Below are positions 1-64,000 of a stretch of 64,000 bases of DNA, one piece after another. The notes under the pieces were generated by a model. The model made no database searches. It was not told the DNA's origin and saw nothing but the letters and a program-made list of their open reading frames with translations. The translations under genes were made by a program, and so were the position numbers. Position 1 is the first letter of the stretch; the number at the start of each line of letters is the position of its first letter. Source of the DNA: a virus; the IMG/VR virus record IMGVR_UViG_3300020608_000013, positions 148,021-212,020 of that record, one strand, 5' to 3'.

Positions 1-154
1 TTGCCATAAGTAGGTCTCTTGTGTTAATTTAATCCATAGCTATTTGCTAATAGAAGTGTTTAGTAAGTCGTAGTGTCCACTACTTCCACTAAATCAATTA
101 ATGAGGATTTCGTATATTTTTATACATTGATTAAATTTAAATAAAGGTGTACTT
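1..154. other. Left-edge leader region, non-coding
   Basis: No open frame of note. It holds a short inverted repeat at 70-83 (GTAGTG/CACTAC) and an AT-rich stretch at 110-142, then AAAGGTG eight bases before the ATG at 155. It probably carries the promoter and leader of the rightward gene. The leftward TATATTATA promoter motif found elsewhere is not present. Confidence 0.4.
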
Positions 155-943
155 ATGAAAGTAAGTGATTTTACAGACGATGATTACCGTATTCTAGACG
201 TAAGGGTAGGTAACGAGTCTTTGTTTAGCGTTTACGATGCTGTTGCCGATAAAATAGGTAACTATCTATTAGGGGCGATACAAGATTTTGGCGAGTTCAT
301 CCATAAGCCACAAGCGGAGATTTATACAATACCTCATCGTGATTTTAAAAAGTTGAGAGATAAAATACTAGCATCTTCTTACCACGAGTTATCAGAATTG
401 ACTATAGATGTACCCGCAGGGTTTGAAGGGAATATCTACCAATACGGCCATTACTTAAGAACATCGCTCACAACGAACCGTAGCGCTATTGAAGAGGTTT
501 TAGGGTATACTAGACCTTATCTGGCTAAAAGCCTCAATGAGACTAATACAGGGTCAACTAGACCCATTATAAAATACTTACTCGATTACAAAGAAACGCG
601 AACCTCTCATAAAGAGACGATTGAGACCTACTTCAATCGTTCACATGAGTTAACCCGTCGTAAATTTGGCGATGTGTTCAATACTAAGCAAGAAATGGTC
701 GATTTCTTTGAGGCGTTTAAATCAACTGAAGTCGATGTTAAAGAATTGGCAAAAGTGCAAACTTCAGTGCGAGAGCTTAGTCTGTATCTGAACAAAGTGG
801 TGGAGCGCTCAACGGATATTGATCGTAAAACACTAGCCACACTAGGTCAAGCAGTCTATCAGATCGCGAAGGGGGTTGAAGAGTATAGTGTCTTAAACTA
901 CCGCGCAGGCGAGTTGTTCAATACGGTAAAAAAATTAACTTAA
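155..943 (+). CDS. Hypothetical phage protein, mostly helical, 262 aa
   Basis: Not recognised. One of only three rightward genes. The ATG follows AAAGGTG at good spacing. The product is acidic and soluble, with no signal peptide or membrane segment. The C-terminal half (about 150-262) is predicted helical and rich in charged residues; the N-terminal part is more mixed. It ends just before a 16-bp convergent hairpin shared with the leftward gene at 993. A minor virion protein or internal helical protein is possible, but nothing in the sequence proves it. Confidence 0.75.
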   Translation: MKVSDFTDDDYRILDVRVGNESLFSVYDAVADKIGNYLLGAIQDFGEFIHKPQAEIYTIPHRDFKKLRDKILASSYHELSELTIDVPAGFEGNIYQYGHYLRTSLTTNRSAIEEVLGYTRPYLAKSLNETNTGSTRPIIKYLLDYKETRTSHKETIETYFNRSHELTRRKFGDVFNTKQEMVDFFEAFKSTEVDVKELAKVQTSVRELSLYLNKVVERSTDIDRKTLATLGQAVYQIAKGVEEYSVLNYRAGELFNTVKKLT

Positions 944-948
944 CAAGT

Positions 949-987
949 AACACAACACTACCAGTTTTCTTCTGGTAGTGTTGTGTT
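949..987. terminator. Convergent bidirectional terminator hairpin
   Basis: Perfect 16-bp stem (949-964 with 972-987) and a 7-base loop, placed between the converging genes that end at 943 and 993. It is AT-bordered on both sides and so can serve both strands. Confidence 0.8.
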
Positions 988-992
988 ATTCA

Positions 993-1445
993 TTACTTTA
1001 GGTGTACCTTAGCAATATCTCGCTTGAAGATTTTTGTGAAGTTCTCTACGAAGACTAAACCCATTGCTTTCAAGAAGAAGAAACAATTTATGTCACAAGT
1101 GTTTAAGACGTTGCCTAATTTTACCATCCCTTCTAAATGTCGCCTATCATAAATAACTAAAACATCATCTTCTATAATAGAAGGCTCTATGATGTAGTTT
1201 AGTAATTTACGATTATTGTGAATGAAGGTCTCGTCTAGTGGTTTTAGATAGGGTGTGTCAATGACCTGTATGCGGCGGTATGATCGACTAAACGATTTAG
1301 TAAACATCATTGCCGCGTCTTGATCAGGTTTAGTGACAGTAGCGTCTATGAAGTTAGACGGTATTAATATTTCCTCTAATACATGTTTGTCATAGAGAAC
1401 GTCTAAACCATTGGCTATTGTGAAAATCACAACACGGTTACTCAT
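993..1445 (-). CDS. Hypothetical protein, 150 aa
   Basis: Not recognised. The ATG at 1445 lies eight bases after GGGAG. It overlaps the end of the preceding gene (1438) by eight bases, so translation is likely coupled. The predicted pattern is alternating strand and helix, with hydrophobic strands near residues 4-10 and 92-98. Last gene of the leftward unit, ending at the shared terminator at 949-987. Confidence 0.7.
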   Translation of the reverse strand: MSNRVVIFTIANGLDVLYDKHVLEEILIPSNFIDATVTKPDQDAAMMFTKSFSRSYRRIQVIDTPYLKPLDETFIHNNRKLLNYIIEPSIIEDDVLVIYDRRHLEGMVKLGNVLNTCDINCFFFLKAMGLVFVENFTKIFKRDIAKVHLK

Positions 1446-1947
1446 GATCTGCTCCCATTATAATATCAACGTATTCGCAAGACGAAGATTCTAGCCAACA
1501 ACACCGATCGGTTAGTACATCACTATAAGGTATTAAATCACCAATAGCGTCACTGAAAAATACACGGAAATAACGTTGAGTGATAAAACCTATTTTCAAG
1601 TAAAGGTTACTCACGATAGACGTATGTGGTTTTAGTATCACTACATCACCACCACTCAACTCATGGAATAATTTTACAAATCCCTTCTTGTTCCCCTTAT
1701 AAAAACCCACCTCTTCAATATCTCTTTTTTCATCACCATCACTAGCAATTAAATCGACATTTCTAAAGGGTACGTAGTTAACTTTTCTATAGTTAATTAG
1801 TGATTTTTTATCTGACGCATCTTTTAAAGTTGTCAAGTCTGTAATAAATATAACATTCTGTAAAGATGGGTCGTAAGTGGTCGCTACTATAGATAGGTCA
1901 TCATAGGGTACTATTAATAGTTTTCTCGACATAAGATTTTTCGACAT
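1438..1947 (-). CDS. Hypothetical protein, 169 aa (or 164 from an inner ATG)
   Basis: Not recognised. Two candidate starts, ATG at 1947 and ATG at 1932, both lie inside the 3' end of the upstream papain-like gene and neither has a clear Shine-Dalgarno site. The two starts sit in a small direct duplication (TATGTCGA-AAA and TATGTCGAGAAA). The inner start gives an N-terminus MSRKLLIVPYDD that looks like a first beta strand and may be the real one. Expression probably depends on coupling to the upstream gene. Confidence 0.65.
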   Translation of the reverse strand: MSKNLMSRKLLIVPYDDLSIVATTYDPSLQNVIFITDLTTLKDASDKKSLINYRKVNYVPFRNVDLIASDGDEKRDIEEVGFYKGNKKGFVKLFHELSGGDVVILKPHTSIVSNLYLKIGFITQRYFRVFFSDAIGDLIPYSDVLTDRCCWLESSSCEYVDIIMGADHE

Positions 1948-2416
1948 ATTTACTATTTATACCGTTATACGATTTCAATACTAAATAAAGTAGACCAGGA
2001 CTATAACGCCAAGGTTCGTCAAGTCGTAGTAGACTACCCACCCACTCTGAACAAAAATATTGGTTTTCGTTATGGGTACGTACCTTCAATAACTGACCTA
2101 CCAGAACACCTAGTAGATCGTAGTTAGCGTTTTTCGTACTCTTGTAGTAAGCCTCAACATCCTCTTGGTCTACCCAATCAATCGGTACAAAGTCCCAGTT
2201 TTCGGGTTTAATACAAAGTTCTCGTTTAACAACACCACCGTCTCTAAATGAAGAGGTGTATGCTAAAACCTTTGTACCTGCATCAAAATCATTAGGGTTA
2301 AAATCATTATCACAAACTACGAACTCTACATGTGAGTAGATACTAAATGTTCGTAGGCGAATGGATTTATCGGTAATATTACCCTTACCTTTATAAAACA
2401 TTGCGTAGTATTTCAT
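1901..2416 (-). CDS. Probable permuted-papain (YiiX/NlpC-P60-like) cysteine hydrolase
   Basis: 171 aa. Seen in the sequence: the YSHVEF segment at about 27-32, with His29 as candidate catalytic histidine, and the FCSEW segment at about 121-125, with Cys122 as candidate nucleophile; between them is a YDLLG helix start at about 99. The order His then Cys, with the SHVEFV and FCSEW contexts, is typical of circularly permuted papain-fold proteins (YiiX/YebB-like), which act as peptidases, amidases or acyl hydrolases. The substrate is unknown. No signal peptide, so it acts in the cytoplasm or in the virion. The 3' end overlaps the next gene by up to 47 bases. Confidence 0.6.
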   Translation of the reverse strand: MKYYAMFYKGKGNITDKSIRLRTFSIYSHVEFVVCDNDFNPNDFDAGTKVLAYTSSFRDGGVVKRELCIKPENWDFVPIDWVDQEDVEAYYKSTKNANYDLLGVLVGQLLKVRTHNENQYFCSEWVGSLLRLDEPWRYSPGLLYLVLKSYNGINSKYVEKSYVEKTINSTL

Positions 2417-2481
2417 TTGTTACTCCTAACGGTTGACTACTATCAATGAATTATGAGTAGGGTAAACGCTATCGTGTTCGT

Positions 2482-2901
2482 TTAGTACCAACCTCGACCA
2501 CGACCAATATGGTCACTTGAGACCCCGTATACCATACTCCTTTCGTTAGTTAACTTGTAAGTATTACTCAACGCATGGTGTTCACAAAAAAGCCAATCTA
2601 AATGTACCTTGTATTGGTTCGCTAAACCCTTACACATTTTTCTGTTCTTTTCATTAAGCGTTATTAAATAACGCACGATTTCCTCAATCGACTCGTTTAT
2701 AAACGAATTGGCTATCGCGCTAGTTTGAGTACGATGTAGCGCATTCATGTGGATTATCGCATTGAATATTTTTTCATCATTAGCCATTGCAACAATCGTT
2801 GGGTAATCCGTTCTACCAAAACGTTTATCCAGAACGGGCGTGCTTTGTATCGTCTTAACCAGGGTTGTTAAGCGGTCTTTTATAGGAAGGTATTCAAACA
2901 T
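2482..2901 (-). CDS. Hypothetical helical protein, 139 aa
   Basis: Not recognised. The start follows AGAG. Predicted all-alpha through residue 115, then a glycine/arginine-rich C-terminus (HIGRGRGWY). No signal peptide. Sits between a terminator (2932-2963) and the papain-like gene. Confidence 0.65.
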   Translation of the reverse strand: MFEYLPIKDRLTTLVKTIQSTPVLDKRFGRTDYPTIVAMANDEKIFNAIIHMNALHRTQTSAIANSFINESIEEIVRYLITLNEKNRKMCKGLANQYKVHLDWLFCEHHALSNTYKLTNERSMVYGVSSDHIGRGRGWY

Positions 2902-2931
2902 AACTAATCTCTATTTATGACGGTGAAAAAA

Positions 2932-2963
2932 AAAATAGGTTAGCCCGAAGACTAACCTATTTT
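2932..2963 (-). terminator. Rho-independent terminator
   Basis: 12-bp stem (2932-2943 with 2952-2963), directly continued on the leftward strand by a run of T (AAAAAA on the + strand at 2927-2935). It ends the three-gene unit whose last gene stops at 2967. Confidence 0.8.
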
Positions 2964-2966
2964 GAA

Positions 2967-3155
2967 CTACTTATAAACTAGTTCCCATGTGTAAGACACC
3001 CAGTTATTCTCAAGGTTATCCAACCATTTTCCCTTCAACGCATGATAATGTTCGTTGCTAGGAATAGGGTGGTCATCTACGTGATTTTTTAACTTTGAGT
3101 AATCTAAGTGTTTTGATACTGGTGTGTCTATCGGTCTCTTTGGGGTTTCTACCAT
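2967..3155 (-). CDS. Small hypothetical protein, 62 aa
   Basis: Not recognised. Tryptophan- and histidine-rich small soluble protein. The ATG at 3155 overlaps the stop of the upstream small gene (3149-3151) by seven bases, with GGAGG at good distance, so the two are coupled. It ends three bases before the terminator stem. Confidence 0.65.
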   Translation of the reverse strand: MVETPKRPIDTPVSKHLDYSKLKNHVDDHPIPSNEHYHALKGKWLDNLENNWVSYTWELVYK

Positions 3156-3283
3156 AAACTCTCCTCCACCTCTTCTAAGATTGCATCGGCCTCCTCTACA
3201 AGGTCGGAATAGTCATCAAATGGAATTTCGGGTAAAGTTTGCCCTTGATCTTGGTCTTGTGTTTCATTGGGGTCGTTACACAT
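3149..3283 (-). CDS. Small acidic protein, 44 aa
   Basis: A short frame from ATG 3283 preceded by AAGAGGAA at good spacing and ending in TAG at 3149. The product is strongly acidic (many Asp/Glu, Gln-rich start MCNDPNETQD, Glu-rich end). Function unknown. It lies in a tight chain of small leftward genes, which supports it being real. Confidence 0.6.
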   Translation of the reverse strand: MCNDPNETQDQDQGQTLPEIPFDDYSDLVEEADAILEEVEESLW

Positions 3284-3346
3284 AATATGTTCCTCTTGCG
3301 GTATAGTAAATAGAAACTTCAGTAGCCCGCAAATTACTACTGAAAC

Positions 3347-3508
3347 TCAATACTTTGTTTCGCCGACTTTATTCACTTTAAGACGTTTTCGATGTTTGGA
3401 GGTTGCCTCAACCATTATCTCATCGACCCGTTGTAGAAACTTTTCTTGTTTACGCTTGTCCTCTTCAGGCGAAATCTTAACGTAAGAGGGTACATAGATT
3501 TGATACAT
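3347..3508 (-). CDS. Small basic protein, 53 aa
   Basis: ATG at 3508 (MYQIYVPSYV), TGA at 3347. Lysine/arginine-rich from residue 18 on and predicted helical. Function unknown. It fills the gap between the gene ending at 3520 and the acidic small gene at 3283. No strong Shine-Dalgarno site, so moderate confidence. Confidence 0.55.
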   Translation of the reverse strand: MYQIYVPSYVKISPEEDKRKQEKFLQRVDEIMVEATSKHRKRLKVNKVGETKY

Positions 3509-3519
3509 ATTAAGATACC

Positions 3520-3897
3520 TTATTTAATTTTGATTAGTTTTTTCTTCAGTGGCTTTTTGAAGCCTAATAGTACTGCTAAGGTGAAGCTAAACCAATTAGT
3601 CTTTACAAACTTTTTAAGTGTTTGTAAATCCCCTATTTCATATAAGGTGAGACTATCATCTCTAAGGGTAATAGAGGGGTAGCGAGTACCCTCTAATTTG
3701 AGAAGGTTTATTAGCGTGTATAAGGTGCAATTTGTCAGGTTAGTTGTTCTTGACGCAGACCTTGGTAGCTTATAATCACCTTCGATAAATGAGTCTTGCT
3801 CAACGCCGTTGGTTTTGGTCTCATAACCAATTATTTTAACCATGTCGTTGTTATAGATGCCGAACGCATAGGTTCGGTTTTTTGTCGTTGTGTTCAT
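3520..3897 (-). CDS. Hypothetical protein, 125 aa
   Basis: Not recognised. The longest open frame begins at 3969 inside the upstream gene, but CAGAGGA followed at proper spacing by ATG 3897 (MNTTTKNRTYAFG) marks the likely start, five bases after the upstream stop. Mixed alpha/beta with a very basic C-terminus (KKPLKKKLIKIK). Possibly nucleic-acid binding, but only by charge. Confidence 0.65.
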   Translation of the reverse strand: MNTTTKNRTYAFGIYNNDMVKIIGYETKTNGVEQDSFIEGDYKLPRSASRTTNLTNCTLYTLINLLKLEGTRYPSITLRDDSLTLYEIGDLQTLKKFVKTNWFSFTLAVLLGFKKPLKKKLIKIK

Positions 3898-3901
3898 TTT
3901 A

Positions 3902-4753
3902 TCATTCCTCTGTATTAGTTGCGGTAAAACAACCTTCAAGTACGTCACACGTTCGGCGTGTGAATTCATTCACTAACTTTGCATTTAGGGAACGTTTGTC
4001 AGTCTCCTGAAAGTTATAGTGTTTGACAAAGGCCTCATTAAACACCCCGTTTGTAGAAATGAGGTGTTTAGATAACCCAATACTATCTAGGTGTCTTAAA
4101 TTCACTTGGTTCTTCAGGAAATCTTGAGCGACAACCTCCCTATCTAGTTTTGACCACTTCCTTGTTTGTGATACTAGACCTTCTTTAAGCGTTTCGAGAA
4201 TTTCATTTCTCTGAAACTCAACCATCTCATATATATCGTTCAGGAAATTAGAGGTATTGTACATATCGTTGCTATCGTACTCACCATAGGGCATACCTTT
4301 GGTGTCGTACACATAAGACTTACCTTCATGAGAGAAGGTGTTCTTAATGATAAGCATGTAACGACTACCATTAAGTTTAAACACAGGGTGTCTGAACCAC
4401 ACATCGTCTCGCAAGTAGAGGCTTAGCGTGGCGCTATGCTCGCCTAATAACTTCTCTCGGATAGAGGTAGTGTCATCACCGTCATTCATGTCGAGGAGAA
4501 CAGGTAATAACGTATCGTCGTGCGGGTCTGTCGTCTCTAATTGACCCGAAAACGCTATTTCGTCAACCATGTTAGGCACAGCGTCTGCGAACGCTAACGT
4601 TGTGCGTAATTCCTTGTTATTGACATAGACAAAATTGTTTACGTCACTGCGCTTCTTAATACGATCTAAGAGGGCAGGTAGTAATCCTTTACCATACCCA
4701 TACCACTTTACAGGGTCTTTGTTAGTTACGTATATCAGGGGTGATGTGTACAC
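3902..4753 (-). CDS. Hypothetical protein, 283 aa, GTG start
   Basis: Not recognised. GTG at 4753 is chosen because GGGAGG lies six bases upstream, overlapping the end of the small membrane protein gene. The N-terminal half is alpha/beta; about residues 165-270 look helical and charged. Middle gene of a short unit driven by the promoter motif at 4920. Confidence 0.7.
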   Translation of the reverse strand: MYTSPLIYVTNKDPVKWYGYGKGLLPALLDRIKKRSDVNNFVYVNNKELRTTLAFADAVPNMVDEIAFSGQLETTDPHDDTLLPVLLDMNDGDDTTSIREKLLGEHSATLSLYLRDDVWFRHPVFKLNGSRYMLIIKNTFSHEGKSYVYDTKGMPYGEYDSNDMYNTSNFLNDIYEMVEFQRNEILETLKEGLVSQTRKWSKLDREVVAQDFLKNQVNLRHLDSIGLSKHLISTNGVFNEAFVKHYNFQETDKRSLNAKLVNEFTRRTCDVLEGCFTATNTEE

Positions 4754-4754
4754 G

Positions 4755-4874
4755 TTAACCTCCCAACATCGCGATTAAATTCGGGGCGATTGAATAGACC
4801 GCCATTATTAGAAACAAGGTAAGAGGTGTACCCCATAATAGAGCGAGTAGTGTGTTAGTTAGTATGTTATTCAT
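4755..4874 (-). CDS. Small single-span membrane protein, 39 aa
   Basis: ATG 4874 after GGAG, TAA at 4755, only two bases before the next start. Residues about 8-37 form one continuous hydrophobic stretch (ALLWGTPLTLFLIMAVYSIA) with no charged residue, so one transmembrane helix is clear. Function unknown. First gene after the promoter motif at 4920-4928. Confidence 0.65.
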   Translation of the reverse strand: MNNILTNTLLALLWGTPLTLFLIMAVYSIAPNLIAMLGG

Positions 4875-4919
4875 AATTTTCTCCAGTTGTTTGAGGGTTT
4901 AAGTCATTTAACTCATTAC

Positions 4920-4928
4920 TATAATATA
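4920..4928 (-). promoter_or_regulatory. Phage promoter motif TATATTATA, copy 1
   Basis: Leftward core TATATTATA in context CCGTATATTATAGTAATG, 46 bases before the ATG at 4874. One of thirteen copies in this window. An opposed copy of the same nine bases is at 4943-4951 on the + strand, probably by chance. Confidence 0.65.
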
Positions 4929-4989
4929 CGGTTGTTACATTTTATATTATAGTCAAAATAATACTAGATCGGTGTAAAAAAATACAAAC

Positions 4990-5031
4990 AATAGTTCTGT
5001 ATACGGGTCAATACCCGTATACAGAACTATT
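4990..5031 (-). terminator. Strong rho-independent terminator
   Basis: Perfect 19-bp stem with a 4-base loop (CAAT), followed on the leftward strand by TGTTTGTATTTTTTT. It closes the tail-gene unit ending at 5111. Confidence 0.85.
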
Positions 5032-5110
5032 TACTTTACAAGATTTGGCTAGATTACTATCAGTATAGATTAAGTTTCAGATAATAGAGTTTAGCCTACT
5101 AAAAATTTAC

Positions 5111-5884
5111 CTAGAATTTACTTACAAGTTGTAAAAATTGCTTATTGTTTAACGTATCTCCTTTATCAGTTTCAAGGGCATCGTCAGCATTTTGTATTTT
5201 CTGCAACCAGTCGTCGTCAAACTTAATTGACTTGTAACGCACTGTACCGCGTCGCTTTATGCCAATCCATGCCGCTGAATATAATTTTAAAAGTTTAGCA
5301 TTTTTATCCAGCACTTTACTAGACCAAATATCAGGTGTCTCGTCGCCCTTTAAACGAAGTTCGATGATAAACCGCTCATCTTCGCCCAACCCACCAATGC
5401 CCAACGACCGTATTTTTAACGCATCGTTTAGTTGAGACTCGTATGTGTCGATCTCTTTCTGGTTAGCGCGTTTTGTGAGTCGCGATAACGCTAAATCAAA
5501 ATCTTGCTCAAGCTTATCTAAACGCGCCAAAACAATACGTTCAAATGCTTCCTCAGATGCTTTCACTACACCGTTTTCTAAATAAAAACCTTTGCCCAAA
5601 TACTCGAATAAAGGGTAATTAACTAGTATCGCATTACTTGAATAACCTTTAGTGACAAATTCACCGTTCTTAGAATCAAAAACAGCATAATCAGCTTTTG
5701 TTTTTGCTGCTAACGTGTAGGTTAGGCTTTTAATATCAAGCGTGCCGTTTTCAACCGTTAAATATTGGTTTTTGGTTATTTTAGGTGAAATAACTGTTAG
5801 TGCTGGTTGTTCGGATGGGTCGATACCTGTTTTGATTAAATTAGCGTATGTTTTTACTTTATTGTCATGTAAATATAAATGCAT
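5111..5884 (-). CDS. Probable tail-fibre assembly / fibre-associated protein
   Basis: 257 aa, last gene of the fibre unit. The ATG at 5884 lies three bases after the fibre stop, with GGAG nine bases upstream. Residues 28-75 contain short strands with the turn-rich text seen in fibre-assembly proteins (VISPKITKNQYLTVENGTLD); residues 110-160 are helical and charged. Position directly after a fibre gene is the usual place for a fibre chaperone. Family assignment is an inference. A minor fibre component is the alternative. Confidence 0.5.
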   Translation of the reverse strand: MHLYLHDNKVKTYANLIKTGIDPSEQPALTVISPKITKNQYLTVENGTLDIKSLTYTLAAKTKADYAVFDSKNGEFVTKGYSSNAILVNYPLFEYLGKGFYLENGVVKASEEAFERIVLARLDKLEQDFDLALSRLTKRANQKEIDTYESQLNDALKIRSLGIGGLGEDERFIIELRLKGDETPDIWSSKVLDKNAKLLKLYSAAWIGIKRRGTVRYKSIKFDDDWLQKIQNADDALETDKGDTLNNKQFLQLVSKF

Positions 5885-5887
5885 TTC

Positions 5888-7408
5888 TTACCACTCCATT
5901 GTTAAGCTACCACCATTACTGGCGAGGTCAACAAAAACTATATGGTTAGTACCATCGGTTTTTGGTGTTAGGCTTAATACAACTTCTTCAGTTGTAGGTA
6001 GTGTGGCTACACCATAAGCCGCACCTTGAAATGTATGGGATACTGCGCCCGATACTATTGTCGGTTGACCAGGCTGCGGATTTATACCAGGTACTATAAT
6101 TTGAGCAGGATTTTCAACCCCGTATACCATCGTGTATTGACCGAATCCCCAGCTTACACCAACCAAACTTCCTGCGCCGACAGAACCTGTGCGTGTTTGT
6201 ACTCCCGCATGTGTGGTCGCTGTTATTGAGTAATTTATAGTATTCCCACTAATTGATGTTACAGATGCAGAACCTGATAAGTTACCCCCATCGCCAGGTT
6301 TATTAATAGTTAAACTATAAGTGGGTTCGCCATATACGGGTGCCACGCTAGCGACGCCGCCGCCTCCGCGACCGCGCAAAATAATGCTATCGACCAAACC
6401 ATTAATTGCATAATCGGCGCTAGTAAATGCAGTTACACTACCGCTCGGATTACCACCCATCGTTGTATTATATGTTTCAATTAGCGACTCTAAGCTACTT
6501 TCTACTGCATAGATACTAATTTCAACATTTTCACCCTCAACATGATCGCCAACATCAAAAACCAAATCATCATTATTCGGATTTTGCATCACGCTAATAC
6601 CATGATTACTACCATCAAACTTAACGTCTATAGTCGAGTTAGTGGGCTTGTTATTCACAGTCAATGTGAATGTGCTTCCGATGTATAAATTCGCAGGTAC
6701 ATCACCAGTGATTGTTGTATTACTAACGTCAGGCGGCGATGCTTCAATTATCGTAGTCGAGGCATAAACGCGTGCGAAAACATTACCCACCGCGTCTTCT
6801 AAAACAGCGTACACCTGAAAATTTTCGCCGCTAGTTAGCCCGTTGGGCAGCGTGAAAGTTAAATTTCCTGTAATACCTCGCGAAACAGTTATTGAAAATT
6901 CGCCAATTTCATCACCGTTAGCACGATATAGTTTAGCTTTGGAAATTAGTATACCGGTTAACACTGTAGAATTGGTAGTAATAGTAACTTCAATCACCTG
7001 CCCAGATAAAGCGTTTGGCGGCATTGATATTACTGTGTTTGTTTTAATAGCACTTCCAGATGGAAAATCATAAGTATCTGCCCAATTAGCGATAGCAGTA
7101 TTGAAGGAAGTAGTAAACTCGCTTTCAGTCATGCCACCTGTTGGGAAGTCGTACGTGCTCGCCCAGTTTGTAATAGCGGTGTTGAACGAAGACATGAACT
7201 CCGTTTCCGTCATACCGCCAGATGGGAAATCATAGTTGTTCGCCCAATCCGCAATCGAATTTGTAAAATAAGTAACAATTTGTGATTGGGTTAACAATAC
7301 ACCGTTGTTACCGTTGTCGTCGGTAACAAGTACTTGACCTTGAGCGGTATCTACTGTTAAGTCAATGTTTTCTTCAGGGTTTTCCTGTAGGTAGGAATAA
7401 ATTCCCAT
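5888..7408 (-). CDS. Tail fibre / adhesin with N-terminal repeats and Ig-like middle
   Basis: 506 aa. Residues 1-40 are an N-terminal beta segment. Residues about 41-117 carry three copies of a 26-residue repeat (core NWASTYDFPSGGMTE). Residues about 120-320 are Ser/Thr/Asn-rich beta with bacterial-Ig-like character, and a Gly-rich linker (RGRGGGG) lies near 340. Residues 350-506 are a Gly/Ser/Thr-rich beta tip. This modular plan fits a receptor-binding fibre or tip. The ATG follows GGGGAG. Together with its neighbours it forms the virion adhesion module. Confidence 0.7.
   Translation of the reverse strand: MGIYSYLQENPEENIDLTVDTAQGQVLVTDDNGNNGVLLTQSQIVTYFTNSIADWANNYDFPSGGMTETEFMSSFNTAITNWASTYDFPTGGMTESEFTTSFNTAIANWADTYDFPSGSAIKTNTVISMPPNALSGQVIEVTITTNSTVLTGILISKAKLYRANGDEIGEFSITVSRGITGNLTFTLPNGLTSGENFQVYAVLEDAVGNVFARVYASTTIIEASPPDVSNTTITGDVPANLYIGSTFTLTVNNKPTNSTIDVKFDGSNHGISVMQNPNNDDLVFDVGDHVEGENVEISIYAVESSLESLIETYNTTMGGNPSGSVTAFTSADYAINGLVDSIILRGRGGGGVASVAPVYGEPTYSLTINKPGDGGNLSGSASVTSISGNTINYSITATTHAGVQTRTGSVGAGSLVGVSWGFGQYTMVYGVENPAQIIVPGINPQPGQPTIVSGAVSHTFQGAAYGVATLPTTEEVVLSLTPKTDGTNHIVFVDLASNGGSLTMEW
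7058..7288 (-). repeat. Three tandem 26-codon repeats in the fibre gene
   Basis: Three consecutive units ending in DWANNYDFPSGG, NWASTYDFPTGG and NWADTYDFPSG, joined by MTETEFMSSFNTAI-type segments. The DNA copies have drifted at third positions, so the repeat is old or selected at protein level. Confidence 0.75.
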
Positions 7409-7436
7409 ATAAATACTCCCCTATAATTGAAGATTG

Positions 7437-7769
7437 TTAAGCGGCAGATTTAGAGAAACCACGCGCATTTACTTCAATGTGATCGGTATCTCCACTGATT
7501 GTGATATAACTACCTGGTTTCAAGACCCAGCAAGTACGTTCTTCGACCTGTTTAGGCTCAAATTCAAAATTATTGAAAATGTGGGTAGTAGCGCCATCGC
7601 TATTAAGCAACTTAACGGTTACTTTACCTGTATTTGTCTCGCTAAGATTAGTCACATATAAATGAACAGATGCTGAAACTTCTGTACTTGGTAGGGCTGG
7701 GAATAAAGTAACAGCGGTGTTATTACCTACTGTAGTTTTAACTTCATTAATAGGTGTTGTGTTCACCAT
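7437..7769 (-). CDS. Small beta-rich probable virion protein, 110 aa
   Basis: Starts after AGAGGA at good spacing. The predicted fold is all beta (VSASVHLYVTNLSETNTGKV, then HIFNNFEFEPKQ and GSYITISGDTDHIEVNARG), like the jelly-roll or capping modules found in fibre loci. It lies between two fibre genes. No enzyme motif is visible. Confidence 0.55.
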   Translation of the reverse strand: MVNTTPINEVKTTVGNNTAVTLFPALPSTEVSASVHLYVTNLSETNTGKVTVKLLNSDGATTHIFNNFEFEPKQVEERTCWVLKPGSYITISGDTDHIEVNARGFSKSAA

Positions 7770-7781
7770 TTGGGTAGTCCT

Positions 7782-9176
7782 CTAGTTATTAAAAAAGGGT
7801 GTGTTATTTATCAAACTATGTAGTTCGTAAACAGCTTTCTCAAGTTTGATTATTTTTTCATCTTTTTCTTCAATCGTTGTCTTTAACGCTACTACGCCAT
7901 CTTTAAGCACTTTGAGGTCTTCTGACATTTTAGTATTTTTTACTACTTGTTCCTCAAGTGCGCGATTAACTAGCGTATTCACTTCACTCTGTGTTTCAAA
8001 AGCTTCGTCAACTTTAGTATTTGTAGTCAGTTGGTCGTTGAGTGTAGACCGTATGCTATCAATACTATCTGTGTTCCTTTTAATTGATGTATTGTGGCCG
8101 TTTAGAGTTGATTGTATGGTTAATATACCACTTTCAATATCCTTAAGATTGTTTGCAACCACTACGTTCTCGACAGCTTGTTCCTGAAGTATTTTATCTA
8201 CATTACCATTCCACTCTGTTTGTGTTGATTGTAATGTCTTAAGGTGTTGGTCAATGTTCTCGATGTCAGTAGTTATCGTAGCATCGAATGTTTTTTGATC
8301 TCTAAATGTGTCTTTTACTTCAGTATTAAAATTATTTTGTGTTAACAAAGCTTTCTCAATTAATGTCAATTGAGTATCGTTACTATCCACACGCAGGCTA
8401 AGGGCGTTATGTATCGCCATTGTGGGTAAGTCGTCAATAGCTTTTATTTTAATTTTGATGGGGTCGAGTGCAGATTTCAGACTATATGGTGTAATTAATG
8501 TGTTGGTACTAAGACCTTCTTTCGTTTCTATCCTAGTAGCGAGGGCGCAATTTTCAACCTTTTCAAGCCCTAATTGTTGTTTAGTCACATTGTGCGGATT
8601 ATCATCCATAGTAGTATGCGCGAGAAAAGTCTGGTAGCACTGTTTTGTTTCTGAAATAGCTGTTGCGACTCGACCAACCGCTTCAATTAATTCTGCATGA
8701 CCGTTTACACGATTAAAATCTTGATCGTGAGGTTCAGGTGGGAAAATGTTCCACCGATCGGCCAGTTGGTCCCATGAAACTGTTCGTGGGTTATAGGCAC
8801 GATCAGCCAACAACTTATACACTTCAACATAATCTACTTTATTACCTACCCCAAGCGTCTGATATGTGACAGCGATAGTACCTGCTAGTAGGGGGTTTAA
8901 AAAATGTATTCCTCCATATATCGGATATGTTCTAACGGTATTTGTTGCAGCAATGTAAGGTATTGTGAAACTATAGTCTTTACCTTCAACCAATTTTACA
9001 TAATCACCATCATCGTTATAATGGAGTATAGTGAAGTTGTCGGTTATAAAAAAAGGCGATTGCTTTAAAATAACGTATTGGTAGGTTAAATCATTATTAG
9101 GTGTTAGCGTATGAAGTTCACTCTCTACCAAATTATCAACACTTTTACCCGTTTGATCTACCTTGTAAGTCTGCAT
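7782..9176 (-). CDS. Tail fibre protein with NPHNVTK motif and long coiled coil
   Basis: 464 aa. Residues 1-125 are a beta-rich domain, probably for attachment to the baseplate or tail. Residues about 187-210 contain HTTMDDNPHNVTKQQLGLEK, the motif widely seen in phage fibre shafts. From about 240 to 455 there are regular heptads ending in EKDEKIIKLEKAVYELH, a long trimeric-type coiled coil. The short C-terminus (NNTPFFNN) suggests that a separate protein forms the tip, probably the next two genes. First gene of its leftward unit, after AGAGG. Confidence 0.8.
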   Translation of the reverse strand: MQTYKVDQTGKSVDNLVESELHTLTPNNDLTYQYVILKQSPFFITDNFTILHYNDDGDYVKLVEGKDYSFTIPYIAATNTVRTYPIYGGIHFLNPLLAGTIAVTYQTLGVGNKVDYVEVYKLLADRAYNPRTVSWDQLADRWNIFPPEPHDQDFNRVNGHAELIEAVGRVATAISETKQCYQTFLAHTTMDDNPHNVTKQQLGLEKVENCALATRIETKEGLSTNTLITPYSLKSALDPIKIKIKAIDDLPTMAIHNALSLRVDSNDTQLTLIEKALLTQNNFNTEVKDTFRDQKTFDATITTDIENIDQHLKTLQSTQTEWNGNVDKILQEQAVENVVVANNLKDIESGILTIQSTLNGHNTSIKRNTDSIDSIRSTLNDQLTTNTKVDEAFETQSEVNTLVNRALEEQVVKNTKMSEDLKVLKDGVVALKTTIEEKDEKIIKLEKAVYELHSLINNTPFFNN

Positions 9177-9235
9177 AATTAGACCTCTTTAAATTATCTA
9201 GAAATTTAGTCAACCTATTACAAACGAGGAAAGTG
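9177..9235. promoter_or_regulatory. Divergent intergenic region between fibre and structural gene
   Basis: The 59 bases between two divergent starts must hold both promoters. It is AT-rich, with Shine-Dalgarno sites at both ends (AGAGG leftward, GAGGAAA rightward). The TATATTATA motif is absent, so this virion module seems to use a different promoter class. Confidence 0.45.
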
Positions 9236-10444
9236 ATGTTAATTTATATAGCTTATCATTATAAATGTCGTAAAAAAGGGCGTTATACACGTACCGAAGC
9301 AAATGACAGCCTGTCTGATATATTCAAAAACCCTTATGTGAAAGCAGAGGTGAGTGAAGATGGTGTTGTTAAATATTTAGATTTAGAACCTTATCGCGCA
9401 CAATATGATCAATCACCCATAACAATAAGTGAATTCATAAACGCTTTAACAGATTACGAGCGTTTCTTATCTTTAAAACTCTACACACAGATCGATCGTG
9501 TGGAATATGAGGAATTATATTCTTGTGGGTATACGGTCTTCCTGGGTAAAGAAGGTGAATACGTCCCTGAAGGCTATCCGCTAACAGCGATGGACGATCT
9601 CATTATTAAACGCCCTAATAGTAGTTTTGATAAGCAAGCTTTCTTTGAAGCTTGTGTCGTTACAGTCAATGGGTTCCTCTACCCTATAAAATATACTAAT
9701 GACGAACTCTATGTGAGTAAGGCAGGTCGATCGCGACATATTACCCCAGTGACAAAACAGAACACTATCGGTATTATAAACTTTCAAAACATAGGGGTAA
9801 TCCGAACAATTCCTTTAGAAGATGTAACAGTCAACCCCTACATTGATAACATCGATCTGTTCAAAGGGTTGGTCATTAACTATCCACGTAAAGAGGGTAA
9901 AAGTTATTTAGTGTCTATTGGTGGTTATCTACACCACTTTCCTACAGACTATCTACTACTTAATGATAAACTAACTATATTTTTAGATAAAACGCCTTAT
10001 ATGGAGAGATTGTTAGATACTATACGTATGTTAGACGTTAGTCAATTAGAACTCCCTAAAAGCGATGACGCTACATTAGATAAATCTTTCGTTACGTCAG
10101 ATAGTTTCATCCGAAGGTATTTAAATATGCCTCAAAGTTTCATTATTGAGATCGATACACCGTTCATTGAGACTGAAGTACAGTCTATTAAAAACGGAAG
10201 AATCCCAAATCGATTTCGTTGGTATGATGAACCGAGAGACCTACTAATAACAAATTACGGTAATGTTAGTAATTACGATAAAACGTATTACGGCGATTGG
10301 TTAGTAAAAGTTCTAGACCCTTTATCGTACCGCTATCGTCATAATGAGAGAATGCCTGAAAGATACGGTAATAGCGCTAGAATACCTGGCGTATACACAC
10401 CATCAACCTTCTCTCATTTCCTTTCCATTTTAAAATATAGTTGA
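9236..10444 (+). CDS. Probable virion structural protein, 402 aa
   Basis: Rightward gene. ATG 9236 is preferred over GTG 9233 because GAGG sits six bases before it. Mixed beta-rich protein without signal or membrane segments. The C-terminus is basic and tyrosine-rich (YRYRHNERMPERYGNSARIPG). Assignment as structural rests only on its place opposite the fibre genes and its overall look. Confidence 0.5.
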   Translation: MLIYIAYHYKCRKKGRYTRTEANDSLSDIFKNPYVKAEVSEDGVVKYLDLEPYRAQYDQSPITISEFINALTDYERFLSLKLYTQIDRVEYEELYSCGYTVFLGKEGEYVPEGYPLTAMDDLIIKRPNSSFDKQAFFEACVVTVNGFLYPIKYTNDELYVSKAGRSRHITPVTKQNTIGIINFQNIGVIRTIPLEDVTVNPYIDNIDLFKGLVINYPRKEGKSYLVSIGGYLHHFPTDYLLLNDKLTIFLDKTPYMERLLDTIRMLDVSQLELPKSDDATLDKSFVTSDSFIRRYLNMPQSFIIEIDTPFIETEVQSIKNGRIPNRFRWYDEPRDLLITNYGNVSNYDKTYYGDWLVKVLDPLSYRYRHNERMPERYGNSARIPGVYTPSTFSHFLSILKYS

Positions 10445-10451
10445 TAATAAA

Positions 10452-10898
10452 ATGATCGAAATGATTGTCGCCCATACCCCCAACCGAGTAATAGGTTCTA
10501 ACGGACACCTCCCTTGGAAAAATAAAAACGATATGGTTTGGTTTAAAAAGCATACCGTTGGTAAAGCTATCGTAATGGGTCGTAATACATATGACTCGAT
10601 AGGTAGACCTTTACCAAAACGACGTAATATTGTTGTTTCTCGTACTTTAGAGATAGGGAGAATAAACAATATTATGGTTGCTAGAACACCACCTTTGGAA
10701 GGTAATTACATGGTCATTGGCGGTGCTGCGATATATGAGCACTATTTACCCTATGCAGATATACTTTATCGCACAATACTCCATAAAGAGTATGGAGGTG
10801 ACACTTACTTCCCAGTAATCGATGAAAAGTTGTTCAAAATCGTTTTTGCGTCTACTGATAGTGACGCAACTTACCAAATACTTGAGAGAAAAAAATAA
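10452..10898 (+). CDS. folA: Dihydrofolate reductase
   Basis: 148 aa, about ten residues shorter than the E. coli enzyme. Reduces dihydrofolate to tetrahydrofolate with NADPH, supplying one-carbon units for thymidylate synthesis. Seen motifs: IGSNGHLPWKNKNDM at 14-28, with Asp27 as the substrate-binding acid; VMGRNTYDSIGRPLPKRRN at 41-59, NADPH binding; VIGGAAIYEHYLPYAD at 88-103; and the C-terminal GGDTYFP. All key residues are present. It starts seven bases after the structural gene, with only a weak ribosome site, so it is probably coupled. No thymidylate synthase gene is in the window. Confidence 0.95.
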   Translation: MIEMIVAHTPNRVIGSNGHLPWKNKNDMVWFKKHTVGKAIVMGRNTYDSIGRPLPKRRNIVVSRTLEIGRINNIMVARTPPLEGNYMVIGGAAIYEHYLPYADILYRTILHKEYGGDTYFPVIDEKLFKIVFASTDSDATYQILERKK

Positions 10899-10911
10899 AC
10901 GACAAAGGTTA

Positions 10912-10947
10912 TACACGTTACTATAGCTTAAGCTATAGTAACGTGTA
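10912..10947. terminator. Convergent terminator palindrome
   Basis: Perfect 36-base palindrome (18 bp) between the rightward folA and the leftward gene ending at 10953. Bidirectional terminator by position. Confidence 0.75.
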
Positions 10948-10952
10948 ACGCC

Positions 10953-11120
10953 TTATTCTGTGATACACTCTAGGGCACACAAGAAGATCGGGTCATACCC
11001 ATGTTGATTTTCGCAAAGTACGGGTTTGTCTTCATCTTTATACTTATCTTCTAAGTAATCAATAAAAGATTTACGACCTTCATTCGTGTCGTCAGAGGTA
11101 TCACGGCGATGTACCGTCAT
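10953..11120 (-). CDS. Small hypothetical protein, 55 aa
   Basis: Starts at ATG 11120, twenty bases inside the end of the 364-aa gene, and stops at TAA 10953 just before the palindrome. Charged N-terminus, then a short Cys-containing hydrophobic end (FLCALECITE). Function unknown. Its position between a gene and a terminator supports it. Confidence 0.6.
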   Translation of the reverse strand: MTVHRRDTSDDTNEGRKSFIDYLEDKYKDEDKPVLCENQHGYDPIFLCALECITE

Positions 11121-12195
11121 CGTTAGTTACCTCATTCTTGCGAGCATAGCGAAGGATCGCGTTTTCGATTTCGCTAAGTTGTCCTAAATCAATAGATGAA
11201 GGGTGTTGTCGAAGGTAGTGTGTGTATGCCTCCTCTACGGTATCGTATTGAGGACACACTTGTTTCACTGCATAGGTGAGTAGTCTTGTGTCCGTATAAT
11301 CACTAAAGCTCGACCAAGCCGTCTTAAACGAACACCCTCTTTTTGCTAAAAGGGCGAGTACTCTCATTAGAGCCATTGTACCGCTATCAATGTTTACGGG
11401 TATGAAAGTTCTATCCATTGTCTGTGCTGCGAAAAGAACATACTCATACCAACCTGGAACATTTCCAGGGTAGTTTTTAATAGCGATCTTTTTTAGCACA
11501 TGTGTTAAGTCGTCACCTAACTCTAGTAAAACATCTGCAATACTTTGGTCAGTCTCTTCACAAATTAGGGGGTAGAGGGGTAGTACTGCCTCATAACCTC
11601 CTTTTAAAGCCACTAAATTATTATGCTTTAGTAATAGTCGCGCCAAAGGGATTGCGTCGCTAAAGTGGTAAGTGATGTCATTAGCGAGGTCTTCGTATTT
11701 TTTTCGACGTTCAAAACCAACATCGTTAAGTCTCAAAGCCTTTTTACCCAACGCTATGTAAGTCTTTTCTAATAACGACCACTCCAAGCCATTGTTGATG
11801 TATACATGGTCTTTAAAGATATTATCATAACAGGTTGGGCTTGAGTCCCGTTCCCGCATTGTTTCACGGATAGTCTTGACCACAAAGCTATTATTATGGA
11901 ATAGCGCTCTGTTTAGCCTAAGCGCTTGAGGTGTATCGACATTTAGTTTAGCTAAAATGTTAATACTAACCGTTTCAGCGACTGTTGCGCTATTTTCTGA
12001 ACTTATTCCCAGCGTGGCATGATAGGCGTAGAACATACACTCTAAAGGTGTTATATCTCGATTATTCGTTTTAGCTCTTGCAAGTTTTTTATTCGCTTCA
12101 CGAACCATATTATCCATGTCCTTGGGTTCTACAGAAGAAACTAGTCCAAGGTCTTTTACAAAAACTTTAATTTCGTTTGGGGTAATTGTATCCAT
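11101..12195 (-). CDS. Helical-family protein, 364 aa, function unknown
   Basis: Almost entirely helical by sequence, with no signal or membrane segment. It opens with MDTITPNEIKVFVKDLG, a variant of the [TS]-P-x-[EQ] motif shared across the 11-31 kb genes, and repeats similar helix pairs. Arg/Lys-Asp pairs and periodic leucines suggest a helical-repeat solenoid. The ATG follows AAGG. Confidence 0.65.
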   Translation of the reverse strand: MDTITPNEIKVFVKDLGLVSSVEPKDMDNMVREANKKLARAKTNNRDITPLECMFYAYHATLGISSENSATVAETVSINILAKLNVDTPQALRLNRALFHNNSFVVKTIRETMRERDSSPTCYDNIFKDHVYINNGLEWSLLEKTYIALGKKALRLNDVGFERRKKYEDLANDITYHFSDAIPLARLLLKHNNLVALKGGYEAVLPLYPLICEETDQSIADVLLELGDDLTHVLKKIAIKNYPGNVPGWYEYVLFAAQTMDRTFIPVNIDSGTMALMRVLALLAKRGCSFKTAWSSFSDYTDTRLLTYAVKQVCPQYDTVEEAYTHYLRQHPSSIDLGQLSEIENAILRYARKNEVTNDDGTSP

Positions 12196-12248
12196 TTTCT
12201 TTTACCTTGTGTTGAAGGGCCTGATGTATTAACAGACCCTTGTTAAAT

Positions 12249-12887
12249 TTAAAGAGTGTTAAGATAACTGTGTTGGTGGATGTCTACTTTACTGTAGACT
12301 TCCTTAAAAGTTTTTGCAGTACCCACATCACCCTTTGACTCGACATCATCAAGTATGTCAAGCGCAAGTTGTGACAATTCTATAGTAATTGCCTGAGTGA
12401 ACACACCGTTACTTTCTAAGTAACGTATCGCGTTGCGGTATCCCATACCGTCATCCACCAAGTTTAGAACTTTAGTAATGAGTTCTCTCGATGCAACGTC
12501 TGGCCCTTCTTCGATCATGGCTTTCGCATAAGGAGTCTGATGGTTCCTTAATTTAAAGCGATAAAGCCATTTGTCAATGGCTGTAAATGCCTTAGCATCA
12601 ACCACTCTCAAAGAGGGTCTAACAGCGAAAAATTCTGTTAACCTCTCTAACATTTTTTCAGTGGAGTAGAAACTTAACAACCACGAAGGACTAAGTTTTA
12701 CACTTAGACGTTTAGCCATAAATGTAAAAAGGGGTGCGTTATTCTCACCTTTACAGTGACGCACCGTTGCTAGATGTTTATGCCGATGATAGCATAAATA
12801 GAGTGTGTAGAAATCAGCAATCTCTCTCGGGTTGAGGTTCTTCACCTTACTAATTACTTCTGACGGGTTTCTCGCATCAAATGACAT
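12249..12887 (-). CDS. Helical-family protein, 212 aa, function unknown
   Basis: Predicted all-alpha. Near residue 18 it has LNPREIADFYTLYLCYHRHKH, a clear instance of the P-x-E-x3-helix-Y motif recurring in this region. It starts with TAATG overlap on the upstream stop and GGGGGG before it, so it is coupled to the 108-aa gene. Confidence 0.65.
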   Translation of the reverse strand: MSFDARNPSEVISKVKNLNPREIADFYTLYLCYHRHKHLATVRHCKGENNAPLFTFMAKRLSVKLSPSWLLSFYSTEKMLERLTEFFAVRPSLRVVDAKAFTAIDKWLYRFKLRNHQTPYAKAMIEEGPDVASRELITKVLNLVDDGMGYRNAIRYLESNGVFTQAITIELSQLALDILDDVESKGDVGTAKTFKEVYSKVDIHQHSYLNTL

Positions 12888-13213
12888 TATTCACCCCCCA
12901 AGATTCTTGAATCGAGTCTAATCTGTGTTAAGATTAGGTTCACAAATTCTACTAGGACAGTAGGGTCTTTTTCACTAAAGTTTTTCAAGAAAGCTATAGT
13001 GTTAATATAACCTGCTATGTTAGACTTCATCATCCAGACATGGGTTTTTAAACAGGGTGATAAATCCTTATCACTAGTTACGCTCATAATCTTATTCTCT
13101 ATTTTCATTAAATAAGGTGTTATTTCTTCGTTAATGAATTCGAGAAAAGCCTTATGAGAGTATTTATCTTCCCGTGTATATTTTTGATTTTTAGTAATTA
13201 ATTTTAAAATCAT
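12887..13213 (-). CDS. Hypothetical helical protein, 108 aa
   Basis: Not recognised. Four or so amphipathic helices, basic N-terminus. Its ATG overlaps the stop of the preceding gene (ATGA) and its own stop overlaps the next ATG. Part of a five-gene coupled chain, 14331 to 12249. Confidence 0.65.
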   Translation of the reverse strand: MILKLITKNQKYTREDKYSHKAFLEFINEEITPYLMKIENKIMSVTSDKDLSPCLKTHVWMMKSNIAGYINTIAFLKNFSEKDPTVLVEFVNLILTQIRLDSRILGGE

Positions 13214-13419
13214 AATAAGTTCTCCCTTTTTAATAAACGAATTACTTCACTCTTTGCCATAATAAACCCACATGAGCATAATAGTTTATGGGTGTTCTCT
13301 ATCGTCAACTCTTCGGGAGCCAACGAATGTAAGATGTTTTTTATCTCATCACCCTTACACACTTCACCAGCGTGCTCGGTTTTAGACGTTAAGTCAATGT
13401 CGGGTATTGGTGTTAGCAT
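13210..13419 (-). CDS. Small hypothetical protein, 69 aa
   Basis: The frame is open to a TTG at 13443, but ATG 13419 (MLTPIPDIDL) sits one base after the upstream stop with GAGG in front and is the better start. It includes a helical segment LAPEELTIENTHKLLCSCG. Function unknown. Confidence 0.6.
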   Translation of the reverse strand: MLTPIPDIDLTSKTEHAGEVCKGDEIKNILHSLAPEELTIENTHKLLCSCGFIMAKSEVIRLLKRENLL

Positions 13420-13420
13420 T

Positions 13421-13561
13421 TTATCCCTCATCTGTATCAACAATGTTTATTTCTAAGAAATCGTCAAAAGGGTAGTCGATTTCCTCTTCTTGTGAGTCGT
13501 TCACGGTATCTGTTTCATGCACTTCTTCATGCTTTTCAGTGTCAATGAGACTTTTTTTCAT
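13421..13561 (-). CDS. Small acidic protein, 46 aa
   Basis: ATG 13561 to TAA 13421. Extremely acidic (SQEEEIDYPFDDFLEI and VDTDEG), with a basic MKKS start. No clear homologue known to me. Such acidic mini-proteins may mimic DNA or bind host proteins, but that is speculation. It lies in the coupled chain with one base to the next start. Confidence 0.6.
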   Translation of the reverse strand: MKKSLIDTEKHEEVHETDTVNDSQEEEIDYPFDDFLEINIVDTDEG

Positions 13562-13581
13562 GGGTAGTCCTATCTTTAAAG

Positions 13582-14331
13582 TTAATAGTGGTTTGTGTAG
13601 TGTTTAATACGCAACTCCTCATCTATCTTTTTGAAAAGAGCGCCTAAACTCCCTTGGGGTTCTTTTAAGTACATATCTCCCTCTAAGGCAGATAAGTAGG
13701 AGACTGCCCCAGGTAATTTAAAGAACATTTTAGTCAATAACGTGTGTTCTCCAAACACTTTCTCGAATTCCACGCTTTCTAGGAAGATATGGTCTAAGTC
13801 TTCATGATACACACGTACTGCTACAGCACATATCTGGTTTTGTATCATAAGGGGTAGTGGTTTCAACCACTTTTCAACCATGTCTCTAATGAAGCCCTTA
13901 CCACCAGGGTTATAATGGTAGTGAGCAAGTTCGGGAAACGTGAGTTTCTCCACATCAATATTTAGACGATCGACATCGACACTCTCCAAACTCGTTCTTT
14001 TTAGTAAAGATTCTCGGTAGCTCATCGCTAACAAATAGCGATGGGCTGGTACATTAGGGTCAGGTACTTTACTCTCTATACAATGGTTGAGGAAAACCAC
14101 ATTTAGTATGTCCGTATAGTGGACATAATTAAAATCTTTCATTATATCCTCATACTCTTCTTTAGTACAGGGTGTTAAATTATCGAGGTCTACGTGATCG
14201 CGGACTGAAACATCGCTTTTGATAGCATCTATCATTTTTGGCGTTAAACTCGTTACACCAAAATGGTATTTGTAGAACTTAATTTTGTCTAAATAACTTT
14301 TCCATTTAGTAAGTGGGTTTGTAGTGATCAT
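13582..14331 (-). CDS. Helical-family protein, 249 aa, function unknown
   Basis: Starts after AGGAG. All-alpha. Carries two motif-like segments, SLTPKMIDAIKSD (about 28) and NLTPCTKEEYEDIMKDFNYV (about 52). Several aromatic/His-rich helices. First gene of the chain that runs to 12249. Confidence 0.65.
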   Translation of the reverse strand: MITTNPLTKWKSYLDKIKFYKYHFGVTSLTPKMIDAIKSDVSVRDHVDLDNLTPCTKEEYEDIMKDFNYVHYTDILNVVFLNHCIESKVPDPNVPAHRYLLAMSYRESLLKRTSLESVDVDRLNIDVEKLTFPELAHYHYNPGGKGFIRDMVEKWLKPLPLMIQNQICAVAVRVYHEDLDHIFLESVEFEKVFGEHTLLTKMFFKLPGAVSYLSALEGDMYLKEPQGSLGALFKKIDEELRIKHYTNHY

Positions 14332-14369
14332 CGAGTCTTCTCCTGTTTAACGGGTTTTCTTAAATCTAC

Positions 14370-14401
14370 CAAGGTACGACGGCATTCACCATCGTACCTT
14401 G
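14370..14401 (-). terminator. Intergenic hairpin
   Basis: 10-bp stem (14370-14379 with 14392-14401) with a partly paired loop, eight bases after the stop at 14409. No long T-run, so it may be a processing or attenuation site. Confidence 0.55.
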
Positions 14402-14408
14402 AGGTCGT

Positions 14409-15209
14409 TTAATTTGCAGTAGTTGTAAGATTCTTTAATAAATTTACTAAGTCTATTAATGGTCGAATCTCTGGATATAGTGACTTTTGTAAGTCAAGTT
14501 CTCCGCAACCATTAACTTCGTAATGTTTCACCATCTCTTCTAACGGTGCTTTGATCACACTATCCTTCTTCAAAAAATCTGCAATAACCTCACACTCTTC
14601 TTCAGAGTGGTATTTAGCCACTACACGAAGAACATAGCGTTTTACGTGAGTCATGTTAAAAAACTCCTCGTGAGTGCCCATGTAAATTAATAGGCTAGTT
14701 AACGACAAGATTTGTTTTGTAGGTTTTAATTGCATTAAAAAGGAAAGGTCGTTGTTTTTATTGGGAGGTAGTCTACGTTCTATAGCACGCTTATAGTAAG
14801 CTATTTTGTCGAAATATTTACTAACCGCACTATCCTTCGTATCTTGTACATACCCTTTTGGATATTTCAATGGGTCGTTTCTCATTAGGGTGGCAAGGTC
14901 TACTGCTTGTTCCTTGGGTATCTCAAACGCTTCCGCATGTTCATAGTAGTCTGCACTACCCCAATAACTGCGTAGATAAGACGGTGTAGCATTTAATAGA
15001 GCGTTATTCGCAAAATGCTCGATTGTTGCAACAAATCGGTAGTGTTTGGGTATATCGTCTAAAGGCGGTCTTTTCTTTTTCTTGCTTTGAGTTCCAAAAG
15101 CGCTCAAATCGTTCCAATTGATCAATGTTCTATCAAATTCTTCAAGCGCTTCCAACACTTGTTTCTCTGATGGTGTTCCCGCAAGGTCTGACGAGTCTTC
15201 TTTAGTCAT
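14409..15209 (-). CDS. Helical protein, 266 aa, paralogue of the gene at 15765
   Basis: Clear paralogue of the 379-aa gene upstream over its last 210 residues: SYLRSYWGSADYYEHAEAF matches SYLLSYWGGEAYAEHAKAL, LTSLLIYMGTHEEFF matches LTSLLIVVGEYSEFF, and SLYPEIRPLIDL matches TLYPEVKPFLNI. It lacks the longer N-terminal helical region of that gene. Lys-rich KKKKRPPL near residue 42. Function unknown. Promoter motif 62 bases upstream. Confidence 0.7.
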   Translation of the reverse strand: MTKEDSSDLAGTPSEKQVLEALEEFDRTLINWNDLSAFGTQSKKKKRPPLDDIPKHYRFVATIEHFANNALLNATPSYLRSYWGSADYYEHAEAFEIPKEQAVDLATLMRNDPLKYPKGYVQDTKDSAVSKYFDKIAYYKRAIERRLPPNKNNDLSFLMQLKPTKQILSLTSLLIYMGTHEEFFNMTHVKRYVLRVVAKYHSEEECEVIADFLKKDSVIKAPLEEMVKHYEVNGCGELDLQKSLYPEIRPLIDLVNLLKNLTTTAN

Positions 15210-15270
15210 TTTCTTTTCCTTAATGATTTAGGTTAAAGTTACTGAGCTACGCACTATGGTAACTCAACAT

Positions 15271-15279
15271 TATAATATA
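15271..15279 (-). promoter_or_regulatory. Phage promoter motif, copy 2
   Basis: TATATTATA in context ACAGGCGTATATTATAATG, 62 bases before the ATG at 15209. It shares the ACAGGYGTATATTATA context with the copies at 17977 and 40124. Confidence 0.7.
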
Positions 15280-15334
15280 CGCCTGTATTAATTTATATTA
15301 AAACACTTTTTCAAAAAAAAATAAACTAGAGTAA

Positions 15335-15369
15335 TATAGACCAAGTTGGGCAACCCAACTTGGTCTATA
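15335..15369 (-). terminator. Strong terminator hairpin
   Basis: Perfect 16-bp stem with a 3-base loop (CAA). A T-run on the leftward strand (AAAAAAAAA at 15313-15322 on +) begins about 12 bases on. It closes the transcript that contains the KilA-N remnant. Confidence 0.75.
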
Positions 15370-15394
15370 CCTTCTATCAACCTGCGTAAATTCT

Positions 15395-15418
15395 AATTGT
15401 GTCGAATTCGACATAATT
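15395..15418. repeat. Near-perfect 24-base palindrome
   Basis: AATTGTGTCGAA / TTCGACATAATT, one G-T pair. It shares the CGAATTCG centre with the longer palindrome at 15702. Just left of the pseudogene remains; could fold in the RNA. Confidence 0.5.
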
Positions 15419-15473
15419 AAAACATCGTCATACATACTTTTTAAACAAATCGACGTTCTTAAAGTTAATTAAT

Positions 15474-15774
15474 TCAACTATCTTTCGTCAGGAGACGTAT
15501 TTACTGAATAGCTGTTTTGTTTAACAGTTCAAGACGTTCTTGCTGTGGCGTACATTAAGCGTTTCTAGATTAGCAAAACAAGCCAGTTGCGAAACGTCTG
15601 CATACCACCGTAACGACCTACTCTACTTTGTATACCTATAGCGTTGGTAGCCTGAACCCATTCTTTAACGCTAATTATATAGCTATTCAAACCTACAACA
15701 CTTCTAATTCTATCGAATTCGATAGAATTAGAATTAGGGTTATAAATGCGTTCCCAAACGCCTTCTACATTTTT
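15474..15774 (-). pseudogene. Degenerate KilA-N domain gene remnant
   Basis: Two fragments in different frames. Fragment 1 (15774 to 15604, 57 codons) reads through VWERIYNPNSNSIEF, GLNSYIISVKEWVQATNAIG and QSRVGRYGG, the middle of a phage KilA-N domain. Fragment 2 (15554 to 15474) reads TPQQERLELLNKTAIQ, then a stop, then IRLLTKDS, matching the usual C-terminal end of such proteins with one CAA-to-TAA change. The N-terminal third, about 100 or more central codons and the reading frame are lost. KilA-N proteins are DNA-binding proteins of phages and large DNA viruses. Fragment 1 begins inside the 3' end of the 379-aa gene, suggesting recombination here. Assignment is from remembered family sequence. 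Confidence 0.75.
15702..15733. repeat. Perfect 32-base palindrome
   Basis: TTCTAATTCTATCGAA mirrored exactly, centred on CGAATTCG. It lies within the KilA-N remnant (codons of NSNSIEFDRIR), about 30 bases after the stop at 15765. It can act as the terminator of that gene, although no U-tract follows. Confidence 0.7.
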
Positions 15775-16904
15775 TGACTTCTAATAGCGCCGTCTAGTGA
15801 TTTAGCGATATTTAAGAACGGTTTTACTTCTGGATAGAGTGTTTCATACAAATCCCAGTCGTTGCTACCGCCTCCACCATAGTGACTAGCCATTGCTTGC
15901 GTGACCGTATTAAAAGTGTCTGTAAGTAGAAGCGTTTTAAGCATGTCGTGTTCTTGCTTACGGTGGTTCTTCATCACAATATCAACAACCGCCGTTTTTA
16001 CGCGAGACATACTGAAAAACTCACTATATTCCCCGACTACAATTAACAGACTTGTGAGACGAATCGCCTCTAAAGAAGGTATTAACTGACTTAATTGACT
16101 TTTACATACGTAGCAGTCAGGTGTTCTACTTTTAATAACACTTTCATAATACTGTACTGTACGGAAAAACTCGTCGATAATTTTCCCCTCTTTTTCACAA
16201 ACGTTACTTTCGTTGAATGTGTAATCTTTATTCTTAATTAAGGTGTAGAGCTTCCCAACTTCCGTATCGGTTAGACCAAGCGCTTTCGCATGTTCAGCAT
16301 ACGCTTCACCTCCCCAGTAACTAAGGAGATAGCTTGCCGCATCGTCGCCCAATGCCTTTTTTGCGTAATACTCTACAGTACTGATAACACGATTATATTT
16401 AGGTAAGTCAAGTAGATTAATAGGCTCTCCCGAAAGACAGTCGGTCATTTCTTTAAGTGTTGACGTTTCGCCACCTAGCTTCTTTTTGAGGTAGTTTTCG
16501 TATCCATTGGAAATTTCAGTGCGAACTGCCGCTAACGCACGATCTACGGCTTCACTAACCTCCTGTCTTACACGACGCTTCGTCTCTTCTTCAACCTCCG
16601 AAGACGCTTCTTTGCCAGACACCTTACTTGCCCGTTCTTTAAACGTCGTTGTCTCTGCCTCCAACGCTTCTTGAAGTTTAGTAGTGCTAAAGTGACTTCC
16701 ATGTGTGTCCATTGCTAGCTCCTCTTTTAAATCATTCACGAACATCATTGCACGGAGAAAGTGTATTGATTTATTTTCAAATTCGCCACAATAGGTTATG
16801 AAATCACGTTGAGTTGGTGTCAAAACCTCTTCATTCTTACCTATCCCGTAAACATGTTTGTGGAAAAATTTATCAATAGGTGTCGTTAAAGGCGCTTTTT
16901 CCAA
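15765..16904 (-). CDS. Helical protein, 379 aa, TTG start, paralogue of 14409
   Basis: The C-terminal 215 residues are paralogous to the 266-aa neighbour. Residues about 80-140 are a charged coiled-coil-like helix (VEEETKRRVRQEVSEAVDRA). Near residue 27 it has VLTPTQRDFITYCGEFENKS, the regional motif. No ATG exists before residue 53; TTG at 16904, overlapping the upstream gene by 19 bases, gives the full product. Function unknown. Confidence 0.65.
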   Translation of the reverse strand: MEKAPLTTPIDKFFHKHVYGIGKNEEVLTPTQRDFITYCGEFENKSIHFLRAMMFVNDLKEELAMDTHGSHFSTTKLQEALEAETTTFKERASKVSGKEASSEVEEETKRRVRQEVSEAVDRALAAVRTEISNGYENYLKKKLGGETSTLKEMTDCLSGEPINLLDLPKYNRVISTVEYYAKKALGDDAASYLLSYWGGEAYAEHAKALGLTDTEVGKLYTLIKNKDYTFNESNVCEKEGKIIDEFFRTVQYYESVIKSRTPDCYVCKSQLSQLIPSLEAIRLTSLLIVVGEYSEFFSMSRVKTAVVDIVMKNHRKQEHDMLKTLLLTDTFNTVTQAMASHYGGGGSNDWDLYETLYPEVKPFLNIAKSLDGAIRSQKM

Positions 16905-17899
16905 CTAGGGACGAACAACCATTTGTCGACTAGACCCTCAGTACCCTTTAAGTCTGAAATTAAAGCTTTGACACCTACATCACCTAATAACTCCCCTGTG
17001 TCTTTGATTCTCTTGCGATTGAGTAAATCTACCACATTTTTACCATAGTCTTGATAGACTGCGCTCATCAACCCAACATCAATGGTGTCGTAGTTATAGT
17101 GACGCATTAAAGCAACAACAGTGAAGTGGTCACGACCTAAAAAATCTGCTGGACGTGTAGTGTCGGGCTTTTCGTTTGTGGATTCATCTTGGTTGGGTTT
17201 ACAATGGTGTTTAGCGACATATTTAGTAACATACTTGTTTATTAAACTTGTCTGTGAAGCGCTCAAGGTACATCCTCCGTAATTTTCCCACATACGAGGG
17301 TCGAGATACCGATCATCCTGTAAGATAAAATTTAAAACGAAACTAATGTCTAAACATTTTTCGTGTTTTGAAGTCAATTCTTCTAACACTTCCTCTTCTC
17401 CAAGGTAAGCCATGAAACGCTTGTCGTTACCAAGCCCGTTATCATTAGCTACTCGCCAAACACCATAAGCGTAAACTTTAATAGAGTCTAGACTATCACT
17501 TAGATCAACCCCAACCCTAGTGACATAATAGCTCACTAAGACATCGTAAAGTTTTTTACTAAAACCCATTTTATAAAACTCGCGCTTATCCAGACTATTA
17601 CGCAATAATCTTAGAAAATTGAGTAATTTACTATGTTCCCATGCATAAGTGATCGATTCACTTTCTGCTATAATCGCATTAAGAAGTACATTTACTTCAA
17701 CATCATGACCAATAGTCTCATATATGTATATAAAATGGTCGTGAACATCCCGCCCATAGACTTTTCTAATGGCGTTTAGTAAATCAACACTATTTTCCTT
17801 TGTGAAATGCGCCCCTACATGATTTAACGCTATGGTGGTAGTTTTCAGTAGCGGTAACTCGATTGTAACGTCGATAGTATCGTGGTTCTGATTAATCAT
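16886..17899 (-). CDS. Helical-family protein, 337 aa
   Basis: Related to the C-terminal part of the 861-aa protein at 18947: ILQDDRYLDPRMWENYGG matches VLNDNRFADPRVWKTYHT, followed in both by the motif (TLSASQTSLINKYVTKY and SLPEEQMQAVRYLVADY). Residues 235-250 are a Lys/Asn/Pro-rich linker, so there are probably two domains. ATG after GAGAG. Promoter motif 78 bases upstream. Confidence 0.7.
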   Translation of the reverse strand: MINQNHDTIDVTIELPLLKTTTIALNHVGAHFTKENSVDLLNAIRKVYGRDVHDHFIYIYETIGHDVEVNVLLNAIIAESESITYAWEHSKLLNFLRLLRNSLDKREFYKMGFSKKLYDVLVSYYVTRVGVDLSDSLDSIKVYAYGVWRVANDNGLGNDKRFMAYLGEEEVLEELTSKHEKCLDISFVLNFILQDDRYLDPRMWENYGGCTLSASQTSLINKYVTKYVAKHHCKPNQDESTNEKPDTTRPADFLGRDHFTVVALMRHYNYDTIDVGLMSAVYQDYGKNVVDLLNRKRIKDTGELLGDVGVKALISDLKGTEGLVDKWLFVPSWKKRL

Positions 17900-17976
17900 A
17901 ATATTTCTCTCATGTATTTGTAGGTATTCAGGTAACTACTGTTGTGGATTATTGAGCTAACGGTTTAGCTCAACAC

Positions 17977-17985
17977 TATAATATA
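17977..17985 (-). promoter_or_regulatory. Phage promoter motif with leader stem-loop, copy 3
   Basis: ACAGGTGTATATTATAGTG, 78 bases before ATG 17899. A 9-bp stem-loop (17952-17960 with 17965-17973) starts right after the core, in the predicted 5' end of the RNA. Confidence 0.7.
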
Positions 17986-18038
17986 CACCTGTATAAATTT
18001 ACTTTACTAGGTTAGTTTATAAAAAAAATACAGACACG

Positions 18039-18070
18039 TTGTACCCTAGAGAACACTCTCTAGGGTACAA
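18039..18070 (-). terminator. Terminator hairpin
   Basis: Perfect 14-bp stem with an ACAC loop, five bases after the stop at 18076. A T-run on the leftward strand (8 A on + at 18021-18028) follows about ten bases later. Confidence 0.75.
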
Positions 18071-18075
18071 TATAG

Positions 18076-18873
18076 TTAGTCAGTTTTAAAAATTGTAAGT
18101 ATCTCTGGATACGTGGGTAGTCGATTCCTAACGATCAGTTTCTTTAACTTATCTGGTTCATCGATTAAACAATCGTTAATGTACGAAAGCACATACGGTA
18201 GGTTTTCGGAACGTAAGATGGTTTTCACTGACTCATTATCAGTTTTACAATACTCTAAAACAATATCGTTTATTTCACGATAGGTATTTAGTGGGAAACA
18301 TTTTGCTTTATAATGGTAGGCTAGGTATGCTAAATTATTCAAAAACCAAACTTTGTGTGTTCTCGACTTTATATCATGCCGAGCGGCGCGAACTAGTTCG
18401 TGGACTTCTCTTTGAGACATTGTAGCTTTTAAAGAGAATGTAGGTATCTCGCTAACATTTTTGAGATATTGGGTTAATAAAGTATCAATACCTAGATTAA
18501 TAGGTCGATTACCGAACCCAACTTTCTCGAAAGCGCGTGACATTACTGCACCAATCCCTTGTTGTGAAAAACCCGTCATTATGTCTACACACAAGTGTGG
18601 ATCGAACCCTCTTGACGCTAATAGGAAGATGAATTCGTTTGTATGAATGATGGCTTTGTAAGCCATATCGTCGAGTACTAAATCATTCATCGTGAACGGG
18701 AGATTCAGAGTGCGTATAGTTTCTATGTCTTTTGACATTACATAGTCGACTAATGTAGTGATCTCACCGTCTGACCAATTTGCTAAACGCTCGTTATTGT
18801 TATAACACTCATAATACATCCCTGTTAAAGAAGTTTGATTTGAAATGTAATGTAAATTTATTTTAAGGACCAT
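18076..18873 (-). CDS. Helical-family protein, 265 aa
   Basis: Not recognised. The frame is open to GTG 18882, but ATG 18873 (MVLKINLHYISNQ) has GAG nine bases before it. All-alpha with His/Asn-rich loops. Includes TMSQREVHELVRAARHD near residue 154, a variant of the regional motif. Flanked by its own hairpins on both sides, so it is probably a single-gene unit. Confidence 0.65.
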   Translation of the reverse strand: MVLKINLHYISNQTSLTGMYYECYNNNERLANWSDGEITTLVDYVMSKDIETIRTLNLPFTMNDLVLDDMAYKAIIHTNEFIFLLASRGFDPHLCVDIMTGFSQQGIGAVMSRAFEKVGFGNRPINLGIDTLLTQYLKNVSEIPTFSLKATMSQREVHELVRAARHDIKSRTHKVWFLNNLAYLAYHYKAKCFPLNTYREINDIVLEYCKTDNESVKTILRSENLPYVLSYINDCLIDEPDKLKKLIVRNRLPTYPEILTIFKTD

Positions 18874-18891
18874 AGTAAACACTCGTGTTTA

Positions 18892-18933
18892 ATTAGAGGG
18901 TCTAGTGTGCTATAGCACACTAGACCCTCTAAT
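18892..18933 (-). terminator. 42-base perfect palindrome, terminator
   Basis: 21 bp perfect inverted repeat between the stop of the 861-aa gene (18947) and the next start. One of the longest hairpins in the window. Confidence 0.75.
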
Positions 18934-18946
18934 AAGTTAATTAAGA

Positions 18947-21532
18947 TTAATAAATAAACTTTTTACGTAGGTTGTTCAATTCCTCCAATTTCTCTGTGTA
19001 GTCTGTGATTTCATCAAAAGGTTTTTTACTAACCATATCTCGTTCGTCGACTTTAGCCAAAGTTCTTGCTATCGTTTTAGCATAATCTTTATAATGACCA
19101 CTTGAGAATATTTCAAAAACCACTGGGTTTCGTCTACAGTTTTTAAACGCTACGCTTTTCAAAAACTGTAGGTTTTCTAACACATTATAGTACTCTCTAT
19201 GTTCGTACAAATGGAGTAAAGTGTTCGCTACTTTCACTCGATTCTCTGACTCAGGGATTCGGTTTAATAGCTGGTAGAGTTTACTATCTGTATCTAAACC
19301 TAATAGGTGTTTCAGATAGTAATTCTTGTCATGCACGCGCTCATAATCGGCGACAAGGTAACGAACCGCTTGCATTTGTTCTTCGGGTAATGAAGTCGTG
19401 TGGTAGGTTTTCCACACGCGTGGGTCAGCGAAACGATTGTCATTGAGAACATTCTCGATTAGACGTTGTACAACTTTTCCTCTCTCGTCACGAGGGATGA
19501 ACTTACCTACTAGCCCTTCCCGTACTAGATATTTAAAAACAAAAGTGTTCCCGCCAAGATTGTATTGATCAACCACGCGCATAGTAGATGATAAACATAC
19601 TCTTATGTAGTCGTAATCATCTATTGTTGCAAGCCCCATTTCTAGCGCATGACGCTCGATAAGTGATTTTGGGATATGGTAGTCTGCCCCAATCGTGCCT
19701 AAATGTTTTAAGCACTTGTATGCTTCAACATACTCCCATACCTCAGTCAAGGGGAGGCTCTTTTCAACATGTCGATTAAGTACGTTGTCTACATGGGAGG
19801 CATCGCTAGAGCCTTTATACAGATTCAAGAGATGTTCGTAAACCCCAGCACCATAAGCAACTTTAGCGGCACGCATTATGATTTCGCGCACATCTACTGC
19901 AAAACGTTCTTTAGCATACTTCAACGTTTTAAAAAGGCCGCTTAACAACACCACATCTACTTTTTTATTAGCATCTTCAAACTCATCTACTGAGAGACTG
20001 TGGATAAAACTAACAACAAACTTGTTGACGCTGACGAAATTGATAGTATTCGTATCTAGTGACAGGTAATATAAATTACCCATTAATGCTACATCTGTTA
20101 AGACTCCCTTAAAGAAGTCTACAGTTATACTCAATGCGTTCAATTCGTGCGTAGTGACTGGCGAGTCTAACTTAAGCGCTCGTGTAACTAAAGTGTTAAG
20201 GTCACATTTTTTAACAAATGTTATGATGTTCTTTCTATTTAATTCACCATAGCTTTGAAGTATTATCAAAACACAAGTAATTAGATTCTTAACACCGCTT
20301 AGGGTCGTAGGGTCAAGACTAAACGCATGTTTACTATGTTTCCAATCGACGAACACCTCTAACGACGTTTGGGTAATCCCCAACTCTTTATAAGCCTCCT
20401 CATCTAGTAATTGAGTTAGTAACTTATTAAACATATAGGCGCTATGGAAATCTGCTTGTGAGTGATTAGGTTCAACCACCCGCTCAAAATCCATTCCATG
20501 AGAACCTACTTTACGCGCCTCTTCCCCGAACACTTTACCTAATGCGGTAGCGACAGCTTGGGGAGCCGCGCCTTCGCGATCATACCCGAGGTAAGTTAGC
20601 ACACTACTAACGTTCTTATCGAAGGATAATGTTGATGTTTTAGAACTTGGTATAGTAACTGTACTCGTTTTTGAGTCAACGACACTATCAATGCAAGCGT
20701 TGATATATTTGTCAACTAAATCGACATCAACCGTGTGTTTATACAAGGCGGCTAACCAACGGCTATCTTCGCCAGTCTCGCCACCTATATTCGAGAACAT
20801 TAGTTGTCTCGTACCGTTATTAACTTTAAAGCCCATAGTGTGGTAAATGGTGAAGTATGGGTTTAGATAAGATGGGTACCAAGGTTGGTCTAACTTTGTA
20901 AACAACCCTGTTAGCACACCGCCAACTACGGCTACAACAATACTTCTTGTGAAGTCTATGGGGAACACGCATTCTTGATCGACACGCACTTCTTCTAAGC
21001 TTTTTGTTATGTCACTATAACAATTGATCTTCTTCGATAGTAGGTAACGTCTACAGTCTTTTGCGACCGTAGTTGTGAAATGTTGTTCAACTAGGGCAAT
21101 TATACAGTCTAATGAACCCTCATCTATCTCTACTCTAAAGAAACTTAAAACGCCAACTATTTGTTTGATAGTTTGACATTTGTTCCCATTACCTGACACA
21201 TCACTGATTTTGCAATCAATGGTTCTTTTCCCCCACACGTTAGTAATGCCTTCGTACACATTCTCAGGAGACTCTTTTTCCAGTACGGTTTCAAACATCT
21301 TCGCTAGATTTTCATCATAACATGATGGGTCTTTACTAACAACCCATCCGCCCAATATGTCGGTTAAGACAGTCCCACTTCCTTTAATGAAGTTTTCAAT
21401 ATGTTTTTGAGAAGTCTTGTCTTCCTCTTTTAAGTTGGTAAGTAGTTTCTTAAAAACGGTAATGTCATCAACACCTTTTTCACGCATGATTGTGGAGGCG
21501 GTGTTTAATATTGTAAGCGTTCGAGTTTGCAT
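18947..21532 (-). CDS. Large helical-repeat protein, 861 aa
   Basis: Largest gene in the window. Predicted all-alpha throughout, without signal, membrane or catalytic motif. The region about 690-770 is homologous to residues 190-235 of the 337-aa protein at 16886. Repeated helix-loop-helix units suggest a long solenoid made by fusion or internal duplication of the smaller family proteins. Good Shine-Dalgarno AAAGGA. Bounded by hairpins, so probably transcribed alone. A protein-binding scaffold is the natural guess, unproven. Confidence 0.7.
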   Translation of the reverse strand: MQTRTLTILNTASTIMREKGVDDITVFKKLLTNLKEEDKTSQKHIENFIKGSGTVLTDILGGWVVSKDPSCYDENLAKMFETVLEKESPENVYEGITNVWGKRTIDCKISDVSGNGNKCQTIKQIVGVLSFFRVEIDEGSLDCIIALVEQHFTTTVAKDCRRYLLSKKINCYSDITKSLEEVRVDQECVFPIDFTRSIVVAVVGGVLTGLFTKLDQPWYPSYLNPYFTIYHTMGFKVNNGTRQLMFSNIGGETGEDSRWLAALYKHTVDVDLVDKYINACIDSVVDSKTSTVTIPSSKTSTLSFDKNVSSVLTYLGYDREGAAPQAVATALGKVFGEEARKVGSHGMDFERVVEPNHSQADFHSAYMFNKLLTQLLDEEAYKELGITQTSLEVFVDWKHSKHAFSLDPTTLSGVKNLITCVLIILQSYGELNRKNIITFVKKCDLNTLVTRALKLDSPVTTHELNALSITVDFFKGVLTDVALMGNLYYLSLDTNTINFVSVNKFVVSFIHSLSVDEFEDANKKVDVVLLSGLFKTLKYAKERFAVDVREIIMRAAKVAYGAGVYEHLLNLYKGSSDASHVDNVLNRHVEKSLPLTEVWEYVEAYKCLKHLGTIGADYHIPKSLIERHALEMGLATIDDYDYIRVCLSSTMRVVDQYNLGGNTFVFKYLVREGLVGKFIPRDERGKVVQRLIENVLNDNRFADPRVWKTYHTTSLPEEQMQAVRYLVADYERVHDKNYYLKHLLGLDTDSKLYQLLNRIPESENRVKVANTLLHLYEHREYYNVLENLQFLKSVAFKNCRRNPVVFEIFSSGHYKDYAKTIARTLAKVDERDMVSKKPFDEITDYTEKLEELNNLRKKFIY

Positions 21533-21557
21533 AATATGTTCCTTTTGTTAATGGAGT

Positions 21558-21582
21558 AAGTGAGAGTAGTTTACTCCCACTT
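21558..21582 (-). terminator. Hairpin with one mismatch
   Basis: 11-bp stem with a single mismatch and a 3-base loop, between the stop at 21619 and the next start at 21532. No clear T-run. Confidence 0.45.
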
Positions 21583-21618
21583 TATTGACATTGTTGATAT
21601 TTAACTACGGTAACTACC

Positions 21619-22524
21619 CTATGCTTTCGGGTAGTATGCTTTAATATCTTCCATGAGTGCATTATACCGCACCATTTCCGCAGGTGTGGCAATACTTTTA
21701 AGGCGCTCTTCCATCATATTTAGGTTTTCGTGTAGGTGGGGTTTCAATACAATACCATGATCTTTTAACTCATGGTGCATGTTATTAAAGTATAGTGGGT
21801 GACGCTTCTTAACTAATAGGTAGCATATATGACTAAAGAGGTCATGGTTATCGTTAAGACCCAGCGTACGCGTTTGACACGGATATTCTCTATTACAGAA
21901 CGTCTTGTCGAGTGCGATTGCTCCAGGCGTGTGAAGAGGAAGTTTGTGGTAATTAGAGGAAACCACGAACCATTTTACCGCACTATCTCCATCCATTCCC
22001 CAAGTGTTAAAAACAGTGTTAAACACGCCCATTGTTTCGGGCGAAAAATGCTCTTCGAGTAGGGTAGTGAGGTAGTCGTTCTCTAGGGTTAAGTTATGAT
22101 AATGGTTTAGAATGTAAAATATTTCAAAAAAACCTCTACGCTCATAACTGCCCACGTCCTCTATAAAACCAAGAATATGACCTTTAATACCCTTAAGTAA
22201 TTCTGCCTCAGTCATGCCTGTATACTTCATCCAAAACAGGTTCCACGCCCTCAATTTAGGCGCGACTCTGTAATCCTCTAGACAAACCCCATCGTTTCGT
22301 AGCGAGTAGATGCAAGTGTCAAGCGCACCTTCAACATCTTCAAATGTCAAGAGTTGTTTGACAAAATTATTAATCGTTGGTTCGTGTCTATCTAATGGTC
22401 CTGTGGTGTAAATGTCTTTCCGTACTCTATCCAGGTATTTCTCAACCTGTACCAGTACAAATAACATTTCATGTTTATTGTTAATCTTACTAAGTTTGGT
22501 TAGTAATTCAGCGAAGTCGTCCAT
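21619..22524 (-). CDS. Helical-family protein, 301 aa
   Basis: Shares layout with the next two genes: a helix FFEIFYILNHYHN (about 133) corresponds to VVELSIVLTHYKS at 22600 and RFVELMYILNIYRD at 23640, followed in each by a [TS]-P-containing helix (here HFSPETMGVFNTVFNTWGMD). His-rich C-terminal half. AGGAA ribosome site; promoter motif 54 bases upstream. Confidence 0.65.
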   Translation of the reverse strand: MDDFAELLTKLSKINNKHEMLFVLVQVEKYLDRVRKDIYTTGPLDRHEPTINNFVKQLLTFEDVEGALDTCIYSLRNDGVCLEDYRVAPKLRAWNLFWMKYTGMTEAELLKGIKGHILGFIEDVGSYERRGFFEIFYILNHYHNLTLENDYLTTLLEEHFSPETMGVFNTVFNTWGMDGDSAVKWFVVSSNYHKLPLHTPGAIALDKTFCNREYPCQTRTLGLNDNHDLFSHICYLLVKKRHPLYFNNMHHELKDHGIVLKPHLHENLNMMEERLKSIATPAEMVRYNALMEDIKAYYPKA

Positions 22525-22546
22525 AGTTTTATTCCTATATTTAAGG

Positions 22547-22576
22547 TTATGGTTGTTAAATATTTAACAACCATAA
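22547..22576 (-). promoter_or_regulatory. Leader palindrome after promoter copy 4
   Basis: Perfect 30-base palindrome beginning two bases after the promoter core, hence at the predicted RNA 5' end. It is also just downstream of the gene ending at 22600 and may double as that gene's terminator. Confidence 0.6.
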
Positions 22577-22577
22577 T

Positions 22578-22586
22578 TATAATATA
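22578..22586 (-). promoter_or_regulatory. Phage promoter motif, copy 4
   Basis: TATATTATA in context ACCATATATTATAATTATG, 54 bases before ATG 22524. It lies inside the short gap behind the gene ending at 22600. Confidence 0.7.
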
Positions 22587-22599
22587 TGGTTAAATTAAT

Positions 22600-23553
22600 T
22601 TAAACATATCCACCTTGTTTAAAAACTTCGATTATTGATAACGTTTTTTGAGAGAGTTTAGTTTTTGTGTAGTTTAGATTCCGTTTCTGGTAAAGATTGA
22701 TTGAATTAAATAAACGTTTTACAATTTCTTTTTCATGAGGTGTTGTACCCGACATTACTTTAGTAACGATATTGGTAGTTGGTTTATAAGGTACTGGTAG
22801 AGGTTTATCCATGTAAGGTTTAAAGACATCATTTTGTTTTAAATAGTCTTCAAAATATGTTTCTAAAATAGTCCTAATAAAATATCTGAACTTATAATGT
22901 TGGTCAACCACACTTTTCTCGTCATAAGGGTTGTCTTCACTTAAACCTTTGTCTAAGTATAATCCTAATGGTGTAATAATATTAAAAGACCCATTTTCAT
23001 GAACCACCGCCCTTTTAAAATCACTATTACCATAAAGATTATAGAATTGCGTGAGCCTTAGTAACGCACATGGTGACAAATGTCGTTCACAGACTTTTAA
23101 ATGTTCTTGAAATGGCGTAGGGTTGCTTTTATAGTGGGTTAAGACAATAGATAGCTCTACAACACTTCGTCGCTCGAACAAATCGAACTGAGGTAACATA
23201 TTTGCTATACTATCAACTACAATATTATCCTGTAAAATATATTCAGTTGTATAACTAGACCACCCTTGTCGGAGTATCGCATGTGTTTGGAAAGCCAGTC
23301 CATCCTTAACAGGAGCTTTAAACAGTTCTTTAAAAAGTATTTCATCTAATTCGTCATAAAGGTTGTTATTGTTTTTACTAATTAATTCTATTAATAAACG
23401 AAAAATATTAGGAGGTAGATAACTAAGCGGAGAATGTTTAATGTAGTTAATATCTTCACACTTCTTTAAATACGGTAATGCGATACATATATCCTCCACA
23501 CAACCCTCTACCACCACTTTTTCGCAAAAATCTTTAATTAGTGCGTCGCTCAT
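22600..23553 (-). CDS. Helical-family protein, 317 aa
   Basis: Has HLSPCALLRLTQFYNLYGNS (about 155) and TTPHEKEIVKRLFNSINLYQ (about 275), two instances of the regional motif in one protein, which argues for an internal repeat. Parallel to the proteins at 21619 and 23640. AAAGGA before the ATG. Function unknown. Confidence 0.65.
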   Translation of the reverse strand: MSDALIKDFCEKVVVEGCVEDICIALPYLKKCEDINYIKHSPLSYLPPNIFRLLIELISKNNNNLYDELDEILFKELFKAPVKDGLAFQTHAILRQGWSSYTTEYILQDNIVVDSIANMLPQFDLFERRSVVELSIVLTHYKSNPTPFQEHLKVCERHLSPCALLRLTQFYNLYGNSDFKRAVVHENGSFNIITPLGLYLDKGLSEDNPYDEKSVVDQHYKFRYFIRTILETYFEDYLKQNDVFKPYMDKPLPVPYKPTTNIVTKVMSGTTPHEKEIVKRLFNSINLYQKRNLNYTKTKLSQKTLSIIEVFKQGGYV

Positions 23554-23588
23554 TTCTTAAATCCTTTAATAGAAAAAAAAATAGTATT

Positions 23589-23597
23589 TATAATATA
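23589..23597 (-). promoter_or_regulatory. Phage promoter motif, copy 5, inside a terminator
   Basis: GCGTATATTATAAATACT, only 36 bases before ATG 23553. The core overlaps the 3' arm of the upstream gene's terminator, so the end of one unit and the start of the next share sequence. No leader stem-loop here. Confidence 0.65.
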
Positions 23598-23626
23598 CGC
23601 TACTAACTTAGTTAGTAGCGTATATT
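23592..23626 (-). terminator. Strong terminator overlapping a promoter
   Basis: Perfect 16-bp stem (23592-23607 with 23611-23626) with a 3-base loop. On the leftward strand it is followed after about ten bases by T9. It ends the gene at 23640. Confidence 0.8.
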
Positions 23627-23639
23627 TCCTTCATTTCAT

Positions 23640-24902
23640 TTATGTGTAAGGGTATTCTTTCACAAACCGCGAACCTTCCGTTTCAATATACTCAATTAGA
23701 AAGTCAAGTGTGACACCCTCTTCTTTAGTTGGGTCGACTAACTTTAAGGGGATATTAAACAAGGTCTTGTATCCGTGCTTCTCTACTAACCCTGCAAAGG
23801 TAGTGTAGTCGTCTTCAGATAGTGTAGTTTTAAGGTTGTCTAACACCCACGCCTCTTTTTGATCAATACCCTTACGGTTTTGACGATGAGTGTGTAATAA
23901 CTGACCTACTACTGTTTTCAAGACCACATTATTTTCCAGATCATTAACCACTTGACTGATTTCTTCAGGTAAAGCGAGGTTTTCTGTCACGAACCCAGTA
24001 TAATGGTCAACTAATTTAATTAAAAGCTTTTCTACGAAAGTTTGCTGACTAGGTGTAATATCCGCATAATCCACACCCTGTGTAGCCACACCATCTACAA
24101 TACCTTTATCCACCGCCTCAATACAGCCTGGGGGTAGTTCATACCCCTTACAGAAGTCTGGGTAGTTTCTCGATAGTGCTGTACCGATACTCGCTAGTAA
24201 AGCAGTTTGTCTACTAACATAAACGTATTGAGGGAAAACTATTCCTTTATTAAAAAGTAGTTCATCTAGTTTATGGGCTAACGTAGTCTCGATTTCCAAT
24301 GGTGTGAGGTCTGTATCAAAAGTGTGTTGTATTGACTTCACACCACTAGTATTAAAACATGCGTTCATTGCGCGTGTCAGCTCATCCGACCCTTCCTCTT
24401 TAACAATCACCATGATCTCTTGCGCTGTAACCTCAACATCGCGGTAGATGTTAAGAATGTACATCAATTCAACAAAACGTTGCTGAACTCTTGGTTGTAG
24501 CTTACACAACAATGAAGCAGCTTGACCTCTACGTAAAGGCCGATCATAAACTTCTTCAGTCGATGGTAATGTGCCATATTCTTGACTATTTTTAATATAT
24601 CTACCATCGATAATGATGTCCTTATGGAGGAAAGGTTTCCAGTGTGATGGTACATCTAACGGGGGGCGCGGGCAATGTTCTTTAACATAGTCTTCGTCAA
24701 GGGTGGGTAGTAATTCTACCATATAGTTTCGTAACGGAATGTCGTATGCGTTTAAAGGGTTGTTATATAGTACTAATGTACTTAACAACGCTTCTTTATG
24801 TTTTAGCATGAGGGGTAGTACATCTTCAAGAGAGTGTTCACGAAATGTTCGTTCATCAGGATCAACATATGTCGTTTCCATGAATTCTTTAATAGATAAC
24901 AT
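23640..24902 (-). CDS. Helical-family protein, 420 aa
   Basis: All-alpha. Instances of the regional motif near 185-205 (DLTPLEIETTLAHKLDELLF) and 275 (DITPSQQTFVEKLLIKLVDH). Negatively charged overall. Ribosome site AGGA ten bases before the ATG. It follows the 267-aa gene by 18 bases, so the two are probably one unit. Confidence 0.65.
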   Translation of the reverse strand: MLSIKEFMETTYVDPDERTFREHSLEDVLPLMLKHKEALLSTLVLYNNPLNAYDIPLRNYMVELLPTLDEDYVKEHCPRPPLDVPSHWKPFLHKDIIIDGRYIKNSQEYGTLPSTEEVYDRPLRRGQAASLLCKLQPRVQQRFVELMYILNIYRDVEVTAQEIMVIVKEEGSDELTRAMNACFNTSGVKSIQHTFDTDLTPLEIETTLAHKLDELLFNKGIVFPQYVYVSRQTALLASIGTALSRNYPDFCKGYELPPGCIEAVDKGIVDGVATQGVDYADITPSQQTFVEKLLIKLVDHYTGFVTENLALPEEISQVVNDLENNVVLKTVVGQLLHTHRQNRKGIDQKEAWVLDNLKTTLSEDDYTTFAGLVEKHGYKTLFNIPLKLVDPTKEEGVTLDFLIEYIETEGSRFVKEYPYT

Positions 24903-24920
24903 TTTATATAGGTCCTACGG

Positions 24921-25724
24921 TTAATGGGTTTTAAGGTGGTTTATGATAGTGTCTTGTAACGCTTCGTTCAAGACAGATGTATTGTTCACAACAAGATGAT
25001 CGCACAGGTTGTTCACAAGATTTTGGGTATAGTTTCCTATACTACCAATACTATTCGGTCGTCTATGTATTTTTTTACCCCCCTTTTTAAATTCGATTAA
25101 GTTTTCTATTTGGGTGGTGTAGTTATATAATACATTTACTTCTGCGTTTGTAAGCACGGCATCTTTTATTGAGGTGATGTTGTAAAACACCCCCTTTTCT
25201 GCAATAATAAAACCAAGTCCACTTCCTATCCGCTGCACAAGCACCTCATCAACAATCTCAAAAGGCGGGCAGGCTTCTAAAAGATAGTTGGTAATCACCC
25301 CTCTATTGTAAGTATGTGTATTAGCGCAACTCGTGAGATCAGATAAATTAATACGTGGTTTCGGTAAGCTGCACAACCAAGTGTCGAGACCTTTTGATTG
25401 CACAGATTGTTTTAGCGCATTAGGTAACGTGGCAGGTGTATGCCAGATTACATCAGTAAACGCTCCGTAATCAAGTAACTTGACTAGGTAGTTATAATGC
25501 GGGACATTCTGGTCCTCCAACGCGGAGAGAATTTCGTGATTGGTTTGATTCATAAAACAAGCACTATAATGTCGTAACAACCCAACCGTTTCTTTAAATT
25601 CAGCTTCCATTGGCGTGTCTCGTAAGATATTATACCAGAAACCACCAATTTGTTCTCGCAACAGTTTAATAACAGCGCGGTCTTGCGTTTGACCAACCTC
25701 GACATTCACATCAATAACACTCAT
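24921..25724 (-). CDS. Helical-family protein, 267 aa
   Basis: Starts after AGGAG. Contains VLTNAEVNVLYNYTTQIENL (about 195), a motif instance, then a basic stretch KKGGKKIHRRPN (about 217). Two cysteine-containing loops in the middle. No recognised domain. Confidence 0.65.
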   Translation of the reverse strand: MSVIDVNVEVGQTQDRAVIKLLREQIGGFWYNILRDTPMEAEFKETVGLLRHYSACFMNQTNHEILSALEDQNVPHYNYLVKLLDYGAFTDVIWHTPATLPNALKQSVQSKGLDTWLCSLPKPRINLSDLTSCANTHTYNRGVITNYLLEACPPFEIVDEVLVQRIGSGLGFIIAEKGVFYNITSIKDAVLTNAEVNVLYNYTTQIENLIEFKKGGKKIHRRPNSIGSIGNYTQNLVNNLCDHLVVNNTSVLNEALQDTIINHLKTH

Positions 25725-25750
25725 ATTTATCTCCTAGTTTATGAAGGAAG

Positions 25751-25773
25751 AGAGGTATAGTTTCTATACCTCT
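25751..25773 (-). terminator. Hairpin
   Basis: Perfect 10-bp stem with a TTT loop, eleven bases after the stop at 25785. No long T-run. Confidence 0.55.
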
Positions 25774-25784
25774 ACACTAACGTA

Positions 25785-27458
25785 TTACTTACTCAAATAA
25801 TCTCTTACCAAAGCGATTAGACTATGTTCCGCTTCAACATCGTTATTAAGCGTGTCACGAAGGTACACATAAAATTGTTGTTTTAGGCCAGCTTCTTTAC
25901 TATCTTTTAAAAAGTGATCCATATGTTCTAATAACGCACTACTTTTAAAACGATCAATGGTATAGCCATCACACCTTACATTGTGTTCAAGGTCTTGTAG
26001 TACACCTAAATACAGTTTAAATACCTCGATTTCAGGTTGATTGCGATAATACCGTCTAAAGTAATGGTCGAACACGCCATTATCGAATTTATCATCCACG
26101 CAAACTTTGTAGATGATATTAAATAGGCTATTTTTATCACAAACCCCTACACGCTCTTTTACATAATTGTAGATTCGACTGACGTTACGTTTAACAACGT
26201 CTTTGTATACCCAGGCTGTCGCAACTAAACCGAGTTCTATTTTAGCCTCACTTAGTTGATAGGTCGCTGTAAGCGGTTTAATAAGTTTAAGTATCTTTCC
26301 TAACCCTACACGTTTTACCTTATTTTCGTAAAGCGATACTAAGGCATCTAAAGAGCCTTTCTCGTCAGGTGAAAGTTCCTCCGCTACATGTTTTCTAAGT
26401 ATATTAATATTTAGTAATAGAGGGTCTAATGTGGTATAATCAACATCGTCGTTATTGACAAAAGATTTTAGCGCATTAACGACGTACGCATAGCGAACAT
26501 GAGTAGCGTTAGTTTTCTCAAAATCAAACGTTTTGTACATATCGTTAGTGCGTATCATTAACATAGCGTCTACACAAACGTCATAACAATCAACATCTGC
26601 GTAGTAGTTTAAGTCCACCTCATTAATTTCCGTATATTTCCCCAAATGTTGCGCGAGGTGGTGGGCATCATCAAACTTGTCATTACGCCCTACATCAATA
26701 GCGTCACGCATGTCTTTTAAAAGTTCTGGAGGTAGTGTTAACCCAGAACACATGATCGCTTCGTGGAGTAAGTTAGGTTTCTTTAAAATGTAAGCCCAGT
26801 AATGGTTTAGACAGCGGACGAGTTTAATAATCTCTTTAGATAGTGCAGGGCTTGGGCTTGGTTTTTTACCACCATATTTATAAATATCCTGTAGTTCGAT
26901 TTCTTTAAGTAGTGTGTCAGTCCCTACACTACCTGTCTTTTCCATTAACTCCGCACGACCTTTAAAGAAGTCTAAAGTCTGTTTCTCAATAGGTGTAAGA
27001 CGCTTAACTAAGAAATGGTAGGGCGTGTAGGCAAGGTTGTTAAGTCCCATCCGACTACCAGCGATAAAGGCATTATCTATAGTCTCTGCGTTGCTCACAT
27101 AGTACAGTGAGTAATCTGTACGCAATAGTAATAAACATAACGTAGTATTTGTTATATGGTTTACCGTTTTATTAATTTCCTCAGCCGTTTTATCTTTAAG
27201 GATGTCTTTAGTAGTATAGTAAGTAAGATCACCATCATTATAGGGATTTTGTGCTCGCATTATAAAACTTAATTCTAATCGAGTACAATAATCGCCCTGT
27301 TGAACAACACCTTCAGAACCTTTATCACTACACACTTTTGTAATTCGTTTTTCGGTGAGCGTATCACACGCAGTTGGGAAGAACCCAATGCAATCGATGT
27401 AGTGTTTCTCCGTTTTTTCAATTTGACTGTCTGTACAAACGATGTTACTATTTTCCAT
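25785..27458 (-). CDS. Large helical-family protein, 557 aa
   Basis: All-alpha, with at least three motif instances: RLTPIEKQTLDFFKGRAEL (about 158), TLPPELLKDMRDAID (about 247) and ELSPDEKGSLDALVSLYENK (about 363). Their spacing of roughly 90-115 residues suggests a repeated unit of that length, the clearest support for the repeat idea in this window. Starts after AGGAA, three bases from the preceding stop. Function unknown. Confidence 0.7.
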   Translation of the reverse strand: MENSNIVCTDSQIEKTEKHYIDCIGFFPTACDTLTEKRITKVCSDKGSEGVVQQGDYCTRLELSFIMRAQNPYNDGDLTYYTTKDILKDKTAEEINKTVNHITNTTLCLLLLRTDYSLYYVSNAETIDNAFIAGSRMGLNNLAYTPYHFLVKRLTPIEKQTLDFFKGRAELMEKTGSVGTDTLLKEIELQDIYKYGGKKPSPSPALSKEIIKLVRCLNHYWAYILKKPNLLHEAIMCSGLTLPPELLKDMRDAIDVGRNDKFDDAHHLAQHLGKYTEINEVDLNYYADVDCYDVCVDAMLMIRTNDMYKTFDFEKTNATHVRYAYVVNALKSFVNNDDVDYTTLDPLLLNINILRKHVAEELSPDEKGSLDALVSLYENKVKRVGLGKILKLIKPLTATYQLSEAKIELGLVATAWVYKDVVKRNVSRIYNYVKERVGVCDKNSLFNIIYKVCVDDKFDNGVFDHYFRRYYRNQPEIEVFKLYLGVLQDLEHNVRCDGYTIDRFKSSALLEHMDHFLKDSKEAGLKQQFYVYLRDTLNNDVEAEHSLIALVRDYLSK

Positions 27459-27461
27459 GAT

Positions 27462-28262
27462 TTAATTTCCTGTTTTTACGTAAATGTTATGGTTTTGTAA
27501 ATATTCAACACTATCATAATCAAAATAGTATTGCTTTTCAGTGATTGTCACGACCTTTAAAGAAGGGCACGCGACTAGTTCTCGCAAGTTTTTAATAGTG
27601 GTGTTAACACATATCAAAGACGCTAAGTTACTAGGAAAGCTCCCATTGAAACAAAAATTACGGCAGTTAGAAAGTACTAAACGTTCTAACCGTACTAATG
27701 GTTTAAAAACCATTTGATGTTCAGTAAGATCGCAATCGAGTATAAATAACGATGAACAGCTTCGCCACTCATAAACCACATTGCGGAGTTCTTTCCTAAC
27801 ATCTAAGAATTTGTCTTTCGTCTTATCTTGTATGACGACCTCTTGCCTCAAATCACTATGTGTGATGACAAATTCGGTAAATTTAGCAATGTGACCGTCA
27901 GCCCAATGTTTAAGGTTAGGGTGGCTAACAGCACACCCATAATCTTTTAATTCGCTAACGATGGCGCGAATAGCTTTCGTATTTGGCATAGTAAGTTCAC
28001 TGAGTAACGTGACGTTATCCAAATACATGCGTTTAGGCACAACATAGTTAGTAAGAACATTGAAGTCTCCTGACACTTCACAGTTCTCAAGCACAATAAC
28101 ACTGGCATTGTGTTTCGCAACGTCTTCTACAGGGAGTCGCGAATCGTTCTTAACGGTTATTTGTTGCACACTTCCATGACAAGTATCTCGTAAACCTTCT
28201 ACTATATCCACATAGTTGTATAAAGCGCCCTGATCATCGAGCAATGGGTAGTTTTCACTCAT
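27462..28262 (-). CDS. LRR-like family protein, 266 aa (outlying copy)
   Basis: Isolated member of the LRR-like family whose main array lies 10 kb to the right. The C-terminal half shows the typical plan: LFILDCDLTE, LERLVLSNC, then FPSNLASLICVNTTIKNLRE and SLKVVTITEK, i.e. short strand-turn units with a P-x-x-L-x-x-L segment. The N-terminal half is degenerate repeats. Strong site AGGGG before ATG. It is co-oriented and adjacent (3 bases) to the 557-aa helical gene, linking the two families in one transcript. Confidence 0.65.
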   Translation of the reverse strand: MSENYPLLDDQGALYNYVDIVEGLRDTCHGSVQQITVKNDSRLPVEDVAKHNASVIVLENCEVSGDFNVLTNYVVPKRMYLDNVTLLSELTMPNTKAIRAIVSELKDYGCAVSHPNLKHWADGHIAKFTEFVITHSDLRQEVVIQDKTKDKFLDVRKELRNVVYEWRSCSSLFILDCDLTEHQMVFKPLVRLERLVLSNCRNFCFNGSFPSNLASLICVNTTIKNLRELVACPSLKVVTITEKQYYFDYDSVEYLQNHNIYVKTGN

Positions 28263-28351
28263 AAATTTCCCCTTTATTTAAAATAGGGTGTCGGTCAATG
28301 AGTTAAGAGATAATCCTTCATTTACCTAACACCCACAAAAATGTTAAATAA

Positions 28352-29110
28352 TTATACTAATTGTTTCTCCAGCGATTCTGTTTGACCGCTACATGCAAGG
28401 ACTAGTAGTATAGTATTTAACTCGTTAAAGTTCCTATGGTTTAAGGACAGCATTTTACCCACAACATCATCTTTACCAGATGAGTTCTGTTCGATACGTT
28501 TATAGGTATTCACCGCACGACTTAAAAGCTCTTCACTATGGCGAAAGAGTAATTTCTCGACAATCTTATCAGGTCGATCCCATGACCCTATAATAGTAGT
28601 AAGGTGTTGCGATAAGGCTTGCTCGACTTCCCAAGGTAGGTCTAACCATACGGGTGGTTTTTGCATATACTGGAGTAGTAACCCTACATTAAGAATATCG
28701 CTATGAGCGCACCGAATACTCTTTAAGTATACTGCGGCGGCACTTAACGTCGCTAATGTCATATTATCGAGCGTTACACGGTTTTTAAAGTAATGTGGTA
28801 TTATGTTACTAAACAGAAAGTGTAAGAACAGATCGTCGTCCAAAATAGAAACTTTACCATTAACATAAGCTGTACACATATCGGTTAAAATACGCTGGAA
28901 TTTCTTAATGACAAAACTATCTAGCCCACCCGACCGTTCGACAAGGGTGCGGGGTACGCTGATACGGTTACTATCAGCACTATCAATAACCTCTTGACTG
29001 AAATATTGAAAAGGTGAGAATATATTATCTTCTACTGCACTACGGAAAACATTTTCAGCTCTTCTCAATACGAACACTTCTTGATATTGTACGCTTAATG
29101 TAGTTTTCAT
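28352..29110 (-). CDS. Helical-family protein, 252 aa
   Basis: All-alpha. Contains WLDLPWEVEQALSQHLTTII (about 158), resembling the regional motif. The ATG overlaps the previous stop (TAATG) with AGGAG upstream, so it is coupled to the 286-aa gene. Function unknown. Confidence 0.65.
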   Translation of the reverse strand: MKTTLSVQYQEVFVLRRAENVFRSAVEDNIFSPFQYFSQEVIDSADSNRISVPRTLVERSGGLDSFVIKKFQRILTDMCTAYVNGKVSILDDDLFLHFLFSNIIPHYFKNRVTLDNMTLATLSAAAVYLKSIRCAHSDILNVGLLLQYMQKPPVWLDLPWEVEQALSQHLTTIIGSWDRPDKIVEKLLFRHSEELLSRAVNTYKRIEQNSSGKDDVVGKMLSLNHRNFNELNTILLVLACSGQTESLEKQLV

Positions 29111-29970
29111 TACTTTACTCCTAAAAAAGTTTTAGCTTGACTTACGAAACGTGGCATAACACTGTCTGTAGGGATCATTACAGGCTTTTCATTTTCGTGT
29201 AAGGGTGTAAGTCTTAGTGTTGGTAAATTATCGAAAAAACGCTGTTTAAGCTCGGCTACGATTTTTGGGTGGCGTAACCAACGGGCCAGCTCTTCGCCTT
29301 CATAGTTACCGAAACTTCCGCGTAATTTATCTAACTTGTTAGAGGTGAGGTGGAGATGTAATTGCTTAATTTGTCCCTCGCTCAACTTGTCAAATAAGTT
29401 ATGGCTTAACCCTTTATATCGCACAGGATGACCAGCTAATAAAACATCTACAAATTCGTCGACGATGGGTGCAAAAGGCCGTTGTACCATGTTTTCTATA
29501 TGCGATTCACAATGTGCGAGCACCTCATCAACATACCCTTGTAATTTCCAGCTATCTAAAGCGTGTATATCCATATACCGAATCATTTCTTCAATGATAG
29601 GTTGCTCTGGATCGTTGAAATCTAATTCATTTATCGGTGTTCGACTAACTTTCTCAATCGCACGTACAGTTAGGTAAAGGATGAATGGGTCTTTATCAAT
29701 CGAGAAATTAGAGCCAAAACTGTACAGTTGTAAAACATCTTTACAGAACGCATCGCGCTTTTCAACACTATCCTGCTCCCAGAAAATTGGTTCGTCGTTT
29801 ACGTGAGTACAAGATGTATTTATTAACGTATTCCACTCTTCTTTGGTGAAATAATGATAGATTACGTTATTACATGCTAGACTCTCCTTATTTAACTCAT
29901 TAGTAATTGAACTAAAAAATGACACGACAGGTTTTAATAGGATCAGTTCTTTATTCACGGAGGTGTACAT
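29110..29970 (-). CDS. Helical-family protein, 286 aa
   Basis: Two ATGs are close together. The second (29970, MYTSVNKELI) is at the better distance from AAGAG than the first (29976). All-alpha after a short strand. Contains KLSEGQIKQLHLHLTSNKLD (about 205), a motif instance. Function unknown. Confidence 0.65.
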   Translation of the reverse strand: MYTSVNKELILLKPVVSFFSSITNELNKESLACNNVIYHYFTKEEWNTLINTSCTHVNDEPIFWEQDSVEKRDAFCKDVLQLYSFGSNFSIDKDPFILYLTVRAIEKVSRTPINELDFNDPEQPIIEEMIRYMDIHALDSWKLQGYVDEVLAHCESHIENMVQRPFAPIVDEFVDVLLAGHPVRYKGLSHNLFDKLSEGQIKQLHLHLTSNKLDKLRGSFGNYEGEELARWLRHPKIVAELKQRFFDNLPTLRLTPLHENEKPVMIPTDSVMPRFVSQAKTFLGVK

Positions 29971-30004
29971 TAACATAGTCTCTTATTTTATTTAAAAAAA
30001 AATA

Positions 30005-30027
30005 GGTGTTGGTCGCCAACCAACACC
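30005..30027 (-). terminator. Canonical rho-independent terminator
   Basis: 9-bp GC-containing stem with a CGCCA loop, directly followed on the leftward strand by TATTTTTTTTT. It ends the two-gene unit 31431-30047. Confidence 0.85.
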
Positions 30028-30046
30028 CCACGGTTTACTACAACTT

Positions 30047-31102
30047 TCAACGTTCGTTCAATTCTGTGACGAACCTAACCAGTTGTTCTTTAAAAGCTTC
30101 GAGATCGGGTTCATGTAATTTACATGGGCCAAGTTCTTCGAGACCTTTCAAGGGTCGAATTTCTCCCGCAATGTAAGCTTTCAATAACACTTTTTCAAAC
30201 CCTAATAGTTGATCACTAACTCTAGGTATGAATTGATTAAGCGGGAAGGGATTTTGACTATCGTTGAACTGATCACCCACTACCTCTTTCCAGATAGTGT
30301 ATTTAGCGTAGGCTAAATATGAATTAATACGAACCACTTTGTTATCTACGACTGAGGCTTTCGTGCAGATCAAATCCACTCTTTTAACGAGTAGGTCGAC
30401 TAAATTATTCACTCTATCAGTGAGACAAATTGGTAATTGTGTCCCTGTTGAAGGAGTGGTTCGAGAAGGTGGTGTTGTTCTCGCGTACTCATTAACTTGT
30501 ATATGGAAACCTTCGTAAGTGACAGTGACAGGACAATACCCGTGCTGCGTAACAATATCGCCTACATAAGCGCGTAAGTTATCAAGAATTGTATTAGCGA
30601 TAACATCGTAAGTTACAGTGGTCTGTGTAGAGCCGTTATAGCAGTCGATAATACCTGTAGCTAACGACTCCACCCATTTATCAATACCTGTGTCATCACT
30701 AAAAGTGATATTATTTAAACGCGACTTACGGTAATCATCGTCGTTCAACATGGCTAAAAATAGCCGCGTATCGCCGTTCAAATAGTTACTTAGCAGTTTA
30801 TTAAAGTTGTTGGAAGTCGCGCATTTAGGACATAGCTCGATAGCTCTAAACATTATAAAAGCTTTGAGCGTATTATATTTTTCTGGCACGTATGCAACGG
30901 CGAATGGTTTAAAATCGCGGTCTAGTCTAAACCCAGCATCTAGTATTTTAGTAAAGTCGTCTCTAGTGACGGCTCTTGTACTCTTAGCAATCGCATCCAA
31001 GACACTTTCACTAATATCATATTCTTTACAAAGAGCTTCTAAACCCCCGTCATGCAGGTAGTGTAAGGGCTTTACACTTAACTTGGTGGGTGCTAATTTC
31101 AT
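30047..31102 (-). CDS. Helical-family protein, 351 aa
   Basis: Not recognised. Starts with ATGA overlap after AAGGAG. The first 110 residues are helical; a Thr/Ser/Pro linker (TTPPSRTTPSTGTQ, about 213-226) separates a helical C-terminal domain. A CPKCATSN motif (about 95) has two cysteines but no second pair, so a metal site is not supported. Confidence 0.65.
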   Translation of the reverse strand: MKLAPTKLSVKPLHYLHDGGLEALCKEYDISESVLDAIAKSTRAVTRDDFTKILDAGFRLDRDFKPFAVAYVPEKYNTLKAFIMFRAIELCPKCATSNNFNKLLSNYLNGDTRLFLAMLNDDDYRKSRLNNITFSDDTGIDKWVESLATGIIDCYNGSTQTTVTYDVIANTILDNLRAYVGDIVTQHGYCPVTVTYEGFHIQVNEYARTTPPSRTTPSTGTQLPICLTDRVNNLVDLLVKRVDLICTKASVVDNKVVRINSYLAYAKYTIWKEVVGDQFNDSQNPFPLNQFIPRVSDQLLGFEKVLLKAYIAGEIRPLKGLEELGPCKLHEPDLEAFKEQLVRFVTELNER

Positions 31103-31431
31103 GACATCTCCTTTTTATCGCCGTGTATGTGGTTTAGGTATTTAACTTCATCAATAAGTGCGTCGAGCGCTTTATTGACCAATGGGTATAGTGGTTGCCC
31201 TGTAAAATACACCTTTGTTTCTTCAGGTTCGTTAATAAACTCAGTTGTTGTACGGTTGAATAACATAGGCTCGACTTGTTTAAGTTCGCGTCTTGTGTAA
31301 AAAGATGCAAAAAGACTAAGAATGTCTTCTGGTGCCAGTTTAATTACTGTATTGTAATAGTAATGTACTAAACTTAGTTTTTCTTTTAAAGATTGTTCAT
31401 CAATTTTAAAAATTGTATATTTTGACTCCAT
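31099..31431 (-). CDS. Hypothetical protein, 110 aa
   Basis: Not recognised. Helical with a short aromatic segment (VHYYYNTVIK). AAGGAG ribosome site; last codons overlap the next ATG. First gene of its unit. Confidence 0.65.
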   Translation of the reverse strand: MESKYTIFKIDEQSLKEKLSLVHYYYNTVIKLAPEDILSLFASFYTRRELKQVEPMLFNRTTTEFINEPEETKVYFTGQPLYPLVNKALDALIDEVKYLNHIHGDKKEMS

Positions 31432-31462
31432 TTGAGTTCTCCTTTATTTCTCACTATATTTA

Positions 31463-31490
31463 CTTACACGGTATTTTATTACCGTGTAAG
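31463..31490 (-). terminator. Terminator hairpin
   Basis: Perfect 11-bp stem with a TTTTAT loop, behind the stop at 31510. Confidence 0.65.
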
Positions 31491-31509
31491 CTGTTACAAA
31501 ATATGTTGT

Positions 31510-32088
31510 TTATTTAAATAAGTTTTTCAATCGACTTACAACATATTTTAAAGACCCCATTAACTGTTTTGTAATTAAGGTAGCGGCTAACGTAAAATTA
31601 AAACTAGTTTTCTCCATATTAGAAACTTTATCAATAGTGTGTGGTACATACCCATTTAGAAAAAGAAAGTAATGGTTTGTATCACCACCATCGTCGACCG
31701 CATGAATAATATTAACGCCCCCACTCAAAGGTTTTGTAACACGATGCTTTAACCACTTAATGTGATAGATAATACTATAACGCTCCTTTCCCACCCTAGT
31801 ATTGACCCATTTCACAATAGGGTGGTAATAAGAATAACCTTTATCAATTACCTCTACTTCATTTAATAGATTAACGTCAATAGATTCTAAAAACCGTTTA
31901 TTGTTTAAGCAAATTAAATTAATTATAAATAACGGTTTATCAACGCGGACATAACTTACCACAGGGATAATTAATTTACTATTTTTAAAGAACGTATATA
32001 GTGTATCATAGTTTATCCTACATTCGTAATAATCTACTACATAAGTCCAATTTTTAGCAAACATTTCTTCTTTACTAAATACATGCAT
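31510..32088 (-). CDS. Hypothetical protein, 192 aa, paralogue of 32111
   Basis: Paired with the next gene: INLICLNNKRFLESIDVNLL aligns to IDLVCINDDYLLDNIDLNGG, and PIVKWVNTRVGKERYSIIYH to YFSKWVNGLPQNDRKLAVGH. Both end in a basic tail (here VSRLKNLFK). Mixed alpha/beta. Function unknown. AGGGGAA before the ATG. Confidence 0.65.
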   Translation of the reverse strand: MHVFSKEEMFAKNWTYVVDYYECRINYDTLYTFFKNSKLIIPVVSYVRVDKPLFIINLICLNNKRFLESIDVNLLNEVEVIDKGYSYYHPIVKWVNTRVGKERYSIIYHIKWLKHRVTKPLSGGVNIIHAVDDGGDTNHYFLFLNGYVPHTIDKVSNMEKTSFNFTLAATLITKQLMGSLKYVVSRLKNLFK

Positions 32089-32110
32089 AATAGCTTCCCC
32101 TACATTTTAC

Positions 32111-32623
32111 TTAAAAGTGGCGTTTAAACCAATTTAAACACTTTCTAAAAAACGACTCTACCTCTTCAAATGGCAGAGGGTTTACAGAAAGGTTATAATT
32201 TTCATTTAACCCGTAGCGGTGGTTTAACCATATAATCATACCAACATCGTCTTTTAGAACACTCATCTTTTCAAGTATGTTATCGGGGCAATCGGGTAGA
32301 TTATGGTCTAGGAGTCGTTCTATGTGACCAACTGCTAGTTTACGATCGTTTTGGGGTAAACCATTTACCCATTTTGAAAAGTAAACATGGTCTTTAAAAA
32401 GCGCTGTGCTCGTAAGTACCCCACCATTTAAATCGATATTATCCAGTAAGTAGTCGTCATTTATACACACTAAGTCGATTACATACCTAACATCTAAAGG
32501 GACAATGAGTTGCCTAGGCATAACCAACATTAAACCCATTGCTTTTTCGACATACGCTTCATACCTGTGGGGGTGCTCGTATAGTTCAACAAAAAACAAG
32601 GGTACGTTTATACCTGATTCCAT
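32111..32623 (-). CDS. Hypothetical protein, 170 aa, paralogue of 31510
   Basis: Tandem duplicate of the previous entry, more acidic in the middle. Starts 16 bases inside the 3' end of the SLOG gene after GGGGG, so it is coupled to it. The shared transcript suggests a functional link with the SLOG protein, unproven. C-terminal end is basic and aromatic (LNWFKRHF). Confidence 0.65.
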   Translation of the reverse strand: MESGINVPLFFVELYEHPHRYEAYVEKAMGLMLVMPRQLIVPLDVRYVIDLVCINDDYLLDNIDLNGGVLTSTALFKDHVYFSKWVNGLPQNDRKLAVGHIERLLDHNLPDCPDNILEKMSVLKDDVGMIIWLNHRYGLNENYNLSVNPLPFEEVESFFRKCLNWFKRHF

Positions 32624-34305
32624 TTACGACCCCCATTGTGAGGTTGCGTAATAACGTTTACGCTTTTACCCATCTTCGTCAGTCGTTTAAAATTTTCCAT
32701 ACTACCAACTGACTTCCCATCCCATATTACAATACCTCTCGTACAATCCGTACTCATGTGAAAGTCTTTAGCCATGTGTAAGATACGTCCGTTACTACTC
32801 TTCGCTTCGATGTAGCGTAAATGGAATAGACCGCTTGCTAAATTACGCGGTTGTTTACCTGAGTAGTAGACCATCACATTCTTTTCATAGTGGTGCTTCT
32901 TCAAGTATTCTTGTACAAGCGTGTCTACACCGCTACAATCCCCCACAAACACGATTTCGTTATTAGTCATTAAAACATCAAGTCCTTTAATCACTTTAGG
33001 AGGTAATTCTCGTACAATAGACCGAGACCCACTTATGAAGACACTATCTCGACCACTAAATAAGTCAGCAAGAGGTTCTTTCAATAGCTGCTTAATAATG
33101 TTGTCAAACTCAACCACTAAAACGGAATCTACATTAGTGACATCTACACTATGCTCAAACACCTTGAGAATAATAGAAAAATATTCATTATTATTCATTT
33201 TATTTTGAGCCACTTGTTCTTTAACACAAGCGATTATTTCATCACTATCTCTAAAGATAGTGTATTCTTGACATATTTTTTCCAGTATAGCGATCCCTGT
33301 CGCAACGCTAGTATTTAATATAGCATCAATATTACCTTCAATAGCTTGCTTAAAACTAGCTATTGTCTTTACAGGTGTTATTGTAATACCCCCTGTTATT
33401 AACGTTTCAAAGAGTTTTTCAAAACTCTTCTCAGCTTCTAAAGTACTCCCAAGATTATCGAAATAATCACCCATGTCATCAATAGTCAACCCGTTAATAA
33501 CCTCTACAGACTTGTTAAATAAGGTATTAAGTTCGTTCAATACGCGTTGATATTGCTCAGTGATATTATAAGACGCGATCTCTCCTTCAGATAGTGCGTA
33601 GGGTTCGAGAACCTTTCGTAAAAAGTAAATAAGCGTATTAGTGTCACCATTACCCAATACACCCGTTAACGCTACATCGCCCATAGCTTCTAAATCACGG
33701 GTCACACCATATGCACGCTCCACCTCTACTAGGAAGTTTAATATGGTGTAATTAGCTCGCTCTACTTTACTATTAATTATGTTCAGTATATCGTATAGTG
33801 CGGTAACTACCACGACATCATTCACATAAAACAAGGTTTCTTCGCTACTTTCCCTAGCCTCTTCCAGTATTTCACCGACCAATCCGTCGTTTACTCTACC
33901 AGTTTCTTCAAGTTTAAAAGTTGCGTATTCTAATATCTCCTTTTTAAATTCTATTAATACTGAATTTATCATTTTAATATCAATAGACATTAAGCATAGG
34001 TCGAGGTCATGAGTGGTCAACCCAGATTTAAACACTTTTAGTACATCAGGTTTTGACCGCCCGTCATTAATAATCTTTACTATTTTATCATTGTCAAAGC
34101 CAAACTTTAGTCTATTATTTAACCATAATAACGTTTGCGTGAACCCTTTTGTATTGAGGGCACGTAGATCACTTTCGCTTAATTCAATAAGTATGAAGCC
34201 GTTAATATGCTTTTTACAAGCTTCTTTATCCTTTTCAGAGTACTCTGTGTTAGGTAGTGTTAGCGAATCTGCTATATCGTTTAATAATGTATTTTTTACT
34301 TTCAT
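32608..34305 (-). CDS. Large helical protein with C-terminal SLOG domain
   Basis: 565 aa. Residues 1-420 are helical and unrecognised. Residues about 423-555 form a SLOG (YspA/cpYpsA-like Rossmann) domain: FISGSRSI at its start, VGDCSGVDTLVQEYL (the G-D-x-x-G-x-D signature), RILHMAKDFHMST, and IVIWDGKSVGSMENF (the D/W-D-G-x-S-x-G signature). SLOG domains bind nucleotides or NAD-derived ligands; in Thoeris ThsA such a domain senses a cyclic ADP-ribose isomer. In a phage it could sense, bind or modify such a signal. The ligand here is unknown. The ATG follows AGGAA. Confidence 0.75.
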   Translation of the reverse strand: MKVKNTLLNDIADSLTLPNTEYSEKDKEACKKHINGFILIELSESDLRALNTKGFTQTLLWLNNRLKFGFDNDKIVKIINDGRSKPDVLKVFKSGLTTHDLDLCLMSIDIKMINSVLIEFKKEILEYATFKLEETGRVNDGLVGEILEEARESSEETLFYVNDVVVVTALYDILNIINSKVERANYTILNFLVEVERAYGVTRDLEAMGDVALTGVLGNGDTNTLIYFLRKVLEPYALSEGEIASYNITEQYQRVLNELNTLFNKSVEVINGLTIDDMGDYFDNLGSTLEAEKSFEKLFETLITGGITITPVKTIASFKQAIEGNIDAILNTSVATGIAILEKICQEYTIFRDSDEIIACVKEQVAQNKMNNNEYFSIILKVFEHSVDVTNVDSVLVVEFDNIIKQLLKEPLADLFSGRDSVFISGSRSIVRELPPKVIKGLDVLMTNNEIVFVGDCSGVDTLVQEYLKKHHYEKNVMVYYSGKQPRNLASGLFHLRYIEAKSSNGRILHMAKDFHMSTDCTRGIVIWDGKSVGSMENFKRLTKMGKSVNVITQPHNGGRKWNQV

Positions 34306-34427
34306 GTTGATTTCCTAATTGTTGAAAAAATTTACCAATAACCCATTTCTTAATTTTACATTAGAACCTCCTTCATTTCTACACAAACTATTTTTTTAAA
34401 GTGGTAAAAAAATATTAAAACAGATTA
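34306..34427. other. AT-rich intergenic spacer
   Basis: About 120 bases before the SLOG gene start. No open frame and no TATATTATA core. Contains two runs of A/T, one of which serves as U-tract for the hairpin to its right. Confidence 0.4.
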
Positions 34428-34460
34428 TGTATAGGAGGTAGTCTAACTACCTCCCATACA
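34428..34460 (-). terminator. Terminator hairpin
   Basis: 9-bp inner stem (GGAGGTAGT with ACTACCTCC), then one mismatch and five more pairs. A leftward T-run lies about 15 bases beyond. Just after the stop at 34467. Confidence 0.65.
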
Positions 34461-34466
34461 TCCACG

Positions 34467-34619
34467 CTACTCTTCTAAATCACGGTGCAGGTGTTCGCCT
34501 ACATCGATTGGCTCACTATCATCGTCGTCATCATCAATGGAGTCTACCACGGCATCAAACGTCAGTGACTCATCTTCTGGCAAACATTTTACCAAAAGGT
34601 TTATTAATTGTTCGATCAT
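34467..34619 (-). CDS. Small acidic protein, 50 aa
   Basis: The ATG at 34619 overlaps the preceding stop (ATGA). Helical N-terminus (MIEQLINLLVKCL), then a run of Asp (SIDDDDDDSEP). Third acidic mini-protein of this kind here, with those at 3149 and 13421. Function unknown. Confidence 0.65.
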   Translation of the reverse strand: MIEQLINLLVKCLPEDESLTFDAVVDSIDDDDDDSEPIDVGEHLHRDLEE

Positions 34620-34882
34620 GAATCGCCCTCCGTCTCAATACTACACTCTCTCAAATAGAGTTGTGTCACAGAACGATCTAACAAAATACCAGCTTTGTTA
34701 GTTTTAGGGTAACTATACACTCTGTCTAGAAGCCTCCTCCGCACCTCTGCTAAAGTCGCGTTTGGTGTGAAAACCAGCCCACAATCCCTCTCTAATAATT
34801 GACGGACTTTCACTACATCAAGTTGTCTTGAATGTCGCTCGATGACAACAGACACTGTGAAAAAATATGATACGTCGTTCAT
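34616..34882 (-). CDS. Hypothetical protein, 88 aa
   Basis: Alpha/beta. The segment FTVSVVIERHSRQLDVVKVR and NATLAEVRRRL resembles the start of the 156-aa protein at 62987 (YSLHLSLKLSKEINFDEVRD, KTLAELNEVF), so it may be a distant member of that small family. Good ribosome site AAGAGG. Confidence 0.6.
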   Translation of the reverse strand: MNDVSYFFTVSVVIERHSRQLDVVKVRQLLERDCGLVFTPNATLAEVRRRLLDRVYSYPKTNKAGILLDRSVTQLYLRECSIETEGDS

Positions 34883-34898
34883 AATAACCTCTTATTAC

Positions 34899-35333
34899 TT
34901 AAGTTAAATTGTATCCACTACCGCAAATTACGGCAATGTAAGCTTTTGTACACTCTCTTATCAATTCTTTCTTTATACGAGGGTTCTTAATCGTGTTAAT
35001 TTTCGCTAATGATGATTTAATAACCATAAGTCTAACCTCCATATAATCGTCTTTTAACTCCCCCTCAGTGAGAGGGTTTTCTAATTTACTATAAAACGAA
35101 CAATCCTCCATTAAACGATTGTAGATGTTTTGGTATAGGAGACCCCTCATTTGCCCCTCTAGTACCTCTTTTTCTTTACGTAATGTTGTTCTTAAAAGAG
35201 CATCGTCGACGCTATCCTCATCTACCACATTCCATCGTTTTTTCAACTTAGACAAGTTTACATCACTCAGCTCTAGCTCGCGCTCTAGAAGCAATTGGGT
35301 AGGCATATCACCTAAGAATTTTAAGTGGTTCAT
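34899..35333 (-). CDS. Hypothetical helical protein, 144 aa
   Basis: Not recognised. All-alpha, charged, probably coiled-coil in residues 15-70. Starts five bases after the macrodomain gene with AGGA. Lies between a macrodomain gene and small genes in one unit. Confidence 0.65.
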   Translation of the reverse strand: MNHLKFLGDMPTQLLLERELELSDVNLSKLKKRWNVVDEDSVDDALLRTTLRKEKEVLEGQMRGLLYQNIYNRLMEDCSFYSKLENPLTEGELKDDYMEVRLMVIKSSLAKINTIKNPRIKKELIRECTKAYIAVICGSGYNLT

Positions 35334-35338
35334 ATTAT

Positions 35339-35788
35339 CTATCCTATATCATATATTACGAAATGGGTGTCTGTCCCCATGTATTTTTCAATCATCGACG
35401 GGTATACGTCAGACCTTTCCAGTTTACCTAAACCACAACCTAATGGTGGTAACGCGACTGAATGTAGATTCATGTCTACACTACATTGATATATTACATC
35501 TATCGCGGCTTTCACATACTCTTTCGTAGACTCATCTTTCCAATGTTTTTTAGTCGGTACGTTTAGTATGTAGTATGGCGCATAAGCGCCGTTAATTGAG
35601 TGGATCAACGCGCTCCCTATACGAAGACGACCTTCGCTACAAGCCTCTTTATAAAGAGTGTAGTTTTCAGGGTAATGGTTCTTAAACGCCAGTGCGAGAC
35701 CTGCGCCTGAAACACCGACAGTGTTAACAGGGTTGATAATCGCCATCTCTGTGGCGTTAAAGATATTCCCACGCTTAAAGGTTATCAT
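35339..35788 (-). CDS. Macrodomain protein, DarG/TARG1-type
   Basis: 149 aa, a complete single macrodomain. Seen: GNIFNA at 7-12; NPVNTVGVSGAGLALAFK at 19-36, ligand loop and catalytic Asn region; NVPTKKHWKDES at 76-87, with Lys80/81 in the place of the catalytic lysine of the DarG/TARG1 class; and LPPLGCGLGKLE at 113-124. This class removes ADP-ribose from DNA bases or from proteins. In toxin-antitoxin DarTG it reverses DNA ADP-ribosylation by DarT, an anti-phage effector. A phage copy could protect phage DNA. Coupled (ATGA) to the 268-aa gene upstream. Confidence 0.88.
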   Translation of the reverse strand: MITFKRGNIFNATEMAIINPVNTVGVSGAGLALAFKNHYPENYTLYKEACSEGRLRIGSALIHSINGAYAPYYILNVPTKKHWKDESTKEYVKAAIDVIYQCSVDMNLHSVALPPLGCGLGKLERSDVYPSMIEKYMGTDTHFVIYDIG

Positions 35789-36591
35789 ACACTCCCCAGA
35801 CCCTTTAACTTTTTACGTAAGATGCGCTCTCTTACAAAACTATATGGTGCTGTATAGAAAAATTTAAGTTTAGGCACTAGTCTTTCCTCTTTTAAATGAG
35901 CAACTAGGCTCTCTACAAGCACTTTTAAAAGTTTAGGGTTCGTTGTTTGGTACATAATAAGAGACATTTGTACACTCCCTTTATCAAGTGTACTTATTAC
36001 GTCTTTTATTTCGGTATAAAAATGTAAAGACCCCCACGTAATATTTTTCTCCTTACACACCATGTAAAGTCTCAATGCGAACAGAACGTAAGTAGTACGT
36101 GACTTAACCCCAAACTTACCATCAATGACTAACCTTGCTAGACTAACCGTATTCTCTTCCGTCATTGAGTTATCATGGCTCAATTCTGGTAAAGGGTGTG
36201 CGGCGGTAACTATTCGCCATTTTAGTAGCCCGTCTAACCATAACTCTCTCACAAGCGTTAATGGGTGTGTATAAGGTAGATATGTAAACCCTAACAATTC
36301 TCTTGCTGTAAAAAAAACATGTGCGCCTGCAATGATGTACTTGTGGTCCATTTCAACATAACGCTGTAACCGCTCTTTAACAACCTTATCTTTAACGTGA
36401 TCAATCTCTCGCACTATTATATCTCTTATACGGTCCTCATTTACAGGGACAGTCTCCTTCTCTGTCATATTACTTAACTTTAAGTAAAATATTGTTAATT
36501 CATTACGGGCGCTCGTCCCATGCTGGTAGAATAATGTAGTGGACACCCAGTCCACTAAGTCTACTAATATTTTCTTATCTAGCTTACTCAT
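35785..36591 (-). CDS. Helical-family protein, 268 aa
   Basis: All-alpha with a basic C-terminus (VRERILRKKLKG). Contains ELSHDNSMTEENTVSLARLV (about 130), a loose motif instance. The stop overlaps the macrodomain ATG. Function unknown. Confidence 0.65.
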   Translation of the reverse strand: MSKLDKKILVDLVDWVSTTLFYQHGTSARNELTIFYLKLSNMTEKETVPVNEDRIRDIIVREIDHVKDKVVKERLQRYVEMDHKYIIAGAHVFFTARELLGFTYLPYTHPLTLVRELWLDGLLKWRIVTAAHPLPELSHDNSMTEENTVSLARLVIDGKFGVKSRTTYVLFALRLYMVCKEKNITWGSLHFYTEIKDVISTLDKGSVQMSLIMYQTTNPKLLKVLVESLVAHLKEERLVPKLKFFYTAPYSFVRERILRKKLKGLGSV

Positions 36592-36613
36592 TTTAAAATA
36601 CCTTTTAGTATGA

Positions 36614-36639
36614 GACCATGTTCATATATGAACATGGTC
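36614..36639 (-). terminator. 26-base perfect palindrome
   Basis: 13-bp inverted repeat 18 bases after the stop at 36657 and before the next start at 36591. Probably terminates the single gene to its right. Confidence 0.6.
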
Positions 36640-36656
36640 GTGATTAAGCGCTTGTT

Positions 36657-37064
36657 TTAGAATTTAACCCCGTTAAATTCTCCATATAAAGCGAAGAAAG
36701 TAATATGTACTAGCATCTCTTTGATGCGAGATTTATACGCCTTTAGGAAATAGCGAATATCACTTCTTCTATTACGGACTGCATAGGCCTGCATATAAAT
36801 ACGACCCAATTCAACCATCGTGATCTGATCTTTCTTACACAAGATCAAAATCCTCGTGCGCTCGCAAGGGAGCGAGTTTAACTTCTCTAATAGTTCGACG
36901 GCATCGTACGCCTCCCCCGTCACACTACATTCGTAATCTAGTACGAAAGCATGATTAAAAAAACCTGACAGGGTTTTCCGCGCTTCCACTCCTTTATTCC
37001 CATTTAGGATGTTTTTGAATTGAAGGAAGGTGTCATATTTTAATTGTTCACGACGTGTTGTCAT
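36657..37064 (-). CDS. Hypothetical protein, 135 aa
   Basis: Not recognised. Basic, helical, with an aromatic C-terminus (ITFFALYGEFNG). AAGAGG before ATG. Single-gene unit between promoter copy 6 and a palindrome. Confidence 0.65.
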   Translation of the reverse strand: MTTRREQLKYDTFLQFKNILNGNKGVEARKTLSGFFNHAFVLDYECSVTGEAYDAVELLEKLNSLPCERTRILILCKKDQITMVELGRIYMQAYAVRNRRSDIRYFLKAYKSRIKEMLVHITFFALYGEFNGVKF

Positions 37065-37087
37065 CTTAATAACCTCTTATAAATTTA

Positions 37088-37118
37088 AAGTATGGTATTA
37101 TCCCTTAATACCATACTT
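37088..37118 (-). promoter_or_regulatory. Leader stem-loop behind promoter copy 6
   Basis: 13-bp stem with a 5-base loop, beginning at the end of the promoter core, thus at or next to the RNA 5' end. Confidence 0.6.
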
Positions 37119-37126
37119 ATAATATA
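37118..37126 (-). promoter_or_regulatory. Phage promoter motif, copy 6
   Basis: AACATATATTATAAGTATG, 54 bases before ATG 37064. Confidence 0.7.
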
Positions 37127-37177
37127 TGTTTATAATTAGCTATATTAACCCTTTTAAAAAAAAATATGATGCATTAG

Positions 37178-37211
37178 TTAGTATAAAGGTGGAAAACCAC
37201 CTTTATACTAA
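37178..37211 (-). terminator. Strong terminator hairpin
   Basis: Perfect 15-bp stem with an AAAA loop, eight bases after the stop at 37220. A leftward T-run (A9 on + near 37156-37164) follows. Confidence 0.8.
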
Positions 37212-37219
37212 TAGATATT

Positions 37220-37906
37220 TTACATAATATCTAGAACAGAGCCTTTAAAGAGTTCGGTGTTTAACACCTCACCTCCACTAACGTGGAGGTAGCCCAACTT
37301 GTCTAACGGTAGGTCTTTTAAATCGACTTTAAACCCCATTCCTGTAACAGAAAGAAAGTCTAAATGTTTATACCCTTTCAATAAACTGAAGTCTGGTTGA
37401 CTATCGACAGTCAGCATTATATTCAGCGCATCGTCTCTTAACCTGAAGATATTGTTGACAACATTACTACTAACGACCTCGATAGGCGCAATAAGTCCAC
37501 ATGACACCCCTCTAAAAGCTTCATCTGGGATGATAGTAGAGCCTTTTATAATCTCTCCAATTTCACGACGCACACGTACCTCAATACCAGCATCAATGCA
37601 AGCTAGTAAAGGTGCTACGTGTTTCTTGGCAGTACTACCTTCATAGTACACCGTCTTTAAGCCTTTAATGGCTGACAAGTCTTGCGTCTTAATACTACAA
37701 TTCTCAATAACAATACAATTTACGCTACCTGTGATTAGTACATCGTACACGAACCCGTCACCTGTGAATACAAGTGTATCAAGGTCTTGTTTAATAGCAA
37801 TTGGGTTTCTAATGGTGGCATTATTAAAAAATAATACATTTACTTTTACAGAAGAAACCATATTCTGACCAACGACTATTTCTTCAAAATATTTCACATT
37901 TTCCAT
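37220..37906 (-). CDS. LRR-like family protein, 228 aa
   Basis: First gene at the left end of the main array. Repeating units such as LDTLVFTGDGFVYD, NCIVIENCSIKTQD, LKTVYYEGS, then HLDFLSVTGMGFKVDLKDLP and KLGYLHVSGGEVLN. Shows the G-I-E-V strand (about 108) that ends the first half in family members. No signal peptide. AAGG before ATG. Confidence 0.65.
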   Translation of the reverse strand: MENVKYFEEIVVGQNMVSSVKVNVLFFNNATIRNPIAIKQDLDTLVFTGDGFVYDVLITGSVNCIVIENCSIKTQDLSAIKGLKTVYYEGSTAKKHVAPLLACIDAGIEVRVRREIGEIIKGSTIIPDEAFRGVSCGLIAPIEVVSSNVVNNIFRLRDDALNIMLTVDSQPDFSLLKGYKHLDFLSVTGMGFKVDLKDLPLDKLGYLHVSGGEVLNTELFKGSVLDIM

Positions 37907-37930
37907 TTCTATTACCTTATATTAAAATTA

Positions 37931-37962
37931 ATAGAAAGGTGGATAACTGACCACCTTTCTAT
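37931..37962 (-). terminator. Terminator hairpin
   Basis: 12-bp stem with an 8-base loop behind the stop at 37985. Its stem sequence (AGAAAGGTGG) resembles that of the hairpin at 37178 (TAAAGGTGG), suggesting copies of one element. Confidence 0.7.
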
Positions 37963-37984
37963 ACTAAACAATTAGACTATACCA

Positions 37985-38509
37985 CTACTTACCTTTTTTA
38001 GCCTTGGTCTTTTTACCCACCGATTGTTTGTGCAATCGTGTTGGAATAAAAGCACCCACTGACTTAAAAGTGTACGTCACTTTATTATGTGTTCTAGGGA
38101 GGTCGAGGTTTGACATAAGGCAATGTTGTATTACTGCTTTTCTAGCTTTAACTAACAATGGCTTCTTCGCTATTGAATGCATGGCGGCTATGTTATCAAC
38201 CTTGATCTCTCTATTAAAGACACCATAGTGTTTCAACTGGTAGTGTCTCCCCTCTACAAACTCCCACCCGAAAAAGGACGTAGTCTTGATATACTCGAAG
38301 AGTTGCTTACTCGTGGCGAATACGGGGACTGAACTCACTGATTTTGCACGTTTGTTCAATTTTTTCACAGACCCTTTCGAGGTCAAGTCTGTCAGTGGTG
38401 ATGGTACATACGTGTCCGCTGGCTTCCATTCAAGCCCTACATCTGCCGAGGTATTTAAAGCAGTTACGATAGTTGCAGTGGCTAAGGTATATAGTATTAC
38501 GTTTTTCAT
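37985..38509 (-). CDS. Exported protein with basic tail, 174 aa
   Basis: Signal peptide: Lys2, hydrophobic 4-18, likely cleavage after Ala22 (TSA-DV). Mature part is alpha/beta with a lysine-rich C-terminus (GKKTKAKKGK). Distant paralogue of the exported protein at 46768: shared plan YIKTTSFFGWEF / LLKATPYCGFET and a K-R-rich end. It would act in the periplasm or at the envelope. Function unknown. AAGGGA ribosome site; flanked by hairpins. Confidence 0.7.
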   Translation of the reverse strand: MKNVILYTLATATIVTALNTSADVGLEWKPADTYVPSPLTDLTSKGSVKKLNKRAKSVSSVPVFATSKQLFEYIKTTSFFGWEFVEGRHYQLKHYGVFNREIKVDNIAAMHSIAKKPLLVKARKAVIQHCLMSNLDLPRTHNKVTYTFKSVGAFIPTRLHKQSVGKKTKAKKGK

Positions 38510-38537
38510 AAAGTTCCCTTTTAAAAGTTTAGTTTAG

Positions 38538-38566
38538 TGTAATGGGTGTGTATTTCACCCATTACA
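38538..38566 (-). terminator. Hairpin
   Basis: 11-bp stem with a 7-base loop, 40 bases behind the stop at 38607. Confidence 0.6.
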
Positions 38567-38606
38567 AATAGACTCATCTTGCAGTAGATGGTCGTCATGA
38601 TACGCA

Positions 38607-39323
38607 CTATCTTGATCGCATAGTACGCACTTTCGTCATCCCAATATGGTTGATGGCGTTTTCAATACCCGTGGGTAGGTTGACAAGAATAATCTCGTCG
38701 ATTTCTAACGGCTCAATTACATCTAGGAGCGTGGTATGTGAGCCACGCCAATCCTTTATGATTAGACGTTTAAGGGTGGGGAAGTCTTCTAGGTTTAATT
38801 CTAATGAACTTCTTCGGCGTAGTTCTAGTGATAATATACATGCGCGGTCGTCACCTAAATTGTCTAATGGTGCGTTACCACTCATGCGCTCGAAAAAACA
38901 ACAGGGTTCTTCTTCATAAACAACCACACCTTTCACCTTTAGTCTTTTCAGTACTTCCTTATCGTTACATGATAAGGGTTCTTCAAGCCTGTAGTAAGAG
39001 ACTGTCTTCAACGGCAATTCTTCTAGGGAATCGAAATTGTATAGAATACAACCTTCAAAATGGAGGTGTTGTACCTTAGTACCCCATAACCGTCTCAACT
39101 CGACTTCCACGCCTTTAAACTCAAGGTGTGTTACACCTCTCAAATCTACGCCATTCAAGTCGTGGGGTAGGTCTAGAATACGATGGGCAGGATGCGTACC
39201 CATGTCAACCGTAGTCCCATAATATGTATATCCTTCACCATAAGATGTTATTTGAGTCACGCTATCGCCTGTTGCGATAGGTGAGTTTTTTAAATTGCCG
39301 TTTATGTTAATCACATTTGCCAT
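38607..39323 (-). CDS. LRR-like family protein, 238 aa
   Basis: Beta-rich N-terminus (1-35), then repeat units LRGVTHLEFKGVEVELRRLW and VQHLHFEGCILYNFDSLEEL, the mid-protein end strand LKVKGVVVYEE (about 126), and a second half with FPTLKRLIIKDWRGS. Acidic-basic balanced, cytosolic. Three bases from the next gene upstream; GAGGA. Confidence 0.65.
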   Translation of the reverse strand: MANVININGNLKNSPIATGDSVTQITSYGEGYTYYGTTVDMGTHPAHRILDLPHDLNGVDLRGVTHLEFKGVEVELRRLWGTKVQHLHFEGCILYNFDSLEELPLKTVSYYRLEEPLSCNDKEVLKRLKVKGVVVYEEEPCCFFERMSGNAPLDNLGDDRACILSLELRRRSSLELNLEDFPTLKRLIIKDWRGSHTTLLDVIEPLEIDEIILVNLPTGIENAINHIGMTKVRTMRSR

Positions 39324-39326
39324 TTT

Positions 39327-40061
39327 TTAGTCCTCAATCACTTCTAAGACCACACCTTTACTAGCAAGACGTTTAATCTCTGTTGGTAATGGTACACTTT
39401 GACCTTTAAGTGTAAGATGTCTCAACGTTGTTAGGTTATGTAATAATTCAGGGTGTGGTATATTCCCTTGAATTGTTAAGTGAAATACCTTTGTCTTGGC
39501 GATTTCGTTAATCAAGAAAGGCCAGCCTCCTTCGTAATCGTTGATTACGACCTCTTCCAGGTTTTTATGACGTAGTAAAATCGACCGAACGCCAATGCCA
39601 GGACCTTTCTTTATAATAAACTTCGTTACAAAGCGATCCTCATCATCGCCTAAACCTGTCTTGGGTGAGAAGAACTCTACCCACACACCTCTCTCACGTA
39701 ACGTTGGGATTACGTCATCAATGCGACCGTCAAAGACGACCGAATTAGAGACAATGCCAACAAACCCTAATTTCTTTAGATCGCAAAGTTTGTCAATACT
39801 ACGGATCGTTGCGTTCTCTAGCAGTAATTCAGCTACACTACTATCGTTACATAAGTGACGTAAGTCAAAAGTGTCGTTTCGCAAATGTAATGATCGTACA
39901 TATCGGTCATTTACTTTTTTGAGCACGCTATCATTACCGATAGTGGTTGCTTTACTCAGTAGCTCAACTCTGTCAAGCTTGTTGTTTAAAACTGGGTTTA
40001 ATACCTCCTGTATCTGTACTTTATTATAAAGTTCAACGTTATTGGAATCGATAGTTAACAT
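39327..40061 (-). CDS. LRR-like family protein, 244 aa
   Basis: Units include VRSLHLRNDTFDLRHLCNDS, VAELLLENATIRSIDKLCDL, the mid end strand LRERGVWVEFFSPK (about 125), LEEVVINDYEG and LRHLTLKGQSVPLPTE, then LASKGVVLEV at the very end. One of the clearest repeat patterns. GAGG site; promoter copy 7 is 63 bases upstream. Confidence 0.7.
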   Translation of the reverse strand: MLTIDSNNVELYNKVQIQEVLNPVLNNKLDRVELLSKATTIGNDSVLKKVNDRYVRSLHLRNDTFDLRHLCNDSSVAELLLENATIRSIDKLCDLKKLGFVGIVSNSVVFDGRIDDVIPTLRERGVWVEFFSPKTGLGDDEDRFVTKFIIKKGPGIGVRSILLRHKNLEEVVINDYEGGWPFLINEIAKTKVFHLTIQGNIPHPELLHNLTTLRHLTLKGQSVPLPTEIKRLASKGVVLEVIED

Positions 40062-40123
40062 TGTAGTTGCCTCATATAGTGAGTTAAAATAGATTATTAG
40101 TGACTAGTTTTTCTAGTCACTAA

Positions 40124-40132
40124 TATAATATA
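40124..40132 (-). promoter_or_regulatory. Phage promoter motif with leader stem-loop, copy 7
   Basis: ACAGGTGTATATTATATTAGTG, followed directly by a perfect 12-bp stem (40096-40107 with 40113-40124), which places a GTGACTAG-type hairpin at the RNA 5' end. The same GTGACTAG hairpin sequence recurs at copies 11 and 13. Confidence 0.75.
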
Positions 40133-40157
40133 CACCTGTAAAAAACTACATTACCAG

Positions 40158-41078
40158 TCATGTAGCAGCTACTTCTACGTCTATTTCGCGCTTTCGTAAC
40201 TTCTTCACCGCAGCGCTATTCTTACTATAAGCATCCTTATCTAGTACTAAGGTGTTCAGTCTAGGGAGCTGTGCCAACACATCTAGCTTAAAGTGACGGG
40301 TACGAATGACCTCTAGTCGCCTCAAAGTGGCGGGTAACTTAATACAGTAGACACTTTTAGCAGAATCGATTACTGCTAAATTTTCTAGATTAGTAAAGCG
40401 TTCAAATTTAAGTGGTGTGTCCGTACAGGACACATCTTTAACAGTGAGGTTAATAATATCTTTCTCATGTCGGTACAACCCACTTATGTAGGCACGGCGC
40501 AACGCCTCTAGTATCTCTACGCTAGGTTTATGTTTACCTTTAGTAGAAGGGGCGTATGTATTATACACTTTAGATACGCGATGTTGTCGCCCAGTAGGGG
40601 TGATCACACACGTACCGTCTTGATAGATAGTGTTATAGTTTACACTAAGTGCAGACTTATAGTCGTGCATATAATACTTTGCAATACGATGGTTGCGAGG
40701 TACTGTTTGTTCAAAAGACGCGTCTTCGTAAACCTCAACGCCATTGCTCTCAAGCTCTTTTAAATCATTGGGGTTAATAACACACTTTGTAAAATAAACA
40801 CGCTTTAACCTTTTAAACCGTTTAAGTAAATTACAACTCGGCTCTAATTTAATGTTATTAAAATGGATTACATTAATACCTAACCCTTGAATAGGAAGAC
40901 TATTTAATGATAAAAAGGGGTTAGTGTTTACCCCATTACACTTAACCACACAACCCTCGATGACGAGCCGATTATACCCTTTTAAATTAATATTTTTTAA
41001 AGTAGGTATACATGTAGTTAAGTTTACTTTCTTTATAAGCTTTGATTCTCGATGTGTTAACGAAATTGCTTTTTCCAT
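40158..41078 (-). CDS. LRR-like family protein, 306 aa
   Basis: The open frame extends to 41135, but those 19 extra codons run through the upstream gene's terminator. ATG 41078 (MEKAISLTHRESK) is the sensible start though its ribosome site is weak. Repeat units: LKNINLKGYNRLVIEGCVVK, VIHFNNIKLEPS, LKRVYFTKCVINPNDLKEL, then ESNGVEVYEDA, then LENLAVIDS and TLRRLEVIRTRHF. Basic middle (AKYYMHDYKS to RVSKVYN). Confidence 0.65.
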   Translation of the reverse strand: MEKAISLTHRESKLIKKVNLTTCIPTLKNINLKGYNRLVIEGCVVKCNGVNTNPFLSLNSLPIQGLGINVIHFNNIKLEPSCNLLKRFKRLKRVYFTKCVINPNDLKELESNGVEVYEDASFEQTVPRNHRIAKYYMHDYKSALSVNYNTIYQDGTCVITPTGRQHRVSKVYNTYAPSTKGKHKPSVEILEALRRAYISGLYRHEKDIINLTVKDVSCTDTPLKFERFTNLENLAVIDSAKSVYCIKLPATLRRLEVIRTRHFKLDVLAQLPRLNTLVLDKDAYSKNSAAVKKLRKREIDVEVAAT

Positions 41079-41113
41079 AATTCTAACTTTATTTTTAATA
41101 AAAAAAAATATTA

Positions 41114-41143
41114 AGTAGCTGAGACGACTAAACATCCCAGCTA
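41114..41143 (-). terminator. Terminator hairpin
   Basis: 7-bp outer stem with further inner pairs, followed leftward by ATTTTTTTT. It ends the gene at 41156. Confidence 0.7.
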
Positions 41144-41155
41144 CATTTTTAAGCC

Positions 41156-41968
41156 CTATAGTGCGGTGTTATTCACCACCTCTACATCTTGCGGAAATCT
41201 TACTTTAGGGGGTTTTACAACACTATTCTCTATCTCAATATACTTTAAAGAGCTGGGTGCATCATTGAGATCGACAACGATATTATTGTCTGTCAATGTC
41301 AGAGAGGTTAAGTTTTTAAACACAGATAAGTTAAAAGGTGTGTTCCATCCTTTAACCCCCGCGATTGTTAAAGCTTTAACTAAATGGCCGACTTCCTCAA
41401 ACCCATCGTTAAAACAAAGACCTGTCATCTCATTAACGTGTTCAACCGCTTCTAAGAGAGGAATATCCTTCCCTTCTATAATAGCGGTATCAAGAGTAGT
41501 ACCGTACAGGCATAGCACTCCATTAGTATGGAGTGTATGGATGTGTTCGGATATACAACTGGCGAAGCGAATATTAAATCTCCCATTTACATCTAAGTAG
41601 TGTTGGTGTAAGTCTCTCATCATACGTTCATGATGAATATTAACCTCACATCCCCTTACGAAGGCTTCGATGACTACAGTAGGGAACATTACCCCACTAA
41701 CCACTAGTGTTTTAAGGGAGGTTAGACCCTTCAACCATAATCGAACTTCCTCATATATTAAATGTTGCTCATGTAAATACACGGTCTCAATAGAGTCACA
41801 TTTAATCATTCGGAATATGTGTCCGAAATTCAACTCCATCGGGACGACGATGGCAACCGTTTTAATACCCGTGAGATCAATATCCCCAGGTTCTTTTGGA
41901 AGTTGTGTAATAGTGATGGCGGTAGTGTCGTTCTCTTTTTTAAATATCGGTGTGCGTAGTATGAACAT
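41156..41968 (-). CDS. LRR-like protein with CLNxGYE module, 270 aa
   Basis: Sister of the gene at 42056 (shared TPIFKxEN start; GWNTPFNLSVFKNLTSLTLT against CWNTPFSLRPFVNLTSLTLI), so a recent tandem duplicate. CFNDGFE signature at 185-191, preceded by LHTNGVLCLYG (about 146), then the final repeats SLKYIEIENSVVK. AAGGA ribosome site. Confidence 0.7.
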   Translation of the reverse strand: MFILRTPIFKKENDTTAITITQLPKEPGDIDLTGIKTVAIVVPMELNFGHIFRMIKCDSIETVYLHEQHLIYEEVRLWLKGLTSLKTLVVSGVMFPTVVIEAFVRGCEVNIHHERMMRDLHQHYLDVNGRFNIRFASCISEHIHTLHTNGVLCLYGTTLDTAIIEGKDIPLLEAVEHVNEMTGLCFNDGFEEVGHLVKALTIAGVKGWNTPFNLSVFKNLTSLTLTDNNIVVDLNDAPSSLKYIEIENSVVKPPKVRFPQDVEVVNNTAL

Positions 41969-42000
41969 AACTAATCCTTAAAATAATTTAATTAAAATGG

Positions 42001-42032
42001 TACAAGTTAGTGTCATAAGATACTAACTTGTA
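42001..42032 (-). terminator. Terminator hairpin
   Basis: 14-bp stem (one G-T pair) with a 4-base loop behind the stop at 42056. Confidence 0.65.
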
Positions 42033-42055
42033 TTTAAAAGACACTAAACAAGTCT

Positions 42056-42883
42056 CTACCACACAATAGGTGGAATTTCTAAGACGTTATCTAATAGTCC
42101 TTCTCTTGGGTGCGTTATTGGGGAACGCTCTACCTCCAAATATCGTAAGCTAGGCGGTATATCATTAATTTCAATTTCTACTTCGTTGCCTATTAAGGTT
42201 AACGAAGTTAGATTAACGAACGGTCTTAAACTAAACGGTGTATTCCAGCACCGAACCCCCACAATGCTTAACCCTAGTACTAAAGGGGCAATTGCCTCGT
42301 ACTTGTCGTTGAGACACACTCCCTCATTAGCGTAAATGAAATGGTGTAGGTTTGTTAGAGATACTCCACTACTTCTCACGACAGCGGTGTCGTTTGTGAC
42401 CCCGCTTAACTCAAACGTACCTGTACGGTAGATTGCAGTCAGATCGTTGCTAACACAACTACCGAATAATGCATCTACACCCACCCCATCTTTTGGGTGT
42501 TTAACCCGTACGAAATGGTTGTGGTAATCAACCGTTTCTCTCGCATAGTGTACGTCCACTCCTTTACTTGTTAACGCACCCACAATACCCCTTTCTAAGC
42601 TACTATTGTCGTGTAATATGAGGGTTTTAAGCACAGGGAGTTTACCTAACCATGTTGAGAGGTTAGTTCGTGTGTTATACTTGCGTATAGTAATCAACTC
42701 TATAGACTGGCAATCATCAACAGGGAAACTTATCAAGTAGTCTATCGGCTCATCAATGTCAATGAAGACGTTACGCACGCCTTTTAGTTCCACGCTCCCA
42801 GGGTACGCTGGGGGCTTTTTCAGAGCTACTGTTGGGAATTTGTTTTCATTTTTGAATATTGGTGTAAATACGTGATGCATCAT
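42056..42883 (-). CDS. LRR-like protein with CLNxGYE module, 275 aa
   Basis: Sister of 41156. CLNDKYE signature near 190; mid end strand LTSKGVDVHYARE (about 103); YRTGTFELSG (about 150) is the family's 'G-x-hydrophobic' strand before the module. Two ATGs in a row after AGGA; either gives the same product minus one residue. Promoter copy 8 is 89 bases upstream, with a second hairpin (42915-42939) in the leader. Confidence 0.7.
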   Translation of the reverse strand: MMHHVFTPIFKNENKFPTVALKKPPAYPGSVELKGVRNVFIDIDEPIDYLISFPVDDCQSIELITIRKYNTRTNLSTWLGKLPVLKTLILHDNSSLERGIVGALTSKGVDVHYARETVDYHNHFVRVKHPKDGVGVDALFGSCVSNDLTAIYRTGTFELSGVTNDTAVVRSSGVSLTNLHHFIYANEGVCLNDKYEAIAPLVLGLSIVGVRCWNTPFSLRPFVNLTSLTLIGNEVEIEINDIPPSLRYLEVERSPITHPREGLLDNVLEIPPIVW

Positions 42884-42971
42884 AATAATGTCCTATTACT
42901 AGTAATTATGTGGGCGTGGTAGATTACAGCACTACCACGTAATTTAGACTATTGTTCTGAATAGCCACTTT

Positions 42972-42980
42972 TATAATATA
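42972..42980 (-). promoter_or_regulatory. Phage promoter motif, copy 8
   Basis: GTCATATATTATAAAAGTGG, 89 bases before ATG 42883. A short hairpin with one G-U pair (GGCTATT/AATAGTC) follows it at once. Confidence 0.65.
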
Positions 42981-43003
42981 TGACCATCCTATTCTAAAAT
43001 AAA

Positions 43004-43090
43004 CTAGGCGTTAACCAATCTTTTCATAACAGCTAGTCTGTAGAGTAGTATGGGAGCACAGCCTTTATAGTGACCCCGTGGTATATTCAT
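43004..43090 (-). CDS. Possible mini-gene, 28 aa
   Basis: ATG 43090 to TAG 43004, basic and partly hydrophobic (APILLYRLAVMKRLV). AGGAG is thirteen bases upstream, slightly far. It lies between a terminator and a promoter and could be chance or a remnant. Low confidence. Confidence 0.25.
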   Translation of the reverse strand: MNIPRGHYKGCAPILLYRLAVMKRLVNA

Positions 43091-43127
43091 AGAAGACTCA
43101 CTTCTCCTAAAAAAACAATTTAATAAC

Positions 43128-43167
43128 AGTACACGGGCTAGTGACTTTCATCATTAGCCCGTGTACT
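43128..43167 (-). terminator. Strong terminator hairpin
   Basis: 17-bp stem (one G-T pair), GC-rich centre (ACACGGGCTA), with a leftward T7 about twelve bases on. Ends the gene at 43176. Confidence 0.8.
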
Positions 43168-43175
43168 AACACGTT

Positions 43176-43913
43176 TTATTCACGTTCTACATTATCGATT
43201 GTAAGCTTGATTTGACAGTTAGTTCTCAAAATCTCTTTCAAAAGCTTTAGTGTCAAACGATTGTCAGTCGGGTTAATTAGGACGATCTCTTCAAGACTAT
43301 CCATGTTAGTGAGGTGTTCAACATCCGTAATGTGAGTTTCCTCAACAATCAGTCTTTCGAGGTTTGGCGGTAGATGCTTCATTGATAACGAGGTATCGCA
43401 GCCCATAATACGCATGTCAACTGCTCGTTTGAACAGCGTCCAATCAGGTTCTACACTAAACCACGAGACACCCGAGACTTCAATTACTAGGACATCGCTA
43501 GCATACTGCTCATACCCCTGGTTATGACAGACGTTATGGAGCATTGGTAATACCTTTTCCAGCTCCTCGTATTTGATTCCCTTGATGTTCAGGTAAGTTT
43601 CCTTATTGTAGTTCTTAAAGACCATTGTACCTTCACCATAAAGTTCGTCGAGGTTACACATGAAGGGTGTTTGTACTTCTAGTGAGTCCCCTTCATTGTT
43701 TTCATACGCGACTTGGTAGCGCTCTTGTTCGTTCGGGAGGAGGGTTGTCACGCCCCGATCTTCAAGTACGGTTAAGTTTTCACTACATAGTTTAACACCG
43801 CCTTTATTGACGTACACTTTTTCCAACGATTGGAACATTTCTAAATCCAGTTCGTTGAAGGTTTCTCCATCTACAAAGAGAACTTCTACTTTAGAGACGT
43901 TAGTGTTAGCCAA
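43176..43913 (-). CDS. LRR-like protein with CHNQGYE module; true start probably ATA at 43952
   Basis: 245 aa if begun at TTG 43913, which has no ribosome site. Thirteen codons further up, an AGGA at the usual distance precedes ATA GAC ATT ATT; the gene at 47357 begins ATG GAC ATT ATT, and the extra residues (ITLAVND) align with STLAVGE of the paralogue at 44093. So the start codon appears changed from ATG to ATA: either a rare AUA start or an inactivated gene. Contains CHNQGYE, LYGEGTMVFKNY, mid end strand LEDRGVTTLLP and a final NLERLIVEETHITDVEHL. Sister of 44093. Confidence 0.6.
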   Translation of the reverse strand: MANTNVSKVEVLFVDGETFNELDLEMFQSLEKVYVNKGGVKLCSENLTVLEDRGVTTLLPNEQERYQVAYENNEGDSLEVQTPFMCNLDELYGEGTMVFKNYNKETYLNIKGIKYEELEKVLPMLHNVCHNQGYEQYASDVLVIEVSGVSWFSVEPDWTLFKRAVDMRIMGCDTSLSMKHLPPNLERLIVEETHITDVEHLTNMDSLEEIVLINPTDNRLTLKLLKEILRTNCQIKLTIDNVERE

Positions 43914-43952
43914 TTCGTTGCTGTCGTTTACTGCTAATGTAATAATGTCTAT

Positions 43953-44092
43953 GATATATGTCCTATTAAAGTATTTTAAATGTAGCGACCCTAGGCAGAG
44001 TGAGTCGTCACAGATAAGGGGGTAAACAGTTTAATTTAAATTCCTCTACGCAAGCGTATTATAAAACTAAACTTCTATTAAAGATATGTAAA
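43953..44092. other. Spacer upstream of the ATA-start gene
   Basis: 140 bases with a ribosome site at its left end, a 5-bp hairpin TACGC/GCGTA, and no promoter core. The frame upstream is open for a further 31 codons up to the TAA at 44032-44034 but has no start codon. Confidence 0.35.
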
Positions 44093-44914
44093 TCAGTTAC
44101 AGCTACCCGTAAAGGTAACTCTCAACTTAGTCTCGCGACCACTCACCCCCTCCAGAAGGGTTATTATATCCAATTTATCGTAATTTGTATCGAAAACAAC
44201 TTCTTCTAGACACGACATGTCTAGAAGGGCTGAAATGTTTATCAACGTTGTGTTTACGACACTAATACGCTTTAGATTTTTCGGAAGTGTCGTGCAATCG
44301 ATGATAAACTCATTATCGATTAAAGATAAATCGTTTGCACGATCAAACAAAGTCCAGTCAATATCACTAGTAAAAGCACTGACCCCTTCAACACGAATTG
44401 AAATCACATCAGGGGCATATTTTTCATACCCTTGATTGTGACATACGCCATTTTGATCTTTCAGTAATGGTGAGAGTTCGTTTGGCGCGATGCCTTCGAC
44501 ACACATTCGTGTTTTGTTCGGGTTATGACCAGTTAACCACATTTCCCCTTCCGCAAAGAGAGAGGCTGTATTTTGAAGGTAGCTTTTCTGAACACTAAAG
44601 TATCCTCCCTCAGGACCTTCATATACTAGTTCATAAAAATCGCTTTCGTTAGATAGCAATATTTTAACACCCCGGTCTCGAAGCTCCTGGACCATCTCTG
44701 TATCCAATACATGACCATTTTGGTCAATATAGATGCGCTTCAAGGCTTTATAGAAGTAGAGATGTAATTCGTTGAAGGTTAGTCCTGATGTAAACAGTAC
44801 CTCTACGCTATCGACGGTTTCGTTTGTTGTGATACAACTCTCGCCTACAGCAAGCGTAGACGTGTTAGTAAAATCCACTTGTGTTAAATCGTTTGAATAG
44901 CGTAATTTAGACAT
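44093..44914 (-). CDS. LRR-like protein with CHNQGYE module, 273 aa
   Basis: Good reference member: VEVLFTSGLTFNELHLYFYK (38-57), LKRIYID (58-64), LRDRGVKILL (78-87), LFAEGEMWLTG (119-129), CHNQGYEKYAPDV (158-170), then TLPKNLKRISVVNTTLINIS and LEEVVFDTN. Sister of the gene at 43176. AGGAG before ATG. Confidence 0.75.
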   Translation of the reverse strand: MSKLRYSNDLTQVDFTNTSTLAVGESCITTNETVDSVEVLFTSGLTFNELHLYFYKALKRIYIDQNGHVLDTEMVQELRDRGVKILLSNESDFYELVYEGPEGGYFSVQKSYLQNTASLFAEGEMWLTGHNPNKTRMCVEGIAPNELSPLLKDQNGVCHNQGYEKYAPDVISIRVEGVSAFTSDIDWTLFDRANDLSLIDNEFIIDCTTLPKNLKRISVVNTTLINISALLDMSCLEEVVFDTNYDKLDIITLLEGVSGRETKLRVTFTGSCN

Positions 44915-44940
44915 TTGTTTCTCCTAATTTAAAATTATGG

Positions 44941-44968
44941 GTGTGACGGTCATGTAAAACCGTCACAC
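44941..44968 (-). terminator. Terminator hairpin
   Basis: Perfect 10-bp stem GTGTGACGGT with an 8-base loop, behind the stop at 44982. Confidence 0.65.
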
Positions 44969-44981
44969 TTAGGGGGAAGGG

Positions 44982-45782
44982 TTATCGGTCTAGCTCGAAG
45001 ATTAGATCGAACATTTCGCCCTTCACTTCGTTGCAAATTTTATTGAAAAGCCGAAAATCTTCTCCAATAACCTTAAGTGTTGATAGGTTTGGGTGGTGTG
45101 CTAGCGCACCAATATTTGTTAGTACTGAGGTGTTTACAGTCAGGGTTGAAAGACTGGCGGGCAGTGTCCCGCAATCTACAGGATATGAGGTTTTAAACAA
45201 CACTAACTCTCTAACCTTGGTGAAACGAGCGAAATCCAGTGATTCCATAAAGCGATTCACGCTATCTAGTTCCAGATATTGTACATCACCTGCAATTTTT
45301 TCATATCCTACATTAAGACATAGACCTGAATGAAAATGCAATACTTCTGCACGCATATTTTCTTCTAATAAATGTTCTCCTAGTCCCTCTAGTACAAGCG
45401 CTTGATCGTCAAATAAATCGCTCTCAAGAACGGGAGTGAAATTACCTACTTCAAAAACCTTACCGTTTGGGAGGTAGACTTCCGTGGTCTCTGAGATTAA
45501 GTTACGTAAACCTCCTTTCCAGATAACCTCAACGCCTCGGCGTTGAAGGGCATTTAGATGATCACCAGGCTCTTGCACACGCCCGACATAGATGCGTTTA
45601 AGATTTGGGAAGCCCTCGACGCATTTTAGTAACTCACCATTTACTAAACCGTCTGTAAAAACGGTTTCAACTGAATCGAAGTTAGGTTTAATGAACATAT
45701 TCTCCTTAACTCCCATAAGACCCATAGTGATGTTTTGGACATTAGTGTTACCGTCGAAAGATTTTAAGCTGTAAGTTTTCAT
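44982..45782 (-). CDS. LRR-like protein with CLNVGYE module, 266 aa
   Basis: VETVFTDGLVNGELLKCVEG, LKRIYVG, LQRRGVEVIWKGG (about 79-91), LFDDQALVLEG, CLNVGYEKIAGDV (155-167), then TLPASLSTLTVNTSVLTNIG. Begins MKTY like its neighbour at 45864, a likely duplicate pair. Promoter-like copy 11 is 60 bases upstream. Confidence 0.75.
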   Translation of the reverse strand: MKTYSLKSFDGNTNVQNITMGLMGVKENMFIKPNFDSVETVFTDGLVNGELLKCVEGFPNLKRIYVGRVQEPGDHLNALQRRGVEVIWKGGLRNLISETTEVYLPNGKVFEVGNFTPVLESDLFDDQALVLEGLGEHLLEENMRAEVLHFHSGLCLNVGYEKIAGDVQYLELDSVNRFMESLDFARFTKVRELVLFKTSYPVDCGTLPASLSTLTVNTSVLTNIGALAHHPNLSTLKVIGEDFRLFNKICNEVKGEMFDLIFELDR

Positions 45783-45841
45783 AGTACTTTCCTATTAATG
45801 TTTAAATGTTAATGAATGACTAGCCCTATTACTAGTCACTC

Positions 45842-45850
45842 TTATAATAG
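45842..45850 (-). promoter_or_regulatory. Variant promoter motif with leader stem-loop, copy 11
   Basis: CGCTATTATAAGAGTGACTAG: the core lacks the full TATATTATA but keeps TATTATAA, the spacing (60 bases to ATG 45782) and the GACTAG/CTAGTC stem-loop directly after it. It partly precedes the gene stop at 45864. Confidence 0.5.
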
Positions 45851-45863
45851 CGTTTTTGTAAAA

Positions 45864-46676
45864 CTACGCTAATTTAAAATACAAATTGAAATAAGCGTCT
45901 ACATTCGCGTTGTGAATTTTATGGTAAAGGTCTAAATTATCATCAACGATAACAACTTTCCCCAACTCTTCTAGTTTGTTTAGTGCCGATAGGTTGGTCA
46001 ACCCAACACCACCGACAGTCAATTCAGTAAGCGTTTGTGGTAGGTCTGCACAATCTAACTGGAAATTACCTACATCAAATAACTCAACATAAGTTAAATT
46101 CTTAAACAGAGTAATGTCTAAAGGACTTTGGAACTTATTGACATTGTTAATGTGTAGGGATACTACGTCTTCAGCGTAACACTCGTATCCGCGATTTAGG
46201 CAACGGCCTTTATTCTCATCTAAAAAGTTTTGACTATACTCATTAGGTTTGAATGAATTATCATCAAACCCCTCAAGGAAGAGCGCACTTAAGCCGTAAA
46301 GATGACGTTCTGTAAAGTGGATGAAAGACGGTACTTCTAAACTCTTTCCACTACTAGTGTGCAATGTTGTGTAGCGTGAAACTAGTCTCTCTACTTCGTA
46401 AGAGGTGCGTACGTCGACCCCTCTTTCTAGTAGAGGGGTGAACACGGTTGTTGGTTTATCTGTATCCGCATATACTCGTTTGAGGTTTTCCAAATCAGTT
46501 AGGCGTTCAATTTGATCACCCGTAGGTTCATTAAAGAAAAAGATTCTTTCAACATTTCTCAGCCAGCCACTTTCAGGCAGGTCGGTGTCTCTCGCCATAA
46601 CTAATGTCTTTACATTAGTGGTAGGGGAGGTTAAGGTTTCTAAAACGGTATTTTCTAAAGTTTGGTAGGTTTTCAT
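45864..46676 (-). CDS. LRR-like protein with CLNRGYE module, 270 aa
   Basis: VERIFFFNEPTGDQIERLTD, LKRVYAD, LLERGVDVRTSYE (82-94), LYGLSALFLEGFDD, CLNRGYECYAEDV (159-171), LPQTLTELTVGGVGLTNLSAL. Pair of 44982. AAGGGA ribosome site. Confidence 0.75.
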   Translation of the reverse strand: MKTYQTLENTVLETLTSPTTNVKTLVMARDTDLPESGWLRNVERIFFFNEPTGDQIERLTDLENLKRVYADTDKPTTVFTPLLERGVDVRTSYEVERLVSRYTTLHTSSGKSLEVPSFIHFTERHLYGLSALFLEGFDDNSFKPNEYSQNFLDENKGRCLNRGYECYAEDVVSLHINNVNKFQSPLDITLFKNLTYVELFDVGNFQLDCADLPQTLTELTVGGVGLTNLSALNKLEELGKVVIVDDNLDLYHKIHNANVDAYFNLYFKLA

Positions 46677-46723
46677 TTCGTTTCCCTTTTAAATTCAATG
46701 TGCTAATTAGATGGATTGATAAA

Positions 46724-46750
46724 CACTCATCACTCATATAGTGATGAGTG
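46724..46750 (-). terminator. Terminator hairpin
   Basis: Perfect 11-bp stem with a 5-base loop behind the stop at 46768. Confidence 0.65.
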
Positions 46751-46767
46751 CTATATGTCGGTGACTT

Positions 46768-47301
46768 CTACTTACGTTTTCTCTTACCTTTCTTCACATT
46801 AATATCCTTTTCTTTTTTACGATAAATGCGGTAGGGTATGTTATCATCCGTAATTTTTTCTAGACAGTAATTATATCCTTTTATTAAAGAACATAATTGC
46901 TCTTTAGAGACAATTACATAAGGTATATAACATAGGGGTAGATTAGAAAAGAAATTTTTAGCGAACCGCTCTCTCGCTCCCTTTTTCCCGACTGGTTTAA
47001 GATCAGTAATGCGTCTTTTTTGAACGACTCCATTCACTGTATAATAGCTAAACACATTAACATGATCCGTACCTTTGGTTTCAAACCCGCAATAAGGTGT
47101 AGCTTTCAGAAGTTTTAAATGGTCTCGTCCAGTTTTAGGGACAACTGCTTCAGCCGCTACTACGTTAGCCTCCTTAATAGCCTTCTCAGACCCAATTTCT
47201 ATAATGTTTTTAGGAATATAGCTAATCTTACCATTCGCCATAATACCCAACGGCAATGTAGCTAACAAAACAGTTAGAGTGATGGTTAAACTATGTTTCA
47301 T
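46768..47301 (-). CDS. Exported protein with basic tail, 177 aa
   Basis: Signal peptide: Lys2-His3, hydrophobic 5-20, likely cleavage after Ala22 (IMA-NG). Four cysteines in the mature part (CGFE, LCYIP, LCSL, YCLE), compatible with disulphides in the periplasm. The tail KKEKDINVKKGKRKRK is very basic. Distant paralogue of the protein at 37985. It sits inside the LRR-like array. GGAG before ATG. Confidence 0.7.
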   Translation of the reverse strand: MKHSLTITLTVLLATLPLGIMANGKISYIPKNIIEIGSEKAIKEANVVAAEAVVPKTGRDHLKLLKATPYCGFETKGTDHVNVFSYYTVNGVVQKRRITDLKPVGKKGARERFAKNFFSNLPLCYIPYVIVSKEQLCSLIKGYNYCLEKITDDNIPYRIYRKKEKDINVKKGKRKRK

Positions 47302-47316
47302 ATTTACTCCAATTGA

Positions 47317-47339
47317 CTATAGGGTAGTCAGCCCTATAG
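47317..47339 (-). terminator. Hairpin
   Basis: 8-bp stem CTATAGGG with a 7-base loop behind the stop at 47357. Confidence 0.5.
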
Positions 47340-47356
47340 CCCAACAAGAACCCTCT

Positions 47357-48259
47357 CTAGTTAGTAAGGTAGTTAGAGAAGAACACCTCGATTGCGTTAT
47401 CATTAAACCTGTCAAAGACTCCATTATAGGATTCTAACAATGATGGTGTCAGCTCATCTTCCACGATAACCCGTTTTAAACTCCTATGAGACCAAAGTGT
47501 TTTAGGGTTCATTAGTTTTGTATTTTTCAATCCCAATTGCGTAGCTGCTGACGGAATGAGTTTACAGTCAAACTCACCTATATGGTTAACCACCTTCACA
47601 GTATAGAGATTTTTAAATAGGCTTAAGTCTATACCCACATCTCTAGTCGATGCGTTGAGCCACGTCAGTTTATTGACGTAAGGGGCGTAATTACGATACC
47701 CCTCGGTCATCACATTACCTGACAAAGCACTACCTATTTCTATCAGTGTGTTGTAGTTTAAGTAGCCATCTGACTCGACGGGACGGGCTTCTAAACTATT
47801 CTCATCTATTCCTGAGAAAACCATTTCACCAAGCCCTAGTAGACTTTCTCTCCATTGCCTTATTGATGTTCTAACATCATAAAGAAGACCATCGTGTTCA
47901 ATAGTCGTTTTATCGACAACAGATTCTTCATTATATAGACTAACCCCTACTTTCCGTAGGTATTTAATGAGTTCGTCATTTTGAGCGTTATTATAGTCAC
48001 CTGTCACGAAGATAGCTTTAAGCCCTCCAGCTATTTCATTTATGAAGCGAGTTGTGAGGTGAGGTAACACCTCGTTAGTAGCATAAAGCACCTCTAACGA
48101 ACGAAGGTCTTTAGCTATTTTCAACGAACTGTAGTCAAATCTATCGGAAAGGATGAGTGTCTCTACGTGTGAGAGATCAATGTCAGGGAAACTACCTTCC
48201 TGTAAAAATAAGATTGGGTGTTGAACCTTACCAAATGTGTGGGTATTAATAATGTCCAT
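47357..48259 (-). CDS. LRR-like protein, 300 aa
   Basis: Starts MDIINTHTF after AAGGAA. VETLILSDRFDYSSLKIAKD, LEVLYAT, LKAIFVTGDYNN, LRKVGVSLYNEES (about 126), LLGLGEMVFSGIDE, then a degenerate module (TEGYRNYAPYVNKL instead of CLNxGYE), and LKRVIVED. Longer than its neighbours by one repeat in the first half. Confidence 0.7.
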   Translation of the reverse strand: MDIINTHTFGKVQHPILFLQEGSFPDIDLSHVETLILSDRFDYSSLKIAKDLRSLEVLYATNEVLPHLTTRFINEIAGGLKAIFVTGDYNNAQNDELIKYLRKVGVSLYNEESVVDKTTIEHDGLLYDVRTSIRQWRESLLGLGEMVFSGIDENSLEARPVESDGYLNYNTLIEIGSALSGNVMTEGYRNYAPYVNKLTWLNASTRDVGIDLSLFKNLYTVKVVNHIGEFDCKLIPSAATQLGLKNTKLMNPKTLWSHRSLKRVIVEDELTPSLLESYNGVFDRFNDNAIEVFFSNYLTN

Positions 48260-48301
48260 TATAATTTCCTTTTACTTTCTATTAAGGGAGGGGGTAGTTT
48301 C

Positions 48302-49195
48302 CTACCCTCTCGTTGATAAGCTCTGCAATTTTTTAATTAGTGTAGGTTGAATCGTACCGCCCGCATCAGGTAGTGGTTGCGCTAGATCGTTGTTGAACAA
48401 TCTAGTGCTTTGGGCAGAGACACCTTCTTTAAAAACAAAACTTTCAAAGTTCCGCGAACTAAGAAGCACGTCTATGTTTTTAAGTAGAGTGTGTTCCGCC
48501 TCTACGTGCGTAAGTGACGGAGGTAATTCTTCGCAATCGACCCATTCAGCAATTTTCACTTTCAGCTCTGTTAGTTGAGTGAACGATGACCAGTTTATTG
48601 GTTGCGTATACTCATCTACGTTTTTCACTATCACTTTAACAACGTACGGCGCAAGTATCTCTACTTGCTCAGACACGCAAACATTAAGAGGTTGATTGAG
48701 CATCCCAATCGCGTCTGAAAGGCTCGCACCCTCAAGAATTACTCGATGGCTTTCAGCATCTCGCCCTTGTAGCGTCAAAACACCTTCTTCAAAAAGTAGG
48801 AATTGGTCGGCGTATACCGTACTCTCGACCTTTAGCGTATACTCGCCATCAACTAACGACACCCAACGGGGTATTTTATCTGTAAAGTTACTCCGTGTGA
48901 AGACATTAATACCTCTCTGTTCTAACTCCGCCTCATAAGGGTTAGTATTTTTGAACGAGTCCCTTACAAATATGGCTTTCAAATTACTGAACTTGCCCAT
49001 GTACTCAGGCAACGCCTTCGCACTTCCGTAATTTATATAAAACACTTCAATATCGTCAATATTACCCGCCTCGGCCAGTTTATAAATATAAGCATCGTCT
49101 TGTACTATTACAACGCCACAACCTTTAAAATCAACACCCTTCTCTAACATATCGGAGGTTAATTTCCGATCTCGAACTTCTTTAAACAACAACAT
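48302..49195 (-). CDS. LRR-like protein, 297 aa
   Basis: ATG 49195 is at the right distance from AGGAG; ATG 49201 is too close. IEVFYINYGSAKALPEYM, LKAIFVRDSFKN, LEQRGINVFTRSN (about 93), LLFEEGVLTLQGRD, diverged module VCVSEQVEILAPYVVKV, then LPPSLTHVEAEHTLLKNIDV. Most similar in plan to 47357. Confidence 0.7.
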   Translation of the reverse strand: MLLFKEVRDRKLTSDMLEKGVDFKGCGVVIVQDDAYIYKLAEAGNIDDIEVFYINYGSAKALPEYMGKFSNLKAIFVRDSFKNTNPYEAELEQRGINVFTRSNFTDKIPRWVSLVDGEYTLKVESTVYADQFLLFEEGVLTLQGRDAESHRVILEGASLSDAIGMLNQPLNVCVSEQVEILAPYVVKVIVKNVDEYTQPINWSSFTQLTELKVKIAEWVDCEELPPSLTHVEAEHTLLKNIDVLLSSRNFESFVFKEGVSAQSTRLFNNDLAQPLPDAGGTIQPTLIKKLQSLSTRG

Positions 49196-49206
49196 AGTCA
49201 TTTCTC

Positions 49207-50067
49207 CTACTTACGGTTACAAGTTACATTAACACCTTTATCGTTCAATGCGCTAAGCGTATCCACTAGCACAAATGAACCATCGTTCTCGACGACATTA
49301 TTTAAAGACACAATTTTCAAATTGGGTAATTCGGTTAAGTGTGCTATGTTGTTCAACACACTTTCTTCAACATGTAGATACTCTACTGATCTAGGGATGT
49401 TATGGGCATCAAAGATACTATTTTCTATCCGAACCTCTGGCGTATTGTAATCACTCCAATTCGGCTCTGTTATGAAAACATCGGTATTTTTCACCTTTAA
49501 TGTTATAGCCTCTCCAACATACCCCGCAAACCCTGCGCCGTTGCACACTTTATTTTTCCCATATTGGGTAAAATATTTTTCAACCTCTCTACTACTTACA
49601 CCATCTGTCTTTAACAAGAGGTCGCGCCATTCTACTCCTTCCAAAATAAATGTTCCTGACTCAAAGAACTCTTTTAGGTTGTTAAAGAAAGAACTCATCG
49701 TCGCTACTTCAAAATCTGTAGGTCTATCGGGTAACGTCATCCAGTCATTACAACAGGTATCATCACCCTCCCAGTATATATCTACAGGGTAGCTAGATAT
49801 TCTATCCTCAAATGACTCAAAGCTGTCTTTATAATCAACCCCTCTTAAATTAAGCGTGGAAACTTTCCATAAATGCCCAAGACTTACCTCTAGGTCGATA
49901 AGGTGTTTCATATTACAGAAAATACACTTAACGTCGCTGACAGTGTGGTTATTCTTTAATAGATCAATATCAACATCATCTGCGACGTACATTATTTCAA
50001 TCCCTGTGAAATCGTTATTCACGTCTTCACTACACACACGGTTACTAACCCTATGTTTTTCACACAT
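49207..50067 (-). CDS. LRR-like protein, 286 aa
   Basis: Cys-rich first half (VKCIFCNMKH, DTCCNDW). FFESGTFILEGVEW, module variant VCNGAGFAGYVGEAITL (about 173), IPRSVEYLHVEESVLNNIAHL, LKIVSLNN, and a final LNDKGVNVTC strand. Promoter copy 9 is 52 bases upstream; AAGAGG. Confidence 0.7.
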   Translation of the reverse strand: MCEKHRVSNRVCSEDVNNDFTGIEIMYVADDVDIDLLKNNHTVSDVKCIFCNMKHLIDLEVSLGHLWKVSTLNLRGVDYKDSFESFEDRISSYPVDIYWEGDDTCCNDWMTLPDRPTDFEVATMSSFFNNLKEFFESGTFILEGVEWRDLLLKTDGVSSREVEKYFTQYGKNKVCNGAGFAGYVGEAITLKVKNTDVFITEPNWSDYNTPEVRIENSIFDAHNIPRSVEYLHVEESVLNNIAHLTELPNLKIVSLNNVVENDGSFVLVDTLSALNDKGVNVTCNRK

Positions 50068-50118
50068 ATTAATTGCCTCTTAAATAGTTAAACGACCACT
50101 TTAATTAGTAGTCGCTTT

Positions 50119-50127
50119 TATAATATA
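50119..50127 (-). promoter_or_regulatory. Phage promoter motif with leader stem-loop, copy 9
   Basis: AAACGTATATTATAAAAGCG, 52 bases before ATG 50067. An 8-bp stem (50093-50100 with 50107-50114, one G-U pair in the RNA) follows directly. Confidence 0.7.
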
Positions 50128-50152
50128 CGTTTGAATTAAATTAAAATATTAT

Positions 50153-50908
50153 TTAATAAGGGAAAACACCCCGTTTAACCAACGTAGCATGAACGTTATT
50201 ACTTGTATCATGTCCCGAAAAACCTACTAATTTTTTATATTTTAGAATATAATGTTGTGTCTTTTTAAACGACTCGCAATCGCGATAGGCTAGAAGTGTT
50301 AATTCTAACGGCAAATTCTTTAAAACTTCCCCATCGCCTAAATAAGTATTAAAGGCAATTTTCTTTAAATAAGGGAACTTTTTAAAACTACCTTTAATTT
50401 CAATTAGATCATTTAATTCTAAACTATGGATAAAAGAGTATTCTTTATATAAATCATCAAGATTTAATGTGTTATCTTTTAATTTATCACCATCTATCCT
50501 AACTGTGAAATTATAATATTCACCAAACACCGACTCTCTCGGTAAATCAATAGTGACACAAACACCCTTAGCTTTCAGTCTATAGACTACCGTACGCCCC
50601 CATTCTGTAAAAATAACATTATCTAGCTCTAGTCTTTCTAAGGGCCAAGTTAATAGAGCGTCTATATTATTAACAAATACCCTTTCAAGACGTAAATGCT
50701 TCACACCTATAGCACAGTTATCATACGGTGTATTTAACACTAGGCTTGTTGGGTTCGTATAAGTTAAGAACCTACACGCTTTCGCGATTCGTAGAGATTG
50801 TGCCCCATAACGACCCACTAGGTGTAATGCGTTAGTACTATACTCGCACATGCGGGTATCAGAAGCTCCGTTACTAAAATAATCATTAAACTCGCTTATT
50901 GTTTGCAT
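50153..50908 (-). CDS. LRR-like family protein, 251 aa
   Basis: The longest frame begins at 50932, but AAGGAG sits seven bases before ATG 50908 (MQTISEFNDYF). Lacks the CLNxGYE module. Units: VKHLRLERVFVNNIDALLTW, LERLELDNVIF, LKAKGVCVTID (mid end strand), IHSLELNDLIEIKGSFKKFP, YLKKIAFNT. More basic than its neighbours. Confidence 0.65.
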   Translation of the reverse strand: MQTISEFNDYFSNGASDTRMCEYSTNALHLVGRYGAQSLRIAKACRFLTYTNPTSLVLNTPYDNCAIGVKHLRLERVFVNNIDALLTWPLERLELDNVIFTEWGRTVVYRLKAKGVCVTIDLPRESVFGEYYNFTVRIDGDKLKDNTLNLDDLYKEYSFIHSLELNDLIEIKGSFKKFPYLKKIAFNTYLGDGEVLKNLPLELTLLAYRDCESFKKTQHYILKYKKLVGFSGHDTSNNVHATLVKRGVFPY

Positions 50909-50971
50909 TTCGCACTCCTTCATAATTAACATGCCTCACTCACTATAATAAAAAAGATGGTTTAAAAAAAC

Positions 50972-51006
50972 AAAGGAGACTAGGGTGTCGAACACCCTAG
51001 TCTCCT
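50972..51006 (-). terminator. Strong rho-independent terminator
   Basis: Perfect 16-bp stem (AAGGAGACTAGGGTGT) with a CGA loop, followed leftward by T-rich sequence (A7 on + at 50963-50969). Ends the gene at 51012. Confidence 0.85.
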
Positions 51007-51011
51007 TAGTA

Positions 51012-51941
51012 TCAACCTACATCAATAAGGACGGCAATATCTTGACTTTCAGCGTAGTCTAAAAGAACAACATGACTTTCTTTGGTTAAATTTTTCTCCT
51101 TTACAAAAATCCGTTTCGTTACGTCTAACGCTTCTAAGCCACTCAAATCGTCAATAGGGTCGTATAACGTAAGTACATCAACTGTTAAACCAGCAAACAC
51201 TTCGAGACCCGTCTCTTTTGGTAGTGTACCTAGTCTCAAATCAACTAGTGATTTAAGTTTTTTAACTTCTTCTATATTAACAATCTCTTTACTCGAACAT
51301 AGTGAGATAAGCTCGACAAATCTTAATTCACTTAACCCTTTTAAATCAATGCGCTCAACACCATTAGTATCTAAAAGCCCAACATAGAAGCTATCTGTAC
51401 CGACGACATCATAGACGGTTGCACGGTGTTTAGTATACTTACTATGTACATACCGTCGTTCTTTGACACGCTTACAATAACGTTTTACAAAGGAGCGATT
51501 TTCCTTACGAAAAGTGCTATAATGATCTATAAAAAGATTAACCCCTAACTCATACAACTTTTCAAGAAGTGGGAGAGATAAACTAGTGAAATCAAAATCA
51601 ATATAAATATTTCTTAACCCATTTATTTCTAAGAGAGCTTCTTCATTAACCACCCCACCGTTTGAAAAGGTGAAGGTATTAACTTCTTTACTCTTAAATT
51701 TGTTTAAATCGACCACTACGTTTTTACTGGTGTTAATAACATTATTAATACTTTTAACTTTCGCAAACCCTTCACCCATGTTAGGGTGACTATGCTTAAC
51801 ATAAAAACTTCTTACTGTATGAGCGTTACGGCAACCAACACTGTTGTCAGCGTAATCAATAATTCCTTTCTCAATATTAGCTTTACTAAATGCAGCGTTG
51901 AATAACAAATTAATCGCATTATCTTTAATAATTTCAAACAT
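51012..51941 (-). CDS. LRR-like family protein, 309 aa
   Basis: Helical first 40 residues, then VNTFTFSNGGVVNEEALLEI, LRNIYIDFDFTS, LYELGVNLFID (about 131), a basic linker (KRYCKRVKERRYVHSKYTKH), then LVDLRLGTLPKETGLEVFAG and LTLYDPIDDLSGLEALDV. Module signature absent. AGGAG ribosome site. Confidence 0.65.
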   Translation of the reverse strand: MFEIIKDNAINLLFNAAFSKANIEKGIIDYADNSVGCRNAHTVRSFYVKHSHPNMGEGFAKVKSINNVINTSKNVVVDLNKFKSKEVNTFTFSNGGVVNEEALLEINGLRNIYIDFDFTSLSLPLLEKLYELGVNLFIDHYSTFRKENRSFVKRYCKRVKERRYVHSKYTKHRATVYDVVGTDSFYVGLLDTNGVERIDLKGLSELRFVELISLCSSKEIVNIEEVKKLKSLVDLRLGTLPKETGLEVFAGLTVDVLTLYDPIDDLSGLEALDVTKRIFVKEKNLTKESHVVLLDYAESQDIAVLIDVG

Positions 51942-51966
51942 TTCTACTCTCCTACTTAAAAATATA

Positions 51967-52000
51967 TAGTGACATGGTGAGAAATCTTACCATGTCACTA
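51967..52000 (-). terminator. Terminator hairpin
   Basis: 15-bp stem (one G-T) with a 4-base loop, seven bases behind the stop at 52007. Confidence 0.7.
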
Positions 52001-52006
52001 ACAGGT

Positions 52007-52918
52007 CTAACGTTCTAGGTATAGTGTGATACTACGATCGCGACAATATTCTTCGATACGTATCATGACACTACCGTCGGTTTTTTGTGCTTCACTACTG
52101 AGCGCAATATACTTAGTAATCTTAAGTCTCGATAAAGACTCAATGTCTTTAGGTAATTCATACATTACCAACCCAGCTACCTCTAAACCCGCTAAACTTG
52201 CCAGCTTAAAGGTTGATGGTAATGTATTGAAAATTACTTGCACAATACTCTTAGATTTTACAAGACATTCTACGTTCATATAGTCTACTTGATTACTAAA
52301 GTAGATACTTTGCAGAAACGGTAGCTTCTCAATACCTTTAAAATCTAGTACTTTATGTGATCTACATACTGTTTCAAGGAAACGGTTTGTCACACACTCA
52401 CTGGTTAAGGTGTGGGCTACGTTACCTACATTCTTACCAGGACTACGCGTGAATTGATAATCGACATTCTTATCACTCACCATTTCTTCGTCTTCTATGA
52501 TAACAGTAACACCTTTAGCGTGTAGCTCATTTAGTATTGATGGCTCAATACCGCTCGACATTCTGCCTACATAGACACACTCTAGACCTTTGATCTCCGT
52601 CAGCACCTCATCGTCAATGACATTGCACTCGCAGAAGCAAATCGTAGTCACCTCCACACCCTTTAGGAACTCGATTGAGAAATCTTTGTCTAGGGTTCGT
52701 AGTATATCGATTGTTAGTAAGTTGATATAGGATAAACCTTCAGGGGCGCGTCTACCTTTTGGTTTTGTAAGATGTATATCTACATCATAAATACGACCTG
52801 TTAGCGGAAGGCCATCTGTATCAAAATAAGCAGGGGATGTGTAATCACCCTCTACTTTTAGTAACATGGGTACCTTGGTAAACCAGGGGCTTGTTAAATA
52901 CTCAATATTTAATTCCAT
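52007..52918 (-). CDS. LRR-like family protein, 303 aa
   Basis: VTTICFCECNVIDDEVLTEI, LECVYVGRMSSG, LHAKGVTVIIEDE (about 138), FLQSIYFSNQVDYMNVECL, TFKLASLAGLEVAGLVMYEL. Close in plan to 51012 (same order and a similar final 'LAGLEVAGL' unit), so a neighbouring pair. AAGGAG. Confidence 0.65.
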   Translation of the reverse strand: MELNIEYLTSPWFTKVPMLLKVEGDYTSPAYFDTDGLPLTGRIYDVDIHLTKPKGRRAPEGLSYINLLTIDILRTLDKDFSIEFLKGVEVTTICFCECNVIDDEVLTEIKGLECVYVGRMSSGIEPSILNELHAKGVTVIIEDEEMVSDKNVDYQFTRSPGKNVGNVAHTLTSECVTNRFLETVCRSHKVLDFKGIEKLPFLQSIYFSNQVDYMNVECLVKSKSIVQVIFNTLPSTFKLASLAGLEVAGLVMYELPKDIESLSRLKITKYIALSSEAQKTDGSVMIRIEEYCRDRSITLYLER

Positions 52919-52931
52919 ATTTTACTCCTTT

Positions 52932-53789
52932 TTACGCTCGTAATAATTTCTGATCTTTAACGACCAGTTCTGTCAAATTGTGTATTTTCCCAATATCGGG
53001 AAAACCGACAACATACCCACCATAAACATGCAGACGCTGAATACTGAAACCTTCCAACAAACTGAGGTCTAATGTTGTTTTCAAATCGATTAAATGTAAC
53101 TCACCGATAGTTATCAACTCTAGCGCTAGTAATTCCTTGCGCTTATAGAGGCTACAATTTTTAATCGTTAAGGACTGAATGTGTTCTTCATTCATTAACT
53201 TTACCAGCGATAAATGGTCTACATCTTTAACAATATAGCTACCATCTTTTACCTTATTCGCATTATCAATATAGTGCGGCTTAACATGCCTATCGCAACG
53301 AATTGTTTCGTGAAATATATCGGGTAGGTCTTTGTAATGTACCTGATGCATTGGGCTATATTGATCGAGATCACTCATAGCGCAAGGGACGATAGATACG
53401 TTTTTACGTATCAAACTATCGTAGCAGTCTCGTTTAACATCACGACCATCCTTTTCAAGTACACAACCTTTCAATAAAATAGCTTCACTGATATTAAGGT
53501 GTGCGAACCTACTGGTTGGTACAATAGTGGTGTCAGATATATCCAGTATACCGATCTTAATGCCCGTGAATGGGCAATCATCAAGGACTAACTGAGTTGC
53601 TATTTTCATACGATCTACAATAGCTGGTCTCCCGTCACCGAAATCGATATATGCTAAATCTACCGTAAAGCAAGGCATCTCTATACCTGCACCACTAAAA
53701 CTTTCCAGCGGTCGACGATCTCTCAAATACGTCATTAATTGCATTAAGGTCGCAGTGTTTAAGTTGTAAGTTACTTTTACTAAATCCAT
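52932..53789 (-). CDS. LRR-like family protein, 285 aa
   Basis: TQLVLDDCPFTGIKIGILDI, FAHLNISEAILLKGCVLEKD, IRKNVSIVPCAMS (mid end strand variant), IQSLTIKNCSLYKRKELLAL, IGELHLIDLKTTLDLSLLEG, IQRLHVYGGYVVGFP. Has His/Tyr-rich centre (MHQVHYKDLPDIFHE). AGGAG before ATG. Confidence 0.65.
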   Translation of the reverse strand: MDLVKVTYNLNTATLMQLMTYLRDRRPLESFSGAGIEMPCFTVDLAYIDFGDGRPAIVDRMKIATQLVLDDCPFTGIKIGILDISDTTIVPTSRFAHLNISEAILLKGCVLEKDGRDVKRDCYDSLIRKNVSIVPCAMSDLDQYSPMHQVHYKDLPDIFHETIRCDRHVKPHYIDNANKVKDGSYIVKDVDHLSLVKLMNEEHIQSLTIKNCSLYKRKELLALELITIGELHLIDLKTTLDLSLLEGFSIQRLHVYGGYVVGFPDIGKIHNLTELVVKDQKLLRA

Positions 53790-53807
53790 GACTATCTCCT
53801 ATATGAG

Positions 53808-54173
53808 TCATTTATTAGAATTGTTGAACACTAGTAAGCGCTCGATATTAAAAAAACGATGTAACGATTCACCGTTTATAAATTCACAATTATCGAACAC
53901 AATATCCTTAGCGATACCTGTAGGTAACTGTGAAACATCCACCGTACATCGATAAAACCGTAGTTGGCGAATCGCGCACTTCTTTAAATGATGAAACTCT
54001 TCATAGTTCGGAAGCGTGTGCTTAAACACTAGCGTGCGGCTAGCTGCCGTTACCTCAACCCCTTCTAGTGTCATGCCGACACTATTATAGAAGATTAAGA
54101 ATTGAATTTTCTCATAACTTCTTTCCCTCCACGACACGTACTCATTAGTTTTAAACGTTAGAACCTTCCCCAT
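53808..54173 (-). CDS. Short LRR-like protein, 121 aa
   Basis: Half-size member: units IQFLIFYNSVGMTLEGVEV, SRTLVFKHTLPNYEEFHH, IRQLRFYRCTVDVSQLP, KDIVFDNCEFINGESLHRFF, IERLLVFNN. No second half. Coupled to the 392-aa gene by TAATG overlap with AAGGAGG, so the two may form one functional unit split across two frames. Confidence 0.65.
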   Translation of the reverse strand: MGKVLTFKTNEYVSWRERSYEKIQFLIFYNSVGMTLEGVEVTAASRTLVFKHTLPNYEEFHHLKKCAIRQLRFYRCTVDVSQLPTGIAKDIVFDNCEFINGESLHRFFNIERLLVFNNSNK

Positions 54174-55351
54174 TACTTATCCTCCTTTTCCACAGTTACA
54201 ATCGTAGGTACATTTTTCACGTTGATAGCAACCACTCCACCAACTTTTAAAGTGTGGGTGTTACCAGAACCTCTAAACGTAACGTTGTTTAACATTAACA
54301 CGCGTTTCTCCAAACTTTTAGAAAGTAGCGTTTCAATAGGCACTTCAACGTTAGAATAGAGTAAATACGACATACCGTTATTAGTAGTTCCTTCGACACC
54401 CATAATAGAACTATACTCGTCTACACCCTCAAGTCCGTAAAGGGCAACAATGAAACAGAATTGCATCCAACTATCATGGGTTTCTACGTTGTTTAGGACG
54501 ATCTCACTGAACTTTCTCTTCTTCAGCACCTCCCTTATAGAAAAGGGTGCTAGTACACATCGATTCAATGTCAAGCTTGCTACATTACACCAGTTTTCAA
54601 GGACTATAGGTTCAAGAATGTCTTCCAGAGTAACTTCCACATTATCGAGATTATGGGTGTTAAATAATTGCTGTGCGTTCTTAATAGTAACTCGCTCTAC
54701 TTCAGGGAAGTATGTTAACCCGTACATACAGATTATTTTGCTAAAATCCACCGTTACGTCTTTAGGTGGGATACCATTATAATCTAAAGTCTTCACAAGG
54801 TGAGAGGCTATTGAACTAACACCCTCTCTAAGTTTTGATTTGTAGGCGTAATATTCACCAAATCTAGTTCCCGTTGTGAGGACATCCTCTCCGCTCAAAT
54901 AGTCGTTGTATTGTATGAGGTAGGTGTAGTGGTCGCTTTCTAACGACTCCATAGGTGAGAACGGGAAGCGCGGTTTCTTCCGAATAAAGTCGTTAACACT
55001 ACCGTAATAGATAGTAACAGGAGGTCTCTCTACATTTAGTAATTTACGGACATCTGTTAACTCCACCATCTTACTTGTAATGAACACTTTCTTGACGTTA
55101 TTGAACGTCAAGAATTGTAAGTTTGTGACTTCGGTGTCATAGAAATCAACCACATCTATATCGACACTAGGGCTAATTTGACTTACATCAAACGGCTTTT
55201 CCAACCCTCTCATGAGAAGGTACTTAATTTTCACTCCCTTTCCTTTATCAAGACGACTGTTGACTAAAGAACCTCGTTTGAAAGCTACTACATCGTATGT
55301 AGTATTGTCTTTAATTTCGTCGATTACTTGGACAGGTCTATTCTCTTTCAT
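54173..55351 (-). CDS. Longest LRR-like protein, 392 aa
   Basis: IKYLLMRGLEKPFDVSQISP, VDVVDFYDTEVTNLQFL, VKKVFITSKMVE, then a middle region without repeats (about 120-200), VERVTIKNAQQLFNTHNLDN, ASLTLNRCVLAPFSIREVLK, FSEIVLNNVETHDSW, and RVLMLNNVTFRGSGNTHT. About one third longer than the family norm. Starts after AGGAG three bases behind the previous stop. Confidence 0.65.
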   Translation of the reverse strand: MKENRPVQVIDEIKDNTTYDVVAFKRGSLVNSRLDKGKGVKIKYLLMRGLEKPFDVSQISPSVDIDVVDFYDTEVTNLQFLTFNNVKKVFITSKMVELTDVRKLLNVERPPVTIYYGSVNDFIRKKPRFPFSPMESLESDHYTYLIQYNDYLSGEDVLTTGTRFGEYYAYKSKLREGVSSIASHLVKTLDYNGIPPKDVTVDFSKIICMYGLTYFPEVERVTIKNAQQLFNTHNLDNVEVTLEDILEPIVLENWCNVASLTLNRCVLAPFSIREVLKKRKFSEIVLNNVETHDSWMQFCFIVALYGLEGVDEYSSIMGVEGTTNNGMSYLLYSNVEVPIETLLSKSLEKRVLMLNNVTFRGSGNTHTLKVGGVVAINVKNVPTIVTVEKEDK

Positions 55352-55354
55352 TTC

Positions 55355-56260
55355 CTACACTCCTGTATATAAATCACTGCTTGTTAAATTTGGTTCATAA
55401 TAATCTACACTCCATCTTAACTCATTCTCAAGACCTGAGTTATTAGTATCGCGGTTAACGATACTATCAAGATAGTCTGCCAAATCATCAAAATTCTCAT
55501 CATCTCTAAAAATAATAACGCCTTGACCGTTAAGTCTATTTAAGAATTTTCGATGTTTGTTAAAATACGACAACTCCACATCGACTTGATGTAGATGGGG
55601 TAGTGTGAGTAACGCTTCCTCGCTTTTTAATGACGCGTTGCTTAAATAAAGGTATTCGACACTTGGTCCTATATACGAACAATCAAACGGCGCTGGATTA
55701 TCGCAAATTGCGAGCATTTGTAGATTAGGAAGCCTACTAATAAAACTAACCTCAGTCATATCAGTTTCCCATAACCATAGGGTCGAAATAGCTTCTAATA
55801 TAATGTGATCATTATCAATGCCATATAGCGAATGGGCAAAAACCGATTCTTCTAACCAGAAATCTTCGTTACTCAACGCGTCTATCACGCTACCGCGTAG
55901 CGCCTTTGGGTACTTAAACACATACTGAGCGATACCAATAACATCACAGTGTGTTCTTATAGTATCAGGCACTTCCCCATCTTTATGAACAATTAGGCGT
56001 TTTAAATCTGGGGCGACCTTTGGTAGTGCGTCTATATTACGCCAAGTGGCGTTACTTATATTCAATACCCGCACACCCGTCAAGTCAAGTTTTTCTAAAT
56101 CGATGAAATTCTCATAACACACTGTTAGTATGCTAACAGTGTCTATGCCAACAGCGTCAATCCAACCGATGTCGTCATTATCCTCAATAATAAATTCAAC
56201 ATTATTTTTACGGGCTTTGTTTTTCAAAAAACGAGCATTAACTCTATCTACTTTGTACAT
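55355..56260 (-). CDS. LRR-like family protein, 301 aa
   Basis: VSILTVCYENFIDLEKLDLT, VRVLNISNATWRNIDALPKV, LKRLIVHKDGE, LEAISTLWLWETDMTEVSFI, NLQMLAICDNPAPFDCSYIG, VEYLYLSNASLKSEEALLTL, LNGQGVIIFRDDE (about 259). The textbook-like second half is the best single argument for an LRR fold. Weak ribosome site; promoter copy 10 is 51 bases upstream. Confidence 0.7.
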   Translation of the reverse strand: MYKVDRVNARFLKNKARKNNVEFIIEDNDDIGWIDAVGIDTVSILTVCYENFIDLEKLDLTGVRVLNISNATWRNIDALPKVAPDLKRLIVHKDGEVPDTIRTHCDVIGIAQYVFKYPKALRGSVIDALSNEDFWLEESVFAHSLYGIDNDHIILEAISTLWLWETDMTEVSFISRLPNLQMLAICDNPAPFDCSYIGPSVEYLYLSNASLKSEEALLTLPHLHQVDVELSYFNKHRKFLNRLNGQGVIIFRDDENFDDLADYLDSIVNRDTNNSGLENELRWSVDYYEPNLTSSDLYTGV

Positions 56261-56310
56261 TATATCAGTCTTTTTTTTTAAGTAAAGTTGAGTCGTTTTT
56301 GACTCAACTT

Positions 56311-56319
56311 TATAATATA
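56311..56319 (-). promoter_or_regulatory. Phage promoter motif with leader stem-loop, copy 10
   Basis: AACATATATTATAAAGTTGAG, 51 bases before ATG 56260. A 12-bp stem (56283-56294 with 56301-56312) overlaps the core edge, so the hairpin is at the RNA 5' end. Confidence 0.75.
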
Positions 56320-56333
56320 TGTTTATATTTTTT

Positions 56334-56441
56334 TTATCTGTTAACTAAAATAACAGGTTGTGGTGTTGGTTCTTCCTTAACATCTGTACAACAAGATGTT
56401 AGGGGGACGAGCATTATTAAAAATAAAATAAATCTAAACAT
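56334..56441 (-). CDS. Small lipoprotein, 35 aa (candidate outer spanin-like)
   Basis: ATG 56441 to TAA 56334. N-terminal Arg3, hydrophobic 4-14, lipobox LTSC ending at Cys17 (followed by another Cys), then a short Pro-containing mature part (EEPTPQPVILV). A tiny proline-bearing lipoprotein is the form of Rz1-type outer spanins, but no inner spanin partner or lysis gene is next to it, so another envelope role is equally possible. It lies inside the LRR-like array. Confidence 0.6.
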   Translation of the reverse strand: MFRFILFLIMLVPLTSCCTDVKEEPTPQPVILVNR

Positions 56442-56455
56442 AATTAAATCCCATT

Positions 56456-57283
56456 TTAAACTACCTTGATTTCAACATTTTGATCCATTAATTGTTTTAC
56501 TAGAGTGTTCTGATTTTCTAGTAAACTATAATTAACCCTTAATACTTTAAGTTTAGGTAAATTCTCTATTTTTGATAGATTAATCACATTAACATTAATA
56601 AGTATCAAATGTTTTATACTCCGAGGAATGAATTTTAAATCGATTACTCCTATATTGTTTTCAATATGTAGTGCTTCCAGATTGTTAAATCTACAAACCT
56701 CTAGCATATCTAAAGTATGGGGTTTAACAACCACCAATTTTACAACATCTTGTTTTATCAATCTAGTGAAATGAAAATCAGGCGCAATTTGTTGCTTATA
56801 GAAATAGATGCTTTCATCGCCACACTTTGTCTTCTTCACGGTATCGAAGATGTGTAAGACACCTGTTCCATAGAACGTCTCAAGCTGGGTTTGGTGGTTG
56901 TTAAAATAAATATCACCATTAACCCGTTCCTCAGTCCCTAAAGGGGAGGCATCTCGTATATTATGTACGCGGATTCCTAAAAGTTCGTCACGTTCTTTAA
57001 TCAACCCTGAACGTAATGTTAAATTAGTGTAGATGCTCCGCAGTTTTGGGAATTTGTCGCGCAACACTGGTATGTCTGTCGGTCGTGTATCGTTTAAATA
57101 CAACACCTCTAACGCTGCCGAAGATGATAGCATTTTTAGACACACTACTCTATTTGTTGAACGTATTGAGAGAAACCGTATTGTACTAAGATCGAGCCAT
57201 TCGACATCGTACTGGCCCTTTATAGTGATCGCTATCCCTGTCATCTCGTTAAAGTACTCTTTACGTGAATATAAATCAAACAT
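56456..57283 (-). CDS. LRR-like family protein, 275 aa
   Basis: IRFLSIRSTNRVVCLKMLSS, LEVLYLNDTRPTDIPVL, LRSIYTNL, LLGIRVHNIRDA (mid end strand), FYGTGVLHIFD (about 140), LEALHIENNIGVIDLKFIPR, IKHLILINVNVINLSKIENL, LKVLRVNYSLLENQ and a last strand VEIKVV. Carries the hydrophobic strand before the module but not CLNxGYE. AAGGG before ATG. Confidence 0.7.
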   Translation of the reverse strand: MFDLYSRKEYFNEMTGIAITIKGQYDVEWLDLSTIRFLSIRSTNRVVCLKMLSSSAALEVLYLNDTRPTDIPVLRDKFPKLRSIYTNLTLRSGLIKERDELLGIRVHNIRDASPLGTEERVNGDIYFNNHQTQLETFYGTGVLHIFDTVKKTKCGDESIYFYKQQIAPDFHFTRLIKQDVVKLVVVKPHTLDMLEVCRFNNLEALHIENNIGVIDLKFIPRSIKHLILINVNVINLSKIENLPKLKVLRVNYSLLENQNTLVKQLMDQNVEIKVV

Positions 57284-57316
57284 TTTCTACATACCCTTTT
57301 AAATAAAAAATAAACA

Positions 57317-57347
57317 GTACTTATGAGCCACGATAGCTCATAAGTAT
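57317..57347 (-). terminator. Terminator hairpin
   Basis: 12-bp stem (one G-T) with a 7-base loop; A/T tract 57301-57314 supplies leftward T residues. Behind the stop at 57372. Confidence 0.75.
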
Positions 57348-57371
57348 ACACTCTTCTTACACCATTACGTT

Positions 57372-57806
57372 TTAACGCCAACGTTCCCCACTACTGTCGA
57401 AGACATCAATGTCCCGACTATGTAGTTTATCAAATAAAGCGTAATGTTGCTCTAATGCTTTATTTGGCACTTGGACACTTTTTAAGCTTTTCATCGCTTT
57501 AAGCGCCGAGTAGTTTTTAACTACACCAACATCATCTTTAATAATAACTACTTCACAGTTTGGCGGTAGCCCATTTAAGCACTCGAAGACAGGTGAATTG
57601 CTTATATAGATATAAGCAACCTTAGTAAAGTTTAGCAATGTTTTATGTGCGGTGAAGCGCGAAACATTATGGATGGTTAAGCCGTAAAGAAGGTCTATAA
57701 GCTTGTTAAGTCCCTCTGTATTACAGGTAGAGGGTGTGGTACTTAAACTTTCTCCTCTAAGCGTTAAGTACCCTCTCGTGCATAGTTCACCATAGTTATA
57801 ACTCAT
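57372..57806 (-). CDS. N-terminally short LRR-like protein, 144 aa
   Basis: Corresponds to the second half of the family only: it opens with LCTRGYLTLRGESL (like LYGEGTMVFKNY), then the terminal units VAYIYISNSPVFECLNGLPP, CEVVIIKDDVGVV, LKSVQVPN, and LHSRDIDVFD. Coupled to the helical gene at 57803 by ATGA overlap, a second case of the two families sharing a transcript. A truncated paralogue that remains open. Confidence 0.65.
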   Translation of the reverse strand: MSYNYGELCTRGYLTLRGESLSTTPSTCNTEGLNKLIDLLYGLTIHNVSRFTAHKTLLNFTKVAYIYISNSPVFECLNGLPPNCEVVIIKDDVGVVKNYSALKAMKSLKSVQVPNKALEQHYALFDKLHSRDIDVFDSSGERWR

Positions 57807-58441
57807 ACACTACCCCCAAACTCCATACCGCTTTCGGACACAAGTTTAATAAGCACAATTTGCTCTTTCATAAACTCTGTACCAATGACCTCCATTTCAT
57901 GCGGCGATGTCCCTCGGAGGTAGTGGTCTACGAAGCGCTTATTGCAAGCCATTATACTTTCTGATGGTGGACTACTAAGTAAATGTTTTGTAATAAGTCG
58001 GTGGGTAATAGTATACCCAGCCATATGTCTCAGCAAGTCTCGTATACTGGCTAGGTGCGTAGTCTCTAGGTTGTTCGCTACATGTTTAGCAATTTCACCC
58101 AAGTAGAACCTTGTAGCCATATCTTTGAAATGACTTGGTTCGTATTCCACAACAGAGAACCCATTAACAAATCTCTCTAGTTTATATGCCAACATAGGAT
58201 CAGTGGGGAGGTATTCTAATTTCTCCTCAAGCGGAATACGATTTTTGTTAGATATTACGACACCCTTACTTTTCAGTAGGTGTTTCGCTTTAGCGGTATC
58301 GTAAAGAACCATTAAGTCTACAAAACGCTCACGAGAGCTTTGTAGCATGTGTGCTCCCTGATAAATGTGCATCAAACGAACACATTCTTTTGTGTAAACT
58401 AACGAAGTATCGGTATCGAATAACATGTCTTTAATACTCAT
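57803..58441 (-). CDS. Helical-family protein, 212 aa
   Basis: Resembles the 11-31 kb helical proteins: two motif instances, SPPSESIMACNKRFVDHYLR (about 158) and GTSPHEMEVIGTEFMKEQIV (about 178), separated by 20 residues. Coupled on both sides by ATGA overlaps. Function unknown. Confidence 0.65.
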   Translation of the reverse strand: MSIKDMLFDTDTSLVYTKECVRLMHIYQGAHMLQSSRERFVDLMVLYDTAKAKHLLKSKGVVISNKNRIPLEEKLEYLPTDPMLAYKLERFVNGFSVVEYEPSHFKDMATRFYLGEIAKHVANNLETTHLASIRDLLRHMAGYTITHRLITKHLLSSPPSESIMACNKRFVDHYLRGTSPHEMEVIGTEFMKEQIVLIKLVSESGMEFGGSV

Positions 58442-58635
58442 ACTACATCACCCATAACGAAAACTTTATCAAAAATGTGATTTACTCGATCCCAAACGAG
58501 CGGTTTTAGGGGTCTTTTGGGGTCAATTGTTAGAAACAACGTGTTACCCGTCTGTTTTAACAGTTTCGATTCTAGTACAGTTTCCACTGCGTCACTGCGT
58601 AAACGCCACTGCGATTTCTTATTTTTTAATACCAT
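58438..58635 (-). CDS. Small hypothetical protein, 65 aa
   Basis: ATG 58635 (MVLKNKKSQWRLR) after GGAGG; the frame is open to a TTG at 58647. Basic N-terminal half, then short beta strands (NTLFLTIDP, HIFDKVFVMGDVV). Function unknown. Confidence 0.65.
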   Translation of the reverse strand: MVLKNKKSQWRLRSDAVETVLESKLLKQTGNTLFLTIDPKRPLKPLVWDRVNHIFDKVFVMGDVV

Positions 58636-58637
58636 AA

Positions 58638-59144
58638 TTACCTCCAATTTAAAATAACTTCATCAATTAAAAGTTTGATTTTTAGATACGTTTGTTTTTG
58701 TTCAGTAAACAACTTATCATGGCGTTGATCTACAGACTTTACCTTTGCCATCAGGTTAGTCGCTTTGTTGAAGATAACACCTTCTTGTGCTCTTGCCGCT
58801 GGACAATTTTTGACTTCAATCAACTTCCTTAGTTTTTTAAGCTGGTTGATTAGATTGTCTACTTGTTTTGACACTTTTTTTAGAGTGTGAAAAACTTTCA
58901 CACGCTCGTCTACAATGCCATTGTAGCGATGGACTTCGCCCTCCAATGTGTCAAGACGATCTAGACGTTCTATCATACACTGACGCAGTTTGTCATTGAG
59001 TTGTAAACTCGCATCTGCGTTTACCGTACGTCGCCTTTCCAACAACTTGCGTATATTACGTGTGTAGTAATCCCTACGACGTATTGTCGTAGAGCGAAGT
59101 ATGTGTAGCGCATCCATTGCTTGTTCAAGTACTATACTTTCCAT
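58638..59144 (-). CDS. Coiled-coil protein, 168 aa
   Basis: ATG 59144 (MESIVLEQAMDALH) chosen; the longer frame to 59213 would start inside the LRR-like gene. Almost wholly charged helix, heptads in about 70-125 (VFHTLKKVSKQVDNLINQLK). General likeness to the two genes at 60305 and 60999. Confidence 0.65.
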   Translation of the reverse strand: MESIVLEQAMDALHILRSTTIRRRDYYTRNIRKLLERRRTVNADASLQLNDKLRQCMIERLDRLDTLEGEVHRYNGIVDERVKVFHTLKKVSKQVDNLINQLKKLRKLIEVKNCPAARAQEGVIFNKATNLMAKVKSVDQRHDKLFTEQKQTYLKIKLLIDEVILNWR

Positions 59145-59163
59145 TTTCCAATCCAAAGGTAAA

Positions 59164-60048
59164 TTACCGATACCATAAAAAATCACCACCGACACGTCTG
59201 GCAAAGACCTCAATACCCTTCGCTTTAAGGTCAGATAGCGTCTCTAAAAAAGTTCCATCCATAGTAGTCACATCATCGACAATGACCCTTTTCAGAACTT
59301 TACTGTATAACAACGCTTCATGGTTTATAACGGTCGCTGAAGTGATAACAAGTCGCGATACGTTTGTTATATATGGTCTGGATAAATCATACACCTTCGC
59401 ACCAAAACCAATCGTTGTAGAATGCAGCTTTAAATCATGTAAGTGTGATTCGTTCAACATCCTATCAACCCCTGTTAGAAATAAGTGTCGAAAATCATGT
59501 ATCTTCTTCACGTTTGTGAAGTCACAATAGCGACGTTTCGTGAACAACGCATCATATTTCAAATGTTTATCCGTGACATCGGCCAATACACTTGTTAACC
59601 GCCCTTGATCTAAAGACCACCCGCCATCAACCTTATCACGATCTTGTATATCGAGGATAAGTGGGTGGTCGCCTATCAATGGGTGTGTGTATTCTTCAAA
59701 GGGTTTTGACACTTTTACCCTGTTTTCAATACAATACTCTACTAGAGTATCTAGCTCGCTAATAGAGGTTATCCTGGGGTGTATTATAGACACTGCTTCT
59801 AATGAGGGGTTGTGGAGTAGTTCTACGCCCTTTTTTAGGTTGAAGCAGGGTGAATCCCTAATATAAAGATACCTTATCTTTTTACCTACCAGGAATGTAA
59901 GGTCGATCGGTGTATTGTTACCGATAAACCTTAATGTTTTGAATTTAATAGGCAGGTGATACAACTCTCTGGGAGTGTAGAATATCCCCTTATCAATCCT
60001 AGCTTCCGCAATATCCCAATCATGGGGTATTGAGTAATTTGTCATCAT
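59164..60048 (-). CDS. LRR-like family protein, 294 aa (right-most copy)
   Basis: FKTLRFIGNNTPIDLTFLVG, IRYLYIRDSPCFNLKKGVEL, LEAVSIIHPRITSISELDTL, VKKIHDFRHLFLTGVDRML, VSRLVITSATVINHEALLYS, LKRVIVDDVTTMDGTFLETL, and LKAKGIEVFARR at the end. Coupled (ATGA) to the 82-aa gene. It sits apart from the array, among coiled-coil genes. Confidence 0.65.
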   Translation of the reverse strand: MMTNYSIPHDWDIAEARIDKGIFYTPRELYHLPIKFKTLRFIGNNTPIDLTFLVGKKIRYLYIRDSPCFNLKKGVELLHNPSLEAVSIIHPRITSISELDTLVEYCIENRVKVSKPFEEYTHPLIGDHPLILDIQDRDKVDGGWSLDQGRLTSVLADVTDKHLKYDALFTKRRYCDFTNVKKIHDFRHLFLTGVDRMLNESHLHDLKLHSTTIGFGAKVYDLSRPYITNVSRLVITSATVINHEALLYSKVLKRVIVDDVTTMDGTFLETLSDLKAKGIEVFARRVGGDFLWYR

Positions 60049-60293
60049 AATCTATTACTCTCTGTCTCTTTTAAAAAACGGATAAAAATATTGACTAACG
60101 TATCATAGTCAACCCCTTCTTCCATAAGTTGCTCCATACCCAAAACGGGTTTAGTATAGCACGCCTCTAGTTGTATTAACACATCGTATAGGTCATACGA
60201 CCCTCGTGTAATACACTCGTGCGCTAGGCTCTTTAGTTTAGCACATCTATGGGGCACGCCAGGAATCGCGTAGTTTAATTTCACTTCTTCCAT
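60045..60293 (-). CDS. Small helical protein, 82 aa
   Basis: ATG 60293 (MEEVKLNYAIPG) with AGAGG five bases before; a GTG lies two codons earlier. Predicted helical from residue 15 on. Function unknown. Confidence 0.6.
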   Translation of the reverse strand: MEEVKLNYAIPGVPHRCAKLKSLAHECITRGSYDLYDVLIQLEACYTKPVLGMEQLMEEGVDYDTLVNIFIRFLKETESNRL

Positions 60294-60304
60294 TTTCACC
60301 TCTC

Positions 60305-60892
60305 TTAGTCTTTCATATCTTCCAAACGAGTTTGGTCGAACCCTAACTTTTTATCGATATTAATAGCCAAATTTAGTAAATCGCGGCGAAGATACCGAAT
60401 ATTAATCAACATCTTACTTATTTGAACACTATACTTCCCCATCCCTTCCTTTTTTAAACGGAAGGCTTTACTATCTTTTTTAGTAATATGTTTATTAAAG
60501 TATGCGTATTTCGACGCATCGTTATCTAGTCGAGAAACCATTCGCTCAGCTTCTCTATAGTTAGAAAGTAATGTATCATATTTCTCTAAGCTACTATAGC
60601 AGTCATAATACCGTTTCATGGTTTTTCGTCTATGCGCTTGACGAACTTTCAGTACACTTTTAACCCTCTGTAAACGCTTTTTTAGGGTAGGCGATAAGAG
60701 AGGGTTTGATAATTTATGTTTGATAAATACATAGCGCTCCAACTCCTCATACAAAATTCTTTCGTGGGTGCGTATAACTCTATCTAATAGACAACGTGTA
60801 TGTTTTGGATACCTCTTCAATGCTAAATCCTCGCTATTCATATCATGTAAATATTCTTTTCTTGACTTGAACGAGATTTTCTGTACTCTCAT
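60305..60892 (-). CDS. Basic coiled-coil protein, 195 aa, paralogue of 60999
   Basis: The open frame to 60979 crosses the upstream terminator; ATG 60892 (MRVQKISFKSRKEYL) with AAGGTG before it is the real start. Lys/Arg-rich, long helices. YAYFNKHITKKDSKAFRLKK (about 145) matches FEHFNRHITEEDSGSNIIKK of the next gene. Could bind nucleic acid by charge; unproven. Confidence 0.65.
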   Translation of the reverse strand: MRVQKISFKSRKEYLHDMNSEDLALKRYPKHTRCLLDRVIRTHERILYEELERYVFIKHKLSNPLLSPTLKKRLQRVKSVLKVRQAHRRKTMKRYYDCYSSLEKYDTLLSNYREAERMVSRLDNDASKYAYFNKHITKKDSKAFRLKKEGMGKYSVQISKMLINIRYLRRDLLNLAINIDKKLGFDQTRLEDMKD

Positions 60893-60931
60893 GATAACAC
60901 CTTCAATTTTATAGAAACAATCGTTAAAAAA

Positions 60932-60971
60932 TACAGATAGTGAGTGGGGACTTCCCCACTCACTATCTGTA
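60932..60971 (-). terminator. Strong rho-independent terminator
   Basis: Perfect 19-bp stem with a GC-rich top (GTGGGGA/TCCCCAC) and a 2-base turn, followed leftward by ATTTTTT. Ends the gene at 60999. Confidence 0.85.
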
Positions 60972-60998
60972 CTCCGCATAGACTAAATCGCGCACACC

Positions 60999-61523
60999 CT
61001 AAATAATTCTAGTAAGGCGACTTTCTAAGTAAGCCACCTCGATTTTAAGGAAGCGTAGTTGTTTTTCATACTTCTTTAATCGCTGCTTTTTAATAATATT
61101 CGATCCTGAATCCTCTTCAGTGATGTGCCTATTAAAATGCTCAAACTTTTTCTCATCTTTAAGCGTTCGATGAAGTCTATGTCGTACATTTTTGTAGATT
61201 TCTAATGTAGTTCTATACTCATCTAGTTTCAAAATTGCTTCACCAAACCTATCAACCACTTTCATCCGATGTTGGATTCGCTTAACTATTGACGCTTTAG
61301 AACGAACATAACGTTTAAGCATAGATGGACGATCTTCTTTGGTTATTAATCTATCGATGTAGTCTATTCGTCTAGCATCGATAACATCACACCTAACCAA
61401 CTGACTATAGCGTTCAACGATCACTTTACCCGTCACTTTCAGAAAACGGTTCAGTGTGTTAAAACGCCTTAATTCCATAGTACGCAGCTTTTTAGGGGTT
61501 ATTAACAGCGTATAAGATTTCAT
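60999..61523 (-). CDS. Basic coiled-coil protein, 174 aa, paralogue of 60305
   Basis: ATG 61523 (MKSYTLLITPKKLRTME) follows GGGAG; upstream extension is spurious. Arg/Lys-rich helices, same HIT[EK][EK]DS segment and helical C-terminus as 60305, so a tandem duplicate. Confidence 0.65.
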   Translation of the reverse strand: MKSYTLLITPKKLRTMELRRFNTLNRFLKVTGKVIVERYSQLVRCDVIDARRIDYIDRLITKEDRPSMLKRYVRSKASIVKRIQHRMKVVDRFGEAILKLDEYRTTLEIYKNVRHRLHRTLKDEKKFEHFNRHITEEDSGSNIIKKQRLKKYEKQLRFLKIEVAYLESRLTRII

Positions 61524-61536
61524 CACAATCTCCCTA

Positions 61537-61812
61537 TTAGAGGTAATGTAAGTCCGAAACAGGTACGCCCGCAATGCGATACCGTGTAGTACTCACCTTT
61601 ATTTTCACTTGATAGCACTGACTTGCACCGCAGTGTTTGACAGTTGGCGCGTAAACAAGGACTTCGTTATGGTGATCCTTAATCAGTCCGTCTATTTTCT
61701 CCAGTATTTCTTTGTTCGTCTTTACAGTGCCCTCTTTGTGTGCTTTCTCAAGCCAGTTTAGTGCCATTTGTTCAACCAAACGTGTTCTGTGTTTTACATC
61801 TTTATTTTTCAT
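61537..61812 (-). CDS. Small alpha/beta protein, 91 aa
   Basis: ATG 61812 (MKNKDVKHRTRLVEQ) with GGAG six bases before; overlaps the upstream stop by 11 bases. A helical half, then strands ending in QVKIKVSTTRYRIAGV. The helix-then-strand plan recalls the proteins at 62083 and 62289. Confidence 0.6.
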   Translation of the reverse strand: MKNKDVKHRTRLVEQMALNWLEKAHKEGTVKTNKEILEKIDGLIKDHHNEVLVYAPTVKHCGASQCYQVKIKVSTTRYRIAGVPVSDLHYL

Positions 61813-62026
61813 TTCGCTCTCCGTTTCCATAAATTACTGATTTATTAGACAGGTCGGTCAACTCCACCACATTATCTCTAGTGTTTGCAGAGAATATATA
61901 AAACGACTCTTTCAAAAGTTCTCGGTGTTTGTAATTCAACTCAAGAACTAAATAACGTAGTTCATTAGAGCACATTTTCCGTTTATTGTGCTTACGAACT
62001 ATATTCAACAATTTGCGATAGACCAT
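61802..62026 (-). CDS. Small hypothetical protein, 74 aa
   Basis: ATG 62026 (MVYRKLLNIVRKHNK), with GAG nine bases before. An alternative GTG at 62047 would lie in the arm of the hairpin 62043-62075 and is less likely. Basic helical N-terminus, then a strand. Function unknown. Confidence 0.55.
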   Translation of the reverse strand: MVYRKLLNIVRKHNKRKMCSNELRYLVLELNYKHRELLKESFYIFSANTRDNVVELTDLSNKSVIYGNGERNEK

Positions 62027-62042
62027 ACTAAACTCGTAAAGC

Positions 62043-62075
62043 GTCACTCACTACCTTTATTAGATAGTGAGTGAC
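62043..62075 (-). terminator. Terminator hairpin
   Basis: Perfect 11-bp stem with an 11-base loop, eight bases behind the stop at 62083. Its CACTCACTA sequence resembles that of the hairpin at 60932. Confidence 0.65.
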
Positions 62076-62082
62076 TGGTTAG

Positions 62083-62292
62083 TTAAGTTTCAAACGGAGT
62101 AAAGCTCCATTTTACACGTATGTGGTTCTCTGACAGCATAGAGATGTACCCCTCTATCAAAACGTCAGGGTATGCTCTAGCTACCTGGGAAACCATTTCT
62201 ATTTCAAGGTCGCGTTTATTTAAAACGACATCCCCAGCCGTCTCAAAGGCTAGAGTATTGGCAACTCTATCCATATAGGTTTGTATACTCAT
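62083..62292 (-). CDS. Small alpha/beta protein, 69 aa
   Basis: ATGA overlap with the 164-aa gene. VLIEGYISMLSENHIRVKWSF resembles the strand region VFVGWSDDVIITQF of its neighbour, so probably a fragmentary relative. Function unknown. Confidence 0.6.
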   Translation of the reverse strand: MSIQTYMDRVANTLAFETAGDVVLNKRDLEIEMVSQVARAYPDVLIEGYISMLSENHIRVKWSFTPFET

Positions 62293-62783
62293 TCCACTTT
62301 ACTCCCTTTAACAGCAAGTTCGTATTTATCGCTCTTCGTTTTACTATAATAGACAATACTAAAGTTATCGAAATTTACGCCCTCGATCACACTTGTGACC
62401 TCTTCTACCTCAACAGGTGTCGCTCCACCCAACTTAGCAGAGACTTGGGCTGACAACGCTCTGTCATAAATAAATGTCTTTTTAAGATACCAAGACACAT
62501 CTTTAAAAAAACGACTCAATAACCCACGACCATCTTTTTTAAACGCAACATGGATTTTTATATGCGTTGTACCGTCTTTATGGCCGTTACTCTCGAATTG
62601 AGTAATAATAACATCATCACTCCAACCGACGAACACGTCGTCGATGACACCTTGAAGTGTGTAAAGTGTCGGGAGAGTGCTGTCGTAATAATGTTCTATT
62701 AGGGCACTGTGCGTTTTGATTCGCGTATTCGCGGCCATGTTCTTTAGTTCGTCAGAATAAATAATTTTAAATGTACTACTCAT
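62289..62783 (-). CDS. Alpha/beta protein, 164 aa, related to 62987
   Basis: The C-terminal GVNFDNFSIVYYSKTKSDKY-to-AVKGSKVE segment aligns with GLRFKEFKIVYLRNQDGYDV-SVKGKTI of the 156-aa protein at 62987. N-terminal helix-strand domain with KDGTTHIKIHVAFKKDG. Function unknown. AAGG before ATG; promoter copy 12 is 53 bases upstream. Confidence 0.65.
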   Translation of the reverse strand: MSSTFKIIYSDELKNMAANTRIKTHSALIEHYYDSTLPTLYTLQGVIDDVFVGWSDDVIITQFESNGHKDGTTHIKIHVAFKKDGRGLLSRFFKDVSWYLKKTFIYDRALSAQVSAKLGGATPVEVEEVTSVIEGVNFDNFSIVYYSKTKSDKYELAVKGSKVE

Positions 62784-62835
62784 GATTTTTACCTTAGTTT
62801 AATAATAAATGGTTACGCGGTATTGTAACCATCTT

Positions 62836-62844
62836 TATAATATA
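62836..62844 (-). promoter_or_regulatory. Phage promoter motif with leader stem-loop, copy 12
   Basis: GGGCGTATATTATAAAGATG, 53 bases before ATG 62783. A 6-bp stem GGTTAC/GTAACC (62811-62816 with 62825-62830) follows. Confidence 0.7.
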
Positions 62845-62943
62845 CGCCCGACCTATTTTATAATAAAGTATTTTACACTATCAACGTAAATATAACATTA
62901 CAAAGTGGTGTAAGAAATAAAAAAAATAGAGCTAGATAATTAT

Positions 62944-62972
62944 GTATGCCGTGAAACAATGTCACGACATAC
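62944..62972 (-). terminator. Terminator hairpin with one mismatch
   Basis: 11-pair stem with one mismatch and a 7-base loop, 15 bases behind the stop at 62987. Leftward T-run (A-rich 62919-62927 on +) lies beyond. Confidence 0.65.
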
Positions 62973-62986
62973 TCAATAATAAGAGA

Positions 62987-63457
62987 CTAAATAGTCTTAC
63001 CTTTCACGGACACATCATATCCGTCTTGGTTGCGAAGGTAGACTATCTTAAATTCCTTAAAGCGTAAACCTTTATAAAGCTGCCCTAGATTTATTTTGCG
63101 AAGGTCTAATGGTAAGTCACGCTCCTCTCTAGCGATGTTGGTAAAATGTTTTGTCAGTTCCTTTGACTCTAGTCCAAAAACTGAGCCTAGGTCTAAGCTA
63201 CGTAAGCGATGTGAGAATAATAAGTCTAGTGATTCTAGTCTTTCTTCCTTAGCGGCGACTAAAACTTTAACTTCGACATCATTCCCTTTAATAACACTTT
63301 CATACCTTAACACAGAGGCATTGCAATGTATTTTAAACACTTCATTAAGCTCTGCTAATGTCTTAGCATTCTTAATTTTAACTGCATCGCGTACTTCATC
63401 AAAATTGATTTCTTTACTTAGTTTAAGACTTAGGTGTAATGAGTAGGTTGTTTTCAT
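62987..63457 (-). CDS. Alpha/beta protein, 156 aa, related to 62289
   Basis: Beta start YSLHLSLKLSKEIN, helix with KTLAELNEVF, strand VEVKVLVAAKEE, and a C-terminal module shared with 62289. Function unknown. AGGGAA before ATG; promoter copy 13 is 56 bases upstream. Appears to be the first gene of the leftward set seen here. Confidence 0.65.
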   Translation of the reverse strand: MKTTYSLHLSLKLSKEINFDEVRDAVKIKNAKTLAELNEVFKIHCNASVLRYESVIKGNDVEVKVLVAAKEERLESLDLLFSHRLRSLDLGSVFGLESKELTKHFTNIAREERDLPLDLRKINLGQLYKGLRFKEFKIVYLRNQDGYDVSVKGKTI

Positions 63458-63512
63458 GGTAATTCCCTATTTGATGTTTAAAAGAGTGGCTAGTTCTATT
63501 ACTAGTCACCTT

Positions 63513-63521
63513 TATAATATA
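63513..63521 (-). promoter_or_regulatory. Phage promoter motif with leader stem-loop, copy 13
   Basis: TGATGTATATTATAAAGGTGACTAG, 56 bases before ATG 63457. A GTGACTAGT-type stem (63486-63494 with 63501-63509, one mismatch) follows, as at copies 7 and 11. Confidence 0.75.
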
Positions 63522-63539
63522 CATCAAACTTATTTTAAA

Positions 63540-63965
63540 TTAGTATTTCTGTCTTCACTATCTACTACTCCTATATCTTATTTTTACCCCAACGCTTATC
63601 TTCTAAATAAACCCAGGGGTAGGGAAGGGAATAAACACTCTTATACTTAAAATTAATATACAATACTAGATAGACTATACATTACACTTGAATACCTTTT
63701 ATCATTAACCTCTTTACTTACTGTATAATCATTTATTTCTTTTACTAATGATCGCTAGGATTATATAAATAACATAAACAATATACTAAACTTCTTTATA
63801 ATACTCCTCTTAAGAAGGGCTACCCCCCCCCCAAGTATGCTTAGTTTAGTGTTTGATGGCTCGTTCCTTCGTAACTCGTACAATACATTACAACACAAGG
63901 TATAAAAATACAGAGTGAAAAATAGGCAAAAAAAATAACATAACGAATAGGTATGCCTTAAGGGT
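63540..63965. other. Non-coding AT-rich region
   Basis: About 425 bases with no credible frame on either strand, unusual in this tightly packed DNA. Contains a run of ten C at 63823-63832 and a weak inverted repeat (CTTCTT at 63791 / TAAGAAG at 63811). It could hold an origin, a control region, or the remains of genes. Nothing decisive is visible. Confidence 0.4.
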
Positions 63966-64000
63966 TTACTCTAGCCAATCGCTTAGATCGAAATCATTGC
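63966..64000 (-). CDS. 3' end of a gene running off the right edge
   Basis: The last eleven codons read NDFDLSDWLE and TAA at 63966-63968. The acidic, aromatic ending looks like a real C-terminus, but only ten residues are visible, so identity and even reality are uncertain. Confidence 0.4.
   Translation of the reverse strand, partial: NDFDLSDWLE

Follow-up and report, generated by a model that had tools for sequence, protein, structure and literature searches.

Multicopy families of repeat proteins are a known trait of large viruses of eukaryotes, for example insect poxviruses and giant viruses. Among phages, leucine-rich-repeat (LRR) effectors of the GogB type are single genes of temperate phages and not an array in a large phage. 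The LRR-like genes described here, which lie in a phiKZ-like jumbo phage, compare with these and other systems as follows: (i) like the entomopoxvirus LRR and giant-virus LRR/FNIP-repeat families, they are multicopy LRR-type genes of a large DNA virus, and those families are the top viral neighbours of a modelled product (44093, below), but they belong to viruses that infect eukaryotes and the likeness is structural only, without demonstrated common descent; (ii) they share a predicted LRR fold and sequence-level profile matches with bacterial LRR proteins (Leptospira LIC proteins, YopM, and internalins), whereas the bacterial proteins have regular repeats and are mostly secreted or at the surface, and in those of the phage the repeats form two short, irregular blocks around an insert and no secretion signal was recognised; and (iii) they resemble GogB-type effectors in being LRR proteins encoded by a phage. 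With a probability of roughly 0.45, hence tentatively, we infer that they form a lineage-specific tandem family of cytoplasmic, non-catalytic modules that diverged to bind different host proteins.

The genes are carried by the virus record IMGVR_UViG_3300020608_000013 (212,020 bp; hereafter the contig), whose terminal 64 kb constitute the window, the stretch of 64,000 nucleotides that was analysed. Genes are named by their first position in the window. The carrier is recognisable as a phiKZ-like jumbo phage by its major head protein, terminase, and virion RNA polymerase beta subunit, among other genes. Like the Chimalliviridae, it has most of a reference core set, made up of the 51 genes that phages fMGyn-Pae01, FLC8, and PCH45 share: 45 are present, mostly collinear, and three more are represented by diverged syntenic relatives. 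The record is therefore probably near complete; no end repeats were reported. Unlike the Chimalliviridae compared, the phage has no recognisable shell gene, lies on a very long branch, and is the only one among those tested with the LRR array. The tree of the RNA polymerase beta subunit places it close to the group's base, a placement that comes with long-branch warnings and is compatible with an early split as well as with loss. A class II (B12-dependent) ribonucleotide reductase is encoded at L007:328-2577, and the small subunit of the class I enzyme, which the compared relatives carry, was not recognised in the contig.

The original prediction of a run of about 23 LRR-like paralogues between 37,220 and 60,048 was borne out. 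This interval contains 27 genes, all on the minus strand, with open reading frames at the positions listed below; 23 are LRR-like (the exceptions are 37985, 46768, 57803, and 58638), and 21 of these are linked by sequence. The coding sequence of the family makes up 9.8% of the 212-kb contig. Scores in bits refer, unless another profile is named, to a family profile built from nine core members (core-9), on which the 1,350 control sequences, shuffled or reversed, scored at most 6.7 bits. The members and their neighbours are as follows.

27462-28262, minus strand: outlying LRR family member, 266 aa (16.0 bits; LRR_4 E 0.0018, below cut-off)
37220-37906, minus strand: LRR family member, 228 aa (16.0 bits)
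37985-38509, minus strand: non-LRR small basic protein with a signal-peptide-like N-terminus (hydrophobic in sequence)
38607-39323, minus strand: LRR family member, 238 aa (10.6 bits; BLAST to 50153)
39327-40061, minus strand: LRR family member, 244 aa (9.9 bits)
40158-41135, minus strand: LRR family member, 325 aa as called, inner Met start possible (65.3 bits)
41156-41968, minus strand: core LRR member, 270 aa, sister of 42056 (BLAST)
42056-42883, minus strand: core LRR member, 275 aa (BLAST to 41156)
43176-43913, minus strand: core LRR member, 245 aa, TTG start, sister of 44093 (BLAST)
44093-44914, minus strand: core LRR member, 273 aa (AlphaFold2 model, mainly LRR neighbours)
44982-45782, minus strand: core LRR member, 266 aa, sister of 45864 (BLAST)
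45864-46676, minus strand: core LRR member, 270 aa (BLAST to 44982)
46768-47301, minus strand: non-LRR small basic protein with a signal-peptide-like N-terminus (hydrophobic in sequence)
47357-48259, minus strand: core LRR member, 300 aa (BLAST, profile)
48302-49201, minus strand: core LRR member, 299 aa (BLAST, profile)
49207-50067, minus strand: core LRR member, 286 aa (BLAST, profile)
50153-50932, minus strand: LRR family member, 259 aa (BLAST to 38607; recruited by the iterated profile)
51012-51941, minus strand: LRR family member, 309 aa, sister of 52007 (BLAST; low-confidence AlphaFold2 model)
52007-52918, minus strand: LRR family member, 303 aa (13.3 bits)
52932-53789, minus strand: LRR-like gene, 285 aa, without profile link (repeats by eye; iterated-profile E 0.01 at best)
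53808-54173, minus strand: short LRR-like gene, 121 aa, without profile link (repeats by eye)
54173-55351, minus strand: LRR family member, 392 aa, weak link (8.7 bits; not recruited by the iterated search)
55355-56260, minus strand: LRR family member, 301 aa (Pfam LRR_4 36.1 bits, E 7e-9, curated cut-off 27)
56456-57283, minus strand: LRR family member, 275 aa (34.4 bits; LRR_4 E 0.0019, below cut-off)
57372-57806, minus strand: short LRR family member, 144 aa, C-terminal block only (36.7 bits)
57803-58441, minus strand: non-LRR gene (no family match)
58638-59213, minus strand: non-LRR gene (without family link)
59164-60048, minus strand: LRR family member, 294 aa (14.9 bits)
Contig 130,004-130,615 and 130,639-131,343, outside the window: two LRR copies (core-9 profile for one; iterated profile and LRR_4 for the other)

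The products of 37985-38509 and 46768-47301 have lysine-rich ends. BLAST also detected further paralogue sets in the window, namely 60305-60979 with 60999-61574, 14409/15765, 16886/18947, and 21619/22600/23640.

Within the window, none of the 45 core genes found lies past 10.5 kb, and the LRR array is located in an accessory region without conserved core genes. This location bears on the reading that the LRR paralogues are virion or internal-head proteins, packaged or on the surface, comparable with the paralogous virion sets of phiKZ-like phages. A structural-type gene (7782) and the last three of the paralogue sets named above occur in the same window and favour this reading, but the lack of core genes around the array and the failure of any tested member to match a structural PHROG make it improbable.

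The central block of the array is directly linked in an all-versus-all BLAST comparison (43176/44093, E 2e-51; 41156/42056, 3e-44; 44982/45864, 4e-29). The core-9 profile scored 12 further proteins above every control, comprising 10 array genes, 27462, and one gene outside the window; the lowest of these array scores is the marginal 54173. BLAST links add 51012 (via 52007, E 2e-13) and 50153 (via 38607, E 3e-5). A profile search had been proposed as a check that the members form one family, and together with the BLAST links it upheld this for 21 of the 23 LRR-like array genes and for the predicted 24th copy at 27462, which scored well above the control maximum, while 52932 and 53808 received no link from the profile search and are LRR-like by eye only. 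Common ancestry of most array members is thus supported at the sequence level. The two motifs described earlier were also confirmed: 11 of 26 family members contain Lxx[RK]G[VI]x[VIF], versus 5 of 184 other genes (0.1 expected from shuffles), and 12 of 26 contain a strict form of PxxLxxLxV, versus 3 of 184. With a crude regular expression for LRRs, the family stood apart from the other genes only modestly.

An LRR-type fold, as originally proposed, gained support from several sides. Searched against the PDB, the family profile retrieved LRR chains by sequence (best, Leptospira LIC11098, E 7e-9), together with designed LRRs, YopM, and internalins. Pfam LRR_4 exceeded its curated cut-off in two members, 55355 and the copy at contig 130,004 (28.1 bits), and matched several others under the cut-off; in a search of the whole-genome DNA, all 8 LRR_4 matches, each sub-cut-off, fell on family members. 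The AlphaFold2 model of the 44093 product (pLDDT 86.8, pTM 0.83) has mostly LRR neighbours in the PDB and viral libraries searched with Foldseek; the best PDB match is weak (E 0.018) and global TM-scores are low. Among viral models, giant-virus and entomopoxvirus LRR families lead (best E 2e-4), again with low TM-scores; a short, irregular solenoid interrupted by an insert could account for such values. Structure prediction of two products gave a divided answer: 44093 yielded a confident model, whereas for 51012, with two sequences as input, confidence was low; the latter model again has regularly spaced strands in two blocks, and its fold neighbours are mixed, LRR proteins standing alongside dehydrogenases. 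Taken together, the profile matches and the 44093 model support a predicted LRR solenoid for the family.

The same matches raise the question of whether the LRR members are effectors against a eukaryote housing the bacterium, as GogB is in Salmonella. The nearest viral folds belong to viruses infecting eukaryotes, the profile matches YopM and internalins, and LRR effectors borne by phages exist (PMC3386239). However, LRR matches reflect fold class and not kinship, a simple scan of N-termini found no signal-peptide-like or hydrophobic N-terminus in any LRR member, and no lysogeny genes were noticed in the phage; we regard an effector role as very improbable.

The claim of tandem expansion with strong divergence also held. 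The four clearest sister pairs are neighbours (41156/42056, 43176/44093, 44982/45864, and 51012/52007), and similarity correlates with array position (Mantel rho 0.15, p 0.02). Because the closest pairs are adjacent, the array likely arose by tandem duplication. Within the sister pairs, pN is 0.45-0.54 and pS 0.76-0.80; the synonymous sites are saturated and dN/dS is not estimable, so the duplications are old. The values give no evidence of recent expansion or of positive selection, and the dN/dS check proposed for pairs such as 41156/42056 lends the suggested arms race no support. Neutral accretion, in which tandem duplicates drift without a common function, would accord with the high divergence and with positive selection that is not measurable. 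It is opposed by the purifying constraint implied by these pN and pS values, since open frames and core positions were kept at saturated synonymous divergence, and we give such drift very little credence. Codon usage of the LRR genes correlates with that of the other phage genes at 0.99, which makes them unlike a recent foreign import.

The family was matched in none of 88 other related records, with this genome as the positive control; the 88 include fragments and near-duplicates, and the search could overlook strongly diverged relatives. LRR_4 was found in none of 49 related records, and no close relatives of single LRR proteins were found in viral, phage, and bacterial collections. Within partial literature coverage, no report of an LRR array in a tailed phage was found. 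These searches support a lineage-specific family that, as judged by sequence, is absent from the tested relatives.

Of the 17 gaps in the array that measure 40 bp or more, 14 contain a hairpin of 10-16 bp, several of them behind a TATATTATA-type motif. The contig has 21 copies of TATATTATA on its minus strand versus 2 on the plus strand, and 18 of the 21 are intergenic and upstream of a gene; it is probably a phage promoter element. The gap and hairpin before many LRR genes suggest separate transcription units; the hairpins could just as well terminate transcription of the gene before. Since hairpins are common genome-wide (45 of 79 gaps elsewhere), such regulation would not be array-specific.

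The nuclear shell protein ChmA was not recognised in the contig by phrog_4795 or by a custom profile, of which the former misses ChmA in SPN3US and the latter reaches only E 5e-4 there; ChmA was detected in 56 of 56 other relatives. Syntenic, highly diverged relatives of phiKZ gp067, PicA (gp069), and gp070 are present. The gene at the PicA position (contig 81,116-82,483) has weak similarity (HMM E 0.0018; hhalign E 1.4e-4, probability 53); PicA corresponds to phiKZ gp69 and PhiPA3 gp63 (PMC11087766), and the PhiPA3 gene map was also used. PhuZ was not found in the contig, and it is missing from one nucleus-forming clade (PMC11724907). Loss of the phage nucleus, considered when ChmA, PhuZ, PicA, gp067, and gp070 first seemed missing, is not claimed because of the diverged PicA, gp067, and gp070 relatives, the weakness of the ChmA profiles on SPN3US, and the PhuZ-less nucleus-forming clade. 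A 400-aa gene (contig 90,403-91,605; L006:12403-13605) occupies the syntenic ChmA position. Within the interval in which relatives carry ChmA lies a 2.3-kb stretch, contig 93,941-96,274 (L006:15941-18274), that is longer than any other in the genome lacking genes of at least 90 aa; it has no tRNA or Rfam match and no ChmA remnant, and its folding energy is close to shuffled values.

The diverged compartment genes and the unrecognised shell mean that the compartment of this phiKZ-like phage may be unusual, which lends some weight to the reading that the LRR members are scaffolds or adaptors sorting phage proteins for the phage's own replication compartment. Sorting, however, would favour a few conserved adaptors and not two dozen diverged ones, and the absence of ChmA is not secure; this reading is distinctly improbable.

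We return to host-binding modules as the preferred reading. No catalytic domain was recognised in the LRR products. Each protein would be a non-catalytic binding module in which two short LRR blocks are split by a variable insert; the diverged copies would have different host protein partners, so that during infection defence proteins could be blocked or host machinery redirected. In the C-terminal strands, buried inward positions are conserved and outward-pointing positions look more variable, which fits diversified binding surfaces and equally plain relaxed constraint on exposed residues. A stronger version is a poxvirus-like arsenal: every member would have its own host protein to neutralise or redirect, and together the members would form a combinatorial counter-defence repertoire in a phiKZ-like lineage with a strongly altered replication compartment. 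This version is doubtful. A library of defence-system proteins, in which counter-defence is poorly covered, gave no convincing match to the family.

The array offers roughly two dozen candidate host-binding proteins that could be screened for counter-defence or host-takeover functions. An LRR array occupying about one-tenth of a jumbo phage genome suggests that a solution of eukaryotic viruses can arise in bacterial viruses.
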